Assembly (NCBI RefSeq): GCF_028464065.1
Contig: NZ_CP116808.1
Location: forward strand, 434,001 to 498,000
DNA length: 64,000 nt
Direction: 5' to 3'
Source of the DNA: Saprospira sp. CCB-QB6
GTDB lineage: Bacteria; Bacteroidota; Bacteroidia; Chitinophagales; Saprospiraceae
Shown here piece after piece: positions 1-64,000 of this stretch. The notes beneath the pieces are model-generated. The model saw only the letters and a list, made by a program, of their open reading frames with translations, ran no database searches and had not been told where the DNA came from. Every line of letters begins with the position of its first letter. The first letter of the stretch is position 1. The position numbers were made by a program, and so were the translations under genes.

Positions 1-2497
1 CGAAACCGATACCGTAATCGAATCCAAGCGTACCAAACATAGGTAAGAAAACGCGGAGACCAGCTCCTACAGAGCGTTTGAGCATAAATGGATTGTATTC
101 ACGGAAGCTAGACCAAGCATTTCCACCTTGTACAAAGCCCAGAACATAAATTGTTGCATTGGGGTTAGGAGAAAGCAGGTAGCGCAATTCGGCCGTAAAT
201 TTATTGTAGACGGCTGCTCCTGTTTCATTGGCGGCAGAAACATCTTCAACGGGATCGCTATATCCACGGAGAGAGACAATGTCTTTACCTTGAAGGCCGA
301 CGAAGTTAGAAATACCATCACCACCTAGTTCATAGCGACCAAAGGGAGACAAGCCCACATCTTTGTTATAGCTACCTAGGAAGCCTAATTTAGCCTCGGT
401 TTTAATGACTAAGTTTTTAGCAATTTTGGTATACCAAGCACTTTCAAAATCCCATTTATGATATTCTACCCAACGGAAACGGTCGGTATCTGGTAGTTCT
501 GTATCCGTGTAATCCCAGCCATTGACCAAAGAGTAAGGGAAGGTCAGCTTCATAGAGAGCGAGATGGTCGAACCTGATTCGGGGAAGAGTGGATTATTTA
601 CAGAGTTCCGTGAAAGGGTTTGACGGATGGATAAGTCATTGAAAATCCCTGTAGGGATGGTAAAGTCATAGCGGCGGAGGAGGTTCATATTTTGGTATTC
701 CAAAGCGATTTGGTAACCAAAATAGTCATCGGGCCAGCGTAGACGAGTACCAAGACCTACCGTAACCCCTGTAATTAATAGCTGTTGAAAACTGCTACTT
801 TCTGGTGTTTGTCCATTGTTGTATCTAGAGTGGTAAGCGCTAACAGAAAGGGCGTTGCGCTTTTTGCCGCCCAACCAAGGCTCTGTAAAAGAGAAGTTAT
901 AGGATTGGAAATAGCGACCATTGGTTTGCACGCGCAAGCTAAGGCGTTGTCCATCTCCTTGAGGTAAGGGGTTCCAGGCTTCAGCCTTAAAGAGATTGCG
1001 TAAAGAAAAGTTATTGAAGGTCACCCCAAGCGTACCAATCAATCCGTTGCTATATCCTCCCCAACCAGCAGAAAGCTCCAATTGGTCAGAAGGGCGTTCT
1101 TCTACGGTGTACTCAATATCTACAGTTCCGCGCTGAGGATTTACGGGAGTATTGATGCCCATCGCCTCAGGATTAAAATAGTTAAGGGCCATCAATTCGC
1201 GTTGAGAACGCATAATATCTGAGCGACTAAACTTAGCCCCAGGCAAGGTGCGCAATTCTCTTCGAATAACATGCTCGTGAGTGCGGTCATTCCCTTTGAT
1301 GATTACTCGGTCAATGGTAGCGATCGGCCCTTCTTGAATGCGGATTTCGATATCTACGGTATCGTTCTTCACACCTTTTTCTACTGGATTAGCTTGGAAA
1401 AACAAGTAGCCATTATCCATATAAAGCGTGCTCAAATCGCGGCCGTTGCGGTCAAAGCTAATTCGGCTCTGCAAGAGTTCTTCATTATAAACCTCCCCTT
1501 TGCGAATGCCTAGAATGCGGCCCAAAACCTCATCTGAATAAGAACTATTCCCTCTAAACTTAATATCGCCAAAGTAGTAAGTTGTCCCTTCATCAATATG
1601 TATATCGATTTGGATAGACTTTTTTACTTTACCATTTTTCTTGGGTGTTTCTACGATATAGACTGAATCGCGGAGAATTTTTGCATCTCGCAAACCAATC
1701 TTATTATAATAAGCCATAACGTTCTCTTTGTCGGCCTTATAATCGTACTCAATATATTTTGAAGGCTTGAAAATCCCCATAATTGGGCGCTTTCTTTTGG
1801 TATCCTTTAGCAGACGGCGCAACTTGGCATCCGATACCTTTTCATTGCCCACGAAGTTAATATCTTGGATGCGAATCCGCTTGCCACGATCTACATTAAA
1901 GACCCAACGAATACTATTTTTCAACACAATATCTTCCTCTTCTTCTACAGAGACAGTCGCATCGGGATAACCTTTAGTTGCCAAAAAATCTTTGATTTCT
2001 CGCACGGCACTCCGCTTCATGCTCTTAGTCGCTGCACGCCCTTTGAGCAAATAGCGATTGAGCAATTCATTCAAATCATCTTGCCAGCCTTTGCGCACCC
2101 CACGGTAAGCATGACGGGCAAAACGAGGGTACTCTTTGACTACAACTTTAAGGAAAACAGCTTCCCCCAAACGACGCTCAAGCAAAATCTGCACATCGAC
2201 AAAAAGACCCTGCGTCCAAAGTTTACGAATAGATTTACCAATGTCATCCCCAGGCAACTTAATACTCTCCCCCACTTTTAATCCCGAAACGGCAATCACC
2301 GCATTGGGGTCGGTATACTCACAACCTTCTACCTTGATGCCCCCAATTTCATAGGTTTGCGGGAGTTCATAATCCATCACAGGGAGGCTGGTATCAGCAG
2401 AAATAGTGCTGAGGCTATCACTTTGGGCCAATAGGGGCTGGCTCAGACAAAACAGGCAAGCTAGGTAAACGCCTAGCCGTATAGAGTTGTAGTTCAT
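1..2497 (-). CDS. bamA: BamA / Omp85 outer-membrane assembly protein, 3' end outside window
   Basis: The frame is open from an ATG at 2497 to the window edge, about 832 codons with no stop. BamA is the outer-membrane core that folds and inserts beta-barrel proteins. A signal peptide (about residues 1-25, ending in LLAQ) is followed by tandem POTRA-like units to about residue 500 and then a 16-strand-type barrel. Seen in the barrel are the segment VEERPSDQLELSAGWGG and the conserved lid motif as LRGYSD. The last visible residues belong to a barrel strand near the usual C-terminus, so probably only a few tens of residues are missing. The Skp-like genes usually found beside bamA are instead about 52 kb away. 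A TACCTTTG word 88 bp upstream is a possible -7 box. Confidence 0.95.
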   Translation of the reverse strand, partial: MNYNSIRLGVYLACLFCLSQPLLAQSDSLSTISADTSLPVMDYELPQTYEIGGIKVEGCEYTDPNAVIAVSGLKVGESIKLPGDDIGKSIRKLWTQGLFVDVQILLERRLGEAVFLKVVVKEYPRFARHAYRGVRKGWQDDLNELLNRYLLKGRAATKSMKRSAVREIKDFLATKGYPDATVSVEEEEDIVLKNSIRWVFNVDRGKRIRIQDINFVGNEKVSDAKLRRLLKDTKRKRPIMGIFKPSKYIEYDYKADKENVMAYYNKIGLRDAKILRDSVYIVETPKKNGKVKKSIQIDIHIDEGTTYYFGDIKFRGNSSYSDEVLGRILGIRKGEVYNEELLQSRISFDRNGRDLSTLYMDNGYLFFQANPVEKGVKNDTVDIEIRIQEGPIATIDRVIIKGNDRTHEHVIRRELRTLPGAKFSRSDIMRSQRELMALNYFNPEAMGINTPVNPQRGTVDIEYTVEERPSDQLELSAGWGGYSNGLIGTLGVTFNNFSLRNLFKAEAWNPLPQGDGQRLSLRVQTNGRYFQSYNFSFTEPWLGGKKRNALSVSAYHSRYNNGQTPESSSFQQLLITGVTVGLGTRLRWPDDYFGYQIALEYQNMNLLRRYDFTIPTGIFNDLSIRQTLSRNSVNNPLFPESGSTISLSMKLTFPYSLVNGWDYTDTELPDTDRFRWVEYHKWDFESAWYTKIAKNLVIKTEAKLGFLGSYNKDVGLSPFGRYELGGDGISNFVGLQGKDIVSLRGYSDPVEDVSAANETGAAVYNKFTAELRYLLSPNPNATIYVLGFVQGGNAWSSFREYNPFMLKRSVGAGLRVFLPMFGTLGFDYGIGF

Positions 2498-2584
2498 GCG
2501 TTTTTGGCAGACTTTTTTTCTAAAAACATGGATTTGGGAGCAGATTTCTACCCCTTTTCCAAACAAAACGGAAAGTTCGGGCCA

Positions 2585-2592
2585 AAGGTAGG
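2585..2592 (-). promoter_or_regulatory. Candidate -7 box for bamA
   Basis: Reads TACCTTTG on the minus strand, matching the Bacteroidota TAnnTTTG consensus, 88 bp before the bamA ATG. No TTG lies at the expected 19-21 bp upstream, so support is from the -7 element only. Confidence 0.35.
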
Positions 2593-2636
2593 GGATTTAA
2601 AAGAGATAAAAAATATTTTGTCTATTCTACTCTTTT

Positions 2637-2756
2637 GGGGCTGCCCCTCCCTTCGGTCGGGTCGGGCCATTCCGCAGCTCGCTGCTCGCTCGGCCCTGCG
2701 GCGGCAAAGCCGCCTTGGTCTGCCGCCTGCGGCGGCCCTGCTCCAGCCCCTCAGCC
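2637..2756 (+). repeat. Structured intergenic repeat, copy 1 (type B)
   Basis: Begins GGGGCTGCCCC after a T-rich stretch and ends CCCTCAGCC. It carries the conserved GCTCGCT-nnn-CGCTCGGCCCT block, then hairpin 2 (GGCGGCaaaGCCGCC), GGTCTG, and hairpin 3 (CCGCCtgcGGCGG). A further small hairpin and ATTGGACCAA follow. Confidence 0.9.
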
Positions 2757-2871
2757 TGCGGGCGCTTTGCGCCCTGTCCACCGCAAATTGGACCAAAAGG
2801 CAGGCTTAGCCTAAGAACTCAGCTAGTTTTTCAGTAGATTGCCTATTCTTCTGCCACAATCCCTTTTGTCT

Positions 2872-5538
2872 ATGACCCTAGTTTGCTACGCCAAAACCAC
2901 CAAAGATAAAATCCAACTCCAAAGAAAACCCTTTGCCTCTGGCGGAGAAGGCAGCTTACACCGCATCAAAAGCCCCACTCATTGGCGAGGTATGGTGGCC
3001 AAAATCTACCATCGCCCCAAACGAACAAAAGAGCGAGAAGAAAAGATCGCCCTCCTGATCAAACACCCCCCAGAAGAATTTCAAGCCGGCCAATGGCCTA
3101 GTTTTGTCTGGCCCCAAGATATTTTACTCAGCCAATCTGGACAGTTTCTAGGCTTTGTTATGCCTTTTGTCCAAGGCAAAAAATTAGAATTACTCTGCCT
3201 CCCCAAACTCCCCAAAAAGCTAAATGCAAATTGGCAACGTTTGGCATTGGACCAAAAAAATAGCCGCGACCTAAGACTTCGCATCGCCTTTAACCTTAGC
3301 CTGGCCATCTATCGAATGCACCAGCAAGATCGCTACGTCTTAGTCGACCTCAAACCCGAAAATGTAATCCTGCAGAGCAATGGCCAATTAGCTTTGGTAG
3401 ATATGGACTCTGTACAGGTCCATAAAAATGGCCAACTAAAATTTATGGCCCCTGTAGCCACCCCCGAATACTCCGCTCCAGAATATTACCAAAACCCTAA
3501 ACCTAACAGCTTTAAGAGTAGCTGGGATAGCTTTGCTTTAGCTGTTATTCTCTACAAACTTCTACTGGGTATTCATCCCTATGCAGCTTCTGCTTTGCCG
3601 CCCCATGACCAACTGGTAAGTTTACACCAAAAAATTGAGGCGGGTTTATTTGTCCATCATCCAGAAGCCAAAAGGTTATTTAAGATCATCCCCCCACCCC
3701 ATCAAGAATTTCTACAGCTATCTACTAGTCTGCAAACACTATTTATGCATAGCTTTGTAGAAGGCCATAGCCTGCCCGAACTGCGCCCCCTAGCCGAAGA
3801 ATGGTGCTGGGCCATACTCGAAGAGTTAAAAGACCCAGAACTCAAACAACGTTTTCAGCAAATGCTGCTGCAACAGGACCTGCAATTTAAGCGGCTACGC
3901 CGCCCCTCCGATATTTTGCCGCCCCTAGAACAACTAGAAAAAAAGTGGAGCGACTACCTTCCCCAAGACTATAAAATGGCCCTAGCTTGGCAAATGCCTC
4001 AACTACAATATCCCAAGTCTGTACAGCAAATCAATATACAGAGCAATATGGATAGCTGGGGAAATTTTATTCTGAGTATTATTGCCACTATTGTTACCGT
4101 AGCAGCTCTACTCAACAGCTTTCCAGCCATCTATCAATGGATGACAAGGGACCTACTTCAGTACCCCTTTTGGCAAATAATGCTCATCATCCAAGGCTTT
4201 TTTGCCTTCCCTATTCTTATTTTCCCTTTTACTTTACATGGCATTCACCTACTCATCAATCCCCAACGCCTCAAATGGAAAACCCTAAAAAAGAATGCTC
4301 AAGCTCAACAAAAAAAATTGGACCAATGGCATAAAAAGCTAGAAGAGGCAAAAACCAACTTGTTGCAAGTTCTAAAAACAGAACTTCCCAATTTCCAAAC
4401 GCTAGAAACAACAAGTAAGGCCATCAAGCAGAGTTATTTGGAGGGACTACAAAAACTAGACTCCGCCTTTGAGAAATTACTGGCCCAAGAACAAGAACAT
4501 AAAGCCTATATTTTGGCGCCCATTCTGACCCAACTCCAAAAAGAACTGCCTTTATTGAGCCCAGCTCATGACTTTAAGTCCGCCCTTGAGATTTTGCGCA
4601 AAGCTGAACAAGACCAACTCATTGACAACCAGCAAGAAGAATTGGGCCAAGATTTCCATCAGTTTAAAGCCATGGCCCAAAAAGAAAAGCGCCTCGCCTT
4701 TGAACGCCTTGCCACCGAAGAGAAACACTTCTTATCTTACATTCAAGAGCAACGAGAAGTATTGCAAGATCGCCAAAAGCAAGACATACAAGCCCAACAC
4801 GATAACCTCAGCCGATTCAATAACCTCAAAATAGGCCATAAGCAACATTTGCATTTAAGAGCTCGAGAAGGCCTAAGACTCATCCTTAAACTTAATAAGG
4901 CCGGTTTTCACTCTATGAGCCAACTAAAGGAAATCAATATCCCCAAAGCTCAACTGATCTTTAAGGATGGACGTACACTTAATTTATCCGACTTTAGCCA
5001 GTCTGATGTTAATATGGCCCACCGTTTCATGATCTGGTTACAGGCTAGCTATAAAGAAGAGCGACTGTTTCTGCAAGAACTACAGCGCATTGATAAATTT
5101 TACGCCAAAGAACGTGAGAAATTAGAAGAAAAAACCCGCTTAGCACGCCCTAAATTTGCCAAAAGAAAAGCCGACTTACAACAGCAGGCCCGAGATGCCT
5201 TTTTGGCCCAAAAAGCCCAAAATATACGTCAAGCTTATCAGCAAAAGCGACAACAAGTCCGCCAAGCCCAGCAGATGTTTAATAAAAAAATGCAAGCTAT
5301 TCTTGATGAAAGAAGCCCCCTCTACCAAACACTGGAAGAAGAGGCTAAACAACTACATAAAAAACATAAGGAGCAACTCGATAATCTCAAGCATCTACAT
5401 CAACATAAATTACACCTTCAACTCCAAGAAGAAAAGCATCTCTTACGACCTTGGGCCCCAAATAATTTAACCGAAATTGAAACTATTCTGCAAAAAAAGG
5501 CCAAATTAGAACAACAATTATCCGCCTATAAAAGCTAG
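2872..5538 (+). CDS. Membrane-anchored protein kinase-like protein with coiled coil and degenerate HhH-like segment
   Basis: A protein of 888 aa, paralogous to the kinase at 47698. Start: the ATG at 2872 places the GGEG glycine loop at residues 24-27 and the VAIK-type lysine (VAKIY) at K44, exactly as in the paralogue. The frame extends to a TTG at 2839, but that is less likely. The catalytic loop reads VDLKPEN (D159, K161, N164), and DFG is replaced by DMD (177-179). The activation-segment end is TPEYSAPEYY. Two hydrophobic helices (about 394-420 and 433-461) are followed by a long charged coiled coil. A segment near 670-697 (LNKAGFHSMSQLKEI) resembles the helix-hairpin-helix end of the COG4248 kinase-HhH family. 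Kinase activity is inferred. It stands alone, without the vWA and PP2C partners of its paralogue. Its stop overlaps the convergent lipoprotein stop by 4 bp. Confidence 0.8.
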   Translation: MTLVCYAKTTKDKIQLQRKPFASGGEGSLHRIKSPTHWRGMVAKIYHRPKRTKEREEKIALLIKHPPEEFQAGQWPSFVWPQDILLSQSGQFLGFVMPFVQGKKLELLCLPKLPKKLNANWQRLALDQKNSRDLRLRIAFNLSLAIYRMHQQDRYVLVDLKPENVILQSNGQLALVDMDSVQVHKNGQLKFMAPVATPEYSAPEYYQNPKPNSFKSSWDSFALAVILYKLLLGIHPYAASALPPHDQLVSLHQKIEAGLFVHHPEAKRLFKIIPPPHQEFLQLSTSLQTLFMHSFVEGHSLPELRPLAEEWCWAILEELKDPELKQRFQQMLLQQDLQFKRLRRPSDILPPLEQLEKKWSDYLPQDYKMALAWQMPQLQYPKSVQQINIQSNMDSWGNFILSIIATIVTVAALLNSFPAIYQWMTRDLLQYPFWQIMLIIQGFFAFPILIFPFTLHGIHLLINPQRLKWKTLKKNAQAQQKKLDQWHKKLEEAKTNLLQVLKTELPNFQTLETTSKAIKQSYLEGLQKLDSAFEKLLAQEQEHKAYILAPILTQLQKELPLLSPAHDFKSALEILRKAEQDQLIDNQQEELGQDFHQFKAMAQKEKRLAFERLATEEKHFLSYIQEQREVLQDRQKQDIQAQHDNLSRFNNLKIGHKQHLHLRAREGLRLILKLNKAGFHSMSQLKEINIPKAQLIFKDGRTLNLSDFSQSDVNMAHRFMIWLQASYKEERLFLQELQRIDKFYAKEREKLEEKTRLARPKFAKRKADLQQQARDAFLAQKAQNIRQAYQQKRQQVRQAQQMFNKKMQAILDERSPLYQTLEEEAKQLHKKHKEQLDNLKHLHQHKLHLQLQEEKHLLRPWAPNNLTEIETILQKKAKLEQQLSAYKS

Positions 5539-7013
5539 CGGACCGCTAACTTTGGCGCAAAAAGCTGCTCTACATCTGCCAAGGTTTTTATTTGGCCCGA
5601 CTGCGCCTGCAATACAATTCGATAGGGCTGATCTGCAGGACGATTATCAATTTCAGCCCAATCTATAGCCGCAAAATCATCTAAATCAAAAAGCCCCACT
5701 TGATCATTAGGCAAGACCGTTAAAAAACGCAATGGCCGATCAGGATGCAAACGGATTTTATTCCAATCATGAGCCGGCAAATCAATCAAACTAGCCTCAT
5801 TAAGCGGAAAGCAAAAGACTTTTTCTAGCTTAAAATTAGCCGGCAAATCAATTCCCTCCACTTCAAACTGAGCCACAATAGGCTGTGCATCTTCCCACTT
5901 CAAAAAGCGATCATAGTTATAAATGCCAAATTCACTGAGCTCAAAACTGCGAAATAAATCAGCCTCTTGACGCAATCGCTGCATCTCTACCTCAATTTCT
6001 GCCATATTTTTCTCATAGTTACGGGCCCAACTTTCTGGACTATAACGATAGAGCTGCTTCAAAGGCATGACCGCCTCTATCCGCCCACTCCATTCCTCAG
6101 TCCCATCATGAGAGTTTAAAGTCAAACGATAAATATTGCCCCGAATAGGCTCTAACGCTAAGGCATCAAAATCTTTATCTTTGGTCCAAGCCGGAAAACG
6201 CCCACCACTCAATCGCTTCCAAACCATCATGGCCGCTGGCAAGCTAGTCCCCTTGTAATCAATAGATTTATAACAGCTACTATTTAACCAAGAAAGACCG
6301 TATTTATGGGCTTTTTGGCCCACTACTGGATTTTCCCGATTCGCATATATTTGACCGTAATCTTCACTATAAGTCACATCCAAAATAGCCGAATAATCAA
6401 AGCAAAAATACTTGGCCTCCAAAGGCATTTTCAAGATGTTTTGAGCCTTATATTTTACTTTTTTGAGCGCCTTTTGCTTGCTTTTATTTTCCTCAATCTC
6501 ATATTCTTGGTCCAAATACTCCCATTTTCCATCCTCCTCTTTCAAATGAAAAAAGCTATAATTTCCTTCTTTCTGAAAGGAGGGCGTTTTCATTTTCATG
6601 GCCTCCCCCATCTGCAATTGGGCCCCATTTTGCTCTGCCCGTAACTCAAACATGCCTGCTGTCGCCATATATTGCTTTTTTCCCTGCGCCTCATAAGCCA
6701 TGGGCATGCCCGCCAAAAAAGCGCTGGGCGCATCATGAAAAATGCGATATTTTAAACTTACTTTTCCATAAACAGTATCGCCATTGGCCTGGCGCAAAGC
6801 CCCTCCCTTAAAGTAAAAAGCGCCGCCCTGAGGCAAAACCAAAACGGTATCTTGATCCGCATCAATTTCATATTCTTCAAAGGGAATATCAATATCCTGA
6901 AAGGGCCGCTGGGCCTGCCAGCTCATTTTTTGAGGCTGCTCTTCCCCTATTTTTTCTTGGCAGGCAAATAGACTAAGTAATGCCAAACCAAGTATACACA
7001 TTTGCTTTTTCAT
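5535..7013 (-). CDS. Hypothetical lipoprotein, 492 aa
   Basis: ATG start at 7013. The N-terminus MKKQMCILGLALLSLFACQE is a lipoprotein signal with lipobox LFAC and the modified cysteine at residue 18. The rest is soluble, acidic and beta-rich with many aromatic residues. I recognise no catalytic motif or named domain. A segment near residues 75-110 (VSLKYRIFHDAPSAFLAGMP) suggests a beta-sandwich, which is a guess. The upstream gap of about 160 bp to the next minus-strand gene is nearly filled by a structured repeat, so the two could be cotranscribed. Its stop codon interlocks with the stop of the opposing kinase gene in the tetranucleotide CTAG. Confidence 0.75.
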   Translation of the reverse strand: MKKQMCILGLALLSLFACQEKIGEEQPQKMSWQAQRPFQDIDIPFEEYEIDADQDTVLVLPQGGAFYFKGGALRQANGDTVYGKVSLKYRIFHDAPSAFLAGMPMAYEAQGKKQYMATAGMFELRAEQNGAQLQMGEAMKMKTPSFQKEGNYSFFHLKEEDGKWEYLDQEYEIEENKSKQKALKKVKYKAQNILKMPLEAKYFCFDYSAILDVTYSEDYGQIYANRENPVVGQKAHKYGLSWLNSSCYKSIDYKGTSLPAAMMVWKRLSGGRFPAWTKDKDFDALALEPIRGNIYRLTLNSHDGTEEWSGRIEAVMPLKQLYRYSPESWARNYEKNMAEIEVEMQRLRQEADLFRSFELSEFGIYNYDRFLKWEDAQPIVAQFEVEGIDLPANFKLEKVFCFPLNEASLIDLPAHDWNKIRLHPDRPLRFLTVLPNDQVGLFDLDDFAAIDWAEIDNRPADQPYRIVLQAQSGQIKTLADVEQLFAPKLAVR

Positions 7014-7045
7014 AGGTCCTTTTTTTTCTGTTGATGATGTTTTTT

Positions 7046-7157
7046 GGGGCCTGCCGCCTAGGGCGGCCGGGCTATTCGCTGGCTCGCTGTTCGCTCGGCC
7101 CTGCGGCCTGACGGCCTTGGTCTGCGGCTGCGCCGCACCAGCTTCTATCCCTAGGCC
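7046..7157 (+). repeat. Structured intergenic repeat, copy 2
   Basis: Starts GGGGCCTGCCGCC and ends CCCTAGGCC. Stem 1 is CCGCCctaGGGCGG, stem 2 GGCCtgacGGCC, and stem 3 GCGGCtgcGCCGC. The GGGG end lies 33 bp upstream of the lipoprotein ATG (7013). The other end is 18 bp from the stop of the 7175-7792 gene. Confidence 0.88.
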
Positions 7158-7174
7158 GAAGCTGGGCTTGCCAA

Positions 7175-7792
7175 CTATTTTGGGCCAAATTGGGCATAAT
7201 AATCTAAGGCGATATCAGTATAATTATCTTGATTATCGGGACTCACTTTTGGTCCGTAGGGAAAGGCTTTTTGCTGACGCCAATAGGCCAACTCTTCTAT
7301 TGTTTTATCTAGGCCTGAATTATATTTACAACTCCAAAGCTCTACTTTGTTCCATCTTGTGGGCAGTTTTTCTTTTTGGCAGAGCATTAAAAAGCAATGC
7401 AAATAAAATACTTGTCCTTCTAGGGTTTTGAGACGGGCCAAACGCGCCTGCGGACTTCTATCAATCTCTAAATCAAGACGATCTTCTAAAGTTTGGGCAA
7501 AAGAAGGCTTCATTTGAAAAGGGCCAATAGAAAAATCGACAGCTAAACCACGCAAATAGGCCTGTTCTAGGGCTTTTGTTTCTAGTATATCTTGCAATTG
7601 GTTGTAGCGGAGCAGTTCTGGAAATACCACAGCATTGAGTTCGGCTGTTTCTATATTTAGGCTAGCTGCTGTTTGGTCCAAAAGGGTTTGATGCTTTTCT
7701 AAAAAGTTGAGGGCTTTTTGGTAGTTGGTCCCATATTTTTTGGCGTAGGGACTAGCGGACCAAAGCAGGCAAAGGAATAAGAGGTACTTCAT
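7175..7792 (-). CDS. Exported lysozyme-fold (transglycosylase-like) protein
   Basis: A protein of 205 aa with a short N-terminal signal sequence (MKYLLFLCLLWSASPYA). FPELLRY near residue 58 could supply the catalytic glutamate of a lysozyme-like fold. SIGPFQMKPSFA near residue 90 matches the G-x-x-Q-[MI] signature of SLT/lysozyme-like enzymes. A late LWSCKYNSGL segment fits the usual C-terminal N-G helix. This suggests a periplasmic peptidoglycan-cleaving or -binding enzyme. The family assignment is by motif only. The start is the ATG at 7792, with an AT-rich leader. Confidence 0.6.
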   Translation of the reverse strand: MKYLLFLCLLWSASPYAKKYGTNYQKALNFLEKHQTLLDQTAASLNIETAELNAVVFPELLRYNQLQDILETKALEQAYLRGLAVDFSIGPFQMKPSFAQTLEDRLDLEIDRSPQARLARLKTLEGQVFYLHCFLMLCQKEKLPTRWNKVELWSCKYNSGLDKTIEELAYWRQQKAFPYGPKVSPDNQDNYTDIALDYYAQFGPK

Positions 7793-7918
7793 TTCTATTT
7801 TTTATTCCTTACAACCAGCAAGGTTAGCACCTCAGGAAAAGTTTTTTTAAAAGTTGGCTTTTCTCTAAGGGCATCAGAGGGCCGAAGCAATTATTTTGGG
7901 CAAAAAAGGCTGTTGAGC

Positions 7919-8033
7919 GGCCTAGCGATGTGGAAGGGTGGCCACAGGCCAGACCGAGCCAGCTTTGCTGGCGAAGGGCCGAGCGAATAGCGAGCCCTGC
8001 AACGTAGCGCCGCAGCAAAGCTGCGGAGGCCCC
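7919..8033 (-). repeat. Structured intergenic repeat, copy 3 (type A)
   Basis: On the plus strand it runs GGCCTAGCGATGTG to GGAGGCCCC, then A-rich DNA. In the common orientation stem 1 is CCGCAGCtttGCTGCGG, stem 2 GCCAGCaaaGCTGGC and stem 3 GGCCtgtGGCC. Confidence 0.9.
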
Positions 8034-8040
8034 AAAAACA

Positions 8041-8075
8041 AAAAAGTCTCGCTCCATTTAGGAACGAGACTTTTA
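8041..8075 (-). terminator. Rho-independent terminator of the muramidase gene
   Basis: Inverted repeat GTCTCGCTCC / GGAACGAGAC, with a run of T on the minus strand just past the stem. It lies 30 bp downstream of the stop at 8105. Confidence 0.75.
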
Positions 8076-8104
8076 GTATTAGTCCTCAGCTTTGGGGCTG
8101 AATG

Positions 8105-9475
8105 TTATACTTTTTGGAAGCGCGCGAAAGCGGCGGCCAATTTTTTATCATATTGATTTTTGGCGTAGCCAGGGCCATTATAGCCTTTGGCGAAAGAAGC
8201 CCAGTCCTTGCTGCTGCCTTGTACGTGGCGGAGAAGATTGTTATTTTTAACGAACTCCATCACGGCTTTGAGTGAGGCACCATTGGGAACTTTCATGGCT
8301 TCTACAAAAGAGAAAACATCGCTATAGCCTACGGTAGAATGGTTGAATCCCATGATTTGGAATTCGCCCCAAGAAGTTGCTTTATAGGCGGCTTCTTTAT
8401 GGATTTTTTCGGCTTTTGCGAGGCGGTCGTACTCTTTAGTTCCGCCAGCATATTGGCTACTATCCCATTTGGGGTAGATAATATTTTCGTTTCCAGATCG
8501 GAGAGCGTTAGGATCTTTGCCCACTTTTTTGAGTTCGTTCCAGAAAATATGTCCTTCAAAAAGGATTTTGGGGCGGCCATCAGAGAAGAAGCCATTTCCG
8601 CCAGACTCTACGGTTTGGATAGCCATAATAACGGCAGGTTCTACGCTATATTGTTTGGCCATTGCTTCTAGTTGGCCTTGAATTCGGCCCATACCTAGCA
8701 AAGAATTCCAAGTACGTCCACCTGCATCGACACGACCATCGGGATTACTACTTCCGCGATATTTAGTTTGGAAATCCTTGATAGCGGCCGTAAGTGCTGC
8801 ATCTGCATTTCCATCTTCGGTCAATTTATGTCCGAATTTATTGAGTAATTGTTTAACGCGGAGCACATCTGCCGATTGGTTTTTTCCACCAGCACCTACA
8901 GAGGCAGAGATTTTAGAGCTCGCAGAAAGTGCTTCTTCCACCTCGCCAGAGGCTGCAGCGGCATCGGTAGTTCCAGAGTTGCTTTCGCTAGATCCTTCTT
9001 CGCTGCTTGTTTCGTCGGCGGCGGCGGCATCTTCGCTACTGGCAGCGCTTCCACCTCCTGAAAGGGCGCTCCAGCTTTTTCCACCTGGATCGATGCGGCC
9101 ATCTTTCCAGCCGAATTCGGCTTGTTGGAAGGCCTCAATAGCGCCGATGGTTCCTTTTCCACAAAGTCCATCAACGGTTAGGTTTTGGCCTTTTTGGTTA
9201 AGTAATTCTTGAACGACTTTTACATCTTCCAATTTATTGGTTCCGCCTTTACCGACAGAGGCAGAGATAGAGCGACTGCTAGCGGCCGCTGCGGTAGCTC
9301 CATCTACGGCAGATCCGATAGATGCACCGATAGAGCTAATTAGTTCTTCAATTTGATTGAGTGTCGCTTGTTCGTTGGCATCGATTTTACCGTCAGCCAT
9401 AAACAAGTCTTTGAGCGTTTTGAGTTGCTCTTGATATTTCCCAAGCAGTTGCTGTAGCTTTTCTACGTTGGCCAT
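8105..9475 (-). CDS. Leaderless N-acetylmuramidase with two peptidoglycan-binding-like domains
   Basis: A protein of 456 aa with no signal peptide. The N-terminal helical segment contains an EF-hand-like DGKIDANE (about 28-35). Two related units follow (about 69-140 and 187-262), each starting [KR]-[SK]-ISASVG and ending DPGGKSW or DAGGRTW. They resemble peptidoglycan-binding domains and are separated by an Ala/Ser/Glu linker. The C-terminal 190 residues match the N-acetylmuramidase family (DUF3380/PF11860): AIQTVESGGNGF holds the likely catalytic Glu, followed by PKILFEGHIFW and SWGEFQIMGFNH. It should cleave the glycan backbone. Export without a Sec signal implies lysis, a contractile or phage-like device, or another route, which is inference. 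The gene lies 115 bp downstream of its probable partner. Confidence 0.8.
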   Translation of the reverse strand: MANVEKLQQLLGKYQEQLKTLKDLFMADGKIDANEQATLNQIEELISSIGASIGSAVDGATAAAASSRSISASVGKGGTNKLEDVKVVQELLNQKGQNLTVDGLCGKGTIGAIEAFQQAEFGWKDGRIDPGGKSWSALSGGGSAASSEDAAAADETSSEEGSSESNSGTTDAAAASGEVEEALSASSKISASVGAGGKNQSADVLRVKQLLNKFGHKLTEDGNADAALTAAIKDFQTKYRGSSNPDGRVDAGGRTWNSLLGMGRIQGQLEAMAKQYSVEPAVIMAIQTVESGGNGFFSDGRPKILFEGHIFWNELKKVGKDPNALRSGNENIIYPKWDSSQYAGGTKEYDRLAKAEKIHKEAAYKATSWGEFQIMGFNHSTVGYSDVFSFVEAMKVPNGASLKAVMEFVKNNNLLRHVQGSSKDWASFAKGYNGPGYAKNQYDKKLAAAFARFQKV

Positions 9476-9590
9476 GCTCTTATAGTTTAATTTAAAATTG
9501 AACGGATAGAGAGTGAGAGCTAAAGAAAAGCTCTTTTTTAAGCACTTCGATCAGCACTCTCTTAATGAGGTCAGTCTTTAGCCTGCTGGT

Positions 9591-10205
9591 TTATTTTTGG
9601 AGTTTGCTTTCAATCTTCTGAAGATTTTCAAGCATTTTGGCCATTACCTCACGGGCTTTAGCCTTTTTCTTTTCTAGTTGAGGGTCAACCGTTGTTGCTG
9701 CTTCAGGAGCAGTAGCTGCGGGCTCTTCTGTTGCTGTGGTTTCTTCTGTTTGGGGCTGTTCTTCAGCAGTTTCTGCTGCATCGGTTAGCTCTGCAGAAGC
9801 GGCGCTAGCTGTAAATTCGCTCAAAGTCAATTTTGCTTTTTTAAGCATAGCCTTAGCTTCTTTAGCGATTTTAGCTAAAGGAGCATTTCCTTTCATAGGG
9901 CTAACTTCTAGCGTAGCACCATTTTCACCTTCCTTAACAAAGGCCTTGGCGATCATGATCATTTTTTTATCGCCTTTGAGATCTTCTTTAGCTTGTTTTT
10001 TCCATTTTGCATCTAGTTTTGCAATAAGCATAAGAGGTCCTTCAGCACCACAGGCAAACTTGTGTTGGCGTTTTACATAAAAAGTAACAGCGGTATCTTC
10101 GCTATTAGCTTGCGTAAAAGCAGCTTTACTTAGGCGTTTAAATTCTTTTTCGTAAGCAGGTTTTGTTAGCTCCGCAATTTTAGAGAAATCAATTTTCGTT
10201 TTCAT
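9591..10205 (-). CDS. Uncharacterised Lys/Ala-rich protein upstream of muramidase
   Basis: A protein of 204 aa with no signal peptide or membrane segment. Residues 1-125 look like a small globular alpha/beta domain (VTFYVKRQHKFACGAEGPLM, then KKMIMIAKAFVKEG). Residues 130-170 are an Ala/Thr/Glu/Pro linker, and the C-terminus is a Lys-rich helix. I do not recognise a family. It is in the same direction as the muramidase and about 115 bp upstream, so the two are probably cotranscribed. It could be a chaperone, adaptor or self-protection factor, but nothing in the sequence decides between these. Confidence 0.65.
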   Translation of the reverse strand: MKTKIDFSKIAELTKPAYEKEFKRLSKAAFTQANSEDTAVTFYVKRQHKFACGAEGPLMLIAKLDAKWKKQAKEDLKGDKKMIMIAKAFVKEGENGATLEVSPMKGNAPLAKIAKEAKAMLKKAKLTLSEFTASAASAELTDAAETAEEQPQTEETTATEEPAATAPEAATTVDPQLEKKKAKAREVMAKMLENLQKIESKLQK

Positions 10206-10467
10206 ATAGGTATATACGTTGGCAGGTTAATGTTTTATTTTGCTTTAGCGAGTCGAATATATTGAGTTTTGTAGACTTAAACAAGTGCTCTTACAAGTAT
10301 TCCTAATTTTTATTGGCATTAAGGCGCTTAACTTATCAAGAGTACTTATAAAATAACATCCTAGGGCTTATAAAATTTGCTTTGTCCTTCGTAAATACGG
10401 TAGCTAGGCCTTAGTTTTGTAGTCCTCTGTATGAATTCCTAATTTAAAAAACTTCAATTTTCTTATT
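10206..10467. promoter_or_regulatory. Divergent AT-rich promoter region
   Basis: It separates two divergent genes. An imperfect inverted repeat, AAGTGCTCTT (10283-10292) and AAGAGTACTT (10338-10347), has 9 of 10 positions complementary across a 45-bp gap. It could be an operator or chance. TAGTTTTG at 10412-10419 is a -7 candidate for the rightward gene. Confidence 0.35.
10412..10419 (+). promoter_or_regulatory. Candidate -7 box
   Basis: TAGTTTTG matches TAnnTTTG, 48 bp before the ATG at 10468. The nearest upstream TTTG is 27 bp away, too far for the usual 19-21 bp spacing. Confidence 0.35.
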
Positions 10468-11940
10468 ATGAGGCAAGCCCAGTTCAGTTTACTATTTTTT
10501 GTTTTTTTGCTTAGTACGAGCTTAATGGCTCAGCGTCCTCGGAGTGGAGGATTTGGTGGTTTTGGTAAAAAGTTATCTGGTACAACCTACAACCAAGAGC
10601 AGCTCGATTTTATGAAAGATCACATTAAAGCTATTGAGCAGTTTAACGATAGTGTTAGTCGTGGTCTATTAGAGTTTCCGCTCAAGATTCACATTGTTGC
10701 GAAGAGTGATGGTAGTGGAGGCAGTGAAATAGCAGAAGTTCAGGCTGCAATTCGAGAGCTCAACAAGAGTTTTTTAAAGGCTAGCATTCGATTTTTGCCT
10801 TTAGAAGACTACAATTATGTTCGAGATGATGCGCTTTATCGTTTTCCTGTTGTTGATGAAGAAAAGCTTTGCCGCCAACATGATCGAACGAATGTCATTA
10901 ACATTTACATCGTAAATAAAATCCAAGGGGAGCGCAATAGTTATTCTGGGTATACTCATCCACCTTCTGCCAATCCTATAAATCGTATTTTTATTAGCCA
11001 AAAAGCTTTGGGTAATCAAACTACACTTAAGCGACAAATGGGGCATTTCTTTGGGTTGTACCCTACTGCGGGGCCTATAGAGGGCCAAAGAAGTGAAGAG
11101 TTAGTTTCTGGCGAGAACTGTCAGACAGAAGGCGATCAGGTTTGCGATACGCCTGCTGATCCAGGACTTGATCGTCGCTCTATTGATGATCGTTGTGATT
11201 ATGTAGGTACTTTAAAAGATGCCAACCGCAAGTTTTATAAGCCTATGGTGAATAATATTATGTCGGATAACCCTAGAGAGGGTTGTCGGACAAGTTTCAG
11301 TCGTGGTCAGCTTAAGCGTATGTTATATACGGCTACTTATATTCGTAATTATATTAAATTTCCGCCTCCAGCGGATGCCACTAAAAAGTACCTAAAAAAG
11401 TTAAAAGAGAAGTATGGTCAAGAAGGAGAGGTGGTATTCAACATCAATGCGAGTACGCCCAATGTGCAGTTGCTTCAAAACCTCTACAGGGTAAATGGCA
11501 ACTTTTTGCCTGAAACAGCCTATTTCTTTGAGATTACCAACTTCCGAAAAGGCTTTATTTATATCCTTGAAGGTGATGAAGAACGAGGCTTCAGTCTACT
11601 CTATCCACAAGAAGGCGATCAACAATATTTTAAGGATGAAAAAAGCAATTTTAGAGTGCCTACGGCTAAAGGAGATCATTTTAAGGTAGATCCTGACGGC
11701 ACTAAAAATTATATCTGTATTCTATTTTCTAAGAAACAGATTCTACCAGAAAGCTTTCTTATGGAAATTAACGAAATGGAGGACAGCCAGCTCAACCTTT
11801 TCCAACGTTTTTATGCCGCCCATCAGGAAAAGATTGTAGGCAATCATCATATTGAGTTTAAAGAGAATAAGATTGAATTTTCTGCTACTTCTACAGAGCG
11901 TTATATTGTTCCTATATTCTTAGAATACGACAAGCGCTAA
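10468..11940 (+). CDS. Secreted pappalysin-like (M43) pseudoprotease with C-terminal DUF4384-like domain
   Basis: A protein of 490 aa with a signal peptide ending in LMAQ. A Gly/Phe-rich stretch is followed by an M43-type metalloprotease fold (about 70-300). Family landmarks are present: VCDTPADP, and NNIMSDNP with GCRTSFSRGQLKRM as the Met-turn region. The zinc motif, normally HExxHxxGxxH, reads R189-Q190-M-G-H193-F-F-G-L-Y-P199. The first His, the Glu and the third His are therefore replaced and only H193 remains. Residues 320-430 (AYFFEITNFRKGFIYILEGD, then SLLYPQEGDQ) resemble DUF4384. It is unlikely to be an active protease, and a binding or scaffolding role is inferred. The fold is confidently recognised and the function is not known. 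Confidence 0.75.
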   Translation: MRQAQFSLLFFVFLLSTSLMAQRPRSGGFGGFGKKLSGTTYNQEQLDFMKDHIKAIEQFNDSVSRGLLEFPLKIHIVAKSDGSGGSEIAEVQAAIRELNKSFLKASIRFLPLEDYNYVRDDALYRFPVVDEEKLCRQHDRTNVINIYIVNKIQGERNSYSGYTHPPSANPINRIFISQKALGNQTTLKRQMGHFFGLYPTAGPIEGQRSEELVSGENCQTEGDQVCDTPADPGLDRRSIDDRCDYVGTLKDANRKFYKPMVNNIMSDNPREGCRTSFSRGQLKRMLYTATYIRNYIKFPPPADATKKYLKKLKEKYGQEGEVVFNINASTPNVQLLQNLYRVNGNFLPETAYFFEITNFRKGFIYILEGDEERGFSLLYPQEGDQQYFKDEKSNFRVPTAKGDHFKVDPDGTKNYICILFSKKQILPESFLMEINEMEDSQLNLFQRFYAAHQEKIVGNHHIEFKENKIEFSATSTERYIVPIFLEYDKR

Positions 11941-11951
11941 TACGATAAGTT

Positions 11952-11990
11952 AAAAAGTCTCTTGACAATCGTTCAAAGAGACTTTTTTTA
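11952..11990 (+). terminator. Rho-independent terminator
   Basis: AAAGTCTCTT pairs with AAAGAGACTTT and is followed by T7, 12 bp after the stop of the pappalysin-like gene. Confidence 0.8.
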
Positions 11991-12183
11991 GCTTTATGGC
12001 GGAACTGTTTAAACTAGTTTTCGGGAAAGTCATCAAATCGTTAAAAGCTTGTGAATAGGGGTTATTTTTAGTCGGATAAATTGTATATTAAATGAAAATT
12101 CAGTCTTTTTGCGCAAGCAAGCTTGCTTTGGCCCAATTTAGGCTGAAACCATCCAAAAATCATCCAACTCAACCCTCTCGCTT

Positions 12184-12873
12184 ATGCAGCAAACTATACA
12201 TCTTTTTTGTTTTCTTTTTTTCACTAGCTTTCTTTCCGCTCAAAACTTTTCGGTCTCGGCAGATTATGCAAGCCTTCAGGGCGGCTGCCAGTCAGAAATT
12301 GGGCCTAGAATCAGCCTTAAAAATGAAAGCAAGCAGAACATCACCCTAATTTGGGAACAAAACCGCAATCTCTGCCCAGACGGTTGGGAAGTTGCGGTTT
12401 GCGATCGACAATGCTATTCTTCTTTGGTTCAAAAGAAGCAAATTAACCTAGGGCCACAAGAGAGCCTAGACAATTTCCGGGTAAATTTTCGTCCTAATGG
12501 TAAAGAAGGTATTGGCAACTTAGAAATTAAGATTTATGAAAAGGGCCAACAGCAAGATGCTCAAACGGTGCTCTTTTCTGCCTCGGCAAAAAATGAGCAT
12601 TCGGCTAAAAAAATGTATGCGCCCAAAGCCGAGAAGCCTACAGTTTATCCTAATCCTGTGGTGGAGCACCTAATGCTTCGAGATGCTGCGCAGCAGGTCC
12701 AATACCTAGAGATTTATAATGTGGTGGGTAGAAAGCTCTTGCAGTTTCAGGTAAATGGACAACAAGATAAATTTGATGTGAGCAGCCTGCCCCGTGGTAT
12801 TTATATGCTTCGGATGCTTGATGAAAATCGCCATATTATTCGCACAGAACGCATTAGCAAGTACAATCCTTAA
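12184..12873 (+). CDS. Small secreted protein with T9SS C-terminal sorting domain
   Basis: A protein of 229 aa. The signal peptide MQQTIHLFCFLFFTSFLSAQ is followed by a Cys-containing beta domain (about 21-135, with cysteines in GGCQSE, NLCPDG and DRQCYS) that I cannot name. The C-terminal 75 residues are a type A T9SS sorting domain: VYPNPVVEHLML, then LEIYNVVGRKLL and LPRGIYMLRM. It should cross the outer membrane through the type IX system and be cleaved or anchored at the surface. It has its own terminator just downstream. Confidence 0.85.
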   Translation: MQQTIHLFCFLFFTSFLSAQNFSVSADYASLQGGCQSEIGPRISLKNESKQNITLIWEQNRNLCPDGWEVAVCDRQCYSSLVQKKQINLGPQESLDNFRVNFRPNGKEGIGNLEIKIYEKGQQQDAQTVLFSASAKNEHSAKKMYAPKAEKPTVYPNPVVEHLMLRDAAQQVQYLEIYNVVGRKLLQFQVNGQQDKFDVSSLPRGIYMLRMLDENRHIIRTERISKYNP

Positions 12874-12898
12874 GTTTTTTTGTACGCTATTTTAAAAG

Positions 12899-12927
12899 AG
12901 CCAGCCGTTTTCGGTTGGCTTTTTTTT
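12899..12927 (+). terminator. Rho-independent terminator of the 229-aa T9SS cargo gene
   Basis: AGCCAGCCG-tttt-CGGTTGGCT (one G-T pair) followed by seven T. Repeat copy 4 begins five bases later. Confidence 0.85.
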
Positions 12928-12931
12928 GTTT

Positions 12932-13054
12932 GGGGCCTCCGCTTCGGCCTTTGGCCTAGCGGCGCTACGCTTTGGGGCTCGCTGCTCGCTCGGCCCTTCG
13001 GCGCTTTCAGCGCCTTGGTCTGGCCTAACGGCCACCCCGCCGCATCGCTAGGCC
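12932..13054 (+). repeat. Structured intergenic repeat, copy 4 (type A)
   Basis: GGGGCCTCC start and CATCGCTAGGCC end. Stem 2 is GGCGCtttcaGCGCC and stem 3 GGCCtaacGGCC. A further hairpin (GCGGCGGCtttGCCGCC) and ATTGGACCAAT follow the core. Confidence 0.9.
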
Positions 13055-13225
13055 TGCGGCGGCTTTGCCGCCTGCTGTGAGCAGATTGGACCAATGGCCC
13101 GGACTCCCCCAAAGGATTCCTTAAGGAATCCTTTGGAGGGGAGGGTGGGCGGGTGAATATCAAGAAATGAGGAGCGCAGCGACGAATACCACTTTTTGCG
13201 ATTTGCAGGCGGCTTGGCCGCCGCA

Positions 13226-13358
13226 GGCTGAGGGGCTGTAGCAGGGCCGCCGAAGGCGGCAGACCAAAGGCTTTTGAAGCGAAGCGAAAAAGCCTGCAGG
13301 GCCGAGCGAGCAGCGAGCTGCGCAATGGCCCGACCCGACCGTAGGGAGGGGCAGCCCC
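13226..13358 (-). repeat. Structured intergenic repeat, copy 5 (type B)
   Basis: Runs GGCTGAGGGGCTG to GGGCAGCCCC on the plus strand. Stem 3 is CCGCCttcGGCGG. Stem 2 is unusual, AGGCTTTT pairing with AAAAGCCT around a 12-nt loop, showing an AT-rich stem in place of the usual GC stem. Confidence 0.9.
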
Positions 13359-13371
13359 AAATCATTTCAAC

Positions 13372-13404
13372 AAAAAAGGCCTAGCTCTAAAAGAGCTAGA
13401 CCTT
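13372..13404 (-). terminator. Rho-independent terminator of giant protein 1 gene
   Basis: AAGG-c-CTAGCTCT / AGAGCTAG-a-CCTT, with a T run on the minus strand, 28 bp after the stop. Confidence 0.8.
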
Positions 13405-13431
13405 ATAAAAATCAACCTATCAAAAATCAGC

Positions 13432-16400
13432 TTAAGGACGAACGATCACGACTTGGCGTTGGGCCATAGCCTGTCCATTTTTTAGGATGAAGAAGTAAGT
13501 TCCTTCGCTGAGGTTAGGCGTTTGCACTTGAATAGACAGGCTTCCTGCTTGAGCTGTTCCGTCTTGTAGTACGCGGCCGAGTACATCCACAAGCTGCCAT
13601 TGGCAATCCTCGCTAAGTCCTTTAGTAAAGGCAACTTGGAAAGCTTCTGTAGCGGGGTTAGGATAAAGCGTAATGCCGTTGAGCTCCTCTCCGATAGATT
13701 GAATACTTTCCTCGTTGAGTACGCCCGTAGGTGGATAAATAGTAAGGTCTCGAGTAGTTGCTACTTGAAGGACCTGTTTAGTCGCATTATCTTGAATAAA
13801 GGCTACTGCTTGTAGGTTGTTTGAATCTAGAGAGCCTAGGTTATACACCCAGCTTCCAGAGTAGCTAAACTGTTCGCCTACAGCCCAAGGCTGTGCGTAT
13901 TGCACTCCAGCTGCATCGGGCAGAATAGTTCTCATTACGGCCATTTCTGGGAATCCTCTGTAATTGGAAACTCGATCTTCTGTAATCACGACATGGAAAG
14001 AGTAATCTGAAGAATCTAGTTGTTTAAGCGCCTCTCCTTCTGCATCAATCTGCAGTGTATTTCCAGAAAAGACAATGGGATCGAGTTGGAGATTAAAGTC
14101 AGCGAACTGCATCATATCATAATCGATATTCCATTGATCTAATTCTTCTGTAAAGTTAACGCCTCGGATAGTACCATTGAGTCGGTAGCTACTATTATCA
14201 GATACGCCATAATAAGATATTCTGGCACTATTATCCTCCCAGTTAAGAACATTGAGTGGATCTTGGCTATTGATATCTGTAGCATATTGAATCAGGTTAA
14301 GGTCGCGACCATTGTTATTATTGTAGACAAGGTCATTGTATACATAAGCATTGATTGCATCCATTGAATCTCCCTGAGTATTGACATGATAATAGTTAGA
14401 GAAATGCTCAAGAAGAAGATTGCGGTTACGCTCTCCTACCCAGACGCTATCGAAAGCAAAGCCTTCAAATCCATCCGTAGTAATTGTGCTAGCATCTGAA
14501 GCAAAAGCGATGCGGAAGCGGACAAAATCTTCACCAGTCAGGTGATCTAGGCGGTATCGGCTATTATCCCAAGTACTGCTACTATCGGTCCAACCTTTTG
14601 GACTAGACAAGCCAGCTTGGTTACCTGGGCGAGAAAGGAGGAAGTCTGTTTGGTACCAGTTAATTCCTACCTGAGGATCACCTAAGCGTAGCCATTCATT
14701 AGTAGCATTATCATAGTATTCCATAATAGCACCGTCAATATCATTGAGTGTATGTCTCCAAGTATTGAGTACAATCATGGGGCGCCAAGATTGTGTAAAG
14801 TCAAAACAGGGAGAATAAACCCAAGCATGTTCACCTGCACCGTAAGTATAAGGGGCTTGTGCAGCAGTTACCCAAGCAAAATTTCCAGGATCATTGATTG
14901 CGGGAGCGACTAGCTCAGCGCGTTGCCATAGGGCCAAAGAATCAGGTAGAAGAACATCTGCTTCTTCTTGATACCAACCGCCGGCATCTACTTGAAAATC
15001 TTCGACATAAGGTGTTTGGTGAATTGTATTCACATAGGGCGAAACAATCAGTTGGTTACTCATTGTATCAATACATTGGTTTTGGTTATTCACCACCAGT
15101 TGTACTTGATAGTTACCATCTGTGTTGTAAGTATGGACTTGGTTGGGGATACTCACGCCAGATGCGGGAACAACGACAGAGCTATTACCATCACCATAAA
15201 TCCATTCTATTTGCCAAATGCTATCTACTCCAGCGACTAGGTTAGACGCCAAGGTATCTTCCACAAAAGTGATATTTGCTGCTACACAACCGCCTAAAGC
15301 ATAAAAATCGACTTCGGGGGTATTGTAGAGAGTAACAACTTGTTGATCACTGTTAGAGCAAGTTGTAAGTGTATCGTAATAATAGTAGGTAATATTTCGA
15401 GGTCCTGAATTGCCATTAAGGGCCAAGAAAGAATCTTGGCGAATATCAGTAACAACTAGATCATCTGTAAATATACCTCCTTGAGGCGTGACATAAGGCA
15501 TCAAGTTTTCAATAGTATCTGCAGAGCAGAAGCTTTGCGAGATATTCATGAAAATTCGTGGATAAGGTCGGACTTCAAAAGAGTCTGTCAACTCATTTGT
15601 ACAACCATTCAAATCCGTATAGGTATAGTACACATCGTAAAGACGAGTAGTACTATTGGTATCTACTAATCGTATAGGTTCGATTAGGTAGAAGCTACTA
15701 TCAAGATTAAAGGTATCTGGTCCAGAAGTAATTTCTAGGTAACCAGAACCAGGATAATAGGGTTGGTAAGCTAATAAGAGGCTTGGCGTCTCATTTTCAC
15801 AGTATACTCGATCTGCATTTAACCCTGTAAAGTAGAGTTCTGGAATTGTATCTACGCGGAAAGAGTCTGAGATGGATGAGCTACAACCATTTCTATCTGT
15901 ATAGCTATAATCGATATGATGCCAGCCTACGCCAAAATTGCGGGCCACTAGGGTATCTTGCAAGCCTAAGCTAGGCAAGAAGTTGCCGCCAAACACAGGA
16001 CCAATACCGACCAAGGTGTCGTATTCTATTTGGCCTTGTGCGCCAGTAATTACATGATTATTCACTCGAATTTGAACCGCCCCTGCATTTAGACAAATGC
16101 TATCTGGCATATTGGTAAAGTTCAAGTCAGGCCGAGCATCTACTCGGGTAATAATTTTAGCGGTATCTACACAAATACTATTTGTAGGATAGATATAGCG
16201 GAGTTCAAATTCCCCATAGCGCCCTGATTGGATGACAGCAGAATCGGGATAAAAGACAGAAACGCCAGCTCCCGCAGAATCGGGATAAACTCCGGCCCCT
16301 ACAAAATAACCTGGTAAGGGGGCCCCAAAAACAGGAACAAAATCAAGGAAAATAGAGTCCTCATAAACACAATAAGAAGTATCGACCCCATTAAACGTTG

Positions 16401-19400
16401 CACTATCAGGAATTGCCATAACAGTAGCTGTATCGCGAATAATTGAGGTACATAAAGTGCTGAGGTCAGTATAGCTATAGCTTACTACTTCGTTATTATG
16501 TGCTGCTACAGGATCATAGGCCAAAGCAGCTAAATCAAGGTTGGGTCCTGTACTTGTGAACGTTCCTCCTTGAGGACTGGGGTTAAGTGCAATAGCTGCT
16601 GCATTAGAGCAATAAAGAGAATCTAGATTTGTAAAGCTCACAATAGGGTGAGGCTTCACCTTAATTGGCATTTGAATACTATCTGTACAGCCCGTACTTG
16701 CATCAGTATACACATAGCGTACATTATATGCGCCAGGGGTAACCAGTTGAGGGTTGAAAGTATAAGTAGAGTCTACAACATAGCTAATGCCAGGACCAAT
16801 CATAGATCCTGAACCACCTGCTATACAACCCGTTTGTGATAGGTCTTCAACTTTAACATCATCCAGTGTAATTCCCTGAGCATCTATACCCGACGCATTT
16901 TGGAAAGCAAAATTAAAGCTTCCAGTTACTCCTGTGTGGAGATAATCAAAAGAGTAGGGATTATAGAAAGTTTGATGAATAGCAGTGTCTCCAATTTGGA
17001 TACCAGCTTGTTGGGCACTGATACTTTGTCCTTGCCCCATATAGACATTGATTTGAGCTGGATCACAAGGAGGAGGAGTACAGTTATCGGCTTTAGCAAA
17101 GAAACTAATGCGATATGTATGCCCAGTGACGAGATTAAGCGTAGGGGTAAACAACCATGCATCTTCCACATCGTTAGAGCTATTTACATAGGCTGCCCCC
17201 ACACCAGAATAGGGAGCAATAGTTGTTCTCACCCAAGGGTTACCGCTTGCACTATTATTCAAAGCCAACCACCCACCTGGAGGGAAAGCCAAAGAATCAA
17301 AGTTAGCAAATAGAATATCCTGTCCACCAGAGACAAACTGAGCGCAGACTGGGTTAGGAGAAACCTCTAGTGTTACAATAGAATCATTTGTACAATAGCT
17401 AGACTGTAATAAGGGAGTTACAGAAAGCTGAGGCAAAGCATTAACTACAAAAGTATCTATTGCTTCATAGCTACAACCAAAAATTGTATCTGTTACGATA
17501 TGTGTCACCACTTGATTTCCTGGAACTAATGGCCCAGGATTAAAAAACAGGCCTCCCTGTGCTACACCATTAACCAACCATAAGCTCGTAAAATTACTTC
17601 CTTGAGTACTAATGTTGATTGGGTCAATAGGGTCTGAAGCACAATAAATAGTGCTCATACTAGCAGGCAAGAAACTAGGGTCAAGTGGTTCAGGAATCGT
17701 AATTTGTTTTGTATCAGAGTTTTGACAAACTGCTCCCTGTTTAATATAAGTCAAGTCATAAGTAGTATTACTAGACTCTGGACTATGCACATCAAAAGGA
17801 TTCAAAATGTTATTTACTAATGTGTCTCCAGCTGCATAAGCTGCAGTTCCACCAGAAAGGGTAAAGATTCCTCCACTGGGAGCTCCTCCAAGGAGAAAGA
17901 GTTCATTCTCTTCGCAATAAATATCATTCACGATACTATCAATAATTTCTACTTGGAAAGTATCCTCAATAAATATTGGTGTAACGATAGAACCAACTAC
18001 ATACTCTACTGTGTCTACAGGAGTACCAAAAACGTACTCTACTTTTCGATAAACATATTCTAAACTTAGCGTATCATAGTTACCTGGGACTGCTGTGGGG
18101 TCATAATTATACTCTTCTAAGTTAGTAGCAGAGTTCACAGTTGTCAAGCCAGCAGCAGCTGTATTACCAACTACCATAATATTGATTGTATCGCTAAAGC
18201 TTACACCAGCTTGGATTGGAATGTTAGGCCCATCAAAGTAGCTGTAGAGTCCTGTTTCACGACCAAAGTTAGCAAAGGTTTCTGTTCGACAAATAGAGTC
18301 CCGAATTCCTATCGATTGAGGAGCCTCTATCACTTCGATAGAATCTTCTACTGAATTTTCACAACCACCATTGTTAATAACATAAGTCATAGCATGCGTT
18401 CCTAAACCTGCATTAGGTGGCAAGAAATCTATAGGAGCCCCTGCGGGGAAGGTAAAGCTGCCACTAAATCCAATGGTACCTACTGCTTCCCACTGACTAG
18501 GTTGTGCTGAATATGGATAAACGCGGTAAACAAGGTTTTTCAATAGCTCTCTATCTTGAGAAATAGAGATTGGATTAAACTGTATACTATCTAGAAATAC
18601 ACCTCTAGCATCAACCCAGGCAGTATCTGTATCTGTTAGCGGGCAGGTAGAACCATTGGTATAAGTATTTACATAATTGTAAATTACTTTTACATTTTGC
18701 ACTTGATCGCTACCATAACTTCCATAAGTCGCAGCTGTTGGATAAAAGGTTGAGCCACTAAATGCCCCAGGAATCAGGGTATTTGCAGCTATAGTAGAAC
18801 CTCCTGAGGCTCCAGTATATTCTGCTGTAAAGAAACCTCCTGTTGGAGTCCCTGTTAGTTCAATTGAATCTCCATTAGAACATATAACTCCAGGCAATCC
18901 AGATATTTCTAAATTTTCATTATGAACAAGAACAAAAGAAGTAAAAAAGGTATCTGCATTAGCAGCAGAAGTCATCATCATAAAACTTTCCTGGGCCCAT
19001 GCAGGGATTCCCAAACGGATCACTCCAGTGTAAACAATATCAGAACCATAGGTTTGAGCCTGTAGCCCATTAGTTTCAATAGGTACAAGAACATAATTAT
19101 TGGTTACATCTCGTAAATAGATAGAATCGACATAAAATGGCATATTGTTGACTTGGAGCTGTAATGTATCAGCTACACAGGCTTCAAGACTTGGAGCTAC
19201 AGGGTTTTCGTTAAAAATGTCTACGGAAGGATCTTCAAAGACTAACATGATATCATCAGCAATAAAGTTACAACCTAAAGTGTCATATCGATAGTAAACT
19301 TGATGATATCCTGCCCCAGATATGGAAGGATCAAAGCTTTCATTTCCAATACCAAATAGTCCTGAGTTTGCATTCAAGCTAGCATCAAAAGGCTGGCTAT

Positions 19401-22400
19401 AGAAGCTGTCATTTAATGACTGACGAATACTTGAAGGCTGAACAGCATCATATAAGCTTACGGCTGCACCAGTTGGTGTTAAAGGACTAATACCTGCTGC
19501 TGAAAGTGTTAGGTCAAATCCAGTAGGCGCAGCTACATTAGATAAACTAATCGTAGCAGAAGTGTCTGTACAGCCAGTTGCTGCATCAACCATTTCTAGA
19601 GTGTAATTGCCAGGAATATTATTTACCAAAAAGTTTGGAGTCGTCGCAGAAAGAATAGGCTGATCATTCAGCAACCACTGAAACTGACAACCTGCACAAC
19701 CTCCGCCCATACGGTAAATCGTTAGCGTATCTCCATCACAAATATTAGCCTTTGTAGAGCTTACAGGAATGCTCAAGCCATTAAGACGATTTAGGGCAAC
19801 TTGATTCGATAAAGCAGCACACCCAAGTTGCGTTACCTCTAAAGAATATACTCCTACAGAGTCTGTTTCATAGAAAGGTGTTGTGTTACTTGTATTTAAT
19901 CCATAGAGTGGTGCCGCAGAGCCCCCTTTCAACCACTGATAACTACAACCTACACAGTTAGAAGAATCAGTATAACTAAGTTCCACAGTTCCTCCAGGAC
20001 CACAAATCGCTGTAGCATTAGAAGTTACAAATGGATTAAGGTCCACTTCTCGTACAGTTACAGTGTTTGACTCTTCAATACATCCTCTAGAGTCAGTCAT
20101 CCGCAATTTGAAAAAACCACCTTCAGTAGTCGTATAAGCATTCGCATTAGAAGGCACCAAAGGAGATCCCCCTCTAAACCACTGGAAGGTACAGCCTAGG
20201 TTGCAGTACAAACTCCCAGAAGTCACCGAATCAATTTGAAGGTCTACAGGACTATTATTACATACAATACTGTCTGGGCTATTAGGATCAATTTCAATTG
20301 CTAGATCATAAGAACCATCTAAAATACTTTCCACAATAGAGGTATCTTGACAACCATTAGCATAAGTTACTGCTACACTATAAGTTCCTGCATCAGAAGG
20401 ATCTGAAACAATAAAAAACGTGTCGTTTAAGGCTCCAAAAACAGGAACATTATTTCTCATCCACGTATAAGTACAAGAACTACATTGAGATGTTGTTAAA
20501 GTAGAACTTTGGCCATCACAAACATAAGGTGAACTACTGTTAATGTTAATTGCTGGGGTCACTAAAGCCAAGGAAGCAATGTTTATCGTATCAGAATTTA
20601 CAAAGCAACCATTATTATTGCTTTCTACTCTAGCGTAGAAAGAGCCTCCAACATTAGTTGTATAACTAGAATTAGTATTACTTAATGTTGTAAGGTCTAA
20701 ACCATTCGTAGCATTTACCCACTGATACTCACAACCGATACAAAGCGTTACAGACAAAGTTGCCTCATCACCTGGACAAATAGCCAATTTATCAGTACTT
20801 GCATTAACACTATCTACAGCAGCTTTTTGTATAACTACCTGATTAGTTATGGCAAAACAACCTGGAGCATTTACTTCTACATAGTAGTTTCCTGCTTGGC
20901 TAGCACTATATGCGGAACCTATAGCACCTGATACTGCAATTCCATTTCGATACCACTGATAAGTCCAACCTACCTCTGTTGCAGTAGTAATGGTTACAGA
21001 ATCACCTGGACAGACTGTTTCAGTTGTATTTCCTGCCAAAGTTGCTGCCGTTGGAGCAAAACCAGCTGTATCTATCACGATAGTATCAGAAGATAAAACA
21101 CAACCACTACTGTGTAATACCTCTACCCAATACGCACCTGTTGATGTTGCAGTAAAACTAGAACCAACATAGCCACTTTGCATTGTGGAACCTTTATACC
21201 ACTGATAACCAATATAATCTGGCTCCACCACCACATTTAAGGTTGAAGTCCCATTAGGCACACAAATACTATCCGCAGTAGCTAGAATTTGAGGTGCATT
21301 AAGCACAGTGTATGTTACATCTACAAGATTGGTTGCATACTCACATCCATCTTCATTAGTCAAAATTGCATAATAGGTATCAGCTGCAGATCCTCCAGTT
21401 AAGGTAATAGTCCGCCCCAAACCAACAGTATCATTATTACTATCATACCAAACATAACTACAAGAAGCACAAGCCGTAGCTGTCAATTCTACAATAGAGT
21501 CATTACACATTGGATTGGGCGAGGCTGTAGCAATCGCCCCCTGTCCCTCCAATGAAGGTACTGCTAAAATAGGAGCAGAAGATCCTCTACAACCATTACT
21601 ATCAATAACATTAACATAATATCCTCCAGAAGTATTCACCGTAAAATTTGGACTTGTAGATCCATTACTCCAAGCAAAACTACATGAAGGACAAGAAGTA
21701 GGATCCACATGAAGTGTCACGGGCGCTCCATCGCAAAGAGGCAAGTAAATTCCCGTTATTGCCACCGAATCCGCAGTTTCTACAATAGGCTGCACCTGAT
21801 TGTAATTAACAAGTGTTATTGTGTCGTGTTCTACACAATCATACTGCTCTACAGAAAAAATATAGTCCCCATCTTGACTAACAGATATATTTGTTCCAGA
21901 CTGTCCAGTATTCCAACTATAACTACAATTTGAACAAGCTACTGTTGTCGCATCCAAACTAACAAAATCGCCCAAACAAGAAGCTATAGAATTCCCCTGC
22001 ACAATAGTAGGCTCCAAAGAAGGCCTGACCTGATAATATACAGTATCTCTTCCCTCACAACCATTATAATGTCCAGCTACAATAACCATCGTATCTTGTA
22101 AAAGATCAATTCGATGTGGCCCCTCACCAGAAAAAGATAGGTGGCTAGGCCAACTGTAAGTCAAAGGATAAGGACATGAAGAACAACTCGCCTCTACATC
22201 TAAAGTATCTCCATAACAATAAGGCCCTACAGCCGTATCTGGCTCCAAAACTGGAGAAGGATCAATAACATTTACGGTCGCAGGCAAATTATCACTTAAT
22301 ACAAGCTGATAAGCCCCAAAAAGACATGTTGAAGGATTCGTACCAGAACCTAAAAAACATACATACTGCTCCAATGTTACCGTAACATCTAAATTTGTTG

Positions 22401-25278
22401 GCATTGAAGGAGATGTCAAGTAGGTGAGCTGATTCCCACCAGGAGTTGTAGAAAGTGTTCTTGTTCCATCAAACCAATCGTAGGTTATTCGTAAACTACC
22501 ATCGGCAATAGCTGCTGCATCCTGATTGTCTACTACCTCCAAAATGATATTATCCCCCATACAAACATCTCCAGATACTGGGGTTGTATTTAAAACGAAG
22601 GTCCCACAATCCTCAAATTCAAATAACTCTGTATCCGTAGCCGTACAGCTATTTACATCTGTTACCGTCAGTGTTAATGTAGAGGTTTCCCCATCCAAAG
22701 GATTGTCAAAAGTATACTCCGAGCCATTAGAACTAATGCTATGAGCTAATACAGGGGAAGCCGACCAGCTATAAGCATAACTCCCGCCCTGACTAGGATC
22801 AGGCGAAGCCTGTACAGGAATAGGATTCCCCGTAACACAATAAGTTCTTCCCGAATGAGGAATATCTGCAACAGTTTCTGGATAAAACTCTATATCTATA
22901 GTTGCTACCGCCTCACACTGCCCAGAACCCGCTATATATGAATATGTCACCGTCTCCGTAGAACTCCCCCCAACATTACTATGCATATCACTCAAAGTTG
23001 TCGGATTCGTCGCACCAGCAATAGTTACTCCGTTTTTCTCCCAACGAGAAAAACTACCTCCAGATGTAGAACCTGACAAAACTACAGCCTCACTCGAACA
23101 GAAAGGCCCTGTACCATTTGTTGTACTCAAAGTTACTGTAGGCTGAGGATCTACCTGTACCTCAAACCAATGCACAGAAGGGCAATCCGTTCCTGCAGCA
23201 TCTACATCTACCCGGTAAACATAAGTTCCTGCCGTAGTGAATGGTCCTACATAAACCTCCTTATTGTCATTGAAATATAAAGCCGCTGGAGCAGCAGCTG
23301 GACCACTGACAAATTGCCAATCAATATCTGCCGCATTTGACGGGAAATCAAAATCAGGATCACTTTCCGATAAAGCCAAAACAGTATAATCCCCCTGACA
23401 TATATTACTCACCATCGCAGAGTTATCATAGCTTATATTATCTACATAAGGAGTAATTATACACTTTATATCCGCTGTCCAACCATCATAATGATAACTT
23501 CCATTAGAATGAAACTTAAACGTTAAACAACCTGTAGGATTCGTAGCCGTTATCGTTCCAGGTACATTTGAACCATAATTAGATGATCCATAAAGACCAT
23601 AGGGAGAACCATTATAGCCATAATACTCGTCAATCATAGTAGCCGAAGTATTTGTCCCATCATATACCTGTAAATAATCTTCTGTCGGTGTGTAATAAGA
23701 AGTCTCCAACTCAAAAGAAGTAAATACAACCTGCAGCATGGCCCCAGGAGTACCCGGACAAATAGTTCTAGTATAATCTTTATTATTCTGATATTCACCG
23801 CCCTGCCCCCTATGATCTGTAAAATTACCATCGCAACGATTATCTGTCGGTTGGATTAGATCATCTATCTGTATCTCAGTGGTGTTATCCCCCCCAATAA
23901 CAGGCCCTACAGTACTCACAGAAGTAACATTATACGGCCCCGCAGCAAACACAAAACTATCCTTCACTTCCACACTTACCGCAACAGTCGCTCCTGTACA
24001 TTGATTATTATCCTTAATACTCAAAGTATAATCATAAGAACCAGAAGGCGCAGAAGGAGTAGAACTAGTAGTCACAGAACTCACAGACGGAGTTCCTACA
24101 GCCGCATTTACAGGGTCACTAGAAGTCCATGTAGCCGTATAGGGCGAAGCTATACTGCCCGAAATATTCGCCCCTAAGTTAATTGTTTCCCCCAAACAAA
24201 TACTCGTTGAATTCGTGGTTGCTGTATAAGAAGGTTTTGCAAAAATCGTAAAACCACTAGATACACTTGCAATACAACCATTCAAATTCCCAGTTAATGT
24301 AACTGTCTCAGTCCCTGCAGCAGTATGCAAATCGTTAAAAACCGGAGTAGTCTGTCCCCCTCCCGACTCATCAGGGTCTGATGTCGCTCCATGCGTAACC
24401 GACCAAGACCAAATTATTCCATTTGGACAAGTACCCGACAAACAAAGAGAGGGAGAAGTAGTTACACTAGTCACCCCTCCTGCACAAATATCAGCTGCCG
24501 ATATTGGATTCAAAACAGGCACATCCTGAACCGTCACAGGAACAGGCTGAGAATGCACACAATAATTATCTGTGGTTGTAACCAATGTATAGGTTGTAGA
24601 AGAAGTAGGACTAACCACTAAGTTAGCTCCCGCCGTTCCTATCGAACTAGCCCCATCAAACCATTCATAACTATATGTAGGACAAGATACACAGTTGCTC
24701 GCACTCGCATCAATATCCGTTGACTCTCCATTACAAATACTCAATTCAGTAGGATCTAGCGTAACATCAGCAATAGGATCTGTCAAGTTAATCTGGATAT
24801 AATAAATGCCTCCATTATCATTATTCGAATCAGCAGCTCCTGTATACTCCAATCTTAGCATTATGGTTGTACCAGCATAAGCTGCGTCAATTTCCAGCAC
24901 CGGATAATTAGTACCAACTGTCCCTCCACTAAGTGGATGTGTATTACTTATACCACCAGCACCCGTAGTATTCAAAGACAAATCTGGACTTGAGGTTTCA
25001 AGCCCCCAAGTAATGTTAGACCAAGATCCCCCCGCAGCTAATGACAAATTTGTTCCTCCCGATGTACAATAATTAAATTGATAATCAGGAGTTGCCATTG
25101 ATCCAGAAGGCGACTGATAAGGATCTGTGAGCGGCTCTCTATGAATACAATTCCCATTGGCATCATTTACCGCAAAAAGATAGCCTGTAGCTGGCAATGA
25201 ACAGTTTTGCGCCCAAGAAGCACTGGCCCATAACAGTAGGCCAAAAGTAAAAACCGTTTGTAAAAGTTTGTGTAGCAT
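13432..25278 (-). CDS. Giant T9SS-secreted adhesin-like protein, 3948 aa
   Basis: Start: ATG at 25278 gives the signal peptide MLHKLLQTVFTFGLLLWAS. The frame stays open another 288 bp upstream, but only through repeat DNA. A beta domain (25-170) leads into many Ig-like/SprB-like units. A CUB-like domain lies at about 478-610 (YLQVYDGTNTSATMI). About 12 Ig-like units carry a C-x-x-C-x-[YF]-x-W signature, for example CVGCSYQW and CIGCEYQW, between an ICxG start and a GC end. A choice-of-anchor-J-like domain follows (about 2650-2820), then a PKD domain (about 3320-3410, WIYGDGNSSVV), a MAM-like jelly roll (3420-3615) and an Omp28-like segment without its cysteines (3616-3745). The type A T9SS sorting domain ends the chain (3866-3948, LYPNPATEAFQVAF). 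It is probably exported to the surface for adhesion, gliding or prey contact; the role is inferred. The neighbouring giant is its paralogue. Confidence 0.9.
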   Translation of the reverse strand: MLHKLLQTVFTFGLLLWASASWAQNCSLPATGYLFAVNDANGNCIHREPLTDPYQSPSGSMATPDYQFNYCTSGGTNLSLAAGGSWSNITWGLETSSPDLSLNTTGAGGISNTHPLSGGTVGTNYPVLEIDAAYAGTTIMLRLEYTGAADSNNDNGGIYYIQINLTDPIADVTLDPTELSICNGESTDIDASASNCVSCPTYSYEWFDGASSIGTAGANLVVSPTSSTTYTLVTTTDNYCVHSQPVPVTVQDVPVLNPISAADICAGGVTSVTTSPSLCLSGTCPNGIIWSWSVTHGATSDPDESGGGQTTPVFNDLHTAAGTETVTLTGNLNGCIASVSSGFTIFAKPSYTATTNSTSICLGETINLGANISGSIASPYTATWTSSDPVNAAVGTPSVSSVTTSSTPSAPSGSYDYTLSIKDNNQCTGATVAVSVEVKDSFVFAAGPYNVTSVSTVGPVIGGDNTTEIQIDDLIQPTDNRCDGNFTDHRGQGGEYQNNKDYTRTICPGTPGAMLQVVFTSFELETSYYTPTEDYLQVYDGTNTSATMIDEYYGYNGSPYGLYGSSNYGSNVPGTITATNPTGCLTFKFHSNGSYHYDGWTADIKCIITPYVDNISYDNSAMVSNICQGDYTVLALSESDPDFDFPSNAADIDWQFVSGPAAAPAALYFNDNKEVYVGPFTTAGTYVYRVDVDAAGTDCPSVHWFEVQVDPQPTVTLSTTNGTGPFCSSEAVVLSGSTSGGSFSRWEKNGVTIAGATNPTTLSDMHSNVGGSSTETVTYSYIAGSGQCEAVATIDIEFYPETVADIPHSGRTYCVTGNPIPVQASPDPSQGGSYAYSWSASPVLAHSISSNGSEYTFDNPLDGETSTLTLTVTDVNSCTATDTELFEFEDCGTFVLNTTPVSGDVCMGDNIILEVVDNQDAAAIADGSLRITYDWFDGTRTLSTTPGGNQLTYLTSPSMPTNLDVTVTLEQYVCFLGSGTNPSTCLFGAYQLVLSDNLPATVNVIDPSPVLEPDTAVGPYCYGDTLDVEASCSSCPYPLTYSWPSHLSFSGEGPHRIDLLQDTMVIVAGHYNGCEGRDTVYYQVRPSLEPTIVQGNSIASCLGDFVSLDATTVACSNCSYSWNTGQSGTNISVSQDGDYIFSVEQYDCVEHDTITLVNYNQVQPIVETADSVAITGIYLPLCDGAPVTLHVDPTSCPSCSFAWSNGSTSPNFTVNTSGGYYVNVIDSNGCRGSSAPILAVPSLEGQGAIATASPNPMCNDSIVELTATACASCSYVWYDSNNDTVGLGRTITLTGGSAADTYYAILTNEDGCEYATNLVDVTYTVLNAPQILATADSICVPNGTSTLNVVVEPDYIGYQWYKGSTMQSGYVGSSFTATSTGAYWVEVLHSSGCVLSSDTIVIDTAGFAPTAATLAGNTTETVCPGDSVTITTATEVGWTYQWYRNGIAVSGAIGSAYSASQAGNYYVEVNAPGCFAITNQVVIQKAAVDSVNASTDKLAICPGDEATLSVTLCIGCEYQWVNATNGLDLTTLSNTNSSYTTNVGGSFYARVESNNNGCFVNSDTINIASLALVTPAININSSSPYVCDGQSSTLTTSQCSSCTYTWMRNNVPVFGALNDTFFIVSDPSDAGTYSVAVTYANGCQDTSIVESILDGSYDLAIEIDPNSPDSIVCNNSPVDLQIDSVTSGSLYCNLGCTFQWFRGGSPLVPSNANAYTTTEGGFFKLRMTDSRGCIEESNTVTVREVDLNPFVTSNATAICGPGGTVELSYTDSSNCVGCSYQWLKGGSAAPLYGLNTSNTTPFYETDSVGVYSLEVTQLGCAALSNQVALNRLNGLSIPVSSTKANICDGDTLTIYRMGGGCAGCQFQWLLNDQPILSATTPNFLVNNIPGNYTLEMVDAATGCTDTSATISLSNVAAPTGFDLTLSAAGISPLTPTGAAVSLYDAVQPSSIRQSLNDSFYSQPFDASLNANSGLFGIGNESFDPSISGAGYHQVYYRYDTLGCNFIADDIMLVFEDPSVDIFNENPVAPSLEACVADTLQLQVNNMPFYVDSIYLRDVTNNYVLVPIETNGLQAQTYGSDIVYTGVIRLGIPAWAQESFMMMTSAANADTFFTSFVLVHNENLEISGLPGVICSNGDSIELTGTPTGGFFTAEYTGASGGSTIAANTLIPGAFSGSTFYPTAATYGSYGSDQVQNVKVIYNYVNTYTNGSTCPLTDTDTAWVDARGVFLDSIQFNPISISQDRELLKNLVYRVYPYSAQPSQWEAVGTIGFSGSFTFPAGAPIDFLPPNAGLGTHAMTYVINNGGCENSVEDSIEVIEAPQSIGIRDSICRTETFANFGRETGLYSYFDGPNIPIQAGVSFSDTINIMVVGNTAAAGLTTVNSATNLEEYNYDPTAVPGNYDTLSLEYVYRKVEYVFGTPVDTVEYVVGSIVTPIFIEDTFQVEIIDSIVNDIYCEENELFLLGGAPSGGIFTLSGGTAAYAAGDTLVNNILNPFDVHSPESSNTTYDLTYIKQGAVCQNSDTKQITIPEPLDPSFLPASMSTIYCASDPIDPINISTQGSNFTSLWLVNGVAQGGLFFNPGPLVPGNQVVTHIVTDTIFGCSYEAIDTFVVNALPQLSVTPLLQSSYCTNDSIVTLEVSPNPVCAQFVSGGQDILFANFDSLAFPPGGWLALNNSASGNPWVRTTIAPYSGVGAAYVNSSNDVEDAWLFTPTLNLVTGHTYRISFFAKADNCTPPPCDPAQINVYMGQGQSISAQQAGIQIGDTAIHQTFYNPYSFDYLHTGVTGSFNFAFQNASGIDAQGITLDDVKVEDLSQTGCIAGGSGSMIGPGISYVVDSTYTFNPQLVTPGAYNVRYVYTDASTGCTDSIQMPIKVKPHPIVSFTNLDSLYCSNAAAIALNPSPQGGTFTSTGPNLDLAALAYDPVAAHNNEVVSYSYTDLSTLCTSIIRDTATVMAIPDSATFNGVDTSYCVYEDSIFLDFVPVFGAPLPGYFVGAGVYPDSAGAGVSVFYPDSAVIQSGRYGEFELRYIYPTNSICVDTAKIITRVDARPDLNFTNMPDSICLNAGAVQIRVNNHVITGAQGQIEYDTLVGIGPVFGGNFLPSLGLQDTLVARNFGVGWHHIDYSYTDRNGCSSSISDSFRVDTIPELYFTGLNADRVYCENETPSLLLAYQPYYPGSGYLEITSGPDTFNLDSSFYLIEPIRLVDTNSTTRLYDVYYTYTDLNGCTNELTDSFEVRPYPRIFMNISQSFCSADTIENLMPYVTPQGGIFTDDLVVTDIRQDSFLALNGNSGPRNITYYYYDTLTTCSNSDQQVVTLYNTPEVDFYALGGCVAANITFVEDTLASNLVAGVDSIWQIEWIYGDGNSSVVVPASGVSIPNQVHTYNTDGNYQVQLVVNNQNQCIDTMSNQLIVSPYVNTIHQTPYVEDFQVDAGGWYQEEADVLLPDSLALWQRAELVAPAINDPGNFAWVTAAQAPYTYGAGEHAWVYSPCFDFTQSWRPMIVLNTWRHTLNDIDGAIMEYYDNATNEWLRLGDPQVGINWYQTDFLLSRPGNQAGLSSPKGWTDSSSTWDNSRYRLDHLTGEDFVRFRIAFASDASTITTDGFEGFAFDSVWVGERNRNLLLEHFSNYYHVNTQGDSMDAINAYVYNDLVYNNNNGRDLNLIQYATDINSQDPLNVLNWEDNSARISYYGVSDNSSYRLNGTIRGVNFTEELDQWNIDYDMMQFADFNLQLDPIVFSGNTLQIDAEGEALKQLDSSDYSFHVVITEDRVSNYRGFPEMAVMRTILPDAAGVQYAQPWAVGEQFSYSGSWVYNLGSLDSNNLQAVAFIQDNATKQVLQVATTRDLTIYPPTGVLNEESIQSIGEELNGITLYPNPATEAFQVAFTKGLSEDCQWQLVDVLGRVLQDGTAQAGSLSIQVQTPNLSEGTYFFILKNGQAMAQRQVVIVRP

Positions 25279-25322
25279 AGACTGCTTGTTTTGATATGGT
25301 CTTTTTTTCTTTTTTCTTTTTA

Positions 25323-25436
25323 GGGGCCTCCCGCCTTCGGCGGGCGCTCCCTTACAGGGCTCGCTCTTCGCTCGGCCCTTCGCCAGCAAGCTGGCTCGGT
25401 CTGGCCCTAAGGGCCACCCTTTCAGGCAGCTAGGCC
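25323..25436 (+). repeat. Structured intergenic repeat, copy 6 (type A)
   Basis: The GGGGCCTCC end lies 44 bp upstream of the giant protein 1 ATG. Stem 1 is CCCGCCttcGGCGGG, stem 2 GCCAGCaaGCTGGC, and stem 3 GGCCCtaaGGGCC. It ends CAGCTAGGCC. Confidence 0.9.
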
Positions 25437-25569
25437 GCTCAGCCAATAAGCCAATAAGCCAAATTAAGCATTCTGCTATCGGCTGTTTGGGCCGCTTCCC
25501 TTTCTTGGCGCGAAGCCAATACGCTAAGCTCGAGGCGGCTTTGCCGCCCTTGGCCCAAAGGGCCAAAAT

Positions 25570-25689
25570 GGCCTAGCGATGGTAGGCAGTGCGGCAAAGC
25601 CGCAGACCCAGCAAAAACTTGTTTTTTGCGCAGGGCCGAGCGAACAGCGAGCTGCCGGACGTAGCGCCGCAGCTTTGCTGCGGAGGCCC
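25570..25689 (-). repeat. Structured intergenic repeat, copy 7 (type A)
   Basis: GGCCTAGCGATGG to GGAGGCCC on the plus strand. Stem 1 is CCGCAGCaaaGCTGCGG and stem 3 GCGGCtttGCCGC. Stem 2 is AT-rich: GCAAAAA pairs with TTTTTGC, a complete replacement of the GC stem with pairing retained. Confidence 0.9.
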
Positions 25690-25700
25690 AAAAACAATAT

Positions 25701-25763
25701 GCTTTTCTAGAAAAGCACATTTGCCTAAAGAGAGGCAAGTAGTAAACCTTTTGCTTTACTACT
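25701..25763 (-). terminator. Three consecutive hairpins after giant protein 2 gene
   Basis: AGTAGTAAA/TTTACTACT (25738-25763), TTGCCT/AGGCAA (25721-25738) and GCTTTTCTAGAAAAGC (25701-25716) lie in series 11 bp after the stop. The last is followed on the minus strand by ATATTGTTTTT, so it may terminate transcription. Confidence 0.5.
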
Positions 25764-25773
25764 CACCTGCTTA

Positions 25774-28700
25774 TTAACGATAAACAACCACTTTTCGCTG
25801 GCTATATACCGTCTCGTTATATACACTAAAGATATAAACTCCAGGTGTCAATCCAGTGGTTTGTACTTGTAAATTTTGGTCTCCTTCACGCAATTCGCCC
25901 GTTCTCAACTGGCGGCCCAATAGATCGACCAATTGCCAGTTATACTCCCCTTTCAAGGCTGCTCCAAAATCAACTTGGAACTGCTCTTTGGCCGGGTTGG
26001 GATAAAGATTGAGGTCCAAAATTTCGGCTCCATCTTCATCGGCTAAAGTTTCAACAGAAACAGGGCCTACGGGGCCATTAAAGATATTGAGGTTTCTAGA
26101 ACTATTGACCTGCAAAACCTCTTTGGTTTGGCGATTTTGGATAAACACCGTCACCTTAAGTCTATTGGGATTGACTGTAGTGGGGTTAAAGGTCCATGTT
26201 CTGGTATAAGGTAACATATCGTTCATCACCCAAGTACTGGGGATATGTTCTCCTGCTCCATCGGGCAACATAACTCTCATAACAGACATCATATTGTGCC
26301 CTTGGAGGCTTCCAATAGTATCCTCTGTAATGGCTACATGTACATCCAAACTATCGGTTGTAAGTGCGAGATCTTGAAGCGCTTTAATTTCAAAATCTGC
26401 AGTTAACACTCCATTGAGTACGTCTACAGGGTACATTTTTATATCAAACATAGCATCTTGCAGCATCTGCATATCCATGAGTTCTTGTTGGTAACGGACC
26501 AAGTTGGCGGTTGAGCTAGCTAGGTTAGCTCCATTTAAGCGAACCTGATTGGCATCGTTAATTCCGTAGTACAAAACTCTGGCGCTAGATTCACTGGCTG
26601 AGAACACATTGAGGTAATCATAAGCCCCGTAATTAGTATGAATTTGTAGAATATGTACATCGCGTCCGTATAAGTTGCTATATACTGTATTATATAGATC
26701 TGTTTCTACATCATCAATACCTGGTGCATTCTGGTTGCTAAAGTGTTCTATCAAAACGGAGCGGCTGCGATTACCGACATATACGTCGTCAAAAGCAAAG
26801 CCTTCATAAAGAGCTCCTCCACTACCCTCAGCGGCAGCAAAAGCAAGACGGAGTCGGAGATTATTGCTATTGCGTAAATCACCACCACTCACATCTAGGC
26901 GATATCGGGCATCTTCCCAGCCGTTGCTAGTTCCAGACCAACCAATAGGTGCTCCATCTTGATTACCTGGGTCACTAACTACATAAGTTGGGTTGTACCA
27001 ATTGAGTCCTTTATTACGAACCCCTAGGTTTCTCCAAGTTTGTGTAGAATCATCAAAATATTGCATCACTGCACCATCTGTTCCTTGGCGGCTATCTCTC
27101 CAGATATTTAGTTTAACCATTGGGCGGCGCAAAGTAGAGATATCGAAGCAAGGGCTGTAGACCCAAGCGGCCTCTGCGGCAGGATATGCTCCATTAGGTG
27201 TAGTAGCCCAAACATGGTTACCATATTGAATGGTTGTAATTCGGAAGCCATCTGCTAGTCCCCAAGCCCAAAGAGAGTCATTGGGTAGGTTAATGGTGCT
27301 ATCTTCATTTTCTTGGAACCAGTTGCCTGCATCCACTTCAAAGTCTTGGAAATAAGGCGTAGTATCATTTACTAGATATTTAGGCGATACAATAATCCGA
27401 CGAGAGAAAGTTGTATCACACTGGCCTCGGTTCACAATAGTGAGAGAGGGGAAGTAAATGCCAGCTTGTGCGTAATTATGATATTGTGTGGGCACATTAA
27501 CGGGGTCTAACAAATTGAATAATGTATCTGTTGAACCATCGCCATAATTCCAGATGACCATTGTAATACTATCTAGAGCAGGAATACTATTGCTTAGGCC
27601 TGGAGAAGAAGCATTAAAGAGAACACTATCTCCTTGGCAGCCCCCTTCGCTAAAGAAATGGACCTCTGGTGCATTATAGACATCAATTTGATGCTGAATT
27701 GTATCTGTACATCCAGAAACAGTATCGGTATAGTAATAAATAACTTGTCGACTCCCCAATTGGGCCATAGGATTAAACAGGCTATCTCCAACAATGCCTG
27801 CAATAGCTCCAAGTGTAATATCCTCAAAAGTTCCGCCATAAGGAGTTGCTGAGAGAGGAACACGTTGAGCGCTATCGGCCACACAGAACGTACTAGGAGC
27901 ATTCATCAATTGAAGGTTTGGTGTAGGTCGAACTTCAACATATTGAATAGTTGAGTCTAAGCAGACACCTCCAGCATGATAGCGGGCAGAGGTAAACTCA
28001 TAAGTAATTCGGTGCAAGTTAGTGGTATCTCCGTAAGCTAGTGTATCAGGAATTAGTTCAAAGATACCCGTGGGGATCTCATTGTAATTCAAGTAGCTCG
28101 TTCCGCCAAAAGGAGATGGAATAATCAAGCTTGTTGGATCATTTTCACAGTATACATAATAGCCTCGAGTAGTATCTAAATGCTTGACATCAAAGCCAGC
28201 AAATCCTAGCGTTGGTACGGTATCAATCACAATTACTTCTGAACGGGTATTGCTACAACCGCGTGCATCTGTAAAGCTAAAGTGAATAGTGTCTACACCA
28301 CCATTGGCTTGTTGAGCTTCATAAGCCCAGTTACCAAAGGTAACACTCCAGGTCATTCCCAAACCACTACTAGTGGTAAAAATACCTGATTGGCTTTGGC
28401 TAGGTTGCGTACCAATATATTGAGGAATGGGGTTAATATTTCCTTGATATTGGTTATAAGCCTGTAAAGTGGCTGCGGGTTGACTAAAACAAGCATGAAT
28501 AGTAGGATCATTCCGATTAAAGAGGCTATCACCTGGCATGTTGTAAATCAACTGTGGAAGAGGGTTAAGAACAGCGGTATCATAAACTGTATTATAACAG
28601 CCATTTGATAAGTAAGTATAGGTAACAATTGCACTTCTACCTCGATCAAAAATTCCAGAAAGAGCGGGATTAAAATGTCCAGCCACTGGGTCTACAATCA

Positions 28701-31700
28701 TATTTGTATCTATAGCAGAAAAAGCTCCAAAATAGCCTGTAGTTAGCCCTGGGGTGGGCATTGGTCCACCATTAGGATTAACAGTTAATACATAGATTGT
28801 ATCATCGGCACAAATCTGAGTAGGTAAGCCTGTAATTGTTGCATCTGTAAGGAAGTTATTGATTTGAATAGTATCCACAATGGTGTCCTTACAGAGCGTC
28901 ACGGGATCTTGATAAGTATAAGCAAGTCCTTCTTCACCAAAGGGAATAGCCGTTCCACTAATAAATGGTGTAAAGAGAGGGGGGCTTATAGAGGTATCAA
29001 AGCTAGACGGGATAGTATTACTAGAGTTTCCTTGCTCATAGCTAAATAGGCTAAAGAAATCTCCGCCTAAAGGTGTCGCAAAAAGTTGAATAGAGTCTCC
29101 TTCACAATAAAAAGAGTCTAGAGAAGCCCCATTATCGGTAGTAAGTGTCAAGTTAGGCAAGGCCAAAATTTCCACATACTGTGTAAGTACTGTATTACAA
29201 CCATTTACATCTGTATAGTCGTAAGTAATAGTATCTAAGCCTACACCAGCGGCAGAGGGGTTGTAGATCGGGTCTGAAGGATTTGTTCCGCCATTGCGGA
29301 CACCATTACCAGTCAACTGCACTATATCTCCAGTATTATACCCAGCTGATGTTTGCAAATGCCAGCTTGTATTATGTTCATATAGGTCTAGAACTGTGGT
29401 ATCTGCATTTAAACAATAAACAGAATCAAGAGCTGTAATGGCAATATCAGGCATAGCAAAGACTGTAAAAAGTGCACTGTCTCGAGCCTCACAGCCAAAG
29501 GTATCTTGGGCGATATATACCACATTATTTCCACCCACAACAGCGGGAGCATAAGCGGGATTAAAGACCTGTCCAGATCGGATTGTTCCGACCAAAAACA
29601 TTCCAGCAGCAGTATCTAGTACTCCAGGTACTGAAGAACTAACAGAAATCGTATCTGCAGGATCCAAGCGGCAGTAATCTGGTCCATTTGGCGCAAAGAT
29701 GCTCACCGAAAAGGTGTCAGGGATGTATATATAAGCAGAGGTAGAATCTACACAGGCATTCCCCTGATACACATAAGTAAGTAATTGGCTACCAACCCCT
29801 TGGCTAGCTGCCTGCTGATTAGGGTTAAACAAGTTCCCTGCTAATGGTTGGTAGTTAATATAATATTGTCCTCCATTAGGAATCCCTGAAAACTGTTGAG
29901 TACTATTGTCTTGACAGAAAACAGTATCTGCTAAAATGGCTGGGTTGATTTGAGCCGAAATAGGATCTTCAATTACCACCTGCTTCGTTAATTGGGCAAT
30001 AGTATAAACTACATTACTTGAAGAAAAGCTTGGCGTGAAGTAAGTATGATAGCGCTCGTAACGGAAGCTAATAGAGAGATTTGTTGTTGTACCAGAAACC
30101 AGCGTAGGGATAAAGGCGTAGCGCTCGGCTCCCTGTGTCAAGTTAATCGGCTGAAGTCCACCATTACTAGAGCTTAGAGTCATTACATTGATAAACTCAT
30201 CATAACTATAATTTACGTTATCTGTCACCCCTAAACTAGGTCGATAAGCATAATTAGAGTCCAGTAAATATGTCATTCCATCTATTTCTAGATACATAGA
30301 GTTAGCAGTCCGACCGATAAAGATAGTATCTGCATTACGACATAGAAATTTAGGAATAGAATCTAGGGTAATAGGCTTTTGCCAAACATCAATCAATTGC
30401 TCAGTTTCATTTCTGCAACTTCCATTCACAAAGCGATAAATCGCCGTATCTACTGTTTCATTAGCTGCAGCAGGCATAGGAATCGTATTGGCAAGTAATT
30501 CTCCATTGTTAATATAAGTTCCTACATAAGAACCTGTAAAAAAGCGGTTATCAAGTGGCCAAATTAAACGAGTGAGTTCCGTCATTGGAACATTAGTCTC
30601 TGTTATAGATATAGGAGTAAACTCAATGCTATCAACCTCATTATTATTCACACTAACAGGGATAACCGCCACCACAGAATCTGGACAGGCTGCTGCATTA
30701 TTAGAATATGTAGGTTGATATATATAGGTAACCTCTAGTTGCTGCGTCCCCGAAATAGGAGTATAGTTCTGCACATTTTCCACTAACAAATCATTACCAG
30801 CAATAAGTGTTGGCTCATAAGTAGTTGGAGTAGCAGCATAAGCTGCTTTAAATGTTCCTGGTTGAGGGAAACCTGAAAGGGCAATAGTATCAGCTGCGGA
30901 ACAAAGTGGTTGAGGGACCCCATTCAAGCTAATTGCTACAGAAGGATTCTGAACAACTAGAAAAAAGTCTGAAATATATTCATTTCCACTAATACTATCT
31001 CGCAAAACAACCTTACCTGTTACGGCCGAAGAAGGTACTATCACAGGGATACTTCCAGACCATACACCCGCGTATTGACTTAACCCTGCTGTTGATACAG
31101 GGATTGTATCATAAGTAGTGGCAGATGTAGCAAAAAGTAGTTGGTTCGGTTCTAAAGTAATATTCCCTAAATAAAATAACAAACTATCGCGTAGACACGC
31201 CTCTTCTGCAGGAGCTAAGGGATTAAGATTACTCACATCTAAACTTGGTGGAGATAGCACATCAATTGTATCAAACGTTTCAAAGAAACAGTTTTGGTTT
31301 TGATACTCAAAGGTAACAATATGACTCCCAGACCCGGCCAAAGCTGGTATAAAGCTATCTGTAGTAACTGCAGCAGCCTGAGGCAATGCAAAGTAACTTC
31401 CAGAATTATGCACCGTAGCTGGCTGCAAATAATTATCTAATAAAATAGGTCCTTGAGAAATAGGAACAACAGAAACAGGATCAAGTACTAACCCAAAATT
31501 AGTTGGAGGGACAACCTCTATTGCTGTTGTTAAATTAGAGTAATTAACACATCCCAATTGGTCAGAAACAACCAACTGATAGTTTGCTGCATTATCAATT
31601 TGATAAGAAGCACCAATTGCTCCAGGAATGATAACGCTATCTCTATACCACTGATAACTAAGTGAAGCATTTCTTATGCTATCACAACTTAAACAATTAG

Positions 31701-34700
31701 ATGACAACTCAAAAGGCTGTCCACTACAAATATTTGCATAGGGTGCTGTAGTAGTATCTAAAGCAATAGCTAAAGCAGTAGTATCATATAAATAAATCGA
31801 ATCTTCTACAGTACAACCATTTAAGCCGATCCGCACCTTATACATCCCAGTAGCGGCTACCCCATTAACAAGGTAAAAGGTATCGTTTACCCCTAAGTTA
31901 CTATAATTGTATCCATTAGTAGTATCTCCATCAAAATACCAATTATAAGTACAACCCACACAAGAATCAACTTCTAATACTACCTGGCCTGAAGGACCAC
32001 AAATAGCTTCAGAAGAAGCCCGCATCGCTACCCCCAAACTAACATCACTATAGTTTCGTACCACAGAAGTATCAGTACAGCCAAATGTATAAGGAGAAGA
32101 AGAATAACCTGGATAGTTTTGGGTAACTACTACATAGTAATCCCCCCCCTGTACTACCTCAAAATAATCTTGATCGCTAGGTATAGGTACTTGGACATTA
32201 TCCTGAAACCACTCATAAGTACAATTTGGACAAACAGTAGTATCTGGCACAGCCTCGATAATAACAGTATCTTGATTACAAACATTCGCCAAAGGTGCTG
32301 TGTTTAACTGCGCATTGTATGAAGAACGAGTAATAGGGACAGAATTCGAAAATGGAGATGCACAACCAGATTGTACAGTTTGCACCTGATACCCACCTGT
32401 TGTATCTGCAGAATATGTGCTTTGACTTACAGTATCTTTCCAGCTTACAGGTAAACCAACATCATCATACCCATTGTATGTCCAAATATACTGACAACCT
32501 GCACAAGCAGGAGTAGATAAAACAACAGGACTTGTACTACAGATATTTGTAGCGCTAGCTACAGCAACTGCTGGCACAGGAAGAATAGTATCCTTAATCT
32601 CAATTACTGGCGATTGATAAGTACAGCCTGAAGATGTATCTTCAACTTCTACATAATAGCCATTAGGTACATTAGTCTGATAGGAATTTACCAAAGTATT
32701 TGTAGATGGAGAACCACCAGTAGCCGTATACCAACTATATTTACAAGTAGTACATGGAGGAACAGTTAAAGTTACAGGAGCTCCTCCACAACTATAAATA
32801 GAGGGTGTTGCATTAATTACAGGATTTGCTCCAGCAGCAGAAGAACGAACAACAACACTATCCGTAAGTGCTACACAACCATGCTCATTAGTTACCTGCA
32901 AACGATATGTCCCAGGTTGGGTTGCCGTATAATAATACCCAACAGCATTAGGTATAGCAGGACCATTATACATCCATTGATAAGTCCAATGAGGTGGCTG
33001 CTGAATAGTCCCCTGGATTTTTAACTCTACTGATCTTCCATTACACAAATATGGGTCTAATGGCCCAATAGTAGGTAAAAATGGAATATAACTGATTGTC
33101 TTAGGATCAGATGTTCTACTACAACTATTAGGATACTGTACAACAACTCTAAAATCTCCCGCTTGACTAGCAGTATAAGTAGAAGAAGTCGCCCCAGGAA
33201 TTATCGCATTATTTCGAGTCCACTGATAATTACAATCTACACAACTCACTGTGCTCATTGCAATAGTATTTGTACCGCACAAATGTTCCCCAGTAGCAGA
33301 AATCACTGGACGAATTGGTCCCACTGAATACCCAATATCCACAACAGAAGACTCCTCTTCACAAGCTAAGCTATCAGTCACTCTAACTATATAACTCCCT
33401 GTATCTGCTAGATTAGATCGATTCAGCACAACTCCTACGCCAACCGTACCTGAAGATATATTTCCATTATTATCAGTTCTATACCAACCATAACTACAGC
33501 CTAAACATGGGTTATCCACTCTTATTGTTGCTGCACTAGATCCACAAATATTATACGGATCCGCAACAACCTGAGGAGTAGCTAAACTACTACTAGCAAT
33601 AACCAAATCATTAGAACGCCCCTCACAACCACTAACAACGTCTGTAATCGTTACACTATAAGTGCCCGTTCCCATTGCAAAGGTATATGCATTAGTACTA
33701 CCATCACTCCACAAATATTGACAAGTTAAACAAGAATCCCTAGGCGTTGAGCGAATAACAACAGGGCTGCCATTACATATAGAAGCACGGAAATCTCCAC
33801 TAATATCTTCTGCATAAATGGGGGGAGTCAAATAGCTACCCGGAGATACATAACGTTGCAAACTTGATGGACAACCATACTGATCTGCCACATCTACCCG
33901 ATAAGTCCCCGAAACATCTGCTAAAATACTTTCATTATTTGAGCTAGACCATGAATTATTTGGAGCATCCCAAACATAACTACATCCAGGACAGTCAATC
34001 ACCGTTAATAAAGCTCCAGTATTAGCACAGATTTTTGCCGTGTCAGGAATAATGCGTGCCGTAGTAAAAGGATAATAGTCCAAGTTAACAGAAGTCTGCC
34101 CCTTACAACCATCTACAGTGGCCTCTACAGTATAAATACCATTATCAAATAATAAAGCATTCTGTGCCGTAGATACAATATTCTGCCCCTCATCATACCA
34201 AACATAACTAGCTCCATTAGATGGAGTAGCCGAAGCTCCCAAAGTTGTCGAATCACCAAAACAAATCACAGAATTACTCACAGAGGTATTTACAGAAACA
34301 GCTGGGTTAACCGTAAAATCTAAGGTATCTCGGTCTACACAACCAGAATAAGTCTCTACAGCCTCAACAACTAACTGATTTGTACCTAATGTATTCGTAT
34401 TTAAACCATAATAGGACTGACTATTAGTTACCGTAGTCCCATGTGTAACATCTATCCAAGTACTTTGAAAATTTACACTAGACGGAGGTGTACTCCCCGA
34501 AATCAACGCATCAATCCCTTCTCCATAACAAATCGTATCTTTCTCCCCAACCAATGCGATCGTCGGACAGTCATACTTCGCAATAAAGGCATCATTACCA
34601 GAACTAGTCTCCGTATACATCGCTGAAGGATTTGGAGAATAATTTGTCTCCCCATCAGAATAACCCGAAAGATAATAAGCATCATCCAAAAAGATAATCC

Positions 34701-36189
34701 CCTTTACATACTCATCTCCCGTTCCCCAAAAAGCAACATGATTATTATAACTACCAGAAGGACCAAAACTTACGATTGCAATGTCTTGTCCTCCATCTCC
34801 AGACAACAAAGGACTTCCTATAACTTGTAACCCAGGCTCCGTACCATTAACAATTGGACTACTCCCCACCGATAAACTAGGGTAATCCTCTATGGCAACA
34901 ACAATATTGACATTGCCCAAATCATCAAGCTCCAAAATATTTCCCGGACTTAAGGCATCTACAGGTAGTTCAGGAGCCCCCCCCAAACGCTGCAACCATG
35001 CAAAATCTAAATCACTACCTGTCGAAGTCGTAATCAACTCTCCAACCCCCACAGACCAAGAACCTGAAGCCGAGTTTACTTCTGTCAATGATAGCGCTGC
35101 AGCATTTACCTTTACAGCTGTTTCAGTCTGATACTGAAAACCCAAATAAACATGCTGCTCAGAAGGATCTATCTCTATATCTACAACCCGCTGTGAAGAA
35201 AAACTATTAGCTGCTGTCAAATGCTTACGCATATTAACTGCAAAAGGACTTTTCGTCAAGCGAACAACAAAACCATTCTCTCTCGTACTTAAATTTGCTG
35301 GGCCAGAATTAGTAGAACAAGTTCCTGTAGCCGAACCAAAATGATGCTCCCCAATATAATCCCCTGTGTATCCCCCTACTGCATAAACATCAGTTCCCGA
35401 AGGATCAACCGCCACACCATATAAAGCTACATTATAATTAGAGGTAAACCCCTTCATAGATTTTAACGGAATGCTCCCCCCTACACTCAACGAAGCAATA
35501 ACTCCCTCTGTCCCTCGACCATTATAACAAGTAGTCTTATTCAAAACATTAGTAGTACTCTCTCCCGTCAAAGACAATGAGGTTTTTCCAACAATAAAAC
35601 ACTGATTATTTAAATCTATATCTATACCATAAAGAACCGAAACCGTGTTAAACAAACCACCGACAGAATTCTCCGCAGTAATAAATGTAGCATCAGAATA
35701 AGTCCCGTCAAAATTATATCTAGCAACAAAAAAAACAGGCTTATTGACATCTCGAATAGCTTGGGAATTTCCTCCAGACTGAGAAAATAATAATCGAGTA
35801 GCATTTTTACTCGTACTAAAATAGCCCGAGATATACACCCCATCCGTACCAACTACAATAGCATTTCCCTCTGAAGGACTCATTGATGCAGGATTAGGAG
35901 CACTATTGTCCACTCTCATGTCTACCTCCCACAAAATATCACCCGCAGGAGAAAGCTTGTATAAAAAAATACGGCCATCATTATATGAACCCACTGTATA
36001 TATATTGCCATCTGTGTCATGAGCTACTCCCTGTCCATGATCATTAGTGACTACCCCATAATTATTCCCCATCAAGGGCATAGGTGCAGCCGTGTCCCGT
36101 AACAACCACGCTAGATTGCCATCCAATTGCCCAAATACTGTCGTTGCCGACAAAAACAACAACAAAAAATTAAGTATAATTTGTCTCAT
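25774..36189 (-). CDS. Giant T9SS-secreted adhesin-like protein, 3471 aa
   Basis: ATG at 36189 with signal peptide MRQIILNFLLLFLSATTVFG. Residues 21-545 look like an SBBP-type beta-propeller: repeated blades such as HDTDGNIYTVGSYNDGRIFL and VYLGFQYQTETAVKV, ending NDAFIAKYDC. About 10 Ig-like units follow, most with the C-x-x-C-x-Y-x-W signature (CPGCSYVW, CLGCSYGW, CVDCNYQW, CVGCTYNW). Further Ig/SprB-like and cadherin-like units come next, then a PKD domain (about 2840-2930), a MAM-like jelly roll (2943-3136), an Omp28-like segment lacking its cysteines (3140-3263) and a type A T9SS sorting domain (about 3390-3471, LYPNPAKEQFQVDF). The last 630 residues parallel giant protein 1, indicating duplication, while the N-terminal halves differ. 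A surface adhesion role is inferred. Confidence 0.9.
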   Translation of the reverse strand: MRQIILNFLLLFLSATTVFGQLDGNLAWLLRDTAAPMPLMGNNYGVVTNDHGQGVAHDTDGNIYTVGSYNDGRIFLYKLSPAGDILWEVDMRVDNSAPNPASMSPSEGNAIVVGTDGVYISGYFSTSKNATRLLFSQSGGNSQAIRDVNKPVFFVARYNFDGTYSDATFITAENSVGGLFNTVSVLYGIDIDLNNQCFIVGKTSLSLTGESTTNVLNKTTCYNGRGTEGVIASLSVGGSIPLKSMKGFTSNYNVALYGVAVDPSGTDVYAVGGYTGDYIGEHHFGSATGTCSTNSGPANLSTRENGFVVRLTKSPFAVNMRKHLTAANSFSSQRVVDIEIDPSEQHVYLGFQYQTETAVKVNAAALSLTEVNSASGSWSVGVGELITTSTGSDLDFAWLQRLGGAPELPVDALSPGNILELDDLGNVNIVVAIEDYPSLSVGSSPIVNGTEPGLQVIGSPLLSGDGGQDIAIVSFGPSGSYNNHVAFWGTGDEYVKGIIFLDDAYYLSGYSDGETNYSPNPSAMYTETSSGNDAFIAKYDCPTIALVGEKDTICYGEGIDALISGSTPPSSVNFQSTWIDVTHGTTVTNSQSYYGLNTNTLGTNQLVVEAVETYSGCVDRDTLDFTVNPAVSVNTSVSNSVICFGDSTTLGASATPSNGASYVWYDEGQNIVSTAQNALLFDNGIYTVEATVDGCKGQTSVNLDYYPFTTARIIPDTAKICANTGALLTVIDCPGCSYVWDAPNNSWSSSNNESILADVSGTYRVDVADQYGCPSSLQRYVSPGSYLTPPIYAEDISGDFRASICNGSPVVIRSTPRDSCLTCQYLWSDGSTNAYTFAMGTGTYSVTITDVVSGCEGRSNDLVIASSSLATPQVVADPYNICGSSAATIRVDNPCLGCSYGWYRTDNNGNISSGTVGVGVVLNRSNLADTGSYIVRVTDSLACEEESSVVDIGYSVGPIRPVISATGEHLCGTNTIAMSTVSCVDCNYQWTRNNAIIPGATSSTYTASQAGDFRVVVQYPNSCSRTSDPKTISYIPFLPTIGPLDPYLCNGRSVELKIQGTIQQPPHWTYQWMYNGPAIPNAVGYYYTATQPGTYRLQVTNEHGCVALTDSVVVRSSAAGANPVINATPSIYSCGGAPVTLTVPPCTTCKYSWYTATGGSPSTNTLVNSYQTNVPNGYYVEVEDTSSGCTYQSPVIEIKDTILPVPAVAVASATNICSTSPVVLSTPACAGCQYIWTYNGYDDVGLPVSWKDTVSQSTYSADTTGGYQVQTVQSGCASPFSNSVPITRSSYNAQLNTAPLANVCNQDTVIIEAVPDTTVCPNCTYEWFQDNVQVPIPSDQDYFEVVQGGDYYVVVTQNYPGYSSSPYTFGCTDTSVVRNYSDVSLGVAMRASSEAICGPSGQVVLEVDSCVGCTYNWYFDGDTTNGYNYSNLGVNDTFYLVNGVAATGMYKVRIGLNGCTVEDSIYLYDTTALAIALDTTTAPYANICSGQPFELSSNCLSCDSIRNASLSYQWYRDSVIIPGAIGASYQIDNAANYQLVVSDQLGCVNYSNLTTAIEVVPPTNFGLVLDPVSVVPISQGPILLDNYLQPATVHNSGSYFALPQAAAVTTDSFIPALAGSGSHIVTFEYQNQNCFFETFDTIDVLSPPSLDVSNLNPLAPAEEACLRDSLLFYLGNITLEPNQLLFATSATTYDTIPVSTAGLSQYAGVWSGSIPVIVPSSAVTGKVVLRDSISGNEYISDFFLVVQNPSVAISLNGVPQPLCSAADTIALSGFPQPGTFKAAYAATPTTYEPTLIAGNDLLVENVQNYTPISGTQQLEVTYIYQPTYSNNAAACPDSVVAVIPVSVNNNEVDSIEFTPISITETNVPMTELTRLIWPLDNRFFTGSYVGTYINNGELLANTIPMPAAANETVDTAIYRFVNGSCRNETEQLIDVWQKPITLDSIPKFLCRNADTIFIGRTANSMYLEIDGMTYLLDSNYAYRPSLGVTDNVNYSYDEFINVMTLSSSNGGLQPINLTQGAERYAFIPTLVSGTTTNLSISFRYERYHTYFTPSFSSSNVVYTIAQLTKQVVIEDPISAQINPAILADTVFCQDNSTQQFSGIPNGGQYYINYQPLAGNLFNPNQQAASQGVGSQLLTYVYQGNACVDSTSAYIYIPDTFSVSIFAPNGPDYCRLDPADTISVSSSVPGVLDTAAGMFLVGTIRSGQVFNPAYAPAVVGGNNVVYIAQDTFGCEARDSALFTVFAMPDIAITALDSVYCLNADTTVLDLYEHNTSWHLQTSAGYNTGDIVQLTGNGVRNGGTNPSDPIYNPSAAGVGLDTITYDYTDVNGCNTVLTQYVEILALPNLTLTTDNGASLDSFYCEGDSIQLFATPLGGDFFSLFSYEQGNSSNTIPSSFDTSISPPLFTPFISGTAIPFGEEGLAYTYQDPVTLCKDTIVDTIQINNFLTDATITGLPTQICADDTIYVLTVNPNGGPMPTPGLTTGYFGAFSAIDTNMIVDPVAGHFNPALSGIFDRGRSAIVTYTYLSNGCYNTVYDTAVLNPLPQLIYNMPGDSLFNRNDPTIHACFSQPAATLQAYNQYQGNINPIPQYIGTQPSQSQSGIFTTSSGLGMTWSVTFGNWAYEAQQANGGVDTIHFSFTDARGCSNTRSEVIVIDTVPTLGFAGFDVKHLDTTRGYYVYCENDPTSLIIPSPFGGTSYLNYNEIPTGIFELIPDTLAYGDTTNLHRITYEFTSARYHAGGVCLDSTIQYVEVRPTPNLQLMNAPSTFCVADSAQRVPLSATPYGGTFEDITLGAIAGIVGDSLFNPMAQLGSRQVIYYYTDTVSGCTDTIQHQIDVYNAPEVHFFSEGGCQGDSVLFNASSPGLSNSIPALDSITMVIWNYGDGSTDTLFNLLDPVNVPTQYHNYAQAGIYFPSLTIVNRGQCDTTFSRRIIVSPKYLVNDTTPYFQDFEVDAGNWFQENEDSTINLPNDSLWAWGLADGFRITTIQYGNHVWATTPNGAYPAAEAAWVYSPCFDISTLRRPMVKLNIWRDSRQGTDGAVMQYFDDSTQTWRNLGVRNKGLNWYNPTYVVSDPGNQDGAPIGWSGTSNGWEDARYRLDVSGGDLRNSNNLRLRLAFAAAEGSGGALYEGFAFDDVYVGNRSRSVLIEHFSNQNAPGIDDVETDLYNTVYSNLYGRDVHILQIHTNYGAYDYLNVFSASESSARVLYYGINDANQVRLNGANLASSTANLVRYQQELMDMQMLQDAMFDIKMYPVDVLNGVLTADFEIKALQDLALTTDSLDVHVAITEDTIGSLQGHNMMSVMRVMLPDGAGEHIPSTWVMNDMLPYTRTWTFNPTTVNPNRLKVTVFIQNRQTKEVLQVNSSRNLNIFNGPVGPVSVETLADEDGAEILDLNLYPNPAKEQFQVDFGAALKGEYNWQLVDLLGRQLRTGELREGDQNLQVQTTGLTPGVYIFSVYNETVYSQRKVVVYR

Positions 36190-36545
36190 ATATTCTTCTC
36201 TAGGTTAATCCTTTTACTTGATGCGTACAACTCCTAAAACTAATACTTTATAAGCGTTTTACCTAAGCTTTATGCTGCTTTATCTAGGCCCTCCTAAATG
36301 ATTTTTTTATTAAGTCCTTAACTTTTAAGAAAAAAACTAAGGCCTTAGTTTGCCCCCTGCTTAGATTTAGTCCAGTTTGTCGCTTAACTTTTAATTATTA
36401 TTTAGTATCAGATTTAGCTTGGCTAGCTGCTCTCATTTTCTAATCTATTACTTTGAACAAGCCCCTCAAAAGAGTCTTTTCTCCTTTTGTCAAGATATCT
36501 AGATCTAATTTATACGTATTTACACTATAATTTAGACTTTTTGCC

Positions 36546-36580
36546 AAAAAAATAGCTTCCTAACTAGGAAGCTATTTTTT
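36546..36580 (-). terminator. Rho-independent terminator downstream of MORN-caspase gene
   Basis: AAAATAGCTTCC-taacta-GGAAGCTATTTT, with T/A runs on both sides so it can work in both directions. Repeat copy 8 lies between it and the stop at 36760. Confidence 0.75.
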
Positions 36581-36585
36581 CAATT

Positions 36586-36721
36586 GGCCCAGCGCTGCGC
36601 AGCGGTGGCCGAAGGCCAGACCCAGGGCAAGCAAAGCGCAGCCCGCAGGGCCGAGCAGAGCTGCGAGCCGCGCAGCATAGCGGCGGCCGACCTAGCCAAA
36701 GGCTAGCCGGCCGCGGGCCCC
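36586..36721 (-). repeat. Structured intergenic repeat, copy 8 (divergent)
   Basis: GGCCCAGCGCTGCG to GGGCCCC on the plus strand. Stem 3 is GGCCttcGGCC. Stem 2 pairs imperfectly (GGGC/GCCC). The central block reads GAGCAGAGCTGCGAG instead of GAGCGAATAGCGAG. The GGCCGCGGGCCCC end is shared with a fragment at 39879. Confidence 0.8.
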
Positions 36722-36759
36722 AAATCCTTATTATTCAAAGGAGAAGCTCCTCCCCCACC

Positions 36760-38178
36760 CTATTTTTTAGAACCAAAACCTACTGGCATCTCTTCTACAA
36801 ATTCTTTGTTTTTTTCCTCCATCTCCTCACTGTTCAAGCCCTTGGGCATATAATCCTCACTCAAAAATCCCATCATTTTGGGCGTCTGAAAGCCATAGGT
36901 AAACTTGCGAACATTCTTAGCAATAAAGTCAAATAACTCCTGCACCGTAATGATGTAGTTCCCATCACTATCCGCATAACCTTTGAGCCCCATGATCAAG
37001 AAATAAGAAAATACTCCCTGCTCAAATTTTTTGGTCTCTAAAGAAATTTCCTCCGAGGCAGAAGATAAAATCATGGCCAAACCACCATCTACCCGCTTAA
37101 AACTCTCTTTATATTGCGCAATCACATCACGGCCCATGTTCATGTTGTTGGCAGGCGGCAACTCATTGCCATTGTCCCGATATTCCGCATAAGTGGCCAT
37201 CAAACTACCCGAGTGACAAGCATCCGCCAAAATCAATTTAAACTTGGCCTCACTGTCATTCAACATATTGGCCACTGCCGTATGATATAAGGTGTTGCTA
37301 CCATTGCGCTGATAATCTACAGGCAAAAAGCCCCCCTCTAAACCATGGCCCGCAAAATAAAATATAATGAGATCATTGCTGTCCGCCTGCTCATACAAAT
37401 CCCCCATGGTATTCAAGATGTTTTTGGCCGTAGCCTCCTCATCCAACAACAACTTAATCTGCTCATTGGGCAAAGCGCCCCCCTCTGGACTACGCAAAAA
37501 ACTATAAAATTTTCGCGCATCATCTATAGTATAGGTCAATTTGTCAAAGTCCTGATAATTGGCCACCCCAACAACTACTGCCCACATCTTAATCGGATTC
37601 TCTGTGCAACGCCCCTCTACCCAACGACCACTCAATTTGTGCCCATTCCGATAATAATGCGTGCCCTCTCCATCTGGCAAACCATTCTTCCAATCTCCCT
37701 CATATTTGCTGCCATCCGTATAAGTCAAGTTGCCCTTGCCCTCATATTTCCGATTGACAAAGTAGCCCTCATAAACTCGACCCTTATAATCCATCGATTT
37801 CCCATAACCCTGCTCACAATCGCCCTCCAAACACTCACTCGCTTTGCGAATCTTGGGATTGACCTCTACCAAAATATTGTCCTCCCAACGACCCGCCTTG
37901 ATATTCCCCTCAGGATCAACCAATACCCCCTCGCCATTATATAAACCACTCTTAAATCGCCCCTCAAAAAAGCCTCCCTTGACAAAAGAAAACTTTCCCA
38001 ATCCATCAAATTTCCCATTCTTAAATTCTCCCTCATAGGTCCCCTGAGGCATCTCCCCCAAAAACTTCCGAGCCCGACCAATCCCATTGTCACAGTTTCC
38101 ACTCAAACACTGTAGCTGCGCCTGCAACTGTATGGCCCCCATCATCAAAAGGAATAACCCCAAAATCTGCTTTTTCAT
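36760..38178 (-). CDS. Secreted MORN-repeat caspase-like (C14) protein
   Basis: A protein of 472 aa starting at the ATG at 38178, which begins the signal peptide MKKQILGLFLLMMGAIQLQA. The frame continues upstream only through repeat DNA. Residues 30-215 contain MORN-type repeats: GTYEGEFKNGKFDGLGKF, GGFFEGRFKSGLYNGEG, GRVYEGYFVNRKYEGKG and KYEGDWKNGLPDGEG. Residues 225-430 are a caspase/metacaspase p20-like domain, with catalytic His in FYFAGHG (about 276) and Cys in LADACHSG (about 320). A C-terminal segment (GYADSDGNYIITVQELFDF) looks like an EF-hand-type loop. A periplasmic or surface Lys/Arg-specific caspase-like protease is expected from the family; the substrate is unknown. It has a long AT-rich leader and then repeat copy 9. 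Confidence 0.85.
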   Translation of the reverse strand: MKKQILGLFLLMMGAIQLQAQLQCLSGNCDNGIGRARKFLGEMPQGTYEGEFKNGKFDGLGKFSFVKGGFFEGRFKSGLYNGEGVLVDPEGNIKAGRWEDNILVEVNPKIRKASECLEGDCEQGYGKSMDYKGRVYEGYFVNRKYEGKGNLTYTDGSKYEGDWKNGLPDGEGTHYYRNGHKLSGRWVEGRCTENPIKMWAVVVGVANYQDFDKLTYTIDDARKFYSFLRSPEGGALPNEQIKLLLDEEATAKNILNTMGDLYEQADSNDLIIFYFAGHGLEGGFLPVDYQRNGSNTLYHTAVANMLNDSEAKFKLILADACHSGSLMATYAEYRDNGNELPPANNMNMGRDVIAQYKESFKRVDGGLAMILSSASEEISLETKKFEQGVFSYFLIMGLKGYADSDGNYIITVQELFDFIAKNVRKFTYGFQTPKMMGFLSEDYMPKGLNSEEMEEKNKEFVEEMPVGFGSKK

Positions 38179-38266
38179 AATTATATGGTTTCTTATTAGT
38201 GAATGTTTTATACTACTAAACTGCAAATATTTATCCGTTTTCCCCTGCTGTTCTTCTTTTTTTTCA

Positions 38267-38385
38267 GGGGCCTCCGCTGCGGCTTCGCCTTGCGGCGCTA
38301 CGTTGCAGGGCTCGCTATTCGCTCGGCCCTTCAGCGCTGCGCGCTTTGGTCTGGCCTGAGGGCCACCCTTCCACATCGCTAGGCC
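38267..38385 (+). repeat. Structured intergenic repeat, copy 9 (type A)
   Basis: GGGGCCTCCGC to CATCGCTAGGCC. Stem 1 is nested (CCGC/GCGG around GGCttcGCC), stem 2 AGCGCtgcGCGCT, and stem 3 GGCCtgagGGCC. Confidence 0.9.
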
Positions 38386-38410
38386 AAAAACCTTCCCGCT
38401 TTCCCCAAAC

Positions 38411-38452
38411 GAAAAAAAGGAGCTAGAGATTTCATCTCTCTAACTCCTTTTC
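38411..38452 (-). terminator. Rho-independent terminator of the rluB operon
   Basis: AGGAGCTAGAGA pairs with a mirrored TCTCTCTAACTCCT stretch, with a T run on the minus strand. It lies 8 bp from the rluB stop. Confidence 0.75.
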
Positions 38453-38459
38453 TACTTAC

Positions 38460-39272
38460 TTAGGTCAAATGCTTTAAAACCGCTAACTCATCCGCCCGCA
38501 AAGGCCGACAATGCCCCGGCCGCAAACCCTTTTTGGTCAACATGCCGTATTTCCTTCGGTCCAAACGCTTGACCTCATAACCAAAATGCTCAAATAATCG
38601 CCGCACAATCCGATTGCGACCAATATGTAGCTCTACATTCAAACTGCGGCCATCACTATCCGGCACATAATCAATTTTATCTACCGGAGCCGGACCATCC
38701 TCCAACTCTAAAGTGTTGCGAATAGCTTCTACATGCTCCTCCGCCACCGGCTTATCTAAAGTAATGCGGTAAATTTTGGTCACCTCATAACTGGGATGCG
38801 CCATTTTTTGAGCCAAATCTCCATCATTGGTCAAAAGTAACAAACCCGTCGTGTTGCGGTCCAAACGCCCAACAGGATACACCCGCTTAGACGTATGCTC
38901 TCTGGCAATATCCAATACGGTCCGCCGCCCCCGCTCATCACTAACGGTGCTAATGACATTATAAGGTTTGTTCATCAACAAATAAACATACTCTTTAATG
39001 GGCGTAATGACTTTCCCATCTAACTTGATTTCATCTTTTTCTGGCTCTACCCGATGCCCCATTTCCAAAACGACCTGGCCATTTACAGTAACTCGCCCCT
39101 CTTTGATGATCTCATCGGCTTTGCGTCTAGAACTTACGCCCGAATGGGCCAAATATTTATTCAGACGCATATCGCTGCGCTCCTCTTGTAGCCCCTTAGG
39201 CTCTTCTTTCTGCTCCTGGGGTTGCCCCTTTCGTCTATTGCGAAATGGTCCCGTATACTTTTCTTTTTTCAT
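38460..39272 (-). CDS. rluB: 23S rRNA pseudouridine synthase, RluB/RsuA family
   Basis: A protein of 270 aa. After a basic, Gln/Glu-rich N-terminal tail (1-34) there is an S4 RNA-binding domain (MRLNKYLAHSGVSSRRKAD, about 35-80). The RsuA-type catalytic domain follows, with GRLDRNTTG holding the catalytic Asp138 and MNKPYNVISTVSDERGR before it. The family isomerises uridine in the peptidyl-transferase region of 23S rRNA (RluB) or at related sites. RluB is preferred over RluE/F from the context, since scpB-rluB adjacency is common in many bacteria. The gene starts 2 bp after the scpB stop, so the two form an operon. Confidence 0.92.
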   Translation of the reverse strand: MKKEKYTGPFRNRRKGQPQEQKEEPKGLQEERSDMRLNKYLAHSGVSSRRKADEIIKEGRVTVNGQVVLEMGHRVEPEKDEIKLDGKVITPIKEYVYLLMNKPYNVISTVSDERGRRTVLDIAREHTSKRVYPVGRLDRNTTGLLLLTNDGDLAQKMAHPSYEVTKIYRITLDKPVAEEHVEAIRNTLELEDGPAPVDKIDYVPDSDGRSLNVELHIGRNRIVRRLFEHFGYEVKRLDRRKYGMLTKKGLRPGHCRPLRADELAVLKHLT

Positions 39273-39274
39273 GC

Positions 39275-39844
39275 TTATATTAACTTTTCTGCCTCGCCAA
39301 TGGCGTTATCTGGCACTTTAAACTCTTTGAGCTTGGGCAAATCCTTCATAGAAGCTAAACCAAAATGCTCCATAAATTTACTGCTCACTCCATATAATAA
39401 GGGCCGCCCTGGCTCTGTAGATCGCCCCTTTATTTCTATCAATTCTTTTTCTAGTAATTTTTGCACCGCATAATCACAGCTTACCCCCCGCACTCGCTCC
39501 ATTTCCGACTTAGACACTGGCTGCTGATAAGCAATAATGGCCAAGGTCTCTAAGGCCGAACGCGATAGTTTTTTCTTGCTCTTCTGCTTGAGATAAACCC
39601 CGATCAAATCATAGTAATTGCTTTTGGTCAAAAACTGATAGCCTTCTGCAATTTCTAAAAGCTCAAAGCTATACTGCTCTTGTTGATAGCGCGCCATTAA
39701 GCCCTCTATAGCCAATTGTACCTGCTTTTTGCTGAAACTATCACTAAAAGCAGACTCCAAGCAATCTACTATTTCGCCCAACTTAATAGGCAGCTCTGCA
39801 CTAAATATCAGGGCCTCTATATATCGTTCTAAATGTTCTTGCAT
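39275..39844 (-). CDS. scpB: Segregation and condensation protein B
   Basis: A protein of 189 aa. ScpB partners with ScpA and SMC in chromosome condensation. Typical family features are IEALIFSAELPIKLGEI at the N-terminus, SRSALETLAIIAYQQPVSKS in the second winged helix, and RGVSCDYAVQKLLEKELIE. The length is normal for the family. It has 2-bp spacing to rluB downstream. A 53-bp gap to nnr upstream contains a mini-fragment of the structured repeat. Confidence 0.95.
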   Translation of the reverse strand: MQEHLERYIEALIFSAELPIKLGEIVDCLESAFSDSFSKKQVQLAIEGLMARYQQEQYSFELLEIAEGYQFLTKSNYYDLIGVYLKQKSKKKLSRSALETLAIIAYQQPVSKSEMERVRGVSCDYAVQKLLEKELIEIKGRSTEPGRPLLYGVSSKFMEHFGLASMKDLPKLKEFKVPDNAIGEAEKLI

Positions 39845-39864
39845 GCTTTTGCTTATTTAAAGAA

Positions 39865-39893
39865 ATTGGACCAAAAAGGCGGCCGCGGGCCCC
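39865..39893. repeat. Mini-fragment of the structured repeat
   Basis: ATTGGACCAA followed by GGCGGCCGCGGGCCCC. The two parts match the two opposite ends of full copies, ATTGGACCAA as after copies 1 and 4 and GGCCGCGGGCCCC as in copy 8. The hairpin core is missing, so this looks like an internal deletion derivative. Confidence 0.6.
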
Positions 39894-39897
39894 AAAT

Positions 39898-41451
39898 CTA
39901 GACAATAGGATGCTTGCTCTCGACCTTCTTCTGTATCTTTTTGCGCTTGGGGTTGAGGGCCAAAAAGGCCTTGCCCAAATAATCAATTAGATCACCTGCC
40001 ATTAGGCCCTCTTGGCTCTTTTCGACTACGGCTAAATCACCGGCCAAACCATGTACATAAACCCCTAAAATACAAGCTTCTAAGGGGCTGTAAGGTTGGG
40101 CCAACAAGCCCGTCAAAATGCCCGTCAATACATCGCCACTACCTGCGGTCCCCATACCTGGGTTGCCCGTTGAATTAAAGTAGCAATTGCCCTCTGGAGT
40201 CGCAATACAACTATTGGCCCCCTTGAGAATGATGTATACCTCTAGTTCCATGGCCTTTTGGCGCAGCAATTCGTAGCGCTCAAAATTGTTGTGGCTGCGG
40301 CCAAACATACGCTCAAACTCTTTGGGGTGAGGCGTGAGAATACTCTGTTTGGGGATGTACTCCCACCAGTCGGGACTCTGCGCCAAAATATTCAAAGCAT
40401 CCGCATCCAAAACGGTGGGCGTATCTCGATGTTTGAGCAAATAGCAAAGCGCATTGCGGGTCTTGTTCTTCGTACTCAGGCCACAACCGATGGCAATCGT
40501 ATTATATTTTTGGAGGTCGTAGATGCGGGTAAACACATAGCGATCATCATCTAAATTGACCATCGCCTCGGGCACAGCGCCCTGAATCACCTCATATCCA
40601 CAGCTAGGCACATGCACCGTCACTAGGCCAGCACCCGCCCGCAAACAAGCACGGGTGGCCAAAATAGCCGCCCCCATTTTTCCGTGGCTACCCATAATGA
40701 GCAAGGCATGTCCAAAAAGGCCTTTGTGGGCGTACTTGCCTCGTTTTTGGTAAATATTGGCAATCGTTTTAGGCGTCACATAATAATTGTGCGCTGGCAA
40801 ATCGGCAATAAACTCCTCGGGCAAGCCAATAGAGCGGAAGTGAAACTCGCCCACCCGATCATAATTATCGGGAAACATAAAAGCAAAGCGGGGCGTCTCA
40901 AAGCTCAGGGTATAATCGGCCTGAATGCTACTGCTGAGCGTAGGTTGTTCGGCCTGTAGGCCCGTGGGACTATCTAGGGCCAAAATGATATTGGGACATT
41001 GATTGATGGCTTCTACGATCTCTGCCAATTCGCCCTCTAAGGGGCGGTTGAGGCCAGAGCCCAAAAGGGCATCTACAATAATTTCACGTTCATCGAAAAC
41101 GGGAAGATCCTCTAGGCTGAAAATTTCGGTAATTTCTACTTCTCCGCTAGCTTTCAGGGCCTCATATTGGTCCAAAAAGTCTTCGGTTTCTCTTTGTAAG
41201 CGGTAGATAAAAACCTCTACCCCATAGCCCATTTCGGAAAGGATGCGGGCAGCGGCCAAGCCATCTCCACCATTATTACCAGAGCCACAAAGAAAGCTAA
41301 GCCATTGGTATTCTCCAGCGGGAAATTGCTCGGCCACCCAATCGGCAAAAGTTTTGGCCGCCCGTTGCATAAGGTCCAAATTGCTAATTTGCTCGGCCTC
41401 TAAGGCAGCTTGTTCTGCAGCTCTTAGTTGTTCTAGTGTCAGTATTTTCAT
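39898..41451 (-). CDS. nnr: Bifunctional NAD(P)HX epimerase / ADP-dependent dehydratase
   Basis: A protein of 517 aa that repairs hydrated NADH/NADPH. The N-terminal YjeF_N epimerase domain (about 1-215) has FLCGSGNNGGDGLAAARIL and DALLGSGLNRPLEG. The C-terminal ribokinase-like dehydratase (about 225-500) has GSHGKMGAAILATRACLRAG, LTPHPKEFERMFG and the nucleotide loop GTAGSGDVLTGILTGLL. The fusion is the usual bacterial arrangement and the length is normal. The start is the ATG at 41451. It probably heads the nnr-scpB-rluB run, as all three share a strand with short gaps. Confidence 0.95.
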   Translation of the reverse strand: MKILTLEQLRAAEQAALEAEQISNLDLMQRAAKTFADWVAEQFPAGEYQWLSFLCGSGNNGGDGLAAARILSEMGYGVEVFIYRLQRETEDFLDQYEALKASGEVEITEIFSLEDLPVFDEREIIVDALLGSGLNRPLEGELAEIVEAINQCPNIILALDSPTGLQAEQPTLSSSIQADYTLSFETPRFAFMFPDNYDRVGEFHFRSIGLPEEFIADLPAHNYYVTPKTIANIYQKRGKYAHKGLFGHALLIMGSHGKMGAAILATRACLRAGAGLVTVHVPSCGYEVIQGAVPEAMVNLDDDRYVFTRIYDLQKYNTIAIGCGLSTKNKTRNALCYLLKHRDTPTVLDADALNILAQSPDWWEYIPKQSILTPHPKEFERMFGRSHNNFERYELLRQKAMELEVYIILKGANSCIATPEGNCYFNSTGNPGMGTAGSGDVLTGILTGLLAQPYSPLEACILGVYVHGLAGDLAVVEKSQEGLMAGDLIDYLGKAFLALNPKRKKIQKKVESKHPIV

Positions 41452-41547
41452 GATTTCTTTTTTTTAGTGGTCCCATTGTAAATAGTCATCCAGTAGAAAG
41501 GACAATTAGGTACCAATGAGTTCGGAGGGGATTATCTTTTTTCTTAG

Positions 41548-42183
41548 CTATTCAATATACAGTTCTTTTTGCAAAGAGGCCATAAATAAGCGTTCTACTT
41601 CCTGTACATCGGGCGTCCAGCCCTCAAAGGAGACAACAGCTAGGCTATATAAATGTCTACCGATAACGATCAATCGTCCCGATAGCTGAAAGTCGGCCCC
41701 AGCTAAGCGAAAGTTGCGCGCTGGATAAATATCCTGATATAAAAAGCTTTCTTCTGTTTGCAAATCAATGCTATTGGCCTCTCGGCTACTGGCATCTAGG
41801 TCCATGATTAGATCTTGCAAGACCAGATCATAAAAGCGCTCTTTATCTTTCTGATAGTCTGCATAAGATTGCTCTTCTTTGAGGTCGGCTATGGTTAGTT
41901 GCAAGCTATAAGCTTTGGCCTCTAAGCGGTAGCGGGTTTTGCTTCGGCTCTTATTGCGCAATCGTCTAGGCTTTTTGGGAAAGCAGATGCTGTAGCCCTG
42001 GCCTAGGTCCTTTTTGTGCCAATCCTTGATTAAGGAATCAATGGGCAGACTATCTATGGGTTCGGCTGCAGGCAAAGGCAGGCTATCAGGCTCAAGCAAG
42101 GGTTGTTGCTCGACCAAAGGCGCAGGCTCTGATTGACAGGCCCAAAAGAAGGGCAGCAATAGGATGTAGATATATCGGGGCAT
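41548..42183 (-). CDS. Hypothetical lipoprotein, 211 aa
   Basis: Start: the ATG at 42183 gives MPRYIYILLLPFFWACQSE with lipobox FWAC. The open frame continues upstream through the 42-bp tandem repeat to about 42612, but a lipoprotein signal in mid-protein makes that extension unlikely. A Pro/Leu/Asp linker (20-50) is followed by a small domain with SICFPKKPRRLRN at its start and LYSLAVVSFEGWTPD near its end. This pattern recalls proteins that test whether a mutant or stress state affects a PsbP-like/TssT fold, but I do not name a family. No partner is evident. Confidence 0.7.
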   Translation of the reverse strand: MPRYIYILLLPFFWACQSEPAPLVEQQPLLEPDSLPLPAAEPIDSLPIDSLIKDWHKKDLGQGYSICFPKKPRRLRNKSRSKTRYRLEAKAYSLQLTIADLKEEQSYADYQKDKERFYDLVLQDLIMDLDASSREANSIDLQTEESFLYQDIYPARNFRLAGADFQLSGRLIVIGRHLYSLAVVSFEGWTPDVQEVERLFMASLQKELYIE

Positions 42184-42304
42184 CGCTTTTTGCGCAAAGG
42201 TACAAAGCCCCGCTTTAAAAATGAGCTTATTGAAGAGCTTATTTTCTGTCTGCGCTATAGACCGAAAGCGGGTAGCTAGCGCCGAAGCTGAAAGATGAAA
42301 ATTG

Positions 42305-42640
42305 TTTACAAATGCCATTTTACAAATCTCGAATAGCTTGCTCAACTTTACAAATGCCATTGCACAAATCCACAATAGCTTACCTAACTTTACAAATACC
42401 ATTTCGCAAATCCCTAATAGCTTACCCAACTTTACAAATGCCATTTCACAAATCCCTAATAGCTTACCCGACTTTACAAATGCCATTTTACAAATCCAAA
42501 ACAGCTTGCTCAACTTTACAAATGCCATTTTACAAATCCCCAATAGCTTACCCGACTTTACAAATGCCATTTCGCAAATCCCCAATAGCTTACCTAACTT
42601 TACAAATGCCATTGCACAAATCCCGAATAGCTCTTCTTCA
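42305..42640. repeat. Tandem array, 8 x 42 bp
   Basis: Eight head-to-tail units of exactly 42 bp. Each starts TTTACAAATGCCATT (one unit has ACC for GCC), then CAAATC and AATAGCTT (AACAGCTT in one). Two positions within the unit vary: after CCATT (TTAC, GCAC, CGC or CAC types) and after AGCTT (GCTCAAC, ACCTAAC, ACCCAAC or ACCCGAC). The last unit decays at its 3' end. The period is a multiple of three and both strands stay open. There are no unique spacers, so it is not CRISPR. Confidence 0.95.
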
Positions 42641-42697
42641 AATTATTTAGGAGGTTCTGCAGCCATGGCCGAAGGCCCTAGGCTAGAATATATAGCC

Positions 42698-42776
42698 CTG
42701 TGGGTTAAAACCCACAGCAAAAAGGGAGTCCATCTAAGCCCTAATAAAATGGGCCGAAGGTTAAAACCTTCAGCCC
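42698..42776. repeat. Two GGTTAAAACC-type hairpins
   Basis: CTGTGGGTTAAAACCCACAG (42698-42717) and GGGC-c-GAAGGTTAAAACCTTC-a-GCCC (42751-42776). Both centre on a GGTTAAAACC core with different flanking stems. The related core GGGTTGAAACCC occurs inside repeat copies 13, 14 and 18. Confidence 0.75.
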
Positions 42777-42891
42777 ATAACTAGAGGAGGATCAATTGAC
42801 TAAGATGAGATAGATAAAAGGCCAAAAGATTTAAATCAATATGGGTTTTAAGCCGCATTCCATAAAAACATTGCGGAGCAATATCATTCTT

Positions 42892-43001
42892 GGCCTAGCG
42901 ATGTGCAGCAGTGGCCCAGGCCAGACCAAGGCGCGTAGCGCCGAAGGGCCGAGCGAATAGCGAGCTGCGAAACGTAGCGCCTGCCGCAGGCAGGAGGCCC
43001 C
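42892..43001 (-). repeat. Structured intergenic repeat, copy 10 (type A)
   Basis: GGCCTAGCGATGTG to GGAGGCCCC on the plus strand. Stem 1 is CCTGCCtgcGGCAGG, stem 2 GGCGCtacGCGCC, and stem 3 GGCCtgGGCC. Confidence 0.9.
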
Positions 43002-43026
43002 AACTCCTCCTATAAAGCTGCTAGCA

Positions 43027-43059
43027 TAAAAAAGGCCCCAAACCTAGGTTTGGGGCCTT
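43027..43059 (-). terminator. Rho-independent terminator of the 239-aa protein gene
   Basis: A perfect palindrome with arms AAGGCCCCAAAC and GTTTGGGGCCTT, with six A on the plus strand (T run on the minus strand). It lies 28 bp past the stop. Confidence 0.85.
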
Positions 43060-43086
43060 GAGTGCTGCTCTTCTTTTTGGGTTGAG

Positions 43087-43806
43087 CTAAGAAGCCAGTT
43101 TAATCCGTTCATTATGCATCCATTTTTGCCAAAGCGCCATATTAGGGCCTAGGGCGCCGACCATTTTAATCTTAGATTTCAGGACAGATTTAGATTTTGC
43201 TAAGGGTTCTTGGACCACTTGGCGGGGGTACATGCCCGAGGAGTGGATAAAAAAGCACTCTTCCGCCTCATTTTTCCAGATAAAGCCCACATGTTTATCC
43301 AGGCCCAGAATAAAGATTCCGGGGCTAGCTCGCTTGAGGTAAAACTGGAGGTCAGCCATTTTGGTGTAGGTTTGAATACTAGATTTGGCCGCCATAGACT
43401 TGATAATGACCGAGGCGGCTTGCTGCCCCATTTTGGCACGGGGGAGCTTAAAGCCAACATCTTTGAGGCAGCCGCTAACGAAGTAGCCGCAGGCAATTTT
43501 TCCTTGTCCAGGTTGTTGGCTAGTGCCATGAAAGGCCCAGGGCGTGCCATACCAGGCTGGAAAAATCTTTTGGCTGAGTTGGTCCGTAACAAAGGCCCGC
43601 GTTTCGGCTATAGCCAGCATGCGGTCCTCCTTATATTTTTTTTGGAAAATGCGCTTTTTTTGATCAATTTGGGCCAGAGTCTCTTGGTAGGCTGTGGCTT
43701 TTTCTGCTGGACTAAGGCCCTTTTCGGGCTCTATCCAGTACAAATAAAGACCAATAAGGGCCAAAAGGCCCACCAATATAAATTGATGATATAGCTTCAT
43801 GAGCAT
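43087..43806 (-). CDS. Membrane-anchored papain-fold-like (NlpC/P60-like) protein
   Basis: A protein of about 239 aa. One N-terminal transmembrane segment (YHQFILVGLLALIGLYLYWI) is followed by a coiled stretch and a domain with ACGYFVSGCLKDVGFKLP (possible catalytic Cys) and LDKHVGFIWKN (possible catalytic His), then FFIHSSGMYPRQV. This order matches papain-like amidases of the NlpC/P60 or YiiX type. The assignment rests on motif order only. Starts at 43806 or 43800 (MKLYHQF) are equally good. It is divergent from the lytS-like gene with only about 30 bp between starts, so the promoters overlap. Confidence 0.55.
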   Translation of the reverse strand: MLMKLYHQFILVGLLALIGLYLYWIEPEKGLSPAEKATAYQETLAQIDQKKRIFQKKYKEDRMLAIAETRAFVTDQLSQKIFPAWYGTPWAFHGTSQQPGQGKIACGYFVSGCLKDVGFKLPRAKMGQQAASVIIKSMAAKSSIQTYTKMADLQFYLKRASPGIFILGLDKHVGFIWKNEAEECFFIHSSGMYPRQVVQEPLAKSKSVLKSKIKMVGALGPNMALWQKWMHNERIKLAS

Positions 43807-43836
43807 TAGCTGTTTTGGAGTGAAGAACTTTAACCT

Positions 43837-44901
43837 ATGGAATCGACTGTCCCCTTAAATTGGATGAGCCGCTTTTGGAGCTATGTAGAGCGTCCTTGGC
43901 TCTACCATCTATTGTTGTGGCTGCTCTATTTCAACCTGATGCTGACCATCAATTACAATGGTTGGCCAGAGCTACCTTTTACCCTCAAAACCTTGGGCAT
44001 CCATCTGTTTTTTGTGATGGCCTTGGTCTACTGGAATCTTTGGCAAATCTTGCCGCAATATTTGGCGCAGAAGAAAATAGGCCAGTATTTTTTGATGGCT
44101 ACTTTTGCCACCTTCCTCATTACACCTCTAGAGCTCATTTGTTTATATTGGGTCATGGACGAATATACGGCGGCCCAGGAACATCTGCTGAGAAACCAAC
44201 ATATTCATTTTCTTTTCAACTTCTTTGTTTTGAGCCTGAGTACGGCCCTAAAGATTGGCAAAGAGTGGCTGCGGCAAGAGCGCATCAAGAGAGATTTAGA
44301 AAAGCGGAATCTGCAATCAGAGCTTAGTTTTCTCAAGTCTCAAATCAATCCCCACTTCCTTTTTAATACCCTTAATAACTTATATGCGCTCAGCCTAAAA
44401 AAATCGGATAAGGCGCCAGAGTTGGTCCTCCGCCTTTCGGCCATGATGCGTTATATGCTTTATGAATGCAACGAAAAGATGGTCCCGCTACAAAAAGAGA
44501 TCAGTTATATGGAGAACTATCTGGCCTTGGAACAAATCCGTTATGGCGACAAGGCCCAAATTGCGCTACATTACCCGCAGCCGCTTCCGCAAAGCGTAGA
44601 AGTTCCGCCCCTGCTTTTTATTCCCTTTCTAGAAAATGCCTTTAAACACGGGCTCTCTAACAGTATTGAAGAGGGCTATGTTTGGATAGAATTACAAATT
44701 GAAGAAAAAAAACTTAACTTTAGGATAGAAAATAGCAAAAGTAGTGAGCCCAAAGGCGAGCTTTATCACCAAGGTGGCATTGGCCTGAGTAATGTCCGCC
44801 GCCGACTTGAGCTATTGTACCCCAAACGACACCAACTCCAAATCATGGAGGACCCCAGCAGTTATCAGGTCCTCTTAACACTGACAAAGGAAGAAATATG
44901 A
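43837..44901 (+). CDS. LytS-family sensor histidine kinase
   Basis: A protein of 354 aa. Four hydrophobic segments in the first 140 residues form the membrane sensor part. A short coiled coil leads to the His_kinase (PF06580) domain with QINPHFLFNTLNNLYAL, where the His is the phosphoacceptor. An HATPase_c end follows with VPPLLFIPFLENAFKHG and HQGGIGLSNVRRRLELLY. It probably phosphorylates the response regulator encoded next, whose ATG overlaps this stop by 4 bp. The signal is not evident. Confidence 0.93.
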   Translation: MESTVPLNWMSRFWSYVERPWLYHLLLWLLYFNLMLTINYNGWPELPFTLKTLGIHLFFVMALVYWNLWQILPQYLAQKKIGQYFLMATFATFLITPLELICLYWVMDEYTAAQEHLLRNQHIHFLFNFFVLSLSTALKIGKEWLRQERIKRDLEKRNLQSELSFLKSQINPHFLFNTLNNLYALSLKKSDKAPELVLRLSAMMRYMLYECNEKMVPLQKEISYMENYLALEQIRYGDKAQIALHYPQPLPQSVEVPPLLFIPFLENAFKHGLSNSIEEGYVWIELQIEEKKLNFRIENSKSSEPKGELYHQGGIGLSNVRRRLELLYPKRHQLQIMEDPSSYQVLLTLTKEEI

Positions 44902-45617
44902 ATGTTTTAATCGTTGATGACGAGCCCCTAGCCAGAGACGTGCTGCAAACTTATATCGAAAAGCTCCCCAGCCTAACACTAATCGGAAGCTGCCAAAACG
45001 CCATCGAAGCCTTTGAGCAACTCAATAGCCAAAAGGTAGACTTGATGCTGCTCGATATTCACATGCCCCAAATTTCTGGCATTGATTTTCTCAAAACATT
45101 GGCCCAACCTCCACTGGTCATTTTTACTACGGCCTACTCCAATTATGCCCTAGAAAGCTATGAACTCAATGTAGTTGATTATCTGCTCAAACCCATCGCT
45201 TTCGATCGCTTTGTCAAAGCAATCAACAAGGCTATAGAACTACAAAAAAATCGCGGCCAAGAACGACAAGCACCAGTAGAGGAGCCACAGACCAAAGGCA
45301 GCGACTACATTTTTGTCAAAGCAGATAAAAAGCTCATTAAGGTCCGTTTTGACGAAATTTTTTATATTGAAGGGCTCAAGGATTATGTCATTTTGCACAC
45401 CCCGCAAGGACGTATCGTCACCCTGCAAACCATGAAATTACTAGAAGCCAAACTGCCCGCCCATCTCTTTAAGCGGGTGCATCGTTCTTATATCGCCAAC
45501 CTGAGCAAAATAGCTATGCTAGAAGGCAATATGCTGGAGCTCAACGGCAAAAGCATTCCCGTAGGCAAAAATTATCGCGACGAGCTGCTGGCCATTATCA
45601 ATGAAAAGCGCTTATAA
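44898..45617 (+). CDS. LytTR-type response regulator
   Basis: A protein of 239 aa. The receiver domain (1-120) has acidic residues in VDDEP, the phosphorylated Asp in LMLLDIHMPQISG, and the Thr/Lys switch residues in FTTAYS and YLLKPIAFDRF. The LytTR DNA-binding domain (about 135-239) has YIFVKADKKLIKVRF, IEGLKDYVILHT, FKRVHRSYIANL and IPVGKNYRDELL. It binds direct repeats upstream of target genes in this family. It is translationally coupled to the kinase. Repeat copy 11 starts 11 bp after the stop. Confidence 0.95.
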   Translation: MNVLIVDDEPLARDVLQTYIEKLPSLTLIGSCQNAIEAFEQLNSQKVDLMLLDIHMPQISGIDFLKTLAQPPLVIFTTAYSNYALESYELNVVDYLLKPIAFDRFVKAINKAIELQKNRGQERQAPVEEPQTKGSDYIFVKADKKLIKVRFDEIFYIEGLKDYVILHTPQGRIVTLQTMKLLEAKLPAHLFKRVHRSYIANLSKIAMLEGNMLELNGKSIPVGKNYRDELLAIINEKRL

Positions 45618-45628
45618 GCTATTTTTTT

Positions 45629-45748
45629 GGGGCCTCCGCCTCGCTGCGCTCGTCGGCGCTACGTTTCGCAGCTCGCTATTCGCTCGGCCCTGCGGCGCTT
45701 ACAGCGCCTTGGTCTGGCCTAAGGGCCACTGCTGCACATCGCTAGGCC
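45629..45748 (+). repeat. Structured intergenic repeat, copy 11 (type A)
   Basis: Begins GGGGCCTCCGCC after T7, immediately downstream of the response regulator stop. Stem 2 is GGCGCttacaGCGCC and stem 3 GGCCtaagGGCC. It ends CATCGCTAGGCC, then AATAGGACCAATT. Confidence 0.9.
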
Positions 45749-45851
45749 AATAGGACCAATTAAGTTGGCTTTTAACTGAACCTTGAAAACAAAAAAACAC
45801 TTAAATAATAGATAAAATCTTCGTGCATCAGCTGAAATAATCAATATAGTT

Positions 45852-46520
45852 ATGAGTTACTTTCAGGGAGAAACCCCAGACAATTACGAACAAAAATGTT
45901 TGTGCACCTTGGTCCTCGATACTTCGGGCTCTATGGGTGGAGAACCTATTCGCGAGCTCAACCGTGGCTTGCAAGAGTTTTATGCCGCCATTGAGGAGGA
46001 CCTTATTGCGGCCAACCGCTTAGAGGTAAGCATTGTGACCTTTGGTAGCCGCATCAACACCATTCAAGAACCCTCTCTCATTGAGGGCTTTGATATGCCT
46101 ACTTTGGGCGTAAGTGGAACTACTCGTTTGGTCGATGCCGTTCGAGAAGCCATGCGCAAAACCGAAGAGCGCAAACAATGGTACAAAGAAACAGGACAGC
46201 CTTATTATCGCCCAATTGTCGTTCTTATTACTGATGGCGAACCCGATAGAGACCAGGATGTCAATGGCATTTCTGCCGAAATCCGCGAGGCCGTAGAAGG
46301 CAAGCGATTTACTTTCTTTGGATTGGGGGTAAAAGGCTACAATCATGCAACCTTGCAGCGCATCTGTCCGCCCTCGGCTCCCCCCATGCCCCTAGCTGGC
46401 TACAAGTTCTCTGAGTTCTTCAAGTGGTTGAGCAACAGTATTGGAATCATCACTAAATCTAAGGAAGGAGAAACCATTGAGCTTCCCCCAATTAGTGATT
46501 GGGCCCAAATGAAGTTTTAA
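45852..46520 (+). CDS. TerY-like von Willebrand factor A domain protein
   Basis: A protein of 222 aa, essentially a single vWA domain. The MIDAS metal site is intact: LVLDTSGSMGG, the threonine in SGTTRLVDAV, and LITDGEPDRD. No signal peptide. It is the first gene of a three-gene set with a PP2C-type phosphatase and a kinase, the arrangement described as the TerY-P triad in Ter-type stress systems. The vWA protein may be the phosphorylated partner or a metal-dependent scaffold, which is inferred from that family. A perfect hairpin follows the stop. Confidence 0.9.
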   Translation: MSYFQGETPDNYEQKCLCTLVLDTSGSMGGEPIRELNRGLQEFYAAIEEDLIAANRLEVSIVTFGSRINTIQEPSLIEGFDMPTLGVSGTTRLVDAVREAMRKTEERKQWYKETGQPYYRPIVVLITDGEPDRDQDVNGISAEIREAVEGKRFTFFGLGVKGYNHATLQRICPPSAPPMPLAGYKFSEFFKWLSNSIGIITKSKEGETIELPPISDWAQMKF

Positions 46521-46530
46521 TTTTTTTGCC

Positions 46531-46564
46531 AAGCAGTTCTTGAGACGATTCTCAAGAACTGCTT
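46531..46564. repeat. Perfect 15-bp-stem hairpin between vWA and PP2C genes
   Basis: AAGCAGTTCTTGAGA-cgat-TCTCAAGAACTGCTT, 10 bp after the vWA stop. A T run precedes rather than follows the stem, so it is not a standard terminator on the plus strand. It could attenuate or stabilise the upstream message. Confidence 0.8.
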
Positions 46565-46622
46565 CCCTATAATTTAGAATAAGGGTTGGCCCAAATTGCG
46601 AGCCCTTGATTTTTTATTGCTT

Positions 46623-47498
46623 ATGAGTCAGGAAGAAAAAAGCCCTTGGGTCTTAGCCTATGCTTCGGTAATTGGCAACGGACATATTCAATCGGGTATC
46701 CCTTGCCAAGATAGCACAGCACATCATCGCATCAATGAAGATTGGGGCGTGGCGGTAGTCTGTGACGGTGCAGGTTCTGCGGCCCAATCACATATTGGGT
46801 CTGATTTTGTGGCCCGAAACACGGCCCATTGTTTAGAGGAGGTGATTAAGCGTTGTGCTTGGTCCCCCAGCCAATTGCCCGATGAAAAAACTTGGCGCAA
46901 AGAGGCCCAAAGAGCCTTGCAATTGGTGATGCAAAGGCTGATGCAGTTTGCGAAGCAGAGAGAAATTCCTCTCCCTCAGTTGGCCTGTACAGTTTTGGCT
47001 ACCCTTTATTGTGAAGGGGCTTTGCTGAGCGTCCATATTGGCGATGGCCGGGCTGCTTATTCAGATGCTCCAGGCCAATGGAAGGCGCTTATAGCGCCCT
47101 ATCGAGGTAATGAGGCCAATGAAACAGTCTTTATTACCTCTAGAATTTGGAATCCCGCTGGCATTGAAGAGTACATTGAAAGCTCGGTAACGACTGGCCC
47201 AATTCGCGCCTTTGCCCTCATGAGTGACGGTTGTGAAAAGGCCGCTTTTGAGGTCAATATCTTTGACCCCAAGACAAAGAAATACAGCGATCCCAATCGT
47301 CCTTTTCCTCGCTTTTTTGAGCCTAATGTGCCTGGTTTGCGCCAGCTGCACAAAGAGCAAAAAAGCCAGGAAGAAATCAATAAACTATGGAGCGGCTTTT
47401 TGACCGCTGGCACCAAGCAATTTAAGCATGAGATTGACGACAAAAGTATGATTTTGGCCGTTCGTCTAGCGGAGGTGCCCCAAGAAAAAAATATTTAA
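46623..47498 (+). CDS. PP2C-type protein phosphatase of the TerY triad
   Basis: A protein of 291 aa from the ATG at 46623 (MSQEEKSPW). An in-frame TTG at 46596 is a weaker alternative. PPM/PP2C motifs are complete: GIPCQDST at the start, metal-binding VVCDGAGSA, LSVHIGDGRAAY, ALMSDGCEK and the final Asp in IDDKSMILAV. It resembles the PP2C_2 (PF13672) group seen beside TerY-like vWA and COG4248 kinases. It probably reverses phosphorylation by the kinase encoded next. Confidence 0.9.
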   Translation: MSQEEKSPWVLAYASVIGNGHIQSGIPCQDSTAHHRINEDWGVAVVCDGAGSAAQSHIGSDFVARNTAHCLEEVIKRCAWSPSQLPDEKTWRKEAQRALQLVMQRLMQFAKQREIPLPQLACTVLATLYCEGALLSVHIGDGRAAYSDAPGQWKALIAPYRGNEANETVFITSRIWNPAGIEEYIESSVTTGPIRAFALMSDGCEKAAFEVNIFDPKTKKYSDPNRPFPRFFEPNVPGLRQLHKEQKSQEEINKLWSGFLTAGTKQFKHEIDDKSMILAVRLAEVPQEKNI

Positions 47499-47524
47499 AG
47501 GTCCAGAAAGGCGCTTCGCGCCTT

Positions 47525-47645
47525 GGCTTAGGGATGGACAGCAGGGCCGCCGCAGGCGGCAGACCTAGCGGGCAAGGCCCGCGCAGGGCCGAGCGAGCAG
47601 CGAGCTGCGACACAGCCCGACCCGAGCGCAGCGAGGGGAAGCCCC
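47525..47645 (-). repeat. Structured intergenic repeat, copy 12 (type B)
   Basis: Lies between phosphatase and kinase genes of one presumed operon, 53 bp before the kinase ATG. Stem 2 is GCGGGCcttGCCCGC and stem 3 CCGCCtgcGGCGG. It ends GAAGCCCC followed by A-rich DNA. Confidence 0.9.
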
Positions 47646-47697
47646 AAAGAAAAAATACAAGTGCTTCCATCCTTTATCTTCTACCCATTTTTAAACT

Positions 47698-49899
47698 ATG
47701 CCCCAACAGTTTTATATAGCCGGCAGTAAAGAGGCCATCAGTTTGCCCGATAAACCCTTTGCGAGTGGAGGGGAGGGCGGTCTGTATGCCATTGAGCATC
47801 CCGTTCGTTATTTAGATTATGTGGCCAAAATTTATCATCCGCATAAGCGCAAAAGCGAAAGCCGAGAGGAGAAGTTGAGCTATATGCTTCAAAATCGGCC
47901 AAATGTGGAGCAAGAAGGTATGCATCAGCCCATTATTTGGGTGGATCAGTTGCTCTATGATGCTCAAGATAATTTTGTGGGTTACCTCATGCCCAAGGCC
48001 AAAGGTGAAAAGCTGGAAGTGCTTTGTGCGCCCAATTTGCCCAAGCGTTTGGGCCGGGCTTGGCAGCGCCTAGCCTTTGGGCATGAGGATGCTTGGCGTC
48101 TTCGGATGAAGGTTTGCTATAATATTGCGGCAGCGGTTTCACAATTGCATGCCACGGGCCGCTATGTATTAGTTGATCTCAAGCCAGATAATGTCTTGAT
48201 TCAGAGCAATGGATTGATTGCTTTGGTGGATATGGATTCTATTGAGGTTGTAGAAAATGGGCAAACTGTTTTTCCCGCTACAGTGGTAACGCCTGAATAT
48301 ACACCGCCAGAGTATTATGAAGGCCTTCGTCCAGGCGAAAAATCTATTCCTAAGAGTTGGGATGAGTTTAGTTTGGCCGTTATTTTTTACCGTCTTTTGT
48401 TGGGGATTCACCCATTTGCGGCCTCTGCCCTACCACCTTATGACCATTTGGTTTCTTTGGGCGATAAGATTCATCAGGGCTTGTATGTGCATCATCAGCG
48501 AGGGTTGTTTAGTGTTATTCCGCCTCCTCACCAACAATTTGAAGAGCTCGAAGAAGAGATACAAACACTCTTTAATCGGACTTTTGTCGATGGGCATCAG
48601 GAGCCAGAACAGCGTATCTCGGCAGAAGAATGGGGCAATACTTTTTTGAATAGCCCATTGTTGTTGATTGATCGGCCTTTGCCTTCTAAGGTCCTTTCGG
48701 TAGAACACAAACAGCAGCAAAACTGGTATGAGCTGGCCGTAAGCCGAGCTGTAGATGAGCTCAAGCTGGCTGCTCCTGAACTCAAGGAATTGCAGCAACA
48801 AATGGCTGATGGTCCCTTGAACCGAAAAGGCTTTCAGGATAAAACCCTAAAAATTTATCGTACAGCAGGACGCATTGCCCTCAATTTGCTCAAATTTGTA
48901 GGAATTGTCTTTGTCGTAATTGTCATCTTTGTGTTCCTCATAGGTCTTGTCTCCGATGAGTTCGATTTTGCAACTGCTTTTGAGGTGCTCTCTGAACTCT
49001 TTTTCTTTATCCCAAGAACCATTTTTAACCTAATCACTAGCCCTACCAGCTGGATTTTCGTGCTCATTCCGCTAATTATTAGCTCAGGCCAAAGTATCCT
49101 AAAATTTGTGAGCAAAAAAGTAGGGCAAGTCGTAGAGTTTGCTCAAGAACAAATGGCGTTGACCAAAGCACAGCGTCGCCGCTATTTAGAGGACAAACAA
49201 TATAGCCTATTTACGGAGCGGGTTAAGCTTAAACAAAAGGTACAGGATATTCGCCAAGAGCTAGAAACCTTGATAAAACTCAAAGAAAAGCGAGAGCAAA
49301 ACTTCCAAAACACCTATGGCAAAAATGTTCGCTCAGCCAACCAACGGATTCAAGCAGATATTGCTAAAGAAAGCTATCAAATTAAGGTACAGGACCAAAA
49401 AGCCAGAGAGTTAATGCGAGCCGAAGCCAAGGAAATCCGGGCGCTTCGACAAAAGTATCACGACTATTTGCAAGTGGCCCCCTATGCCAATATTTTGGGC
49501 CATAGCCCAGAGCAAAAACTCCAACAACTGCCCTATTGGGCTGGCGCCGAGGGCATCGACAAAAGCCAAGAAGCTCAGATTGCTCGACAGCTAGAAGACT
49601 GGAAAAATCGCTTTGAAGAAGAGCTCAACCACATCCAAAACCGCTACGACCAAGCCCAACAGCAACTGGTCCAAGAAGGAGAAACACACAAAATTAAAAT
49701 CGAGGATATTGTCAAAAAAGCCTCTAAAGAAATTCGCCAAGAATCTCAACTCGACGACAAATTACTCGATAAAGCTTATCGGAAATTGCTCAAAACCCGT
49801 AACGAACTACTCATAGAATTACATGGCGAAGAACATAAACTCAAAGACCTCAACCAGAAAATTAAACTTTTGCGTTCAGAGCTCACTCAGCTCCGATAA
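47698..49899 (+). CDS. Membrane-anchored kinase of the TerY triad
   Basis: A protein of 733 aa, paralogue of the protein at 2872. Kinase domain 1-310: glycine loop SGGEGG (23-28), Lys44 in VAKIY, catalytic VDLKPDN (D160, K162, N165), and DMD in place of DFG. Family-typical IHPFAASALPPYDHL and VIPPPHQQFEEL follow. Two transmembrane helices (about 395-420 and 437-464) and a long charged coiled coil to the C-terminus come next. The stretch YANILGHSPEQKLQQLPYW stands where COG4248 members carry a helix-hairpin-helix, but is hard to recognise as one. With the vWA and PP2C genes upstream it forms a kinase-phosphatase-substrate signalling set. The biological signal is unknown. Confidence 0.88.
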   Translation: MPQQFYIAGSKEAISLPDKPFASGGEGGLYAIEHPVRYLDYVAKIYHPHKRKSESREEKLSYMLQNRPNVEQEGMHQPIIWVDQLLYDAQDNFVGYLMPKAKGEKLEVLCAPNLPKRLGRAWQRLAFGHEDAWRLRMKVCYNIAAAVSQLHATGRYVLVDLKPDNVLIQSNGLIALVDMDSIEVVENGQTVFPATVVTPEYTPPEYYEGLRPGEKSIPKSWDEFSLAVIFYRLLLGIHPFAASALPPYDHLVSLGDKIHQGLYVHHQRGLFSVIPPPHQQFEELEEEIQTLFNRTFVDGHQEPEQRISAEEWGNTFLNSPLLLIDRPLPSKVLSVEHKQQQNWYELAVSRAVDELKLAAPELKELQQQMADGPLNRKGFQDKTLKIYRTAGRIALNLLKFVGIVFVVIVIFVFLIGLVSDEFDFATAFEVLSELFFFIPRTIFNLITSPTSWIFVLIPLIISSGQSILKFVSKKVGQVVEFAQEQMALTKAQRRRYLEDKQYSLFTERVKLKQKVQDIRQELETLIKLKEKREQNFQNTYGKNVRSANQRIQADIAKESYQIKVQDQKARELMRAEAKEIRALRQKYHDYLQVAPYANILGHSPEQKLQQLPYWAGAEGIDKSQEAQIARQLEDWKNRFEEELNHIQNRYDQAQQQLVQEGETHKIKIEDIVKKASKEIRQESQLDDKLLDKAYRKLLKTRNELLIELHGEEHKLKDLNQKIKLLRSELTQLR

Positions 49900-49914
49900 A
49901 AGTTGGGTTTTCTC

Positions 49915-49944
49915 TTGCTTTTTTGAGATTTATGCTTATTTTTG
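49915..49944 (+). promoter_or_regulatory. Bacteroidota-type promoter of rpmE2
   Basis: TTG (49915-49917), 19 bp spacer, TATTTTTG (49937-49944), matching TTG-N19..21-TAnnTTTG. The ATG is 44 bp downstream. Confidence 0.7.
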
Positions 49945-49988
49945 CCCTCGCTTTATTATGAATCATCATTCAAAACCAATTTTTGGCC

Positions 49989-50246
49989 ATGAAACAAGGA
50001 TTGCATCCAGAAGACTATCGTCTTGTCGTGTTCAAAGATATTTCTACGGACTACAGCTTCCTAACTCGTTCTACTGCTCCTAGCAGAGACACGATCACTT
50101 GGGAAGATGGCAATGAGTATCCCCTCGTTAAATTGGAGATCTCTAGCGCCTCTCATCCTTTCTACACAGGAAAGATGACTTTTGTAGATACTGCTGGACG
50201 TATCGACAAGTTCAAAAAGAAATTTGCCAAGTTCGACTTGGGCTAG
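49989..50246 (+). CDS. rpmE2: 50S ribosomal protein L31 type B
   Basis: A protein of 85 aa from the ATG at 49989 ([17 protein letters not shown]). The type B hallmarks are all seen: no zinc-binding cysteines, [36 protein letters not shown] and a C-terminal KKKFAKF. It sits at the central protuberance of the large subunit. It has its own strong promoter and a strong terminator. Confidence 0.97.
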
Positions 50247-50268
50247 GCTTTTCTTTTTGCCAAAACAC

Positions 50269-50305
50269 AAGCACAATAACCGCTATGGTTGTTGTGCTTT
50301 TTTTT
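50269..50305 (+). terminator. Rho-independent terminator of rpmE2
   Basis: AAGCACAATAACC-gctat-GGTTGTTGTGCTT (one wobble pair) followed by T7. Repeat copy 13 starts 5 bp further. Confidence 0.88.
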
Positions 50306-50309
50306 ATTT

Positions 50310-50504
50310 GGGGCTGCCCCTTCCGCCGGGTTGAAACCCAGCGCAAAGCGGTATCGCTTTGCGAAGCGATACAAAATGAGGGTGGAAACCCTCATGAATT
50401 ATCGGGCGGGTCGGGCTGTGTCGCAGCTCGCTGATCGCTCGGCCCTGCGCCGCCTTTGGCGGCTGGGTCTGGCGCTTTGCGCCACTGCTGTCCATCCCTC
50501 AGCC
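50310..50504 (+). repeat. Structured intergenic repeat, copy 13 (type B, long); left arm of exact inverted repeat around xerD
   Basis: 195 bp, reading GGGGCTGCCCC to CCCTCAGCC. It carries an extra module with GGGTTGAAACCC, CGCTTTGCGAAGCG and GAGGGTGGAAACCCTC. Stem 2 is GCCGCCtttGGCGGC and stem 3 GGCGCtttGCGCC. By eye it is identical to the reverse complement of 51862-52056. Confidence 0.93.
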
Positions 50505-50755
50505 TGCGGCCCTGACGGGCCTGTAGAACCGAATAGGACCAAAAAAAAGAGATTTTCTTCCCCTTGTGGGAAAAAAACCTCTACACTTTCAGAATAACGG
50601 TACATAAATTTCCGCTTTAGGCTTCTAATTTAGGGAAATAAATTTTGCGAAAGCAGCCTTTTCTGCTTTTTTATTAGACAAATTTTAACTTTTTTAAATT
50701 TCTATTTTATAATTCTTTCATTTTAAGGCTATACTCTATATCTCCAATTATCAGT

Positions 50756-51667
50756 ATGCTAGATCTTTACCTACCAGGTTTTGAGGCTTTTTTGCAATTA
50801 GAAAAAGGCCTATCACCAGCCTCTTTGGCTGCCTATAAAAGTGATTTGAAGCAACTTAACCGCTACCTTAAATTCAATGGCCAGGCAGAGCAACTGGCCG
50901 AAATTGACAAGCATATCCTTCGTGCTTTTCTCAAAGAGCTGCAAGAGTTGGGTTTGGCCAACAGCAGCCAAGCTCGTATGCTCTCTTCTGTCAAAAGCTT
51001 TTTTGCCTATCTGCGTTTAGAGGGCCTGATAGAAAAGGACCCATCTGCCCTACTAGAGGCGCCTAAACAAAAGCGTAAATTACCCGAATACCTCAGCATT
51101 GATGAGGTGGACAAAATCTTTAATGCCATTGACCTTTCTCAGGCCCAAGGGCACCGCAATCGGGCCATGCTTGAGCTGCTTTATGCCTGTGGGCTACGGG
51201 CCAGCGAGCTTTGCGAGCTTAAACTATCGGGCCTTTTGCTAGAAATGGACCTTATTCGCCTTTGGGGGAAGGGCCAAAAAGAACGCATTGTCCCTATTGG
51301 TGAATCAGCTAAACAACAGCTACTTTTTTATTTGGACCAAAGGAAGCATCTAAAGATTGCCCCAAAATCAGAAGATATTGTCTTTTTAAATAGAAGAGGC
51401 AAACAGCTCTCTCGGCAAATGCTTTTCTTGATTGTCAAGAAAGCGGTAGCCGATGCGGGCATAGATAAAAACATTTCGCCCCATAGTTTTCGCCATAGTT
51501 TTGCTACGCATTTGGTAGAAGGCGGAGCAGATCTTCGTTTGGTCCAGCAACTCTTAGGACATGCTTCTATAACCACCACAGAGCTCTATAGCCAATTAGA
51601 TAATCGCTATTTGAAAGAGAGTTTGCGCTCATTTCATCCCGCTCAACATTATAAGCGAGAAGAGTAA
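50756..51667 (+). CDS. xerD: Tyrosine recombinase, XerC/XerD type
   Basis: A protein of 303 aa, the normal Xer length. The N-terminal SAM-like DNA-binding domain (about 1-95) starts LPGFEAFLQLEKGLSPASLA. The catalytic domain carries the full set: R148 (CGLRASELCEL), K172 or K175 in GKGQKERIVP, H243 and R246 (PHSFRHSFATHL), H269 (LGHASITTTELY) and nucleophile Y278. It resolves chromosome dimers at dif with FtsK in most bacteria. XerD is more likely than XerC from the similarity pattern, but this is not certain. It is unusual in being flanked by perfect 195-bp inverted repeats and being the only gene between them. Confidence 0.9.
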   Translation: MLDLYLPGFEAFLQLEKGLSPASLAAYKSDLKQLNRYLKFNGQAEQLAEIDKHILRAFLKELQELGLANSSQARMLSSVKSFFAYLRLEGLIEKDPSALLEAPKQKRKLPEYLSIDEVDKIFNAIDLSQAQGHRNRAMLELLYACGLRASELCELKLSGLLLEMDLIRLWGKGQKERIVPIGESAKQQLLFYLDQRKHLKIAPKSEDIVFLNRRGKQLSRQMLFLIVKKAVADAGIDKNISPHSFRHSFATHLVEGGADLRLVQQLLGHASITTTELYSQLDNRYLKESLRSFHPAQHYKREE

Positions 51668-52063
51668 TTTCTGCGTTTTACAGGCCCGTTAGGGCCGCAG
51701 GCAATAGCCAAATTTAAACGCACTCACTTTTATAGTTTGCAGCAATTTCCCACTAGTCGGTCCTATTTTTCTCGGCCATAGCGAAGGCTATGCCCTTAAA
51801 AAATAGCTGGCCTAGCAGAAAATTCATAGCAAACTATGGCCAAAGCAGCGCAATTAAATCTGGCTGAGGGATGGACAGCAGTGGCGCAAAGCGCCAGACC
51901 CAGCCGCCAAAGGCGGCGCAGGGCCGAGCGATCAGCGAGCTGCGACACAGCCCGACCCGCCCGATAATTCATGAGGGTTTCCACCCTCATTTTGTATCGC
52001 TTCGCAAAGCGATACCGCTTTGCGCTGGGTTTCAACCCGGCGGAAGGGGCAGCCCCAAAACAA
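51668..52063. other. Intergenic region downstream of xerD
   Basis: No gene is supported. About 195 bp before the repeat contains small inverted words, for example ATAGTTTGC near 51732 and GCAAACTAT near 51829, and GGCCATAGC/GGCTATGCC around 51774-51794. Repeat copy 14 fills the rest. Confidence 0.6.
51862..52056 (-). repeat. Structured intergenic repeat, copy 14 (type B, long); right arm of exact inverted repeat around xerD
   Basis: 195 bp, the exact inverted counterpart of copy 13 by eye, including its extra GGGTTGAAACCC module. The GGGGC end lies 7 bp from the stop of the convergent subtilase gene. Confidence 0.93.
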
Positions 52064-54613
52064 CTAATCTATTAGTATCAATGGGCTAGCCCAAGAACCG
52101 ACTTGCAAAAAGTACTGTCCAGCGGGATATTTATTTTGTAAACTTAGGCTGGTATTTGGGCCTTGAAGTTGTCCTTTTTCTAGAATTTGGCCTTGTAGGT
52201 TGTAGAGTGTATAGGGAAAATTGCCTGCGGTGGGCAGACTGAGTTGAAATTCGCCCGAATTGGGTTGGGGCCAAAGTTTTAGGGCTTGTTTTTCGTTAAA
52301 AACCGTGCTGGTATAAGGCGTAAGATAAACGCAATAGTCTTCTGTTTCTGCATTTTGATATTGTTGGCAGAGCTCCGCGTATTGGTTCCAGCGCAGGCTG
52401 AATCGCAACAAGCTGGGGCCGGGCTGTGCTTGTTGGGGCAAATACAATTGGCCCGCAAGAATACGTTGTCCATTAAATTGGCCTTCGTACAGCAGCTCAT
52501 TGGTCTCATCAAAATCGCCATCGGCATTGAGATCTAGCCAAATTCGGAGCGCTTCCTGATAAACATCACCCTGTTCCACCTCAAAAGAAATAGACTGGCC
52601 GATAGGCCAATGCAACACCGTGCTATCTTGATAAAAATAGCCACCATTATTGCCCGTTTGCGACTCATATTGGTCCAGACGAAGGCGTTCAATCCAATCA
52701 AAGGTATTTTGTTGGCCCTGCATATCGCAATATTGCTGGGCGCCGCAATCTTGGCAGCCCTCTGTACGGAAAAAGTGTAAGGGCCCCCAATCACTGCTAT
52801 CGCCTCTTAGGCAATGACTTTGGAGTTGGTATTCAAAAAGGAGGCAGCTATCGAGCAATGGCAAAATAAAAAAGCTATCGGCAGAGCTCAATTGTTGCCA
52901 AGCTTGTCCGCTATTATAGGGCCGAAAACGCAGGGATGAGCTAGCGGCATTACTGGGCAAATGGGCCAATAACTCCCTTTGTTGATTGCTATTCAGGCTC
53001 CAGCTTTCCGATTGAGGGGGTAAACAACAATCTGTGGTACTTAATTGCAGCAAAAGGCTATCGCTCGGTCCACAAAGCGGATAGATTTTCAACTCATACA
53101 GTTGGCAATTATTTAGGCCTGAAATGGTATCTCGGCTAGACAAGTAGAGCGTATCCCAAGGGAAGCTAGCATCGGTTCTAAGCAAAACTTGCAGACTATC
53201 CTCATAATGTGGCGAGTGTAGGTAAAAGCCCTCTTCAAAAGCTTCGAGATAAAAATCGGGGGGCAAAAGGCAGCTATCTATGGGGCAGGGCATTCCTTGG
53301 ACCAATTGGCCTGCATTGAGATAAGCAGAGCTTCTCGTAATGCCTTGCAGGCTACCAGAAGGCGTTCCATTTTGCAAAACCATCCTTTTGATTGTTCGAG
53401 CGGCAGCGGCGGGCCAGCGTTTGGCCCATTGTATAAAGTTGGGACAGGCGGCAGAGTATGCCAAGGCAATACTTCCAGTTACAGAGGGAGTTGCGGCAGA
53501 AGTTCCGCCAAAAACGCCATAACTATTTCCATTTCTGGCAGTGAAGACCCCATCGCCAAAAGCACCAATATCTACGGAAGCAGCTCCATAGCCCCCCGCT
53601 AACAAGCCAAAACGATTAAGATTAGTTACAATGATAAGATATTCGCTGTTGCAAAGGCTGGGCAAATCGCCGACTTGATCTACATTGACATTATTGTTGG
53701 TGGTAGCGGCCACACTTAAAATTCCAGCATGGCCAAGGCTATCGTAAAAGCTACACCAAAGTGGAGCGCTCTGTGGCCAGGCATTATCTAAGCCCCAAGA
53801 AGAATTACAGGCCACAACAAAGGCCCCTTCTTGTCCATTGCTTTGATTGTAGCGTTGCCGTTGGCGCAATACATAGCCATAAGCAGCCAAAATATTGGCC
53901 TCAGTGGTATTAAAATCATTTCGGACGATCAGCAGTTGGCTGTTCCAGGCTAGACCTGCGATGCCCGTAGCATTATTTCCTCGACCAGCGGCTAAGGCGG
54001 CTACAGAGCTCCCATGATTTCCCCCTTGAATTTGGTCATTTTGGCTGTTGCTATTCCAACCCCAAAAATCATCAACATAGCCATTTTGGTCCTCATCAAT
54101 TTGATTATTGGGAATTTCGGCTTGGTTTTGCCAAATAGCGGGAGCTAAATCGGGATGCGTTTTTTCTATACCGTCATCGACAATGGCCAGAACGATCGGA
54201 TCACCTAAGGCACTGCTATCGCCACCGCCAGCCAATTGCCAGGCGGGAAAAGCGTTATGGTCTAAGCCCGTGGGACCTCCAGCTTGTCCTGTATTTTGAT
54301 GTTGCCATTGTTGGCCCAATAAACTATCATTGGGAATTTGGCGGTATTTAAGGCGGCGATTTTTTTGGGCCATTTGTACCTCAGGCTGAGCTAAAAGTTC
54401 TGGCAAATAATCTGTACTTGCATCTGTTTTGAGCAAATAATAGCGTCCTTGGGGAATCAATAATTCTGGGGCGGCCCATTGGCCAGGCAATTTGGCCATC
54501 AGCTGACGAATTTGGCCTTCTTTATGAAGCAAGATAATATACTCTCCAGGCAGCGTTTGGCCCCAAAGCAAAGTCGAAAATAGCAACCAATAACTAAGAA
54601 AAAAAAAGCGCAT
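52064..54613 (-). CDS. Secreted subtilisin-like serine protease with GEVED and T9SS sorting domains
   Basis: A protein of 849 aa. Signal peptide to about residue 18 (LLFSTLLWGQ). A propeptide-like region precedes the S8 catalytic domain (about 110-400). The catalytic triad is Asp in AIVDDGIEKTHPD, His in GGNHGSSVAALAAGRG and Ser in FGGTSAATPSVTGS. Fibronectin-like beta segments follow. A GEVED domain comes next (IWLDLNADGDFDETNELLYE, ending ETEDYCVYL), then a type A T9SS sorting domain (LWPQPNSGEFQLSL, YNLQGQILEKG, PAGQYFLQVG). It is probably exported to the surface or medium, where it degrades protein. It is convergent with xerD across repeat copy 14. Confidence 0.92.
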   Translation of the reverse strand: MRFFFLSYWLLFSTLLWGQTLPGEYIILLHKEGQIRQLMAKLPGQWAAPELLIPQGRYYLLKTDASTDYLPELLAQPEVQMAQKNRRLKYRQIPNDSLLGQQWQHQNTGQAGGPTGLDHNAFPAWQLAGGGDSSALGDPIVLAIVDDGIEKTHPDLAPAIWQNQAEIPNNQIDEDQNGYVDDFWGWNSNSQNDQIQGGNHGSSVAALAAGRGNNATGIAGLAWNSQLLIVRNDFNTTEANILAAYGYVLRQRQRYNQSNGQEGAFVVACNSSWGLDNAWPQSAPLWCSFYDSLGHAGILSVAATTNNNVNVDQVGDLPSLCNSEYLIIVTNLNRFGLLAGGYGAASVDIGAFGDGVFTARNGNSYGVFGGTSAATPSVTGSIALAYSAACPNFIQWAKRWPAAAARTIKRMVLQNGTPSGSLQGITRSSAYLNAGQLVQGMPCPIDSCLLPPDFYLEAFEEGFYLHSPHYEDSLQVLLRTDASFPWDTLYLSSRDTISGLNNCQLYELKIYPLCGPSDSLLLQLSTTDCCLPPQSESWSLNSNQQRELLAHLPSNAASSSLRFRPYNSGQAWQQLSSADSFFILPLLDSCLLFEYQLQSHCLRGDSSDWGPLHFFRTEGCQDCGAQQYCDMQGQQNTFDWIERLRLDQYESQTGNNGGYFYQDSTVLHWPIGQSISFEVEQGDVYQEALRIWLDLNADGDFDETNELLYEGQFNGQRILAGQLYLPQQAQPGPSLLRFSLRWNQYAELCQQYQNAETEDYCVYLTPYTSTVFNEKQALKLWPQPNSGEFQLSLPTAGNFPYTLYNLQGQILEKGQLQGPNTSLSLQNKYPAGQYFLQVGSWASPLILID

Positions 54614-54686
54614 AGTTGGGTAAATTTGATTGGTGAAGTTGTTTACTAAACGACCTTAAGAAGTAAAAAGGCTGCTTTAGGACAAG

Positions 54687-54722
54687 AAAAGGGAGTTGAC
54701 CGAATGGTCAACTCCCTTTTTT
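54687..54722 (-). terminator. Rho-independent terminator of the ompH/skp cluster
   Basis: AAAAGGGAGTTGACC-gaat-GGTCAACTCCCTTTT, a perfect stem with T on the minus strand, 18 bp past the last gene. Confidence 0.88.
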
Positions 54723-54740
54723 CTCGTAAAACAAAACGGA

Positions 54741-55247
54741 TTAAATGCCCAACTTTGCTTTTACTTTTGCGGTAGCGTCAATGCCTCCTTCAGAGTACAT
54801 AATGAGCTTGATATCCATAATATAGCTATAGCCATTTTCGGCAGCTACATCGGTAAGGGCCTTATTAAACTGCTCATAGAGTGGTTTAACAAGATCCTGT
54901 TCTTTTTTGGCCAAAGAACGCTCTGCTTCTGCGCTTTTTTGCTGCAGACCTTGCTGCATTTGTTGCAGTTGTTCTTCCGCTTGTTTTTGTTGTGCAGGAG
55001 AAAGCAAACCTTTCTGTGCTTTTTCCATGGTGCTAGTATAAAAATCCTGGACCTTTTTGCTTTCAGCTTCTAGTTGCTTTTGCAAAATTTTGCCATAAGA
55101 TTCTACCTCTGCTTTTGCTCTTTTATAGGCGGGCATATTGGGAATAATCGCATCGCCATCTACATGAGCCATTTTTTGGGCCGACAATGGCGTAGCTGCT
55201 AAAAAGAGCAAGCAGGCCATTAGGCTAAAAAAAGAAGCAAATTTCAT
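54741..55247 (-). CDS. Skp/OmpH-family periplasmic chaperone, paralogue 3
   Basis: A protein of 168 aa. Signal peptide MKFASFFSLMACLLFLAATP is followed by a short beta strand (MAHVDGDAIIPNMPAYKRA). A long charged coiled coil (about 45-120) and a returning C-terminal strand (YSYIMDIKLIMYSEGG) complete the Skp fold. Skp trimers hold unfolded outer-membrane proteins in transit to BamA. It is closely similar to the gene 24 bp upstream (same PNMP-YKRAKAEVESY and KAKLGI end), so it is a recent duplicate. Confidence 0.9.
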   Translation of the reverse strand: MKFASFFSLMACLLFLAATPLSAQKMAHVDGDAIIPNMPAYKRAKAEVESYGKILQKQLEAESKKVQDFYTSTMEKAQKGLLSPAQQKQAEEQLQQMQQGLQQKSAEAERSLAKKEQDLVKPLYEQFNKALTDVAAENGYSYIMDIKLIMYSEGGIDATAKVKAKLGI

Positions 55248-55271
55248 AATTCTGATTGTTTTGGGGTGAAA

Positions 55272-55787
55272 TTAAATGCCGAGCTTGGCTTTTAGTTTGG
55301 CTGTGGCATCAGTGCCACCTTGGTGATAAAGCAACATTTTTTTGTCCAAAATGTAAGCATAACCATTATCAGTAGCCACTTCTTTGAGTTTAGCCTCAAA
55401 TTTTTCATATAGGGGCTTAGTGAGGTCTTGCTCTTTGCGTACCAAATCCTCATCGGCTTTTAGGGCCTGTTTTTGCAAATCTTCTTGCATTTTGGCCAAT
55501 TTCTGCTCGGCTTCTTTTTGTTGCAAAGGAGTCATTTGACCCGCTTGAACTTTAGCCATGACATCAGCATAATACTGCTGCATAGCAGCTTGCTTGCCCT
55601 CTAGTTGTTTTTCCAAAATCTTGCGATAAGATTCTACCTCGGCTTTGGCTCTTTTATATTCGGGCATATTGGGAATGATGACATCAGCATCTACGTAGGC
55701 AATTTTTTGCTGGCCGTAGCTCACTGAACTAAAGGCCATAAAAGTAAGCAACATCAAAATGCTGCTGAGCTGCATAAGCTTTTTCAT
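55272..55787 (-). CDS. Skp/OmpH-family periplasmic chaperone, paralogue 2
   Basis: A protein of 171 aa. Signal peptide to about residue 25 (SSVSYGQ), then IAYVDADVIIPNMPEYKRA, coiled coil, and the C-terminal strand YAYILDKKMLLYHQGG ending KLKAKLGI. Same architecture and near-same length as its two neighbours. It lies between them on the same strand with gaps of 24 and 74 bp, so the three are probably one operon. Confidence 0.9.
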   Translation of the reverse strand: MKKLMQLSSILMLLTFMAFSSVSYGQQKIAYVDADVIIPNMPEYKRAKAEVESYRKILEKQLEGKQAAMQQYYADVMAKVQAGQMTPLQQKEAEQKLAKMQEDLQKQALKADEDLVRKEQDLTKPLYEKFEAKLKEVATDNGYAYILDKKMLLYHQGGTDATAKLKAKLGI

Positions 55788-55861
55788 AGTATTTCTTAAA
55801 ATTTTGAAGTTTGACGAATTAAGCGCACAAAAATAATTTTTTTTGGCGAAATCTAAGGAAC

Positions 55862-56371
55862 TTATTTACCCAAGCGCTTTACGACCTCTGCAGTTAGGTC
55901 TTTATCGGCTTTGGCATAAATCATTTGGCTGCCATCGGGAGCCGTAAAAATGAAGTCGTAATTGCGCTCCTTGGCCAATAGCTCGATGGTTTTGTAAACC
56001 TTTTCCTGAATGGGTTTCACTAGACTTTGGCGCTTAGTAAAAAGCTCTCCTTCTGGTCCAAAACGCTGGTCTTGCAAGGCTCTAACGGCCTTTTCTTTCT
56101 CAATAATTTCGTTTTGTTTTTGGGTTTTCATCTCTTCGCTCATCAAGACCTCTCTTGCCTGATATTCGCGATAAAGTTGTTCAATTTGTTCGTATTCTTT
56201 GGCAATTTCTTGCCGCCAACGCTCTGCCAACTGGTCCAATTCGGCCTGTGCCGTTTTATATTCGGGCACAGCATCCATAATTTTGGTCATATCCACATAA
56301 GCCGCTCTTTGTGCAAAGGAAAAGCTCATGGTAGACAACAGTAGCGTTAGGCTTAATAAGAGGTTTTTCAT
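55862..56371 (-). CDS. Skp/OmpH-family periplasmic chaperone, paralogue 1
   Basis: A protein of 169 aa. Signal peptide MKNLLLSLTLLLSTMSFSFAQ, then AAYVDMTKIMDAVPEYKTAQ, coiled coil, and YDFIFTAPDGSQMIYA near the C-terminus. This is the more typical Bacteroidota OmpH sequence and the most diverged of the three. It is first in the cluster. Its ATG lies 35 bp from the end of repeat copy 15, so its promoter lies in or beyond the repeat. Confidence 0.92.
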   Translation of the reverse strand: MKNLLLSLTLLLSTMSFSFAQRAAYVDMTKIMDAVPEYKTAQAELDQLAERWRQEIAKEYEQIEQLYREYQAREVLMSEEMKTQKQNEIIEKEKAVRALQDQRFGPEGELFTKRQSLVKPIQEKVYKTIELLAKERNYDFIFTAPDGSQMIYAKADKDLTAEVVKRLGK

Positions 56372-56405
56372 TTCTATTTTTTTAATTATTCAGTATTTGA
56401 TTTTT

Positions 56406-56526
56406 GGGGCTGCCCCGCCCTGCGGGCGGGTCGGGCTGTTTCGCAGCTCGCTATTCGCTCGGCCCTGCAGCGGCAAAGCCGCTTTGGTCTGCCGCCTTTG
56501 GCGGCCCTGCTGTCCATCCCTCAGCC
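56406..56526 (+). repeat. Structured intergenic repeat, copy 15 (type B)
   Basis: GGGGCTGCCCC to CCCTCAGCC. Stem 1 is CCCGCCctgcGGGCGGG, stem 2 AGCGGCaaaGCCGCT, and stem 3 CCGCCtttGGCGG. Its GGGG end is 35 bp upstream of the ompH ATG. Confidence 0.92.
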
Positions 56527-56670
56527 GCTCAGCTGTAGTGGGGACTTTTGGCCCTTTTCTGCGGCCCTTTATAGCCTATTAGCCAAGTTTTGGGCCAAAA
56601 ATAATTGCCCTGCCCTATCAAAGATGCCATTTCTCCTTAAACTGATGTATTGGCAAAAGGGTTGGGCCCT

Positions 56671-56782
56671 GGCCTAGCGATGTGGAGCAGTGGCCGCAGG
56701 CCAGACCGAGCCAGCTTGCTGGCGAAGGGCCGAGCGAATAGCGAGCTGCGCAACGTAGCGCCCGCCGAAGGCGGGAGGCCCC
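56671..56782 (-). repeat. Structured intergenic repeat, copy 16 (type A)
   Basis: GGCCTAGCGATGTG to GGAGGCCCC on the plus strand. Stem 1 is CCCGCCttcGGCGGG, stem 2 GCCAGCaaGCTGGC, and stem 3 GGCCtgcGGCC. Confidence 0.92.
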
Positions 56783-56785
56783 AAA

Positions 56786-56882
56786 ACAGCAGCGAGCTGC
56801 GCAACGACAACAAGAACTTTAGTTTGTCTTCGACAACCGAAGGGAGTAACCGCCGCCACATTATATTTAGCGGAGGCCCCAA
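56786..56882 (-). repeat. Degraded repeat copy next to copy 16
   Basis: Keeps only CAGCGAGCTGCGCAACG at one end and GCGGAGGCCCC at the other. About 70 bp between them (56804-56871) do not match the family. Confidence 0.65.
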
Positions 56883-56910
56883 AAAACAAAAATCTATAAA
56901 AAAATCAAAA

Positions 56911-56942
56911 AAAGAGCAGCCTCTAAAGCGAGACTGCTCTTC
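56911..56942 (-). terminator. Rho-independent terminator of the oxygenase gene
   Basis: AGAGCAG-c-CTC / GAG-a-CTGCTCT, with a T run on the minus strand, 28 bp past the stop at 56970. Confidence 0.75.
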
Positions 56943-56969
56943 TATTTAAAACGCTTGCAAGCAAGGCGT

Positions 56970-57926
56970 TTATTTTTTAAGTCCGATTTCGCGTAGACGC
57001 TCATCTAGGTACTCGCCAGCGGTAATTGGCTCGTATTGTAGGGGCGTTTCTTCGGTTACGCAATCTTCTAGGCAAGTCAAATCCATATCGCTGCGGGGAT
57101 GCAAGAAGAAAGGAATAGAGATGCGTGAAGTGTGCCAAAGTTCGCGTGGTGGGTTCACTACACGGTGCGTAGTCGACTTCAATTTGTTGTTGGTGAGGCG
57201 TTGTAGCATATCTCCAACATTGATGACGATACCATCGCCCAAGGCTTTCACATCGATCCAATCTTGGCCCAAGGGACGCACTTGTAGTCCGTCGGCAGAA
57301 GCGCCCACCAAAAGGGTAATGAGGTTGATATCCTCATGCTCTTCTGAGCGGATAGCCGATTTGGGTTCTTCTGTGATGGGAGGATAGTGAATAGCGCGCA
57401 AAATAGAGTTTCCGCCCTCAATATGAGGATTGAAATAATTGCGGTCTAGTCCCAAGAAAATAGCGATAGCCTCTAGCAAGTGAGCGCCAGAAGCTTCAAA
57501 AGCTTGGTACAACTCACGGGCTGTTTTGTTGAACTCAGGCAACTCATCGGTGTAGATGTTATCCATGTACACATCTTTGAGTTCGTGTCCTTCGGGCAAC
57601 TCTTGGCCGAACTGATAAAATTCTTTAAGGTCACCAACATTAGATTGTTTGGCATGTTCGCGGCCAAAAGAGCAATATCCTCTTTGTCCAGCGCCATTTT
57701 TGACCTCATATTTGTCTTTGGTTTCTAAGTCTTGTGCAAAAAAGCGCTCAGACTCTTCAAAGAACTTCTTAATTAACTCTTTGGGAATGCCGTGATTCAC
57801 GACGCCCACAAAACCAATTTCTGTAAATGCTTTTCCTAGGGCCTCAACAAAAGCAGCTTGCTGAGAGGCATCACCCTTTACGAACTGACTCAGGTCTACC
57901 TGAGGAATTCCGGTAATAGTTGCCAT
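56970..57926 (-). CDS. 2-oxoglutarate/Fe(II)-dependent oxygenase, isopenicillin N synthase family
   Basis: A protein of 318 aa from the ATG at 57926 (MATITGIPQVDLSQF). The frame runs open 75 bp further upstream, but a candidate promoter there argues against its use. The DIOX_N domain (about 1-110) has EIGFVGVVNHGIP and RGYCSFGREHAKQ. The jelly-roll core has the iron site H-x-D in SEEHEDINLITLL and distal His in STTHRVVNPP, with the 2-oxoglutarate RxS in SRISIPFF. These enzymes hydroxylate or oxidatively cyclise small molecules. No biosynthetic genes adjoin, so the substrate is unknown. Confidence 0.88.
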   Translation of the reverse strand: MATITGIPQVDLSQFVKGDASQQAAFVEALGKAFTEIGFVGVVNHGIPKELIKKFFEESERFFAQDLETKDKYEVKNGAGQRGYCSFGREHAKQSNVGDLKEFYQFGQELPEGHELKDVYMDNIYTDELPEFNKTARELYQAFEASGAHLLEAIAIFLGLDRNYFNPHIEGGNSILRAIHYPPITEEPKSAIRSEEHEDINLITLLVGASADGLQVRPLGQDWIDVKALGDGIVINVGDMLQRLTNNKLKSTTHRVVNPPRELWHTSRISIPFFLHPRSDMDLTCLEDCVTEETPLQYEPITAGEYLDERLREIGLKK

Positions 57927-57998
57927 AACTAAAATGCATTGATGGTAAGTGTACTGCTCTCTTTTTCCTTTTGAGCAGCACGAAAGTAGTTTGTTGCA

Positions 57999-58006
57999 CA
58001 AATCTA
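57999..58006 (-). promoter_or_regulatory. Candidate -7 box for oxygenase gene
   Basis: TAGATTTG on the minus strand (CAAATCTA on plus), 72 bp upstream of the ATG at 57926. No TTG is seen at 19-21 bp. If correct, initiation at the more upstream start (58001) is excluded. Confidence 0.4.
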
Positions 58007-58042
58007 ATAAAAAAATCGACTTTTTTGTCCTTTTTTCTCGGC

Positions 58043-58942
58043 CTACAAGATTTTTTCCCGGATTAGGGCTTCTAGCTCCAAACGTTTTTTTTCATTGTAG
58101 CCTCTTTGCTCAAAAATTAGCTCTCCTTGGGGATTAAACAACAGAAAATATGGAAACCCTTTGAGGCCCAACTGCTGCTGTAGCCCTAAATCAATGCGAA
58201 TGCGTTCATGCTCTTTAATTTTTTCAAAGTTAAAGACTTTGTTTTGGTTTAATTCTGTCATTTTATCTATTGGAACATAAATGTAGTATTGATCCAACTT
58301 TCCTTTTAGTTCTTGATAAAAAGGCTGCATATCTGGAATGGCCTTCAGGCAAGGTGGGCAGCGTTCATGCCAAGTTTCAATCAGCACATAATGGCCATTT
58401 TGAGCCAAGGTCACAGTATCTCCCTCCTCTTGCAAAAAGAATTGACTAAAGATATTGTAACTGCTATCTCTTTTGGGCTCCTCTGCTTTTTTTTCTGCAA
58501 AATTGTAGCTAGGCTCCTGCTGATGATGCTCATAGTTAGATAACTCTATATGCTGAGGATAAAAGCGAAAACTGTAAATGATAATTCCTGTCAAAATGAA
58601 AAACTGCATGGCTTGCTTCGGGAATAAACGGCGATCAAACTGAATTCCTAGGGTTAACAGAGTAGCCGCCGTAAATGGAGAATTAAGCAGGACCATCCAA
58701 GAATAGCCCCTCTCCTTTAAGGTATAGATATATAGCCCAAAATAAAGCAGGGGAGCAAATAGCTTTAATAAAATATGCCATTTGGTTTCAGTGCCCTTAA
58801 TCAACTGCCGAATATAATAGCTAGCATAAAAGGTATAGAATAGCCCCAACAAAATGCTATAATTTGAGGGTTGGCCTCCATACAAAAAGGCCAGCCCCCA
58901 AACTAAAAAGATAGACAATGAGTAGAATAAGTAATAGAGCAT
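58043..58942 (-). CDS. Membrane protein with C-terminal thioredoxin-like (TlpA-type) domain
   Basis: A protein of 299 aa. The ATG at 58942 is preferred over an upstream TTG (58990), because a good promoter has its -7 box between them. Five or six hydrophobic segments in residues 1-140 resemble a DoxX/MauE-type membrane domain. A loop follows, then a periplasmic thioredoxin fold (about 165-299) with redox motif ERCPPCLKAIPDM, the family proline in GFPYFLLFNPQGEL, and GYNEKKRLE. It probably transfers electrons or reduces disulphides in the envelope. The partner is unknown. Confidence 0.82.
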   Translation of the reverse strand: MLYYLFYSLSIFLVWGLAFLYGGQPSNYSILLGLFYTFYASYYIRQLIKGTETKWHILLKLFAPLLYFGLYIYTLKERGYSWMVLLNSPFTAATLLTLGIQFDRRLFPKQAMQFFILTGIIIYSFRFYPQHIELSNYEHHQQEPSYNFAEKKAEEPKRDSSYNIFSQFFLQEEGDTVTLAQNGHYVLIETWHERCPPCLKAIPDMQPFYQELKGKLDQYYIYVPIDKMTELNQNKVFNFEKIKEHERIRIDLGLQQQLGLKGFPYFLLFNPQGELIFEQRGYNEKKRLELEALIREKIL

Positions 58943-58974
58943 TATTAAAATAATTTCAAAATCCAGATAATGCC

Positions 58975-59006
58975 CAAAACTAAAATCCAAACTAAACTTA
59001 TTTCAA
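58975..59006 (-). promoter_or_regulatory. Bacteroidota-type promoter of the thioredoxin-like membrane protein gene
   Basis: On the minus strand TTG (59006-59004), 21-bp spacer, TAGTTTTG (58982-58975). The expected transcript start is near 58968, giving about a 26-nt leader to the ATG at 58942. Confidence 0.6.
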
Positions 59007-59032
59007 TAAATAAAGTTATTGATAACTTAAAC

Positions 59033-61219
59033 CTACTCTTCCTCTGGCTGCGCCATAATCATCTCAATCTGTATTTTTCTTTGGCCCGCAGCCTCTACAC
59101 TATAAATAGAGTTGCGAGGATCGTTAATATCATCGCTAACGCCAGCGGGCACCTCCGTTTCACCAATAGAAAGCTCTACAAATTTGAGCTGCCCAGAGCG
59201 CAAATAAGGCTGAAAGGCCCCGTTTTGAAATTGCTCCATTTCATTGCGCATACTCGAAATCCGTCTTTTGGCCAAGTTAATATTATAAGCCGAAGAAGAA
59301 CGGGGACTACAATAGCCTCTCAAGTGAAACTCTACGGCTTGCCCAGACTCCAAAAGAGTGAGCAACTGCCCCAAAAAATGCTGTAAACGGGCATACTCGC
59401 CCGCCACTTCCTGCTCAAAAAACTTAGCTACTCTAGCTTTGGCCCGTTGCTGCACTTCTACCCCATCGTATTGGGCCGAAAACTCCTCCTCATATTGCGC
59501 TTGTAGTTGCAAATAAGCTTGGTAGGATTCTGTATAGCTCATTTTTGTAGTAGTGGCATAAGTTTGTTTGTCTGGACTATCATTGTGGAAGTACAAACTA
59601 ATGGGCAGTTTCTCGAGTAAATTGGCTATGCTAGGCGCTTCTTCAACAACTTCTGTGGGCAAACTGTCTAGCACTTCAGGCTCGATTACTGGCGGATCAA
59701 CAGGATCCACAACGGCCACAGGAGGCGTTAAACTACTATCTTTTTTGGGCGCTTCTGGAACTGCCGCTGGGGCTTCTGGCTCCAATTCTATCCCCGTCAA
59801 TACTGGATCTTGGGCCAAAAGGCTATCCAAAGGACTCAATTCTGGCTCTACAATCAAGTCCCCAGGCTCAATCTCCACCGGCAAGGTCAAGGCATATATA
59901 TCATTGCAACAAGACTCTCCTGTCAAGATTTTAGAGCCAGGCCGATTAGAAGAAAAATAACCAAAGGTGTCTAGCTCTGGCGCAATGTAAAAGTATAAGT
60001 CATTGGCCGCAGAATTGAGCGGCACGCCCACATTTTGAGGGGCCGACCAACTATCTGCCTTTCGTTTGGCCTTAAAAATATCATAGCCCCCCAAACCCAA
60101 ATGCCAAGTAGAGCTAAAATAAAGCGTTTGCGTTTTGGCATGATAAAAAGGCGTGGCCTCATTTCCTTTAGTATTGATTTCAGGCCCCAAATTAAAGGGT
60201 TTTCCATACTGATTCTCCCCCAAAACTTCTACGCACCAAATATCCAAGCCCCCAAATCCCCCTTTGCGATCAGAAGCAAAAAAGAGCAAACTTTTATTTT
60301 GTAAGCTATCAAAACTATGATTAGGATGAGTCGTTGTATACCCCCTTGACGCATTCACTGATTTGGGCAGAGCCTCTGGCTTGCCCCAAGCATTGCCTTT
60401 TTTCGGCACTCTATAAATCTCACATTCCAATTCATTCTCTGGATTCCGCTCGCAAAGCGTATAATATAACCACTGCCCATCTGCACTAAGCGCCGAATTA
60501 CCCACACTGGTATATTTCCGATTGAGACCAGGCGCAAAACCAGCATCTCCTGCTCCACGATCTCTAGAACGCAAAATCTTACCATACAAATATTGCTTGG
60601 TCGAAGCCTTGGCACTCATCCTACGCTTAGCATCTTGCTCAAAACGCAAAGCCGAAAAATAAAGCTCATTACCAACCAAATGTGGCGAAAAATCAGAATA
60701 AGCCGTATTCACTTTTTCCCCCAAAGAAATCACTTCTACCCCTTCTATCGGCTTTTTGTAAATCTCTTCCGCAAATTTACAAGCTGCCAACTCATGCTTG
60801 GCCCGCTCCTGCAACAATTGCAATTCTTTCCCCTTAACCAGCTTAGCCAAAAAAGCCTCAAATTCTACAACAGCCTCCGAGTATTTAGCATTGTGTTTCA
60901 AGGTATACGCATAGTAGAAGTCCATACTCGGAAAAGCCTCCCGCTCCTCTCCCATCCGACTCAATTTGCGGTAATAAGACTCGGCCTTGCCAAAATTAAA
61001 ACTCTGCCGACAGGCCTCTGCATAGCCCCAATAAGCCTCGGCCTGCTTAGATTTCGACTGCCCCTGAAATGCCTCTTCCTTAAAGGCCTGCTCATAAGCT
61101 TCTACCGCCCCATAAAAATCGCCTCGATTCAATAGCTTTTTGGCAGTTTTCAATTCTTTTTGGCCCAATACGGCCCAACTCAACAGTAAAAATGGTAATA
61201 GGATAAATAGTTGTTTCAT
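59033..61219 (-). CDS. TPR-propeller-OmpA outer-membrane-associated protein (PorE-like architecture)
   Basis: A protein of 728 aa with a signal peptide ending in AVLGQ. TPR-like helices at about 20-155 (KKLLNRGDFYGAVEAYEQAF, FNFGKAESYYRKL). A PD40/WD40-like beta-propeller at about 170-440 has repeated motifs LSADGQWLYYTLC, FFASDRKGGFGGLDIW, LYFSSTWHLGLGGYDIFKA and GYFSSNRPGS. A Pro/Glu-rich linker follows. The OmpA-like peptidoglycan-binding end (about 600-728) has FHLRGYCSPRSSSAYNINLA and KRRISSM. T9SS component PorE has this kind of layout, so a T9SS or envelope-anchoring role is possible; the exact orthology is not proven. The ATG lies 20 bp from the end of repeat copy 17. Confidence 0.85.
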   Translation of the reverse strand: MKQLFILLPFLLLSWAVLGQKELKTAKKLLNRGDFYGAVEAYEQAFKEEAFQGQSKSKQAEAYWGYAEACRQSFNFGKAESYYRKLSRMGEEREAFPSMDFYYAYTLKHNAKYSEAVVEFEAFLAKLVKGKELQLLQERAKHELAACKFAEEIYKKPIEGVEVISLGEKVNTAYSDFSPHLVGNELYFSALRFEQDAKRRMSAKASTKQYLYGKILRSRDRGAGDAGFAPGLNRKYTSVGNSALSADGQWLYYTLCERNPENELECEIYRVPKKGNAWGKPEALPKSVNASRGYTTTHPNHSFDSLQNKSLLFFASDRKGGFGGLDIWCVEVLGENQYGKPFNLGPEINTKGNEATPFYHAKTQTLYFSSTWHLGLGGYDIFKAKRKADSWSAPQNVGVPLNSAANDLYFYIAPELDTFGYFSSNRPGSKILTGESCCNDIYALTLPVEIEPGDLIVEPELSPLDSLLAQDPVLTGIELEPEAPAAVPEAPKKDSSLTPPVAVVDPVDPPVIEPEVLDSLPTEVVEEAPSIANLLEKLPISLYFHNDSPDKQTYATTTKMSYTESYQAYLQLQAQYEEEFSAQYDGVEVQQRAKARVAKFFEQEVAGEYARLQHFLGQLLTLLESGQAVEFHLRGYCSPRSSSAYNINLAKRRISSMRNEMEQFQNGAFQPYLRSGQLKFVELSIGETEVPAGVSDDINDPRNSIYSVEAAGQRKIQIEMIMAQPEEE

Positions 61220-61238
61220 AGGGTTCTGTTTTTATTTT

Positions 61239-61352
61239 GGGGCCTCCCGCCTGCGGCGGGCGCTACGTTTCGCAGCTCGCTATTCGCTCGGCCCTGCGCG
61301 GGCTGCGCCCGCTGGGTCTGGCCTAACGGCCACTGCTGCACATCGCTAGGCC
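61239..61352 (+). repeat. Structured intergenic repeat, copy 17 (type A)
   Basis: GGGGCCTCC to CATCGCTAGGCC. Stem 1 is CCCGCCtgcGGCGGG, stem 2 GCGGGCtgcGCCCGC, and stem 3 GGCCtaacGGCC. It fits exactly between two same-strand genes, 20 bp from one start and 8 bp from the other stop. Confidence 0.93.
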
Positions 61353-61360
61353 AAGCAAAG

Positions 61361-62194
61361 CTAAACCAAAAAGTCGACCCATGGCATTCGTTGCAGCCAC
61401 TGGTCCAATTTTTTGAGCGGCGTGTTTCTACTTTCTAAAATTTGCAGCCGATCTAGCCGCTCAAAACTCGCTGGCAATTCCTCCAACTTCGGATTATAAG
61501 AAAGATCTAAATGCGTCAGTGAGTAAAGAAGACCTATATCCGCTGGCAATTGCCTCAATTGGGTACCACTCAACTCCAGCTTACGCAGCTGCCCAAACTG
61601 CCCATCTGCAAAAAGAGAAAGCTCCCGCAAAGGGTTTCGACTCAAGTTGAGCATCCCAAAATCCTCGGCCTGAAAAAAACTAAAGGAAACTTCCTCCAAC
61701 TCATTATCAAAAAGCTGCAAATTACGCAAGGCCCGAAACCCCTCGGCCCTTTTAGGCAAGGTTTTTATCTTATTTACCCCCAAAAACAACTGCTGCAAAT
61801 GAGGCAAAGCCCCCAAAAAACTAGGAAATGCCTCTAATCGATTCGTATTCAGATTGATGCTGTGCAAATAAGGCAATTCTCCCAACTCCTGTGGCAAAGT
61901 CTCCAACTGATTTCCAGAAAGGTCCAATTGCTCCAAAGCCCTAAACTGCCCAATCTCTTTGGGCAACTCTACTAACTTTCGATTAGATAAGTTGAGGAAA
62001 GGACGCTGCAATAAAGCCCAAAGATCTTCCTTACTCATTTCTGCTGGCGGCTCCGCCCTTGGCCAAAGCATATAATATGGCGCCAAAAGCTCCCGCAAAG
62101 GCACAGACTGCCCCTCCGCCAAACTAAAGGCTAACTCAATATTGGCCATATCGGCACTGCCTATTAAAGCTCTAAGTGCTCCTAAAATATTCAA
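61361..62194 (-). CDS. Leucine-rich repeat protein, 277 aa
   Basis: A short helical N-terminal segment (ALRALIGSADMANIELAFSL) is followed from about residue 65 by nine or so LRRs of 21-23 residues, for example LEQLDLSGNQLETLPQELGE and LRKLELSGTQLRQLPADIGL. There is no signal peptide, so it is probably cytoplasmic and a protein-binding scaffold. Start: the only starts are TTG at 62194 and ATG at 62149. The helix before the ATG is conserved in style with other bacterial LRR proteins (inference), so TTG is preferred. It could be cotranscribed with the downstream OmpA-type gene, across repeat copy 17. Confidence 0.75.
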   Translation of the reverse strand: MNILGALRALIGSADMANIELAFSLAEGQSVPLRELLAPYYMLWPRAEPPAEMSKEDLWALLQRPFLNLSNRKLVELPKEIGQFRALEQLDLSGNQLETLPQELGELPYLHSINLNTNRLEAFPSFLGALPHLQQLFLGVNKIKTLPKRAEGFRALRNLQLFDNELEEVSFSFFQAEDFGMLNLSRNPLRELSLFADGQFGQLRKLELSGTQLRQLPADIGLLYSLTHLDLSYNPKLEELPASFERLDRLQILESRNTPLKKLDQWLQRMPWVDFLV

Positions 62195-62422
62195 AATATC
62201 TATCGACTGCTTATGTTAAGATAAATAACGCCTTGGAATAATTTTTGATTGGCGAGAGCAAATTGCAAGGAGACGAGTCCCAATAAACAAAAGTTGGAAT
62301 TGCTTTTGTTTTTAACCAAGTTCGGTCCCCTTGACTCCCCCTACTAACTAAACAATTCAAGTCACTATACCCCCAAAAGACAAACTAGCGTTTTCAGAAC
62401 TTCCTACAACTACTTTATTAGC
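62195..62422. other. Divergent spacer between LRR gene and lolA
   Basis: 228 bp of ordinary intergenic DNA. I see no TAnnTTTG box at proper spacing and no repeat. Confidence 0.5.
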
Positions 62423-63103
62423 ATGAGAACAATTAAATTGCTTTTCGCTTTTTGCCTAATGATGACATTCGGCCTAAATAGCCTGCAAGCCCAAACGCCT
62501 TTCTTTAAAAAGGCCCTAGCCAATGTGGAAAAATCAGACCCAGCCGCCAAAAAGGTTCTGGAAAAACTGAAAAAAAAGTACACTCAATATAATGCAATTT
62601 ATGCAGAATATGAGTTGCTTATTGATAACCGTGAAACTCAAGAACGCCAACAAGGCCAAATTACCCAAGAAGGCGATAAGTTTCACGTTAATAATAATGG
62701 CAACGAAATATATTGCGATGGCAGCACGCTCTGGATGTACATGAAAAATAATAATGAGCTCCAAATCAATGATTATGAGCCCGAAGATGAAGACATGATG
62801 TCTCCCTCTAAAATTATGAAGATCTATGAGGCCGAAGATGAATTTTTCTACGCCCTCACCCAAGAAAGAGGCGATATCTGCGAAATCGAATTCAAACCCC
62901 ATGACAAAGATGCCGATTTCTTTAAAATTAGAGCCACAATTGACCGTGCTAAACCAATGGTTAATGAAATTAAAGTTTTTGCCAAGGACGGTACTATCTA
63001 CACCCTAGATATTAAGGTCCTTAAAGCCGCCCAACCCAAAGCCAGCGATTTTGTCTTTGACAAAACAAAATATCCTGGCATCAGAGAAGTGGATATGCGT
63101 TAA
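62423..63103 (+). CDS. lolA: LolA-like periplasmic lipoprotein carrier
   Basis: A protein of 226 aa. Signal peptide MRTIKLLFAFCLMMTFGLNS, cleaved near LQAQ. The LolA fold is recognisable: KKYTQYNAIYAEYELLIDN, QQGQITQEGDKFHV, IYCDGSTLWMYMKNNNELQI, PSKIMKIYEAEDEFFY and FDKTKYPGIREVDMR at the end. LolA carries lipoproteins across the periplasm, and several lipoproteins are encoded nearby. It is monocistronic, with a strong terminator just after. Confidence 0.9.
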   Translation: MRTIKLLFAFCLMMTFGLNSLQAQTPFFKKALANVEKSDPAAKKVLEKLKKKYTQYNAIYAEYELLIDNRETQERQQGQITQEGDKFHVNNNGNEIYCDGSTLWMYMKNNNELQINDYEPEDEDMMSPSKIMKIYEAEDEFFYALTQERGDICEIEFKPHDKDADFFKIRATIDRAKPMVNEIKVFAKDGTIYTLDIKVLKAAQPKASDFVFDKTKYPGIREVDMR

Positions 63104-63122
63104 TTTCGCCTTCCTTTTCCTC

Positions 63123-63159
63123 AAAAAGCCTAGCTGTTTAATCAACAGCTAGGCTTTTT
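63123..63159 (+). terminator. Rho-independent terminator of lolA
   Basis: AAAAAGCCTAGCTGTT-taatc-AACAGCTAGGCTTTTT, a perfect 16-bp stem ending in T5, 20 bp past the stop. Confidence 0.92.
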
Positions 63160-63267
63160 GTTTTCTTAAAACCCATGAAGAACAAACCTTTTTTATATAG
63201 AGATTTTATCTTTGGATCAATTCACCCAAAAGTTTAGTTGAAATTTTGAGTAGGCTAATTCAGCAAT

Positions 63268-63463
63268 GGCTGAGGGATGGATAGCAGTGGCCCGAAGGGC
63301 CAGACCCAGCCGCCATTGGCGGCGCAGGGCCGAGCAGACCTGCGAGCTGCGACACAGCCCGACCCGCCCGATAGTTCATGAGGGTTTCAACCCTCATTTT
63401 GTATAGCTTCGCAAAGCGATACCGCTTTGCGCTGGGTTTCAACCCGACGGAAGGGGCAGCCCC
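63268..63463 (-). repeat. Structured intergenic repeat, copy 18 (type B, long)
   Basis: 196 bp, close relative of copies 13 and 14 with the same extra GGGTTGAAACCC module. Stem 3 changes from GGCGCtttGCGCC to GGCCCttcGGGCC, both sides altered together. Stem 2 keeps its stem and changes its loop (GCCGCCaatGGCGGC). The central block reads GAGCAGACCTGCGAG. Confidence 0.93.
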
Positions 63464-63556
63464 AAAAAAAAATGAACTCTATTGGCTTTTATTTGTCTCC
63501 ACTTTTTAAACTCAGTTCAACCATTATCTAAACAGCATTTTATCAGACATACAGCC

Positions 63557-64000
63557 ATGCAACGCCTAGCGCTTCCTTATTCCAAAATCCCCCAACTCTC
63601 TTCTTTTGATCAGGCCTACCAAGCTGGCGACCAGCGCCTACGGCCATTTTATGCTGCTTCGGCCAAAATAGACAGTTTTGGTCCAGCCATTCAGCAACGG
63701 CAGTTCTCGACCAAGCGCCGTGCGCTTTTGGTCCAAGAACTTCAGGCCCAATACGCTAACTTGGAGCAGCCCCAAATCTTAAAAGAGCAGTTGGCCGCCC
63801 TTGGGCAAGAAAAAACCTTTACGGTCACTACTGGACATCAACCCAATTTATTTACAGGTCCACTCTATTTTGTCTATAAAATTTTGGGCACTATCCGTTT
63901 AGCAGAAGAGCTAAAAACGGCTTACCCCCAATATCATTTTGTGCCTGTTTATTGGCTAGGCGAAGAAGATCACGACTTTGAAGAAATTAACCATACCTAC
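63557..64000 (+). CDS. bshC: Bacillithiol biosynthesis cysteine-adding enzyme BshC, 5' part only
   Basis: The first 148 codons from the ATG at 63557 are visible. BshC adds cysteine to GlcN-malate in the last step of bacillithiol synthesis. The family landmarks are TVTTGHQPNLFTGPLYFVYK and the motif VYWLGEEDHDFEEINHTY, which marks the Rossmann-like active site. The full protein is about 530 residues, so most lies outside the window. The N-terminal LPYSKIPQLSSFDQAYQAGD is typical of Bacteroidota members. Confidence 0.93.
   Translation, partial: MQRLALPYSKIPQLSSFDQAYQAGDQRLRPFYAASAKIDSFGPAIQQRQFSTKRRALLVQELQAQYANLEQPQILKEQLAALGQEKTFTVTTGHQPNLFTGPLYFVYKILGTIRLAEELKTAYPQYHFVPVYWLGEEDHDFEEINHTY

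Follow-up and report, generated by a model that had tools for sequence, protein, structure and literature searches.

Folded intergenic repeats of Saprospira: probable descent from a Saprospiraceae MITE family and apparent exchange of hairpin blocks between copies

What kind of element is a repeat whose stems change wholesale from copy to copy while their pairing is kept? The question is raised by a stretch of 64 kb from the marine bacterium Saprospira sp. CCB-QB6 (NZ_CP116808.1), analysed here at its full length and called the window, in which an earlier note had described 18 intergenic copies with three covarying hairpins. Compensatory base changes usually serve as proof that an RNA is functional, and the note had taken them as a sign of selection on structure, whether of such an RNA or of a DNA cruciform. 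Its 18 copies were borne out: the core GCTCGCTnnnCGCTCGGCCCT has 16 exact matches in the window, vs 0.05 expected from shuffles, and the variant core CTCGCAGnTCTGCTCGGCCC marks two further copies (36667 and 63346, both on the minus strand), with the same outer edges, 2637 and 63463. Also found, as reported there, were the alternative forms of stems 2 and 3, both end types (A and B) and the richness in T of the 5′ side. The 3′ edges of five of the 18 copies (2637, 13238−, 36596−, 47538− and 56406) were extended by 10–13 bases by reading the sequence. The whole genome contains 781 exact cores.

On the plus strand, copies lie at 2637..2756 (type B-like ends), 7046..7157 (ends GGCCT/AGGCC with CCC), 38267..38385 (type A, overlapping the listed ORF 36760-38376), 45629..45748 (type A), 50310..50504 (type B, with a long branched hairpin 1, hp1) and 61239..61352 (type A, its hairpin 2, hp2, differing in all four genomes). 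The minus strand carries those at 7919..8033 (type A, preceded by a hairpin and T-run), 36586..36721 (variant core CTCGCAGCTCTGCTC, ends GGCCC/GGGCC), 42892..43001 (type A), 47525..47645 (type B, CTAAGCC end), 51862..52056 (type B, long hp1) and 63268..63463 (type B, long hp1, variant core CTCGCAGGTCTGCTC). A tail-to-tail pair is formed by 12932..13054 (+, type A) and 13226..13358 (−, type B-like, AT-rich hp2), and further pairs by 25323..25436 (+, type A-like) with 25570..25689 (−, type A, hp2 GCAAAAA/TTTTTGC) and by 56406..56526 (+, type B) with 56671..56782 (−, type A). Core matches located 16 of the copies, and the two with variant cores were placed by sequence reading. Three S. grandis strains have in common the sites at 45629, 47525, 50310, 51862, 56406, 56671 and 61239. 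Copies in the window are 110–196 nt long, equivalent to at most about 65 codons; mechanical ORFs overlap some of them. The ends seen are of the form GG...CC.

The fold exceeds three hairpins: hairpins 1–3 are joined by P1, which closes the structure, by the imperfect helix P3 and by P4, which flanks the core. The earlier description was right that pairing is kept through stem change, but incomplete, as it missed these long-range helices. P1 occurs as GGCCT/AGGCC, GGCTG/CAGCC or GGCTT/AAGCC, and P4 as GCAG/CTGC, GGGG/CCCC, AGGG/CCCT or GTGG/CCAC; both covary, as do hp2 and hp3. Starting from 436 copies of four genomes, with 127 lacking a recognised 3′ end dropped and, for P1, 28 more lacking a recognised 5′ end, P4 was paired in 286/309 copies (shuffled mean 129.4) and P1 in 269/281 (shuffled mean 123.8), values reached by 0/2000 shuffles in either case. 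A set of 41 diverse copies contained 209 cells changed on both sides, vs 77.8 when shuffled, and gave a covariation score of 0.390, vs 0.133, neither reached by any of 500 shuffles. Two of five covariation measures did not beat the shuffles: in the same 41 copies, the 16 pairs with two-sided change were reached by 83/500 shuffles (mean 14.6), and the 22 further pair types were below the shuffled 27.6. RNAalifold alone recovered P1, P4, hp2, hp3 and part of P3, and a covariance model found the same core and helices across the family. A P1 mismatch is retained in several relatives.

The earlier note had not recognised a known family, and the Rfam search that it suggested indeed gave no match in the window at gathering cut-offs; at E up to 1, five other loci gave seven weak hits, to microRNA and leader families, none of which reached gathering level. 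Relatives nevertheless place the repeat in a known class. In two sister genera, the same core sits between inverted ends of about 20 bp with target duplications of 8–9 bp, indicating that the family is a miniature element of the MITE type; it is also short, present in many copies and without a gene of its own, as MITEs are. The end GGGYGYRAACCARAWTGTCG has 472 matches in genome G125, vs 1 in the control, and the inverted ends of Phaeodactylibacter are GGGCGYRAACCARAWTGTCG. Among 21 Phaeodactylibacter-type units with both ends, 16 have an abutting 8-bp duplication with at most one mismatch (shuffled mean 0.75, largest 5 in 1000), a count that comes from the looser end search, the narrower one giving four units, all four duplicated, with shuffles also reaching four. 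Genome G018 likewise has inverted ends, with a direct repeat of at least 7 nt near them in 10/39 copies (shuffled mean 1.4, largest 5 in 200), seven of the ten at or near the edge of the end. Units with ends measure up to 230 nt as a rule, with one of 384 nt.

Saprospira genome G000 has no match to the sister-genus end at two or fewer mismatches, and no target duplication at a consistent place (547 matches vs 440 shuffled, over all offsets); the mode of insertion there is therefore drawn from the relatives. A search for an autonomous partner in G018 found none: in the 30 loci read, of 121, each of the 29 end matches carries the repeat. Nor did any neighbour protein recur widely in low-copy genomes (186 ORFs, up to 22 loci); two proteins are each common to three low-copy loci, of which two look like the same region in each case. 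The family is patchily distributed, in 52 of 398 Saprospiraceae genomes, and no core was found in G003 and G004, labelled Saprospira and 63% and 90% complete. Overall, we think it probable that the repeats descend from a Saprospiraceae MITE family whose copies spread, then exchanged hairpin blocks, and fold as single-stranded DNA. According to PMC10969869, a review, QMITE2 has direct repeats of 7–9 bp, ends of 23–29 bp and a core of 113–145 bp, and such bacterial MITEs resemble our repeat in size, inverted ends, direct repeats, stable fold, intergenic position and absence of genes. Unlike them, as far as that review describes them, the Saprospiraceae repeat has an interior that is conserved and whose long-range helices covary, and Saprospira copies, in which no ends were found, change hairpin blocks at fixed sites.

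Covariation this extensive, with a hairpin and T-run directly before some copies, could also be expected of a structured RNA, a small RNA or mRNA 3′ element made from many sites and selected for pairing as RNA. We judge this very unlikely. G-T pairs occupy 1/833 hp2 cells and 0/444 hp3 cells, vs 7.3% G-U (23/316) in a tRNA control, and GNRA or UNCG loops are rare in the interior. Copies occupy 17/56 convergent, 66/256 tandem and 17/56 divergent gaps (gaps of at least 110 nt number 30, 140 and 49), and are oriented 38 vs 38 relative to the genes in tandem gaps. This gene context speaks against an mRNA 3′ element or terminator. As to replication strand, forward and reverse copies were balanced across 21 stretches. 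The complementary strand presents GNA triloops in 49/69 hp3, 41/79 hp2 and 30/32 G018 loops, and GNNA tetraloops in 12/12 of P. luteus, vs 0 or 1 such loops on the given strand in the same interior sets; in hp1 the preference is weak in Saprospira (44/149) and absent in other genera. The near-pure Watson-Crick pairing, these loops and the gene-independent orientation favour the view that what is maintained is a single-stranded DNA fold of the complementary strand and not an RNA fold. Thus, of the two forms first proposed, RNA is weakened and DNA favoured. DNA folding energies make the complementary strand the more stable in 110/112 copies; RNA energies also favour it, in 90/112, leaving room for an RNA from that strand. 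A bottom-strand fold is familiar from the integron attC site, which works with an integrase and cassettes and which the repeat may resemble.

A DNA-type fold would also suit a REPIN- or BIME-type repeat that a RAYT (Y1) transposase mobilises in single-stranded form, with tail-to-tail pairs as the doublet. Neighbours less than 450 nt apart are always tail-to-tail (18/18 in G000, 8/8 in WHT and 8/8 in Lewin, partly the same sites); most copies are single, not paired. G018, however, has the repeat without a Y1 match, and G003, G004 and G007 have Y1 without the repeat; the core lies in 2/12 Y1 loci, with an expectation in G000 of about one per 3.3 kb. Y1 was accordingly rejected as the driver, since its distribution does not track the repeat. 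Inverted ends and target duplications, found here in sister genera, are to our knowledge not features of REPs, and the unit measures 110–230 bp; we hold this origin to be improbable. As described in PMC3116915 and PMC8049555, REPINs and BIMEs share with our repeat plentiful palindromes outside genes, copies in inverted pairs, a hairpin in which compensatory changes are common, and long persistence, a likeness to REPIN populations (PMC8049555) that speaks for such an origin; they differ in that the Saprospiraceae repeat is larger and multi-helix, has sister-genus ends and duplications, and showed no Y1 link. According to PMC3733652, one end of REPINs and BIMEs bears a tag, GTAG or CGTC.

Returning to the probable MITE descent, how did the stems change? 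In six comparisons, mapped copies lay at shared sites in 49/51, 53/57, 98/105, 92/95, 48/56 and 47/54 cases, and no clean empty site was seen in the compared strains. The best candidate, between WHT and Lewin, seemed to stem from recombination between copies of another direct repeat; aligned apparent absences were mostly variants missed by the pattern, with one false match within a gene and one pair deleted internally in Lewin, and two could not be aligned. Orthologous copies of WHT and Lewin have the same end type in 62/66 cases and an identical hp2 in 34/64, and 34 of 60 differing hp2 alleles were seen at another sampled site. Fourteen interior blocks recur, mostly of 70–86 nt, a small share of the 249 distinct blocks; recurrence was counted at sites for which no orthology was recognised, G000 orthologs were not collapsed, and some of the fourteen lie in duplicated regions. 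Within Saprospira, much of the stem replacement therefore looks like blocks passed from one copy to another, and covariation counts more compensatory events as independent than there were. P4 changed in 20 orthologous pairs, in 18 of them on both arms with pairing intact; where a whole block was swapped, such change needs no extra cause, but in two cases the intervening hp2 and hp3 were unaltered. Measured by identity, change in the interior is not much quicker than in its surroundings, because the nearest 50-nt flanks of WHT and Lewin also differ (means 0.88 and 0.90, vs 0.85 for hp2); what distinguishes it is change by whole blocks.

Between G000 and WHT, conserved blocks are 0.91–0.97 identical and the 50-nt flanks drop to 0.66–0.72. 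This, with the largely retained sites and the two-sided P4 changes, would fit MITE-derived sites that now serve the host as folded DNA, in chromosome structure or replication, each kept by selection. We find this doubtful: blocks can stay uniform through inter-copy exchange alone, no core turned up in the incomplete genomes G003 and G004, and degraded and disrupted copies occur. Equally doubtful is the idea that a MITE turned into several hundred fixed folded single-strand DNA sites, both arms being rewritten at once, through conversion or with the structure as template, and the shape thereby inherited; if true, the sequence would turn over between strains with aligned flanks about 96% identical, and the fold, its strand and its place would persist.

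Under the descent that we prefer, a MITE of about 110–230 bp, too short for a gene and with a conserved interior folding as single-stranded DNA, would have been spread by a DDE-type transposase acting in trans. Saprospira copies may then have overwritten each other by gene conversion via their conserved blocks, the arms presumably kept matched by two-strand repair or by selection on the complementary-strand DNA hairpin. MITEs are already known as a class; what would be new is that a fossil family of them evolves through exchanges which preserve structure. We found no description of this family in the literature on Saprospira genomes, repeats and MITEs, nor in more general searches, as judged on titles and abstract openings. 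The strong covariation may stem from inter-copy block exchange and DNA-level pairing, a warning for covariation screens, and the hundreds of copies, at known positions in several strains, are natural replicates with which to measure hairpin DNA copying, repair and conversion in bacteria.

Among other folded repeats, ERIC/IRU of enterobacteria is a palindromic, intergenic, MITE-like repeat with 127-bp units; its sequence differs from ours, and we know of no block exchange in it. Pneumococcal BOX and RUP, as presented in PMC3049150, are likewise repeats that fold, that proliferated in the past and that now insert slowly; they differ from ours in sequence and lineage, and neither "compensatory" nor "gene conversion" is found in the main text of that paper. 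BOX is modular and its ends pair within the fold (PMC3049150), as in the Saprospiraceae repeat.

The exact core occurs 16 times in the window, as compared with 0.05 matches expected, and two copies with variant cores bring the total to 18, nine per strand; the approximately 18 copies of the earlier note were thus recovered, together with both of its edges (2637 and 63463). Rfam searches at gathering cut-offs gave no match in the window; the earlier note had recognised no known family. In the window's own genome (4.24 Mb, two contigs) the exact core lies 397 times on the forward and 384 times on the reverse strand, versus none for the backwards control, and among the matches scored, 150 at most, some lie on the small contig C2.

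From 5′ to 3′, the unit comprises a T-run, GG(GG), an arm of the closing helix P1, hairpin 1 and a 15-base block, made up of CGCTACGTTTC (type A) or CGGGCTGTGTC (type B) plus an arm of helix P4. The core, CTCGCTnnTCGCTCGGCCC or CTCGCAGnTCTGCTCGGCCC, follows, and then come hairpin 2, GGTCTG, hairpin 3, the other P4 arm, CATCGCT or CATCCCT, and the other P1 arm. One subtype, in the own-genome counterpart of chunk position 241493 of Saprospira grandis WHT, carries two extra inserts, one within the core loop and one within the 15-base block. From 436 copies, minus 127 without a recognised 3′ end, P4 was paired in 286 of 309 parsed copies (129.4 in shuffles; 159/169 in type A and 127/140 in type B), and P1 in 269 of 281 (123.8 in shuffles).

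The three hairpins had also been proposed to covary. Among 41 copies selected to be diverse, 90.0% of cells are paired (69.3% in the imperfect helix P3), and two features exceeded shuffles that leave relatedness and block exchange unaccounted for: the covariation score (0.390 versus 0.133, with slid versions at or below 0.137) and the cells with two-sided changes (209 versus 77.8). Two other measures did not exceed the shuffles: a total of 16 pairs with two-sided change was equalled in 83 of 500, and further pair types numbered 22, fewer than the shuffled 27.6. The helices are built of few pair types, matched strictly.

Wobble pairs are scarce. Distinct hairpins 2 gave 801 Watson-Crick, one G-T, 20 A-C and 11 other cells and distinct hairpins 3 gave 444, all Watson-Crick, although both counts are biased towards Watson-Crick because the finder tolerates one mismatch; P4, in 284 copies, gave 1096, four, four and 32, respectively. 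By comparison, 14 tRNAs from the same data contained 23 G-U in 316 pairs. Most A-C cells come from one TC/TC internal loop, which is GA/GA on the complementary strand, and tandem G-A pairs are stable. The complementary strand also shows GNA triloops in hairpin 3 (49/69), hairpin 2 (41/79), the sister-genus genome G018 (30/32) and other genera (11/19), and GNNA tetraloops in Phaeodactylibacter luteus (12/12, none of them GNRA), hairpin 3 (7/12) and hairpin 2 (4/11), versus zero or one such loop on the given strand in the same interior loop sets. The triloop preference of hairpin 1 is less clear (44/149 in Saprospira, 0 to 2 in other sets). Extraordinary stability is described for DNA mini-hairpins whose loops are GNA or GNNA (PMC4686876). 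In 112 copies, the Saprospira part being a random 70, the complementary strand was the more stable in 110 with DNA energies and in 90 with RNA energies. Most likely, it is as single-stranded DNA that the fold is maintained.

Among 398 sampled Saprospiraceae genomes, 52, counting the own one, matched the core pattern with at most one mismatch, at 1 to 808 copies each, the maximum being the own genome; some single-copy genomes perhaps reflect chance, as the control also gives single matches. High counts were further found in G125 (621), three S. grandis genomes (522, 476 and 460), G064 (413) and G018 (185), and the pattern gave no match in two genomes of the same genus by label (G003 and G004). 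A covariance model, scoring at most 12 candidates per genome, matched 35 of 298 genomes, again counting the own one: 32 in the family and three in a single further family of the same order. Named records among the matches listed included S. grandis Lewin and DSM 2844, P. luteus and Saprospiraceae MAGs; single matches in Natrinema, actinobacterial and acidobacterial records are probably due to chance. Across genera, P1 arms often co-vary by eye (GCATC/GATGC, GCGTC/GACGC, GCGTG/CACGC, GCCCT/AGGGC, GGACT/AGTCC, GGACC/GGTCC), with one mismatch retained in several copies, such as GGCCT with AGTCC in loci L312 to L314.

In G018 the unit extends outward into ends GGGTGcATTTCATTTTGTCG and CGACATTTTGAAATGCACCC, and direct repeats of at least 7 nt lie close to the ends in 10 of 39 copies (mean 1.4 and maximum 5 over 200 shuffles), in seven of the ten at or near the edge, e.g. 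TATTTCCAT or TCGAAAAAT. G125, whose genus is inferred from flanks resembling those of P. luteus, gave 472 end matches, of which 30 loci were analysed along with 16 further loci. These contained 21 units bounded by an end on either side, and 16 of them showed an abutting 8-bp duplication with at most one mismatch (12 of 16 from G125 and 4 of 5 from P. luteus), as compared with a mean of 0.75 and at most 5 in 1000 shuffles. Inverted ends and target duplications define miniature inverted-repeat transposable elements (MITEs) (PMC3049150, PMC10969869); both occur in these sister genera, which show the family to be a MITE family in origin. In the own genome, the G125 end had no match and no consistent target duplication was found; GGACCAA, enriched in 3′ flanks (16 of 117 copies versus 2.6 expected), is perhaps a trace of other ends.

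All seven copies in window 45.6-61.3 kb were matched in DSM 2844, Lewin and WHT, in the same order, strand and nearly the same place. Sites were compared across 498 kb of the own genome and roughly 419 kb from each of the strains WHT and Lewin. A copy was scored as present when a core with up to three substitutions lay no more than 200 nt from the gap, whichever its strand, a loose criterion that may make the following counts too high. Mapped copies of the own genome were present at 49/51 sites in WHT and 53/57 in Lewin (101 and 95 unmapped), those of WHT and Lewin at 48/56 and 47/54 in the own genome (61 and 56 unmapped), and those of WHT and Lewin in each other at 98/105 and 92/95 (12 and 15 unmapped). 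The flagged absences listed included degraded or interrupted copies, sites with several hundred more differing bases, a false match within a gene and a single pair that an internal deletion had removed, and no clean empty site. The tail-to-tail pair at 403747 and 403956 of the own genome's contig C1 lacks its inside in Lewin, where a short palindrome is left between T-run and A-run, as a deletion spanning a hairpin would leave.

The 90 orthologous WHT-Lewin pairs have a mean flank identity of 96.1% (aligned stretches of at least 100 nt) and share an identical P4 arm in 68 cases and the end type in 62 of 66; the hairpin 2 block was identical in 34 of 64 pairs and that of hairpin 3 plus tail in 27. 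Over the nearest 50 nt the flanks are less similar (0.88 and 0.90 identity), close to the 0.85 of hairpin 2, and what sets the two apart is therefore the kind of change. P4 differed in both arms yet remained paired in 18 of 64 pairs, and differed in one arm in two. In two of the two-sided cases (WHT chunk positions 279348 and 255956), hairpins 2 and 3 in between are unchanged and the core differs by one base, for which one simple conversion tract is insufficient. Differing hairpin 2 alleles were found at another sampled site in 34 of 60 cases, 14 interior blocks of 249 distinct ones reappear at sites for which no orthology was recognised, and the core variant CTCGCA makes up 44/152, 55/117 and 67/110 copies in the own genome, WHT and Lewin. 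We interpret this as moderately strong concerted evolution; over about a tenth of the genome, the Saprospira family is kept at shared sites and evolves in concert.

By match coordinates, window segment 50403-51702, flanked by two inverted type B copies, is inverted in WHT only, not in Lewin or DSM 2844, as would be expected of recombination between copies. Its gene (50756-51667), between the two near-identical copies, encodes a XerC/XerD-like tyrosine recombinase (Phage_integrase). A second repeat (51694-51861) adjoins a type B copy, and the two together have dozens of matches across three relatives.

Of the 152 copies within 498 kb, the 117 that were parsed overlap genes, as called by our own simple caller, by 4.0%. 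Occupied gaps were 17/56 convergent, 66/256 tandem and 17/56 divergent; only 30 convergent gaps reach at least 110 nt (140 tandem, 49 divergent), and these are therefore somewhat more often occupied. In tandem gaps, repeats face a gene 3′ end and a 5′ end 38 times each, and the median distance to a gene is 53 nt on the 5′ side and 160 nt on the 3′ side. Consecutive copies less than 450 nt apart were always tail-to-tail (18/18 in the own genome, 8/8 each in WHT and Lewin, at partly shared sites), which we read as two copies, each adjoining a T-rich gene border.

The window also contains two adjoining very long ORFs of 4044 and 3471 aa (13432-36189), a caspase-domain protein with MORN repeats (36760-38376) whose listed start is overlapped by one repeat copy, a seven-copy repeat with 42-nt spacing (42263-42674), mostly within ORF 41548-42612, and neighbouring ORFs that share a 110-nt repeat at 85% (55069-55709), the second ORF (55272-55787) being OmpH-like.
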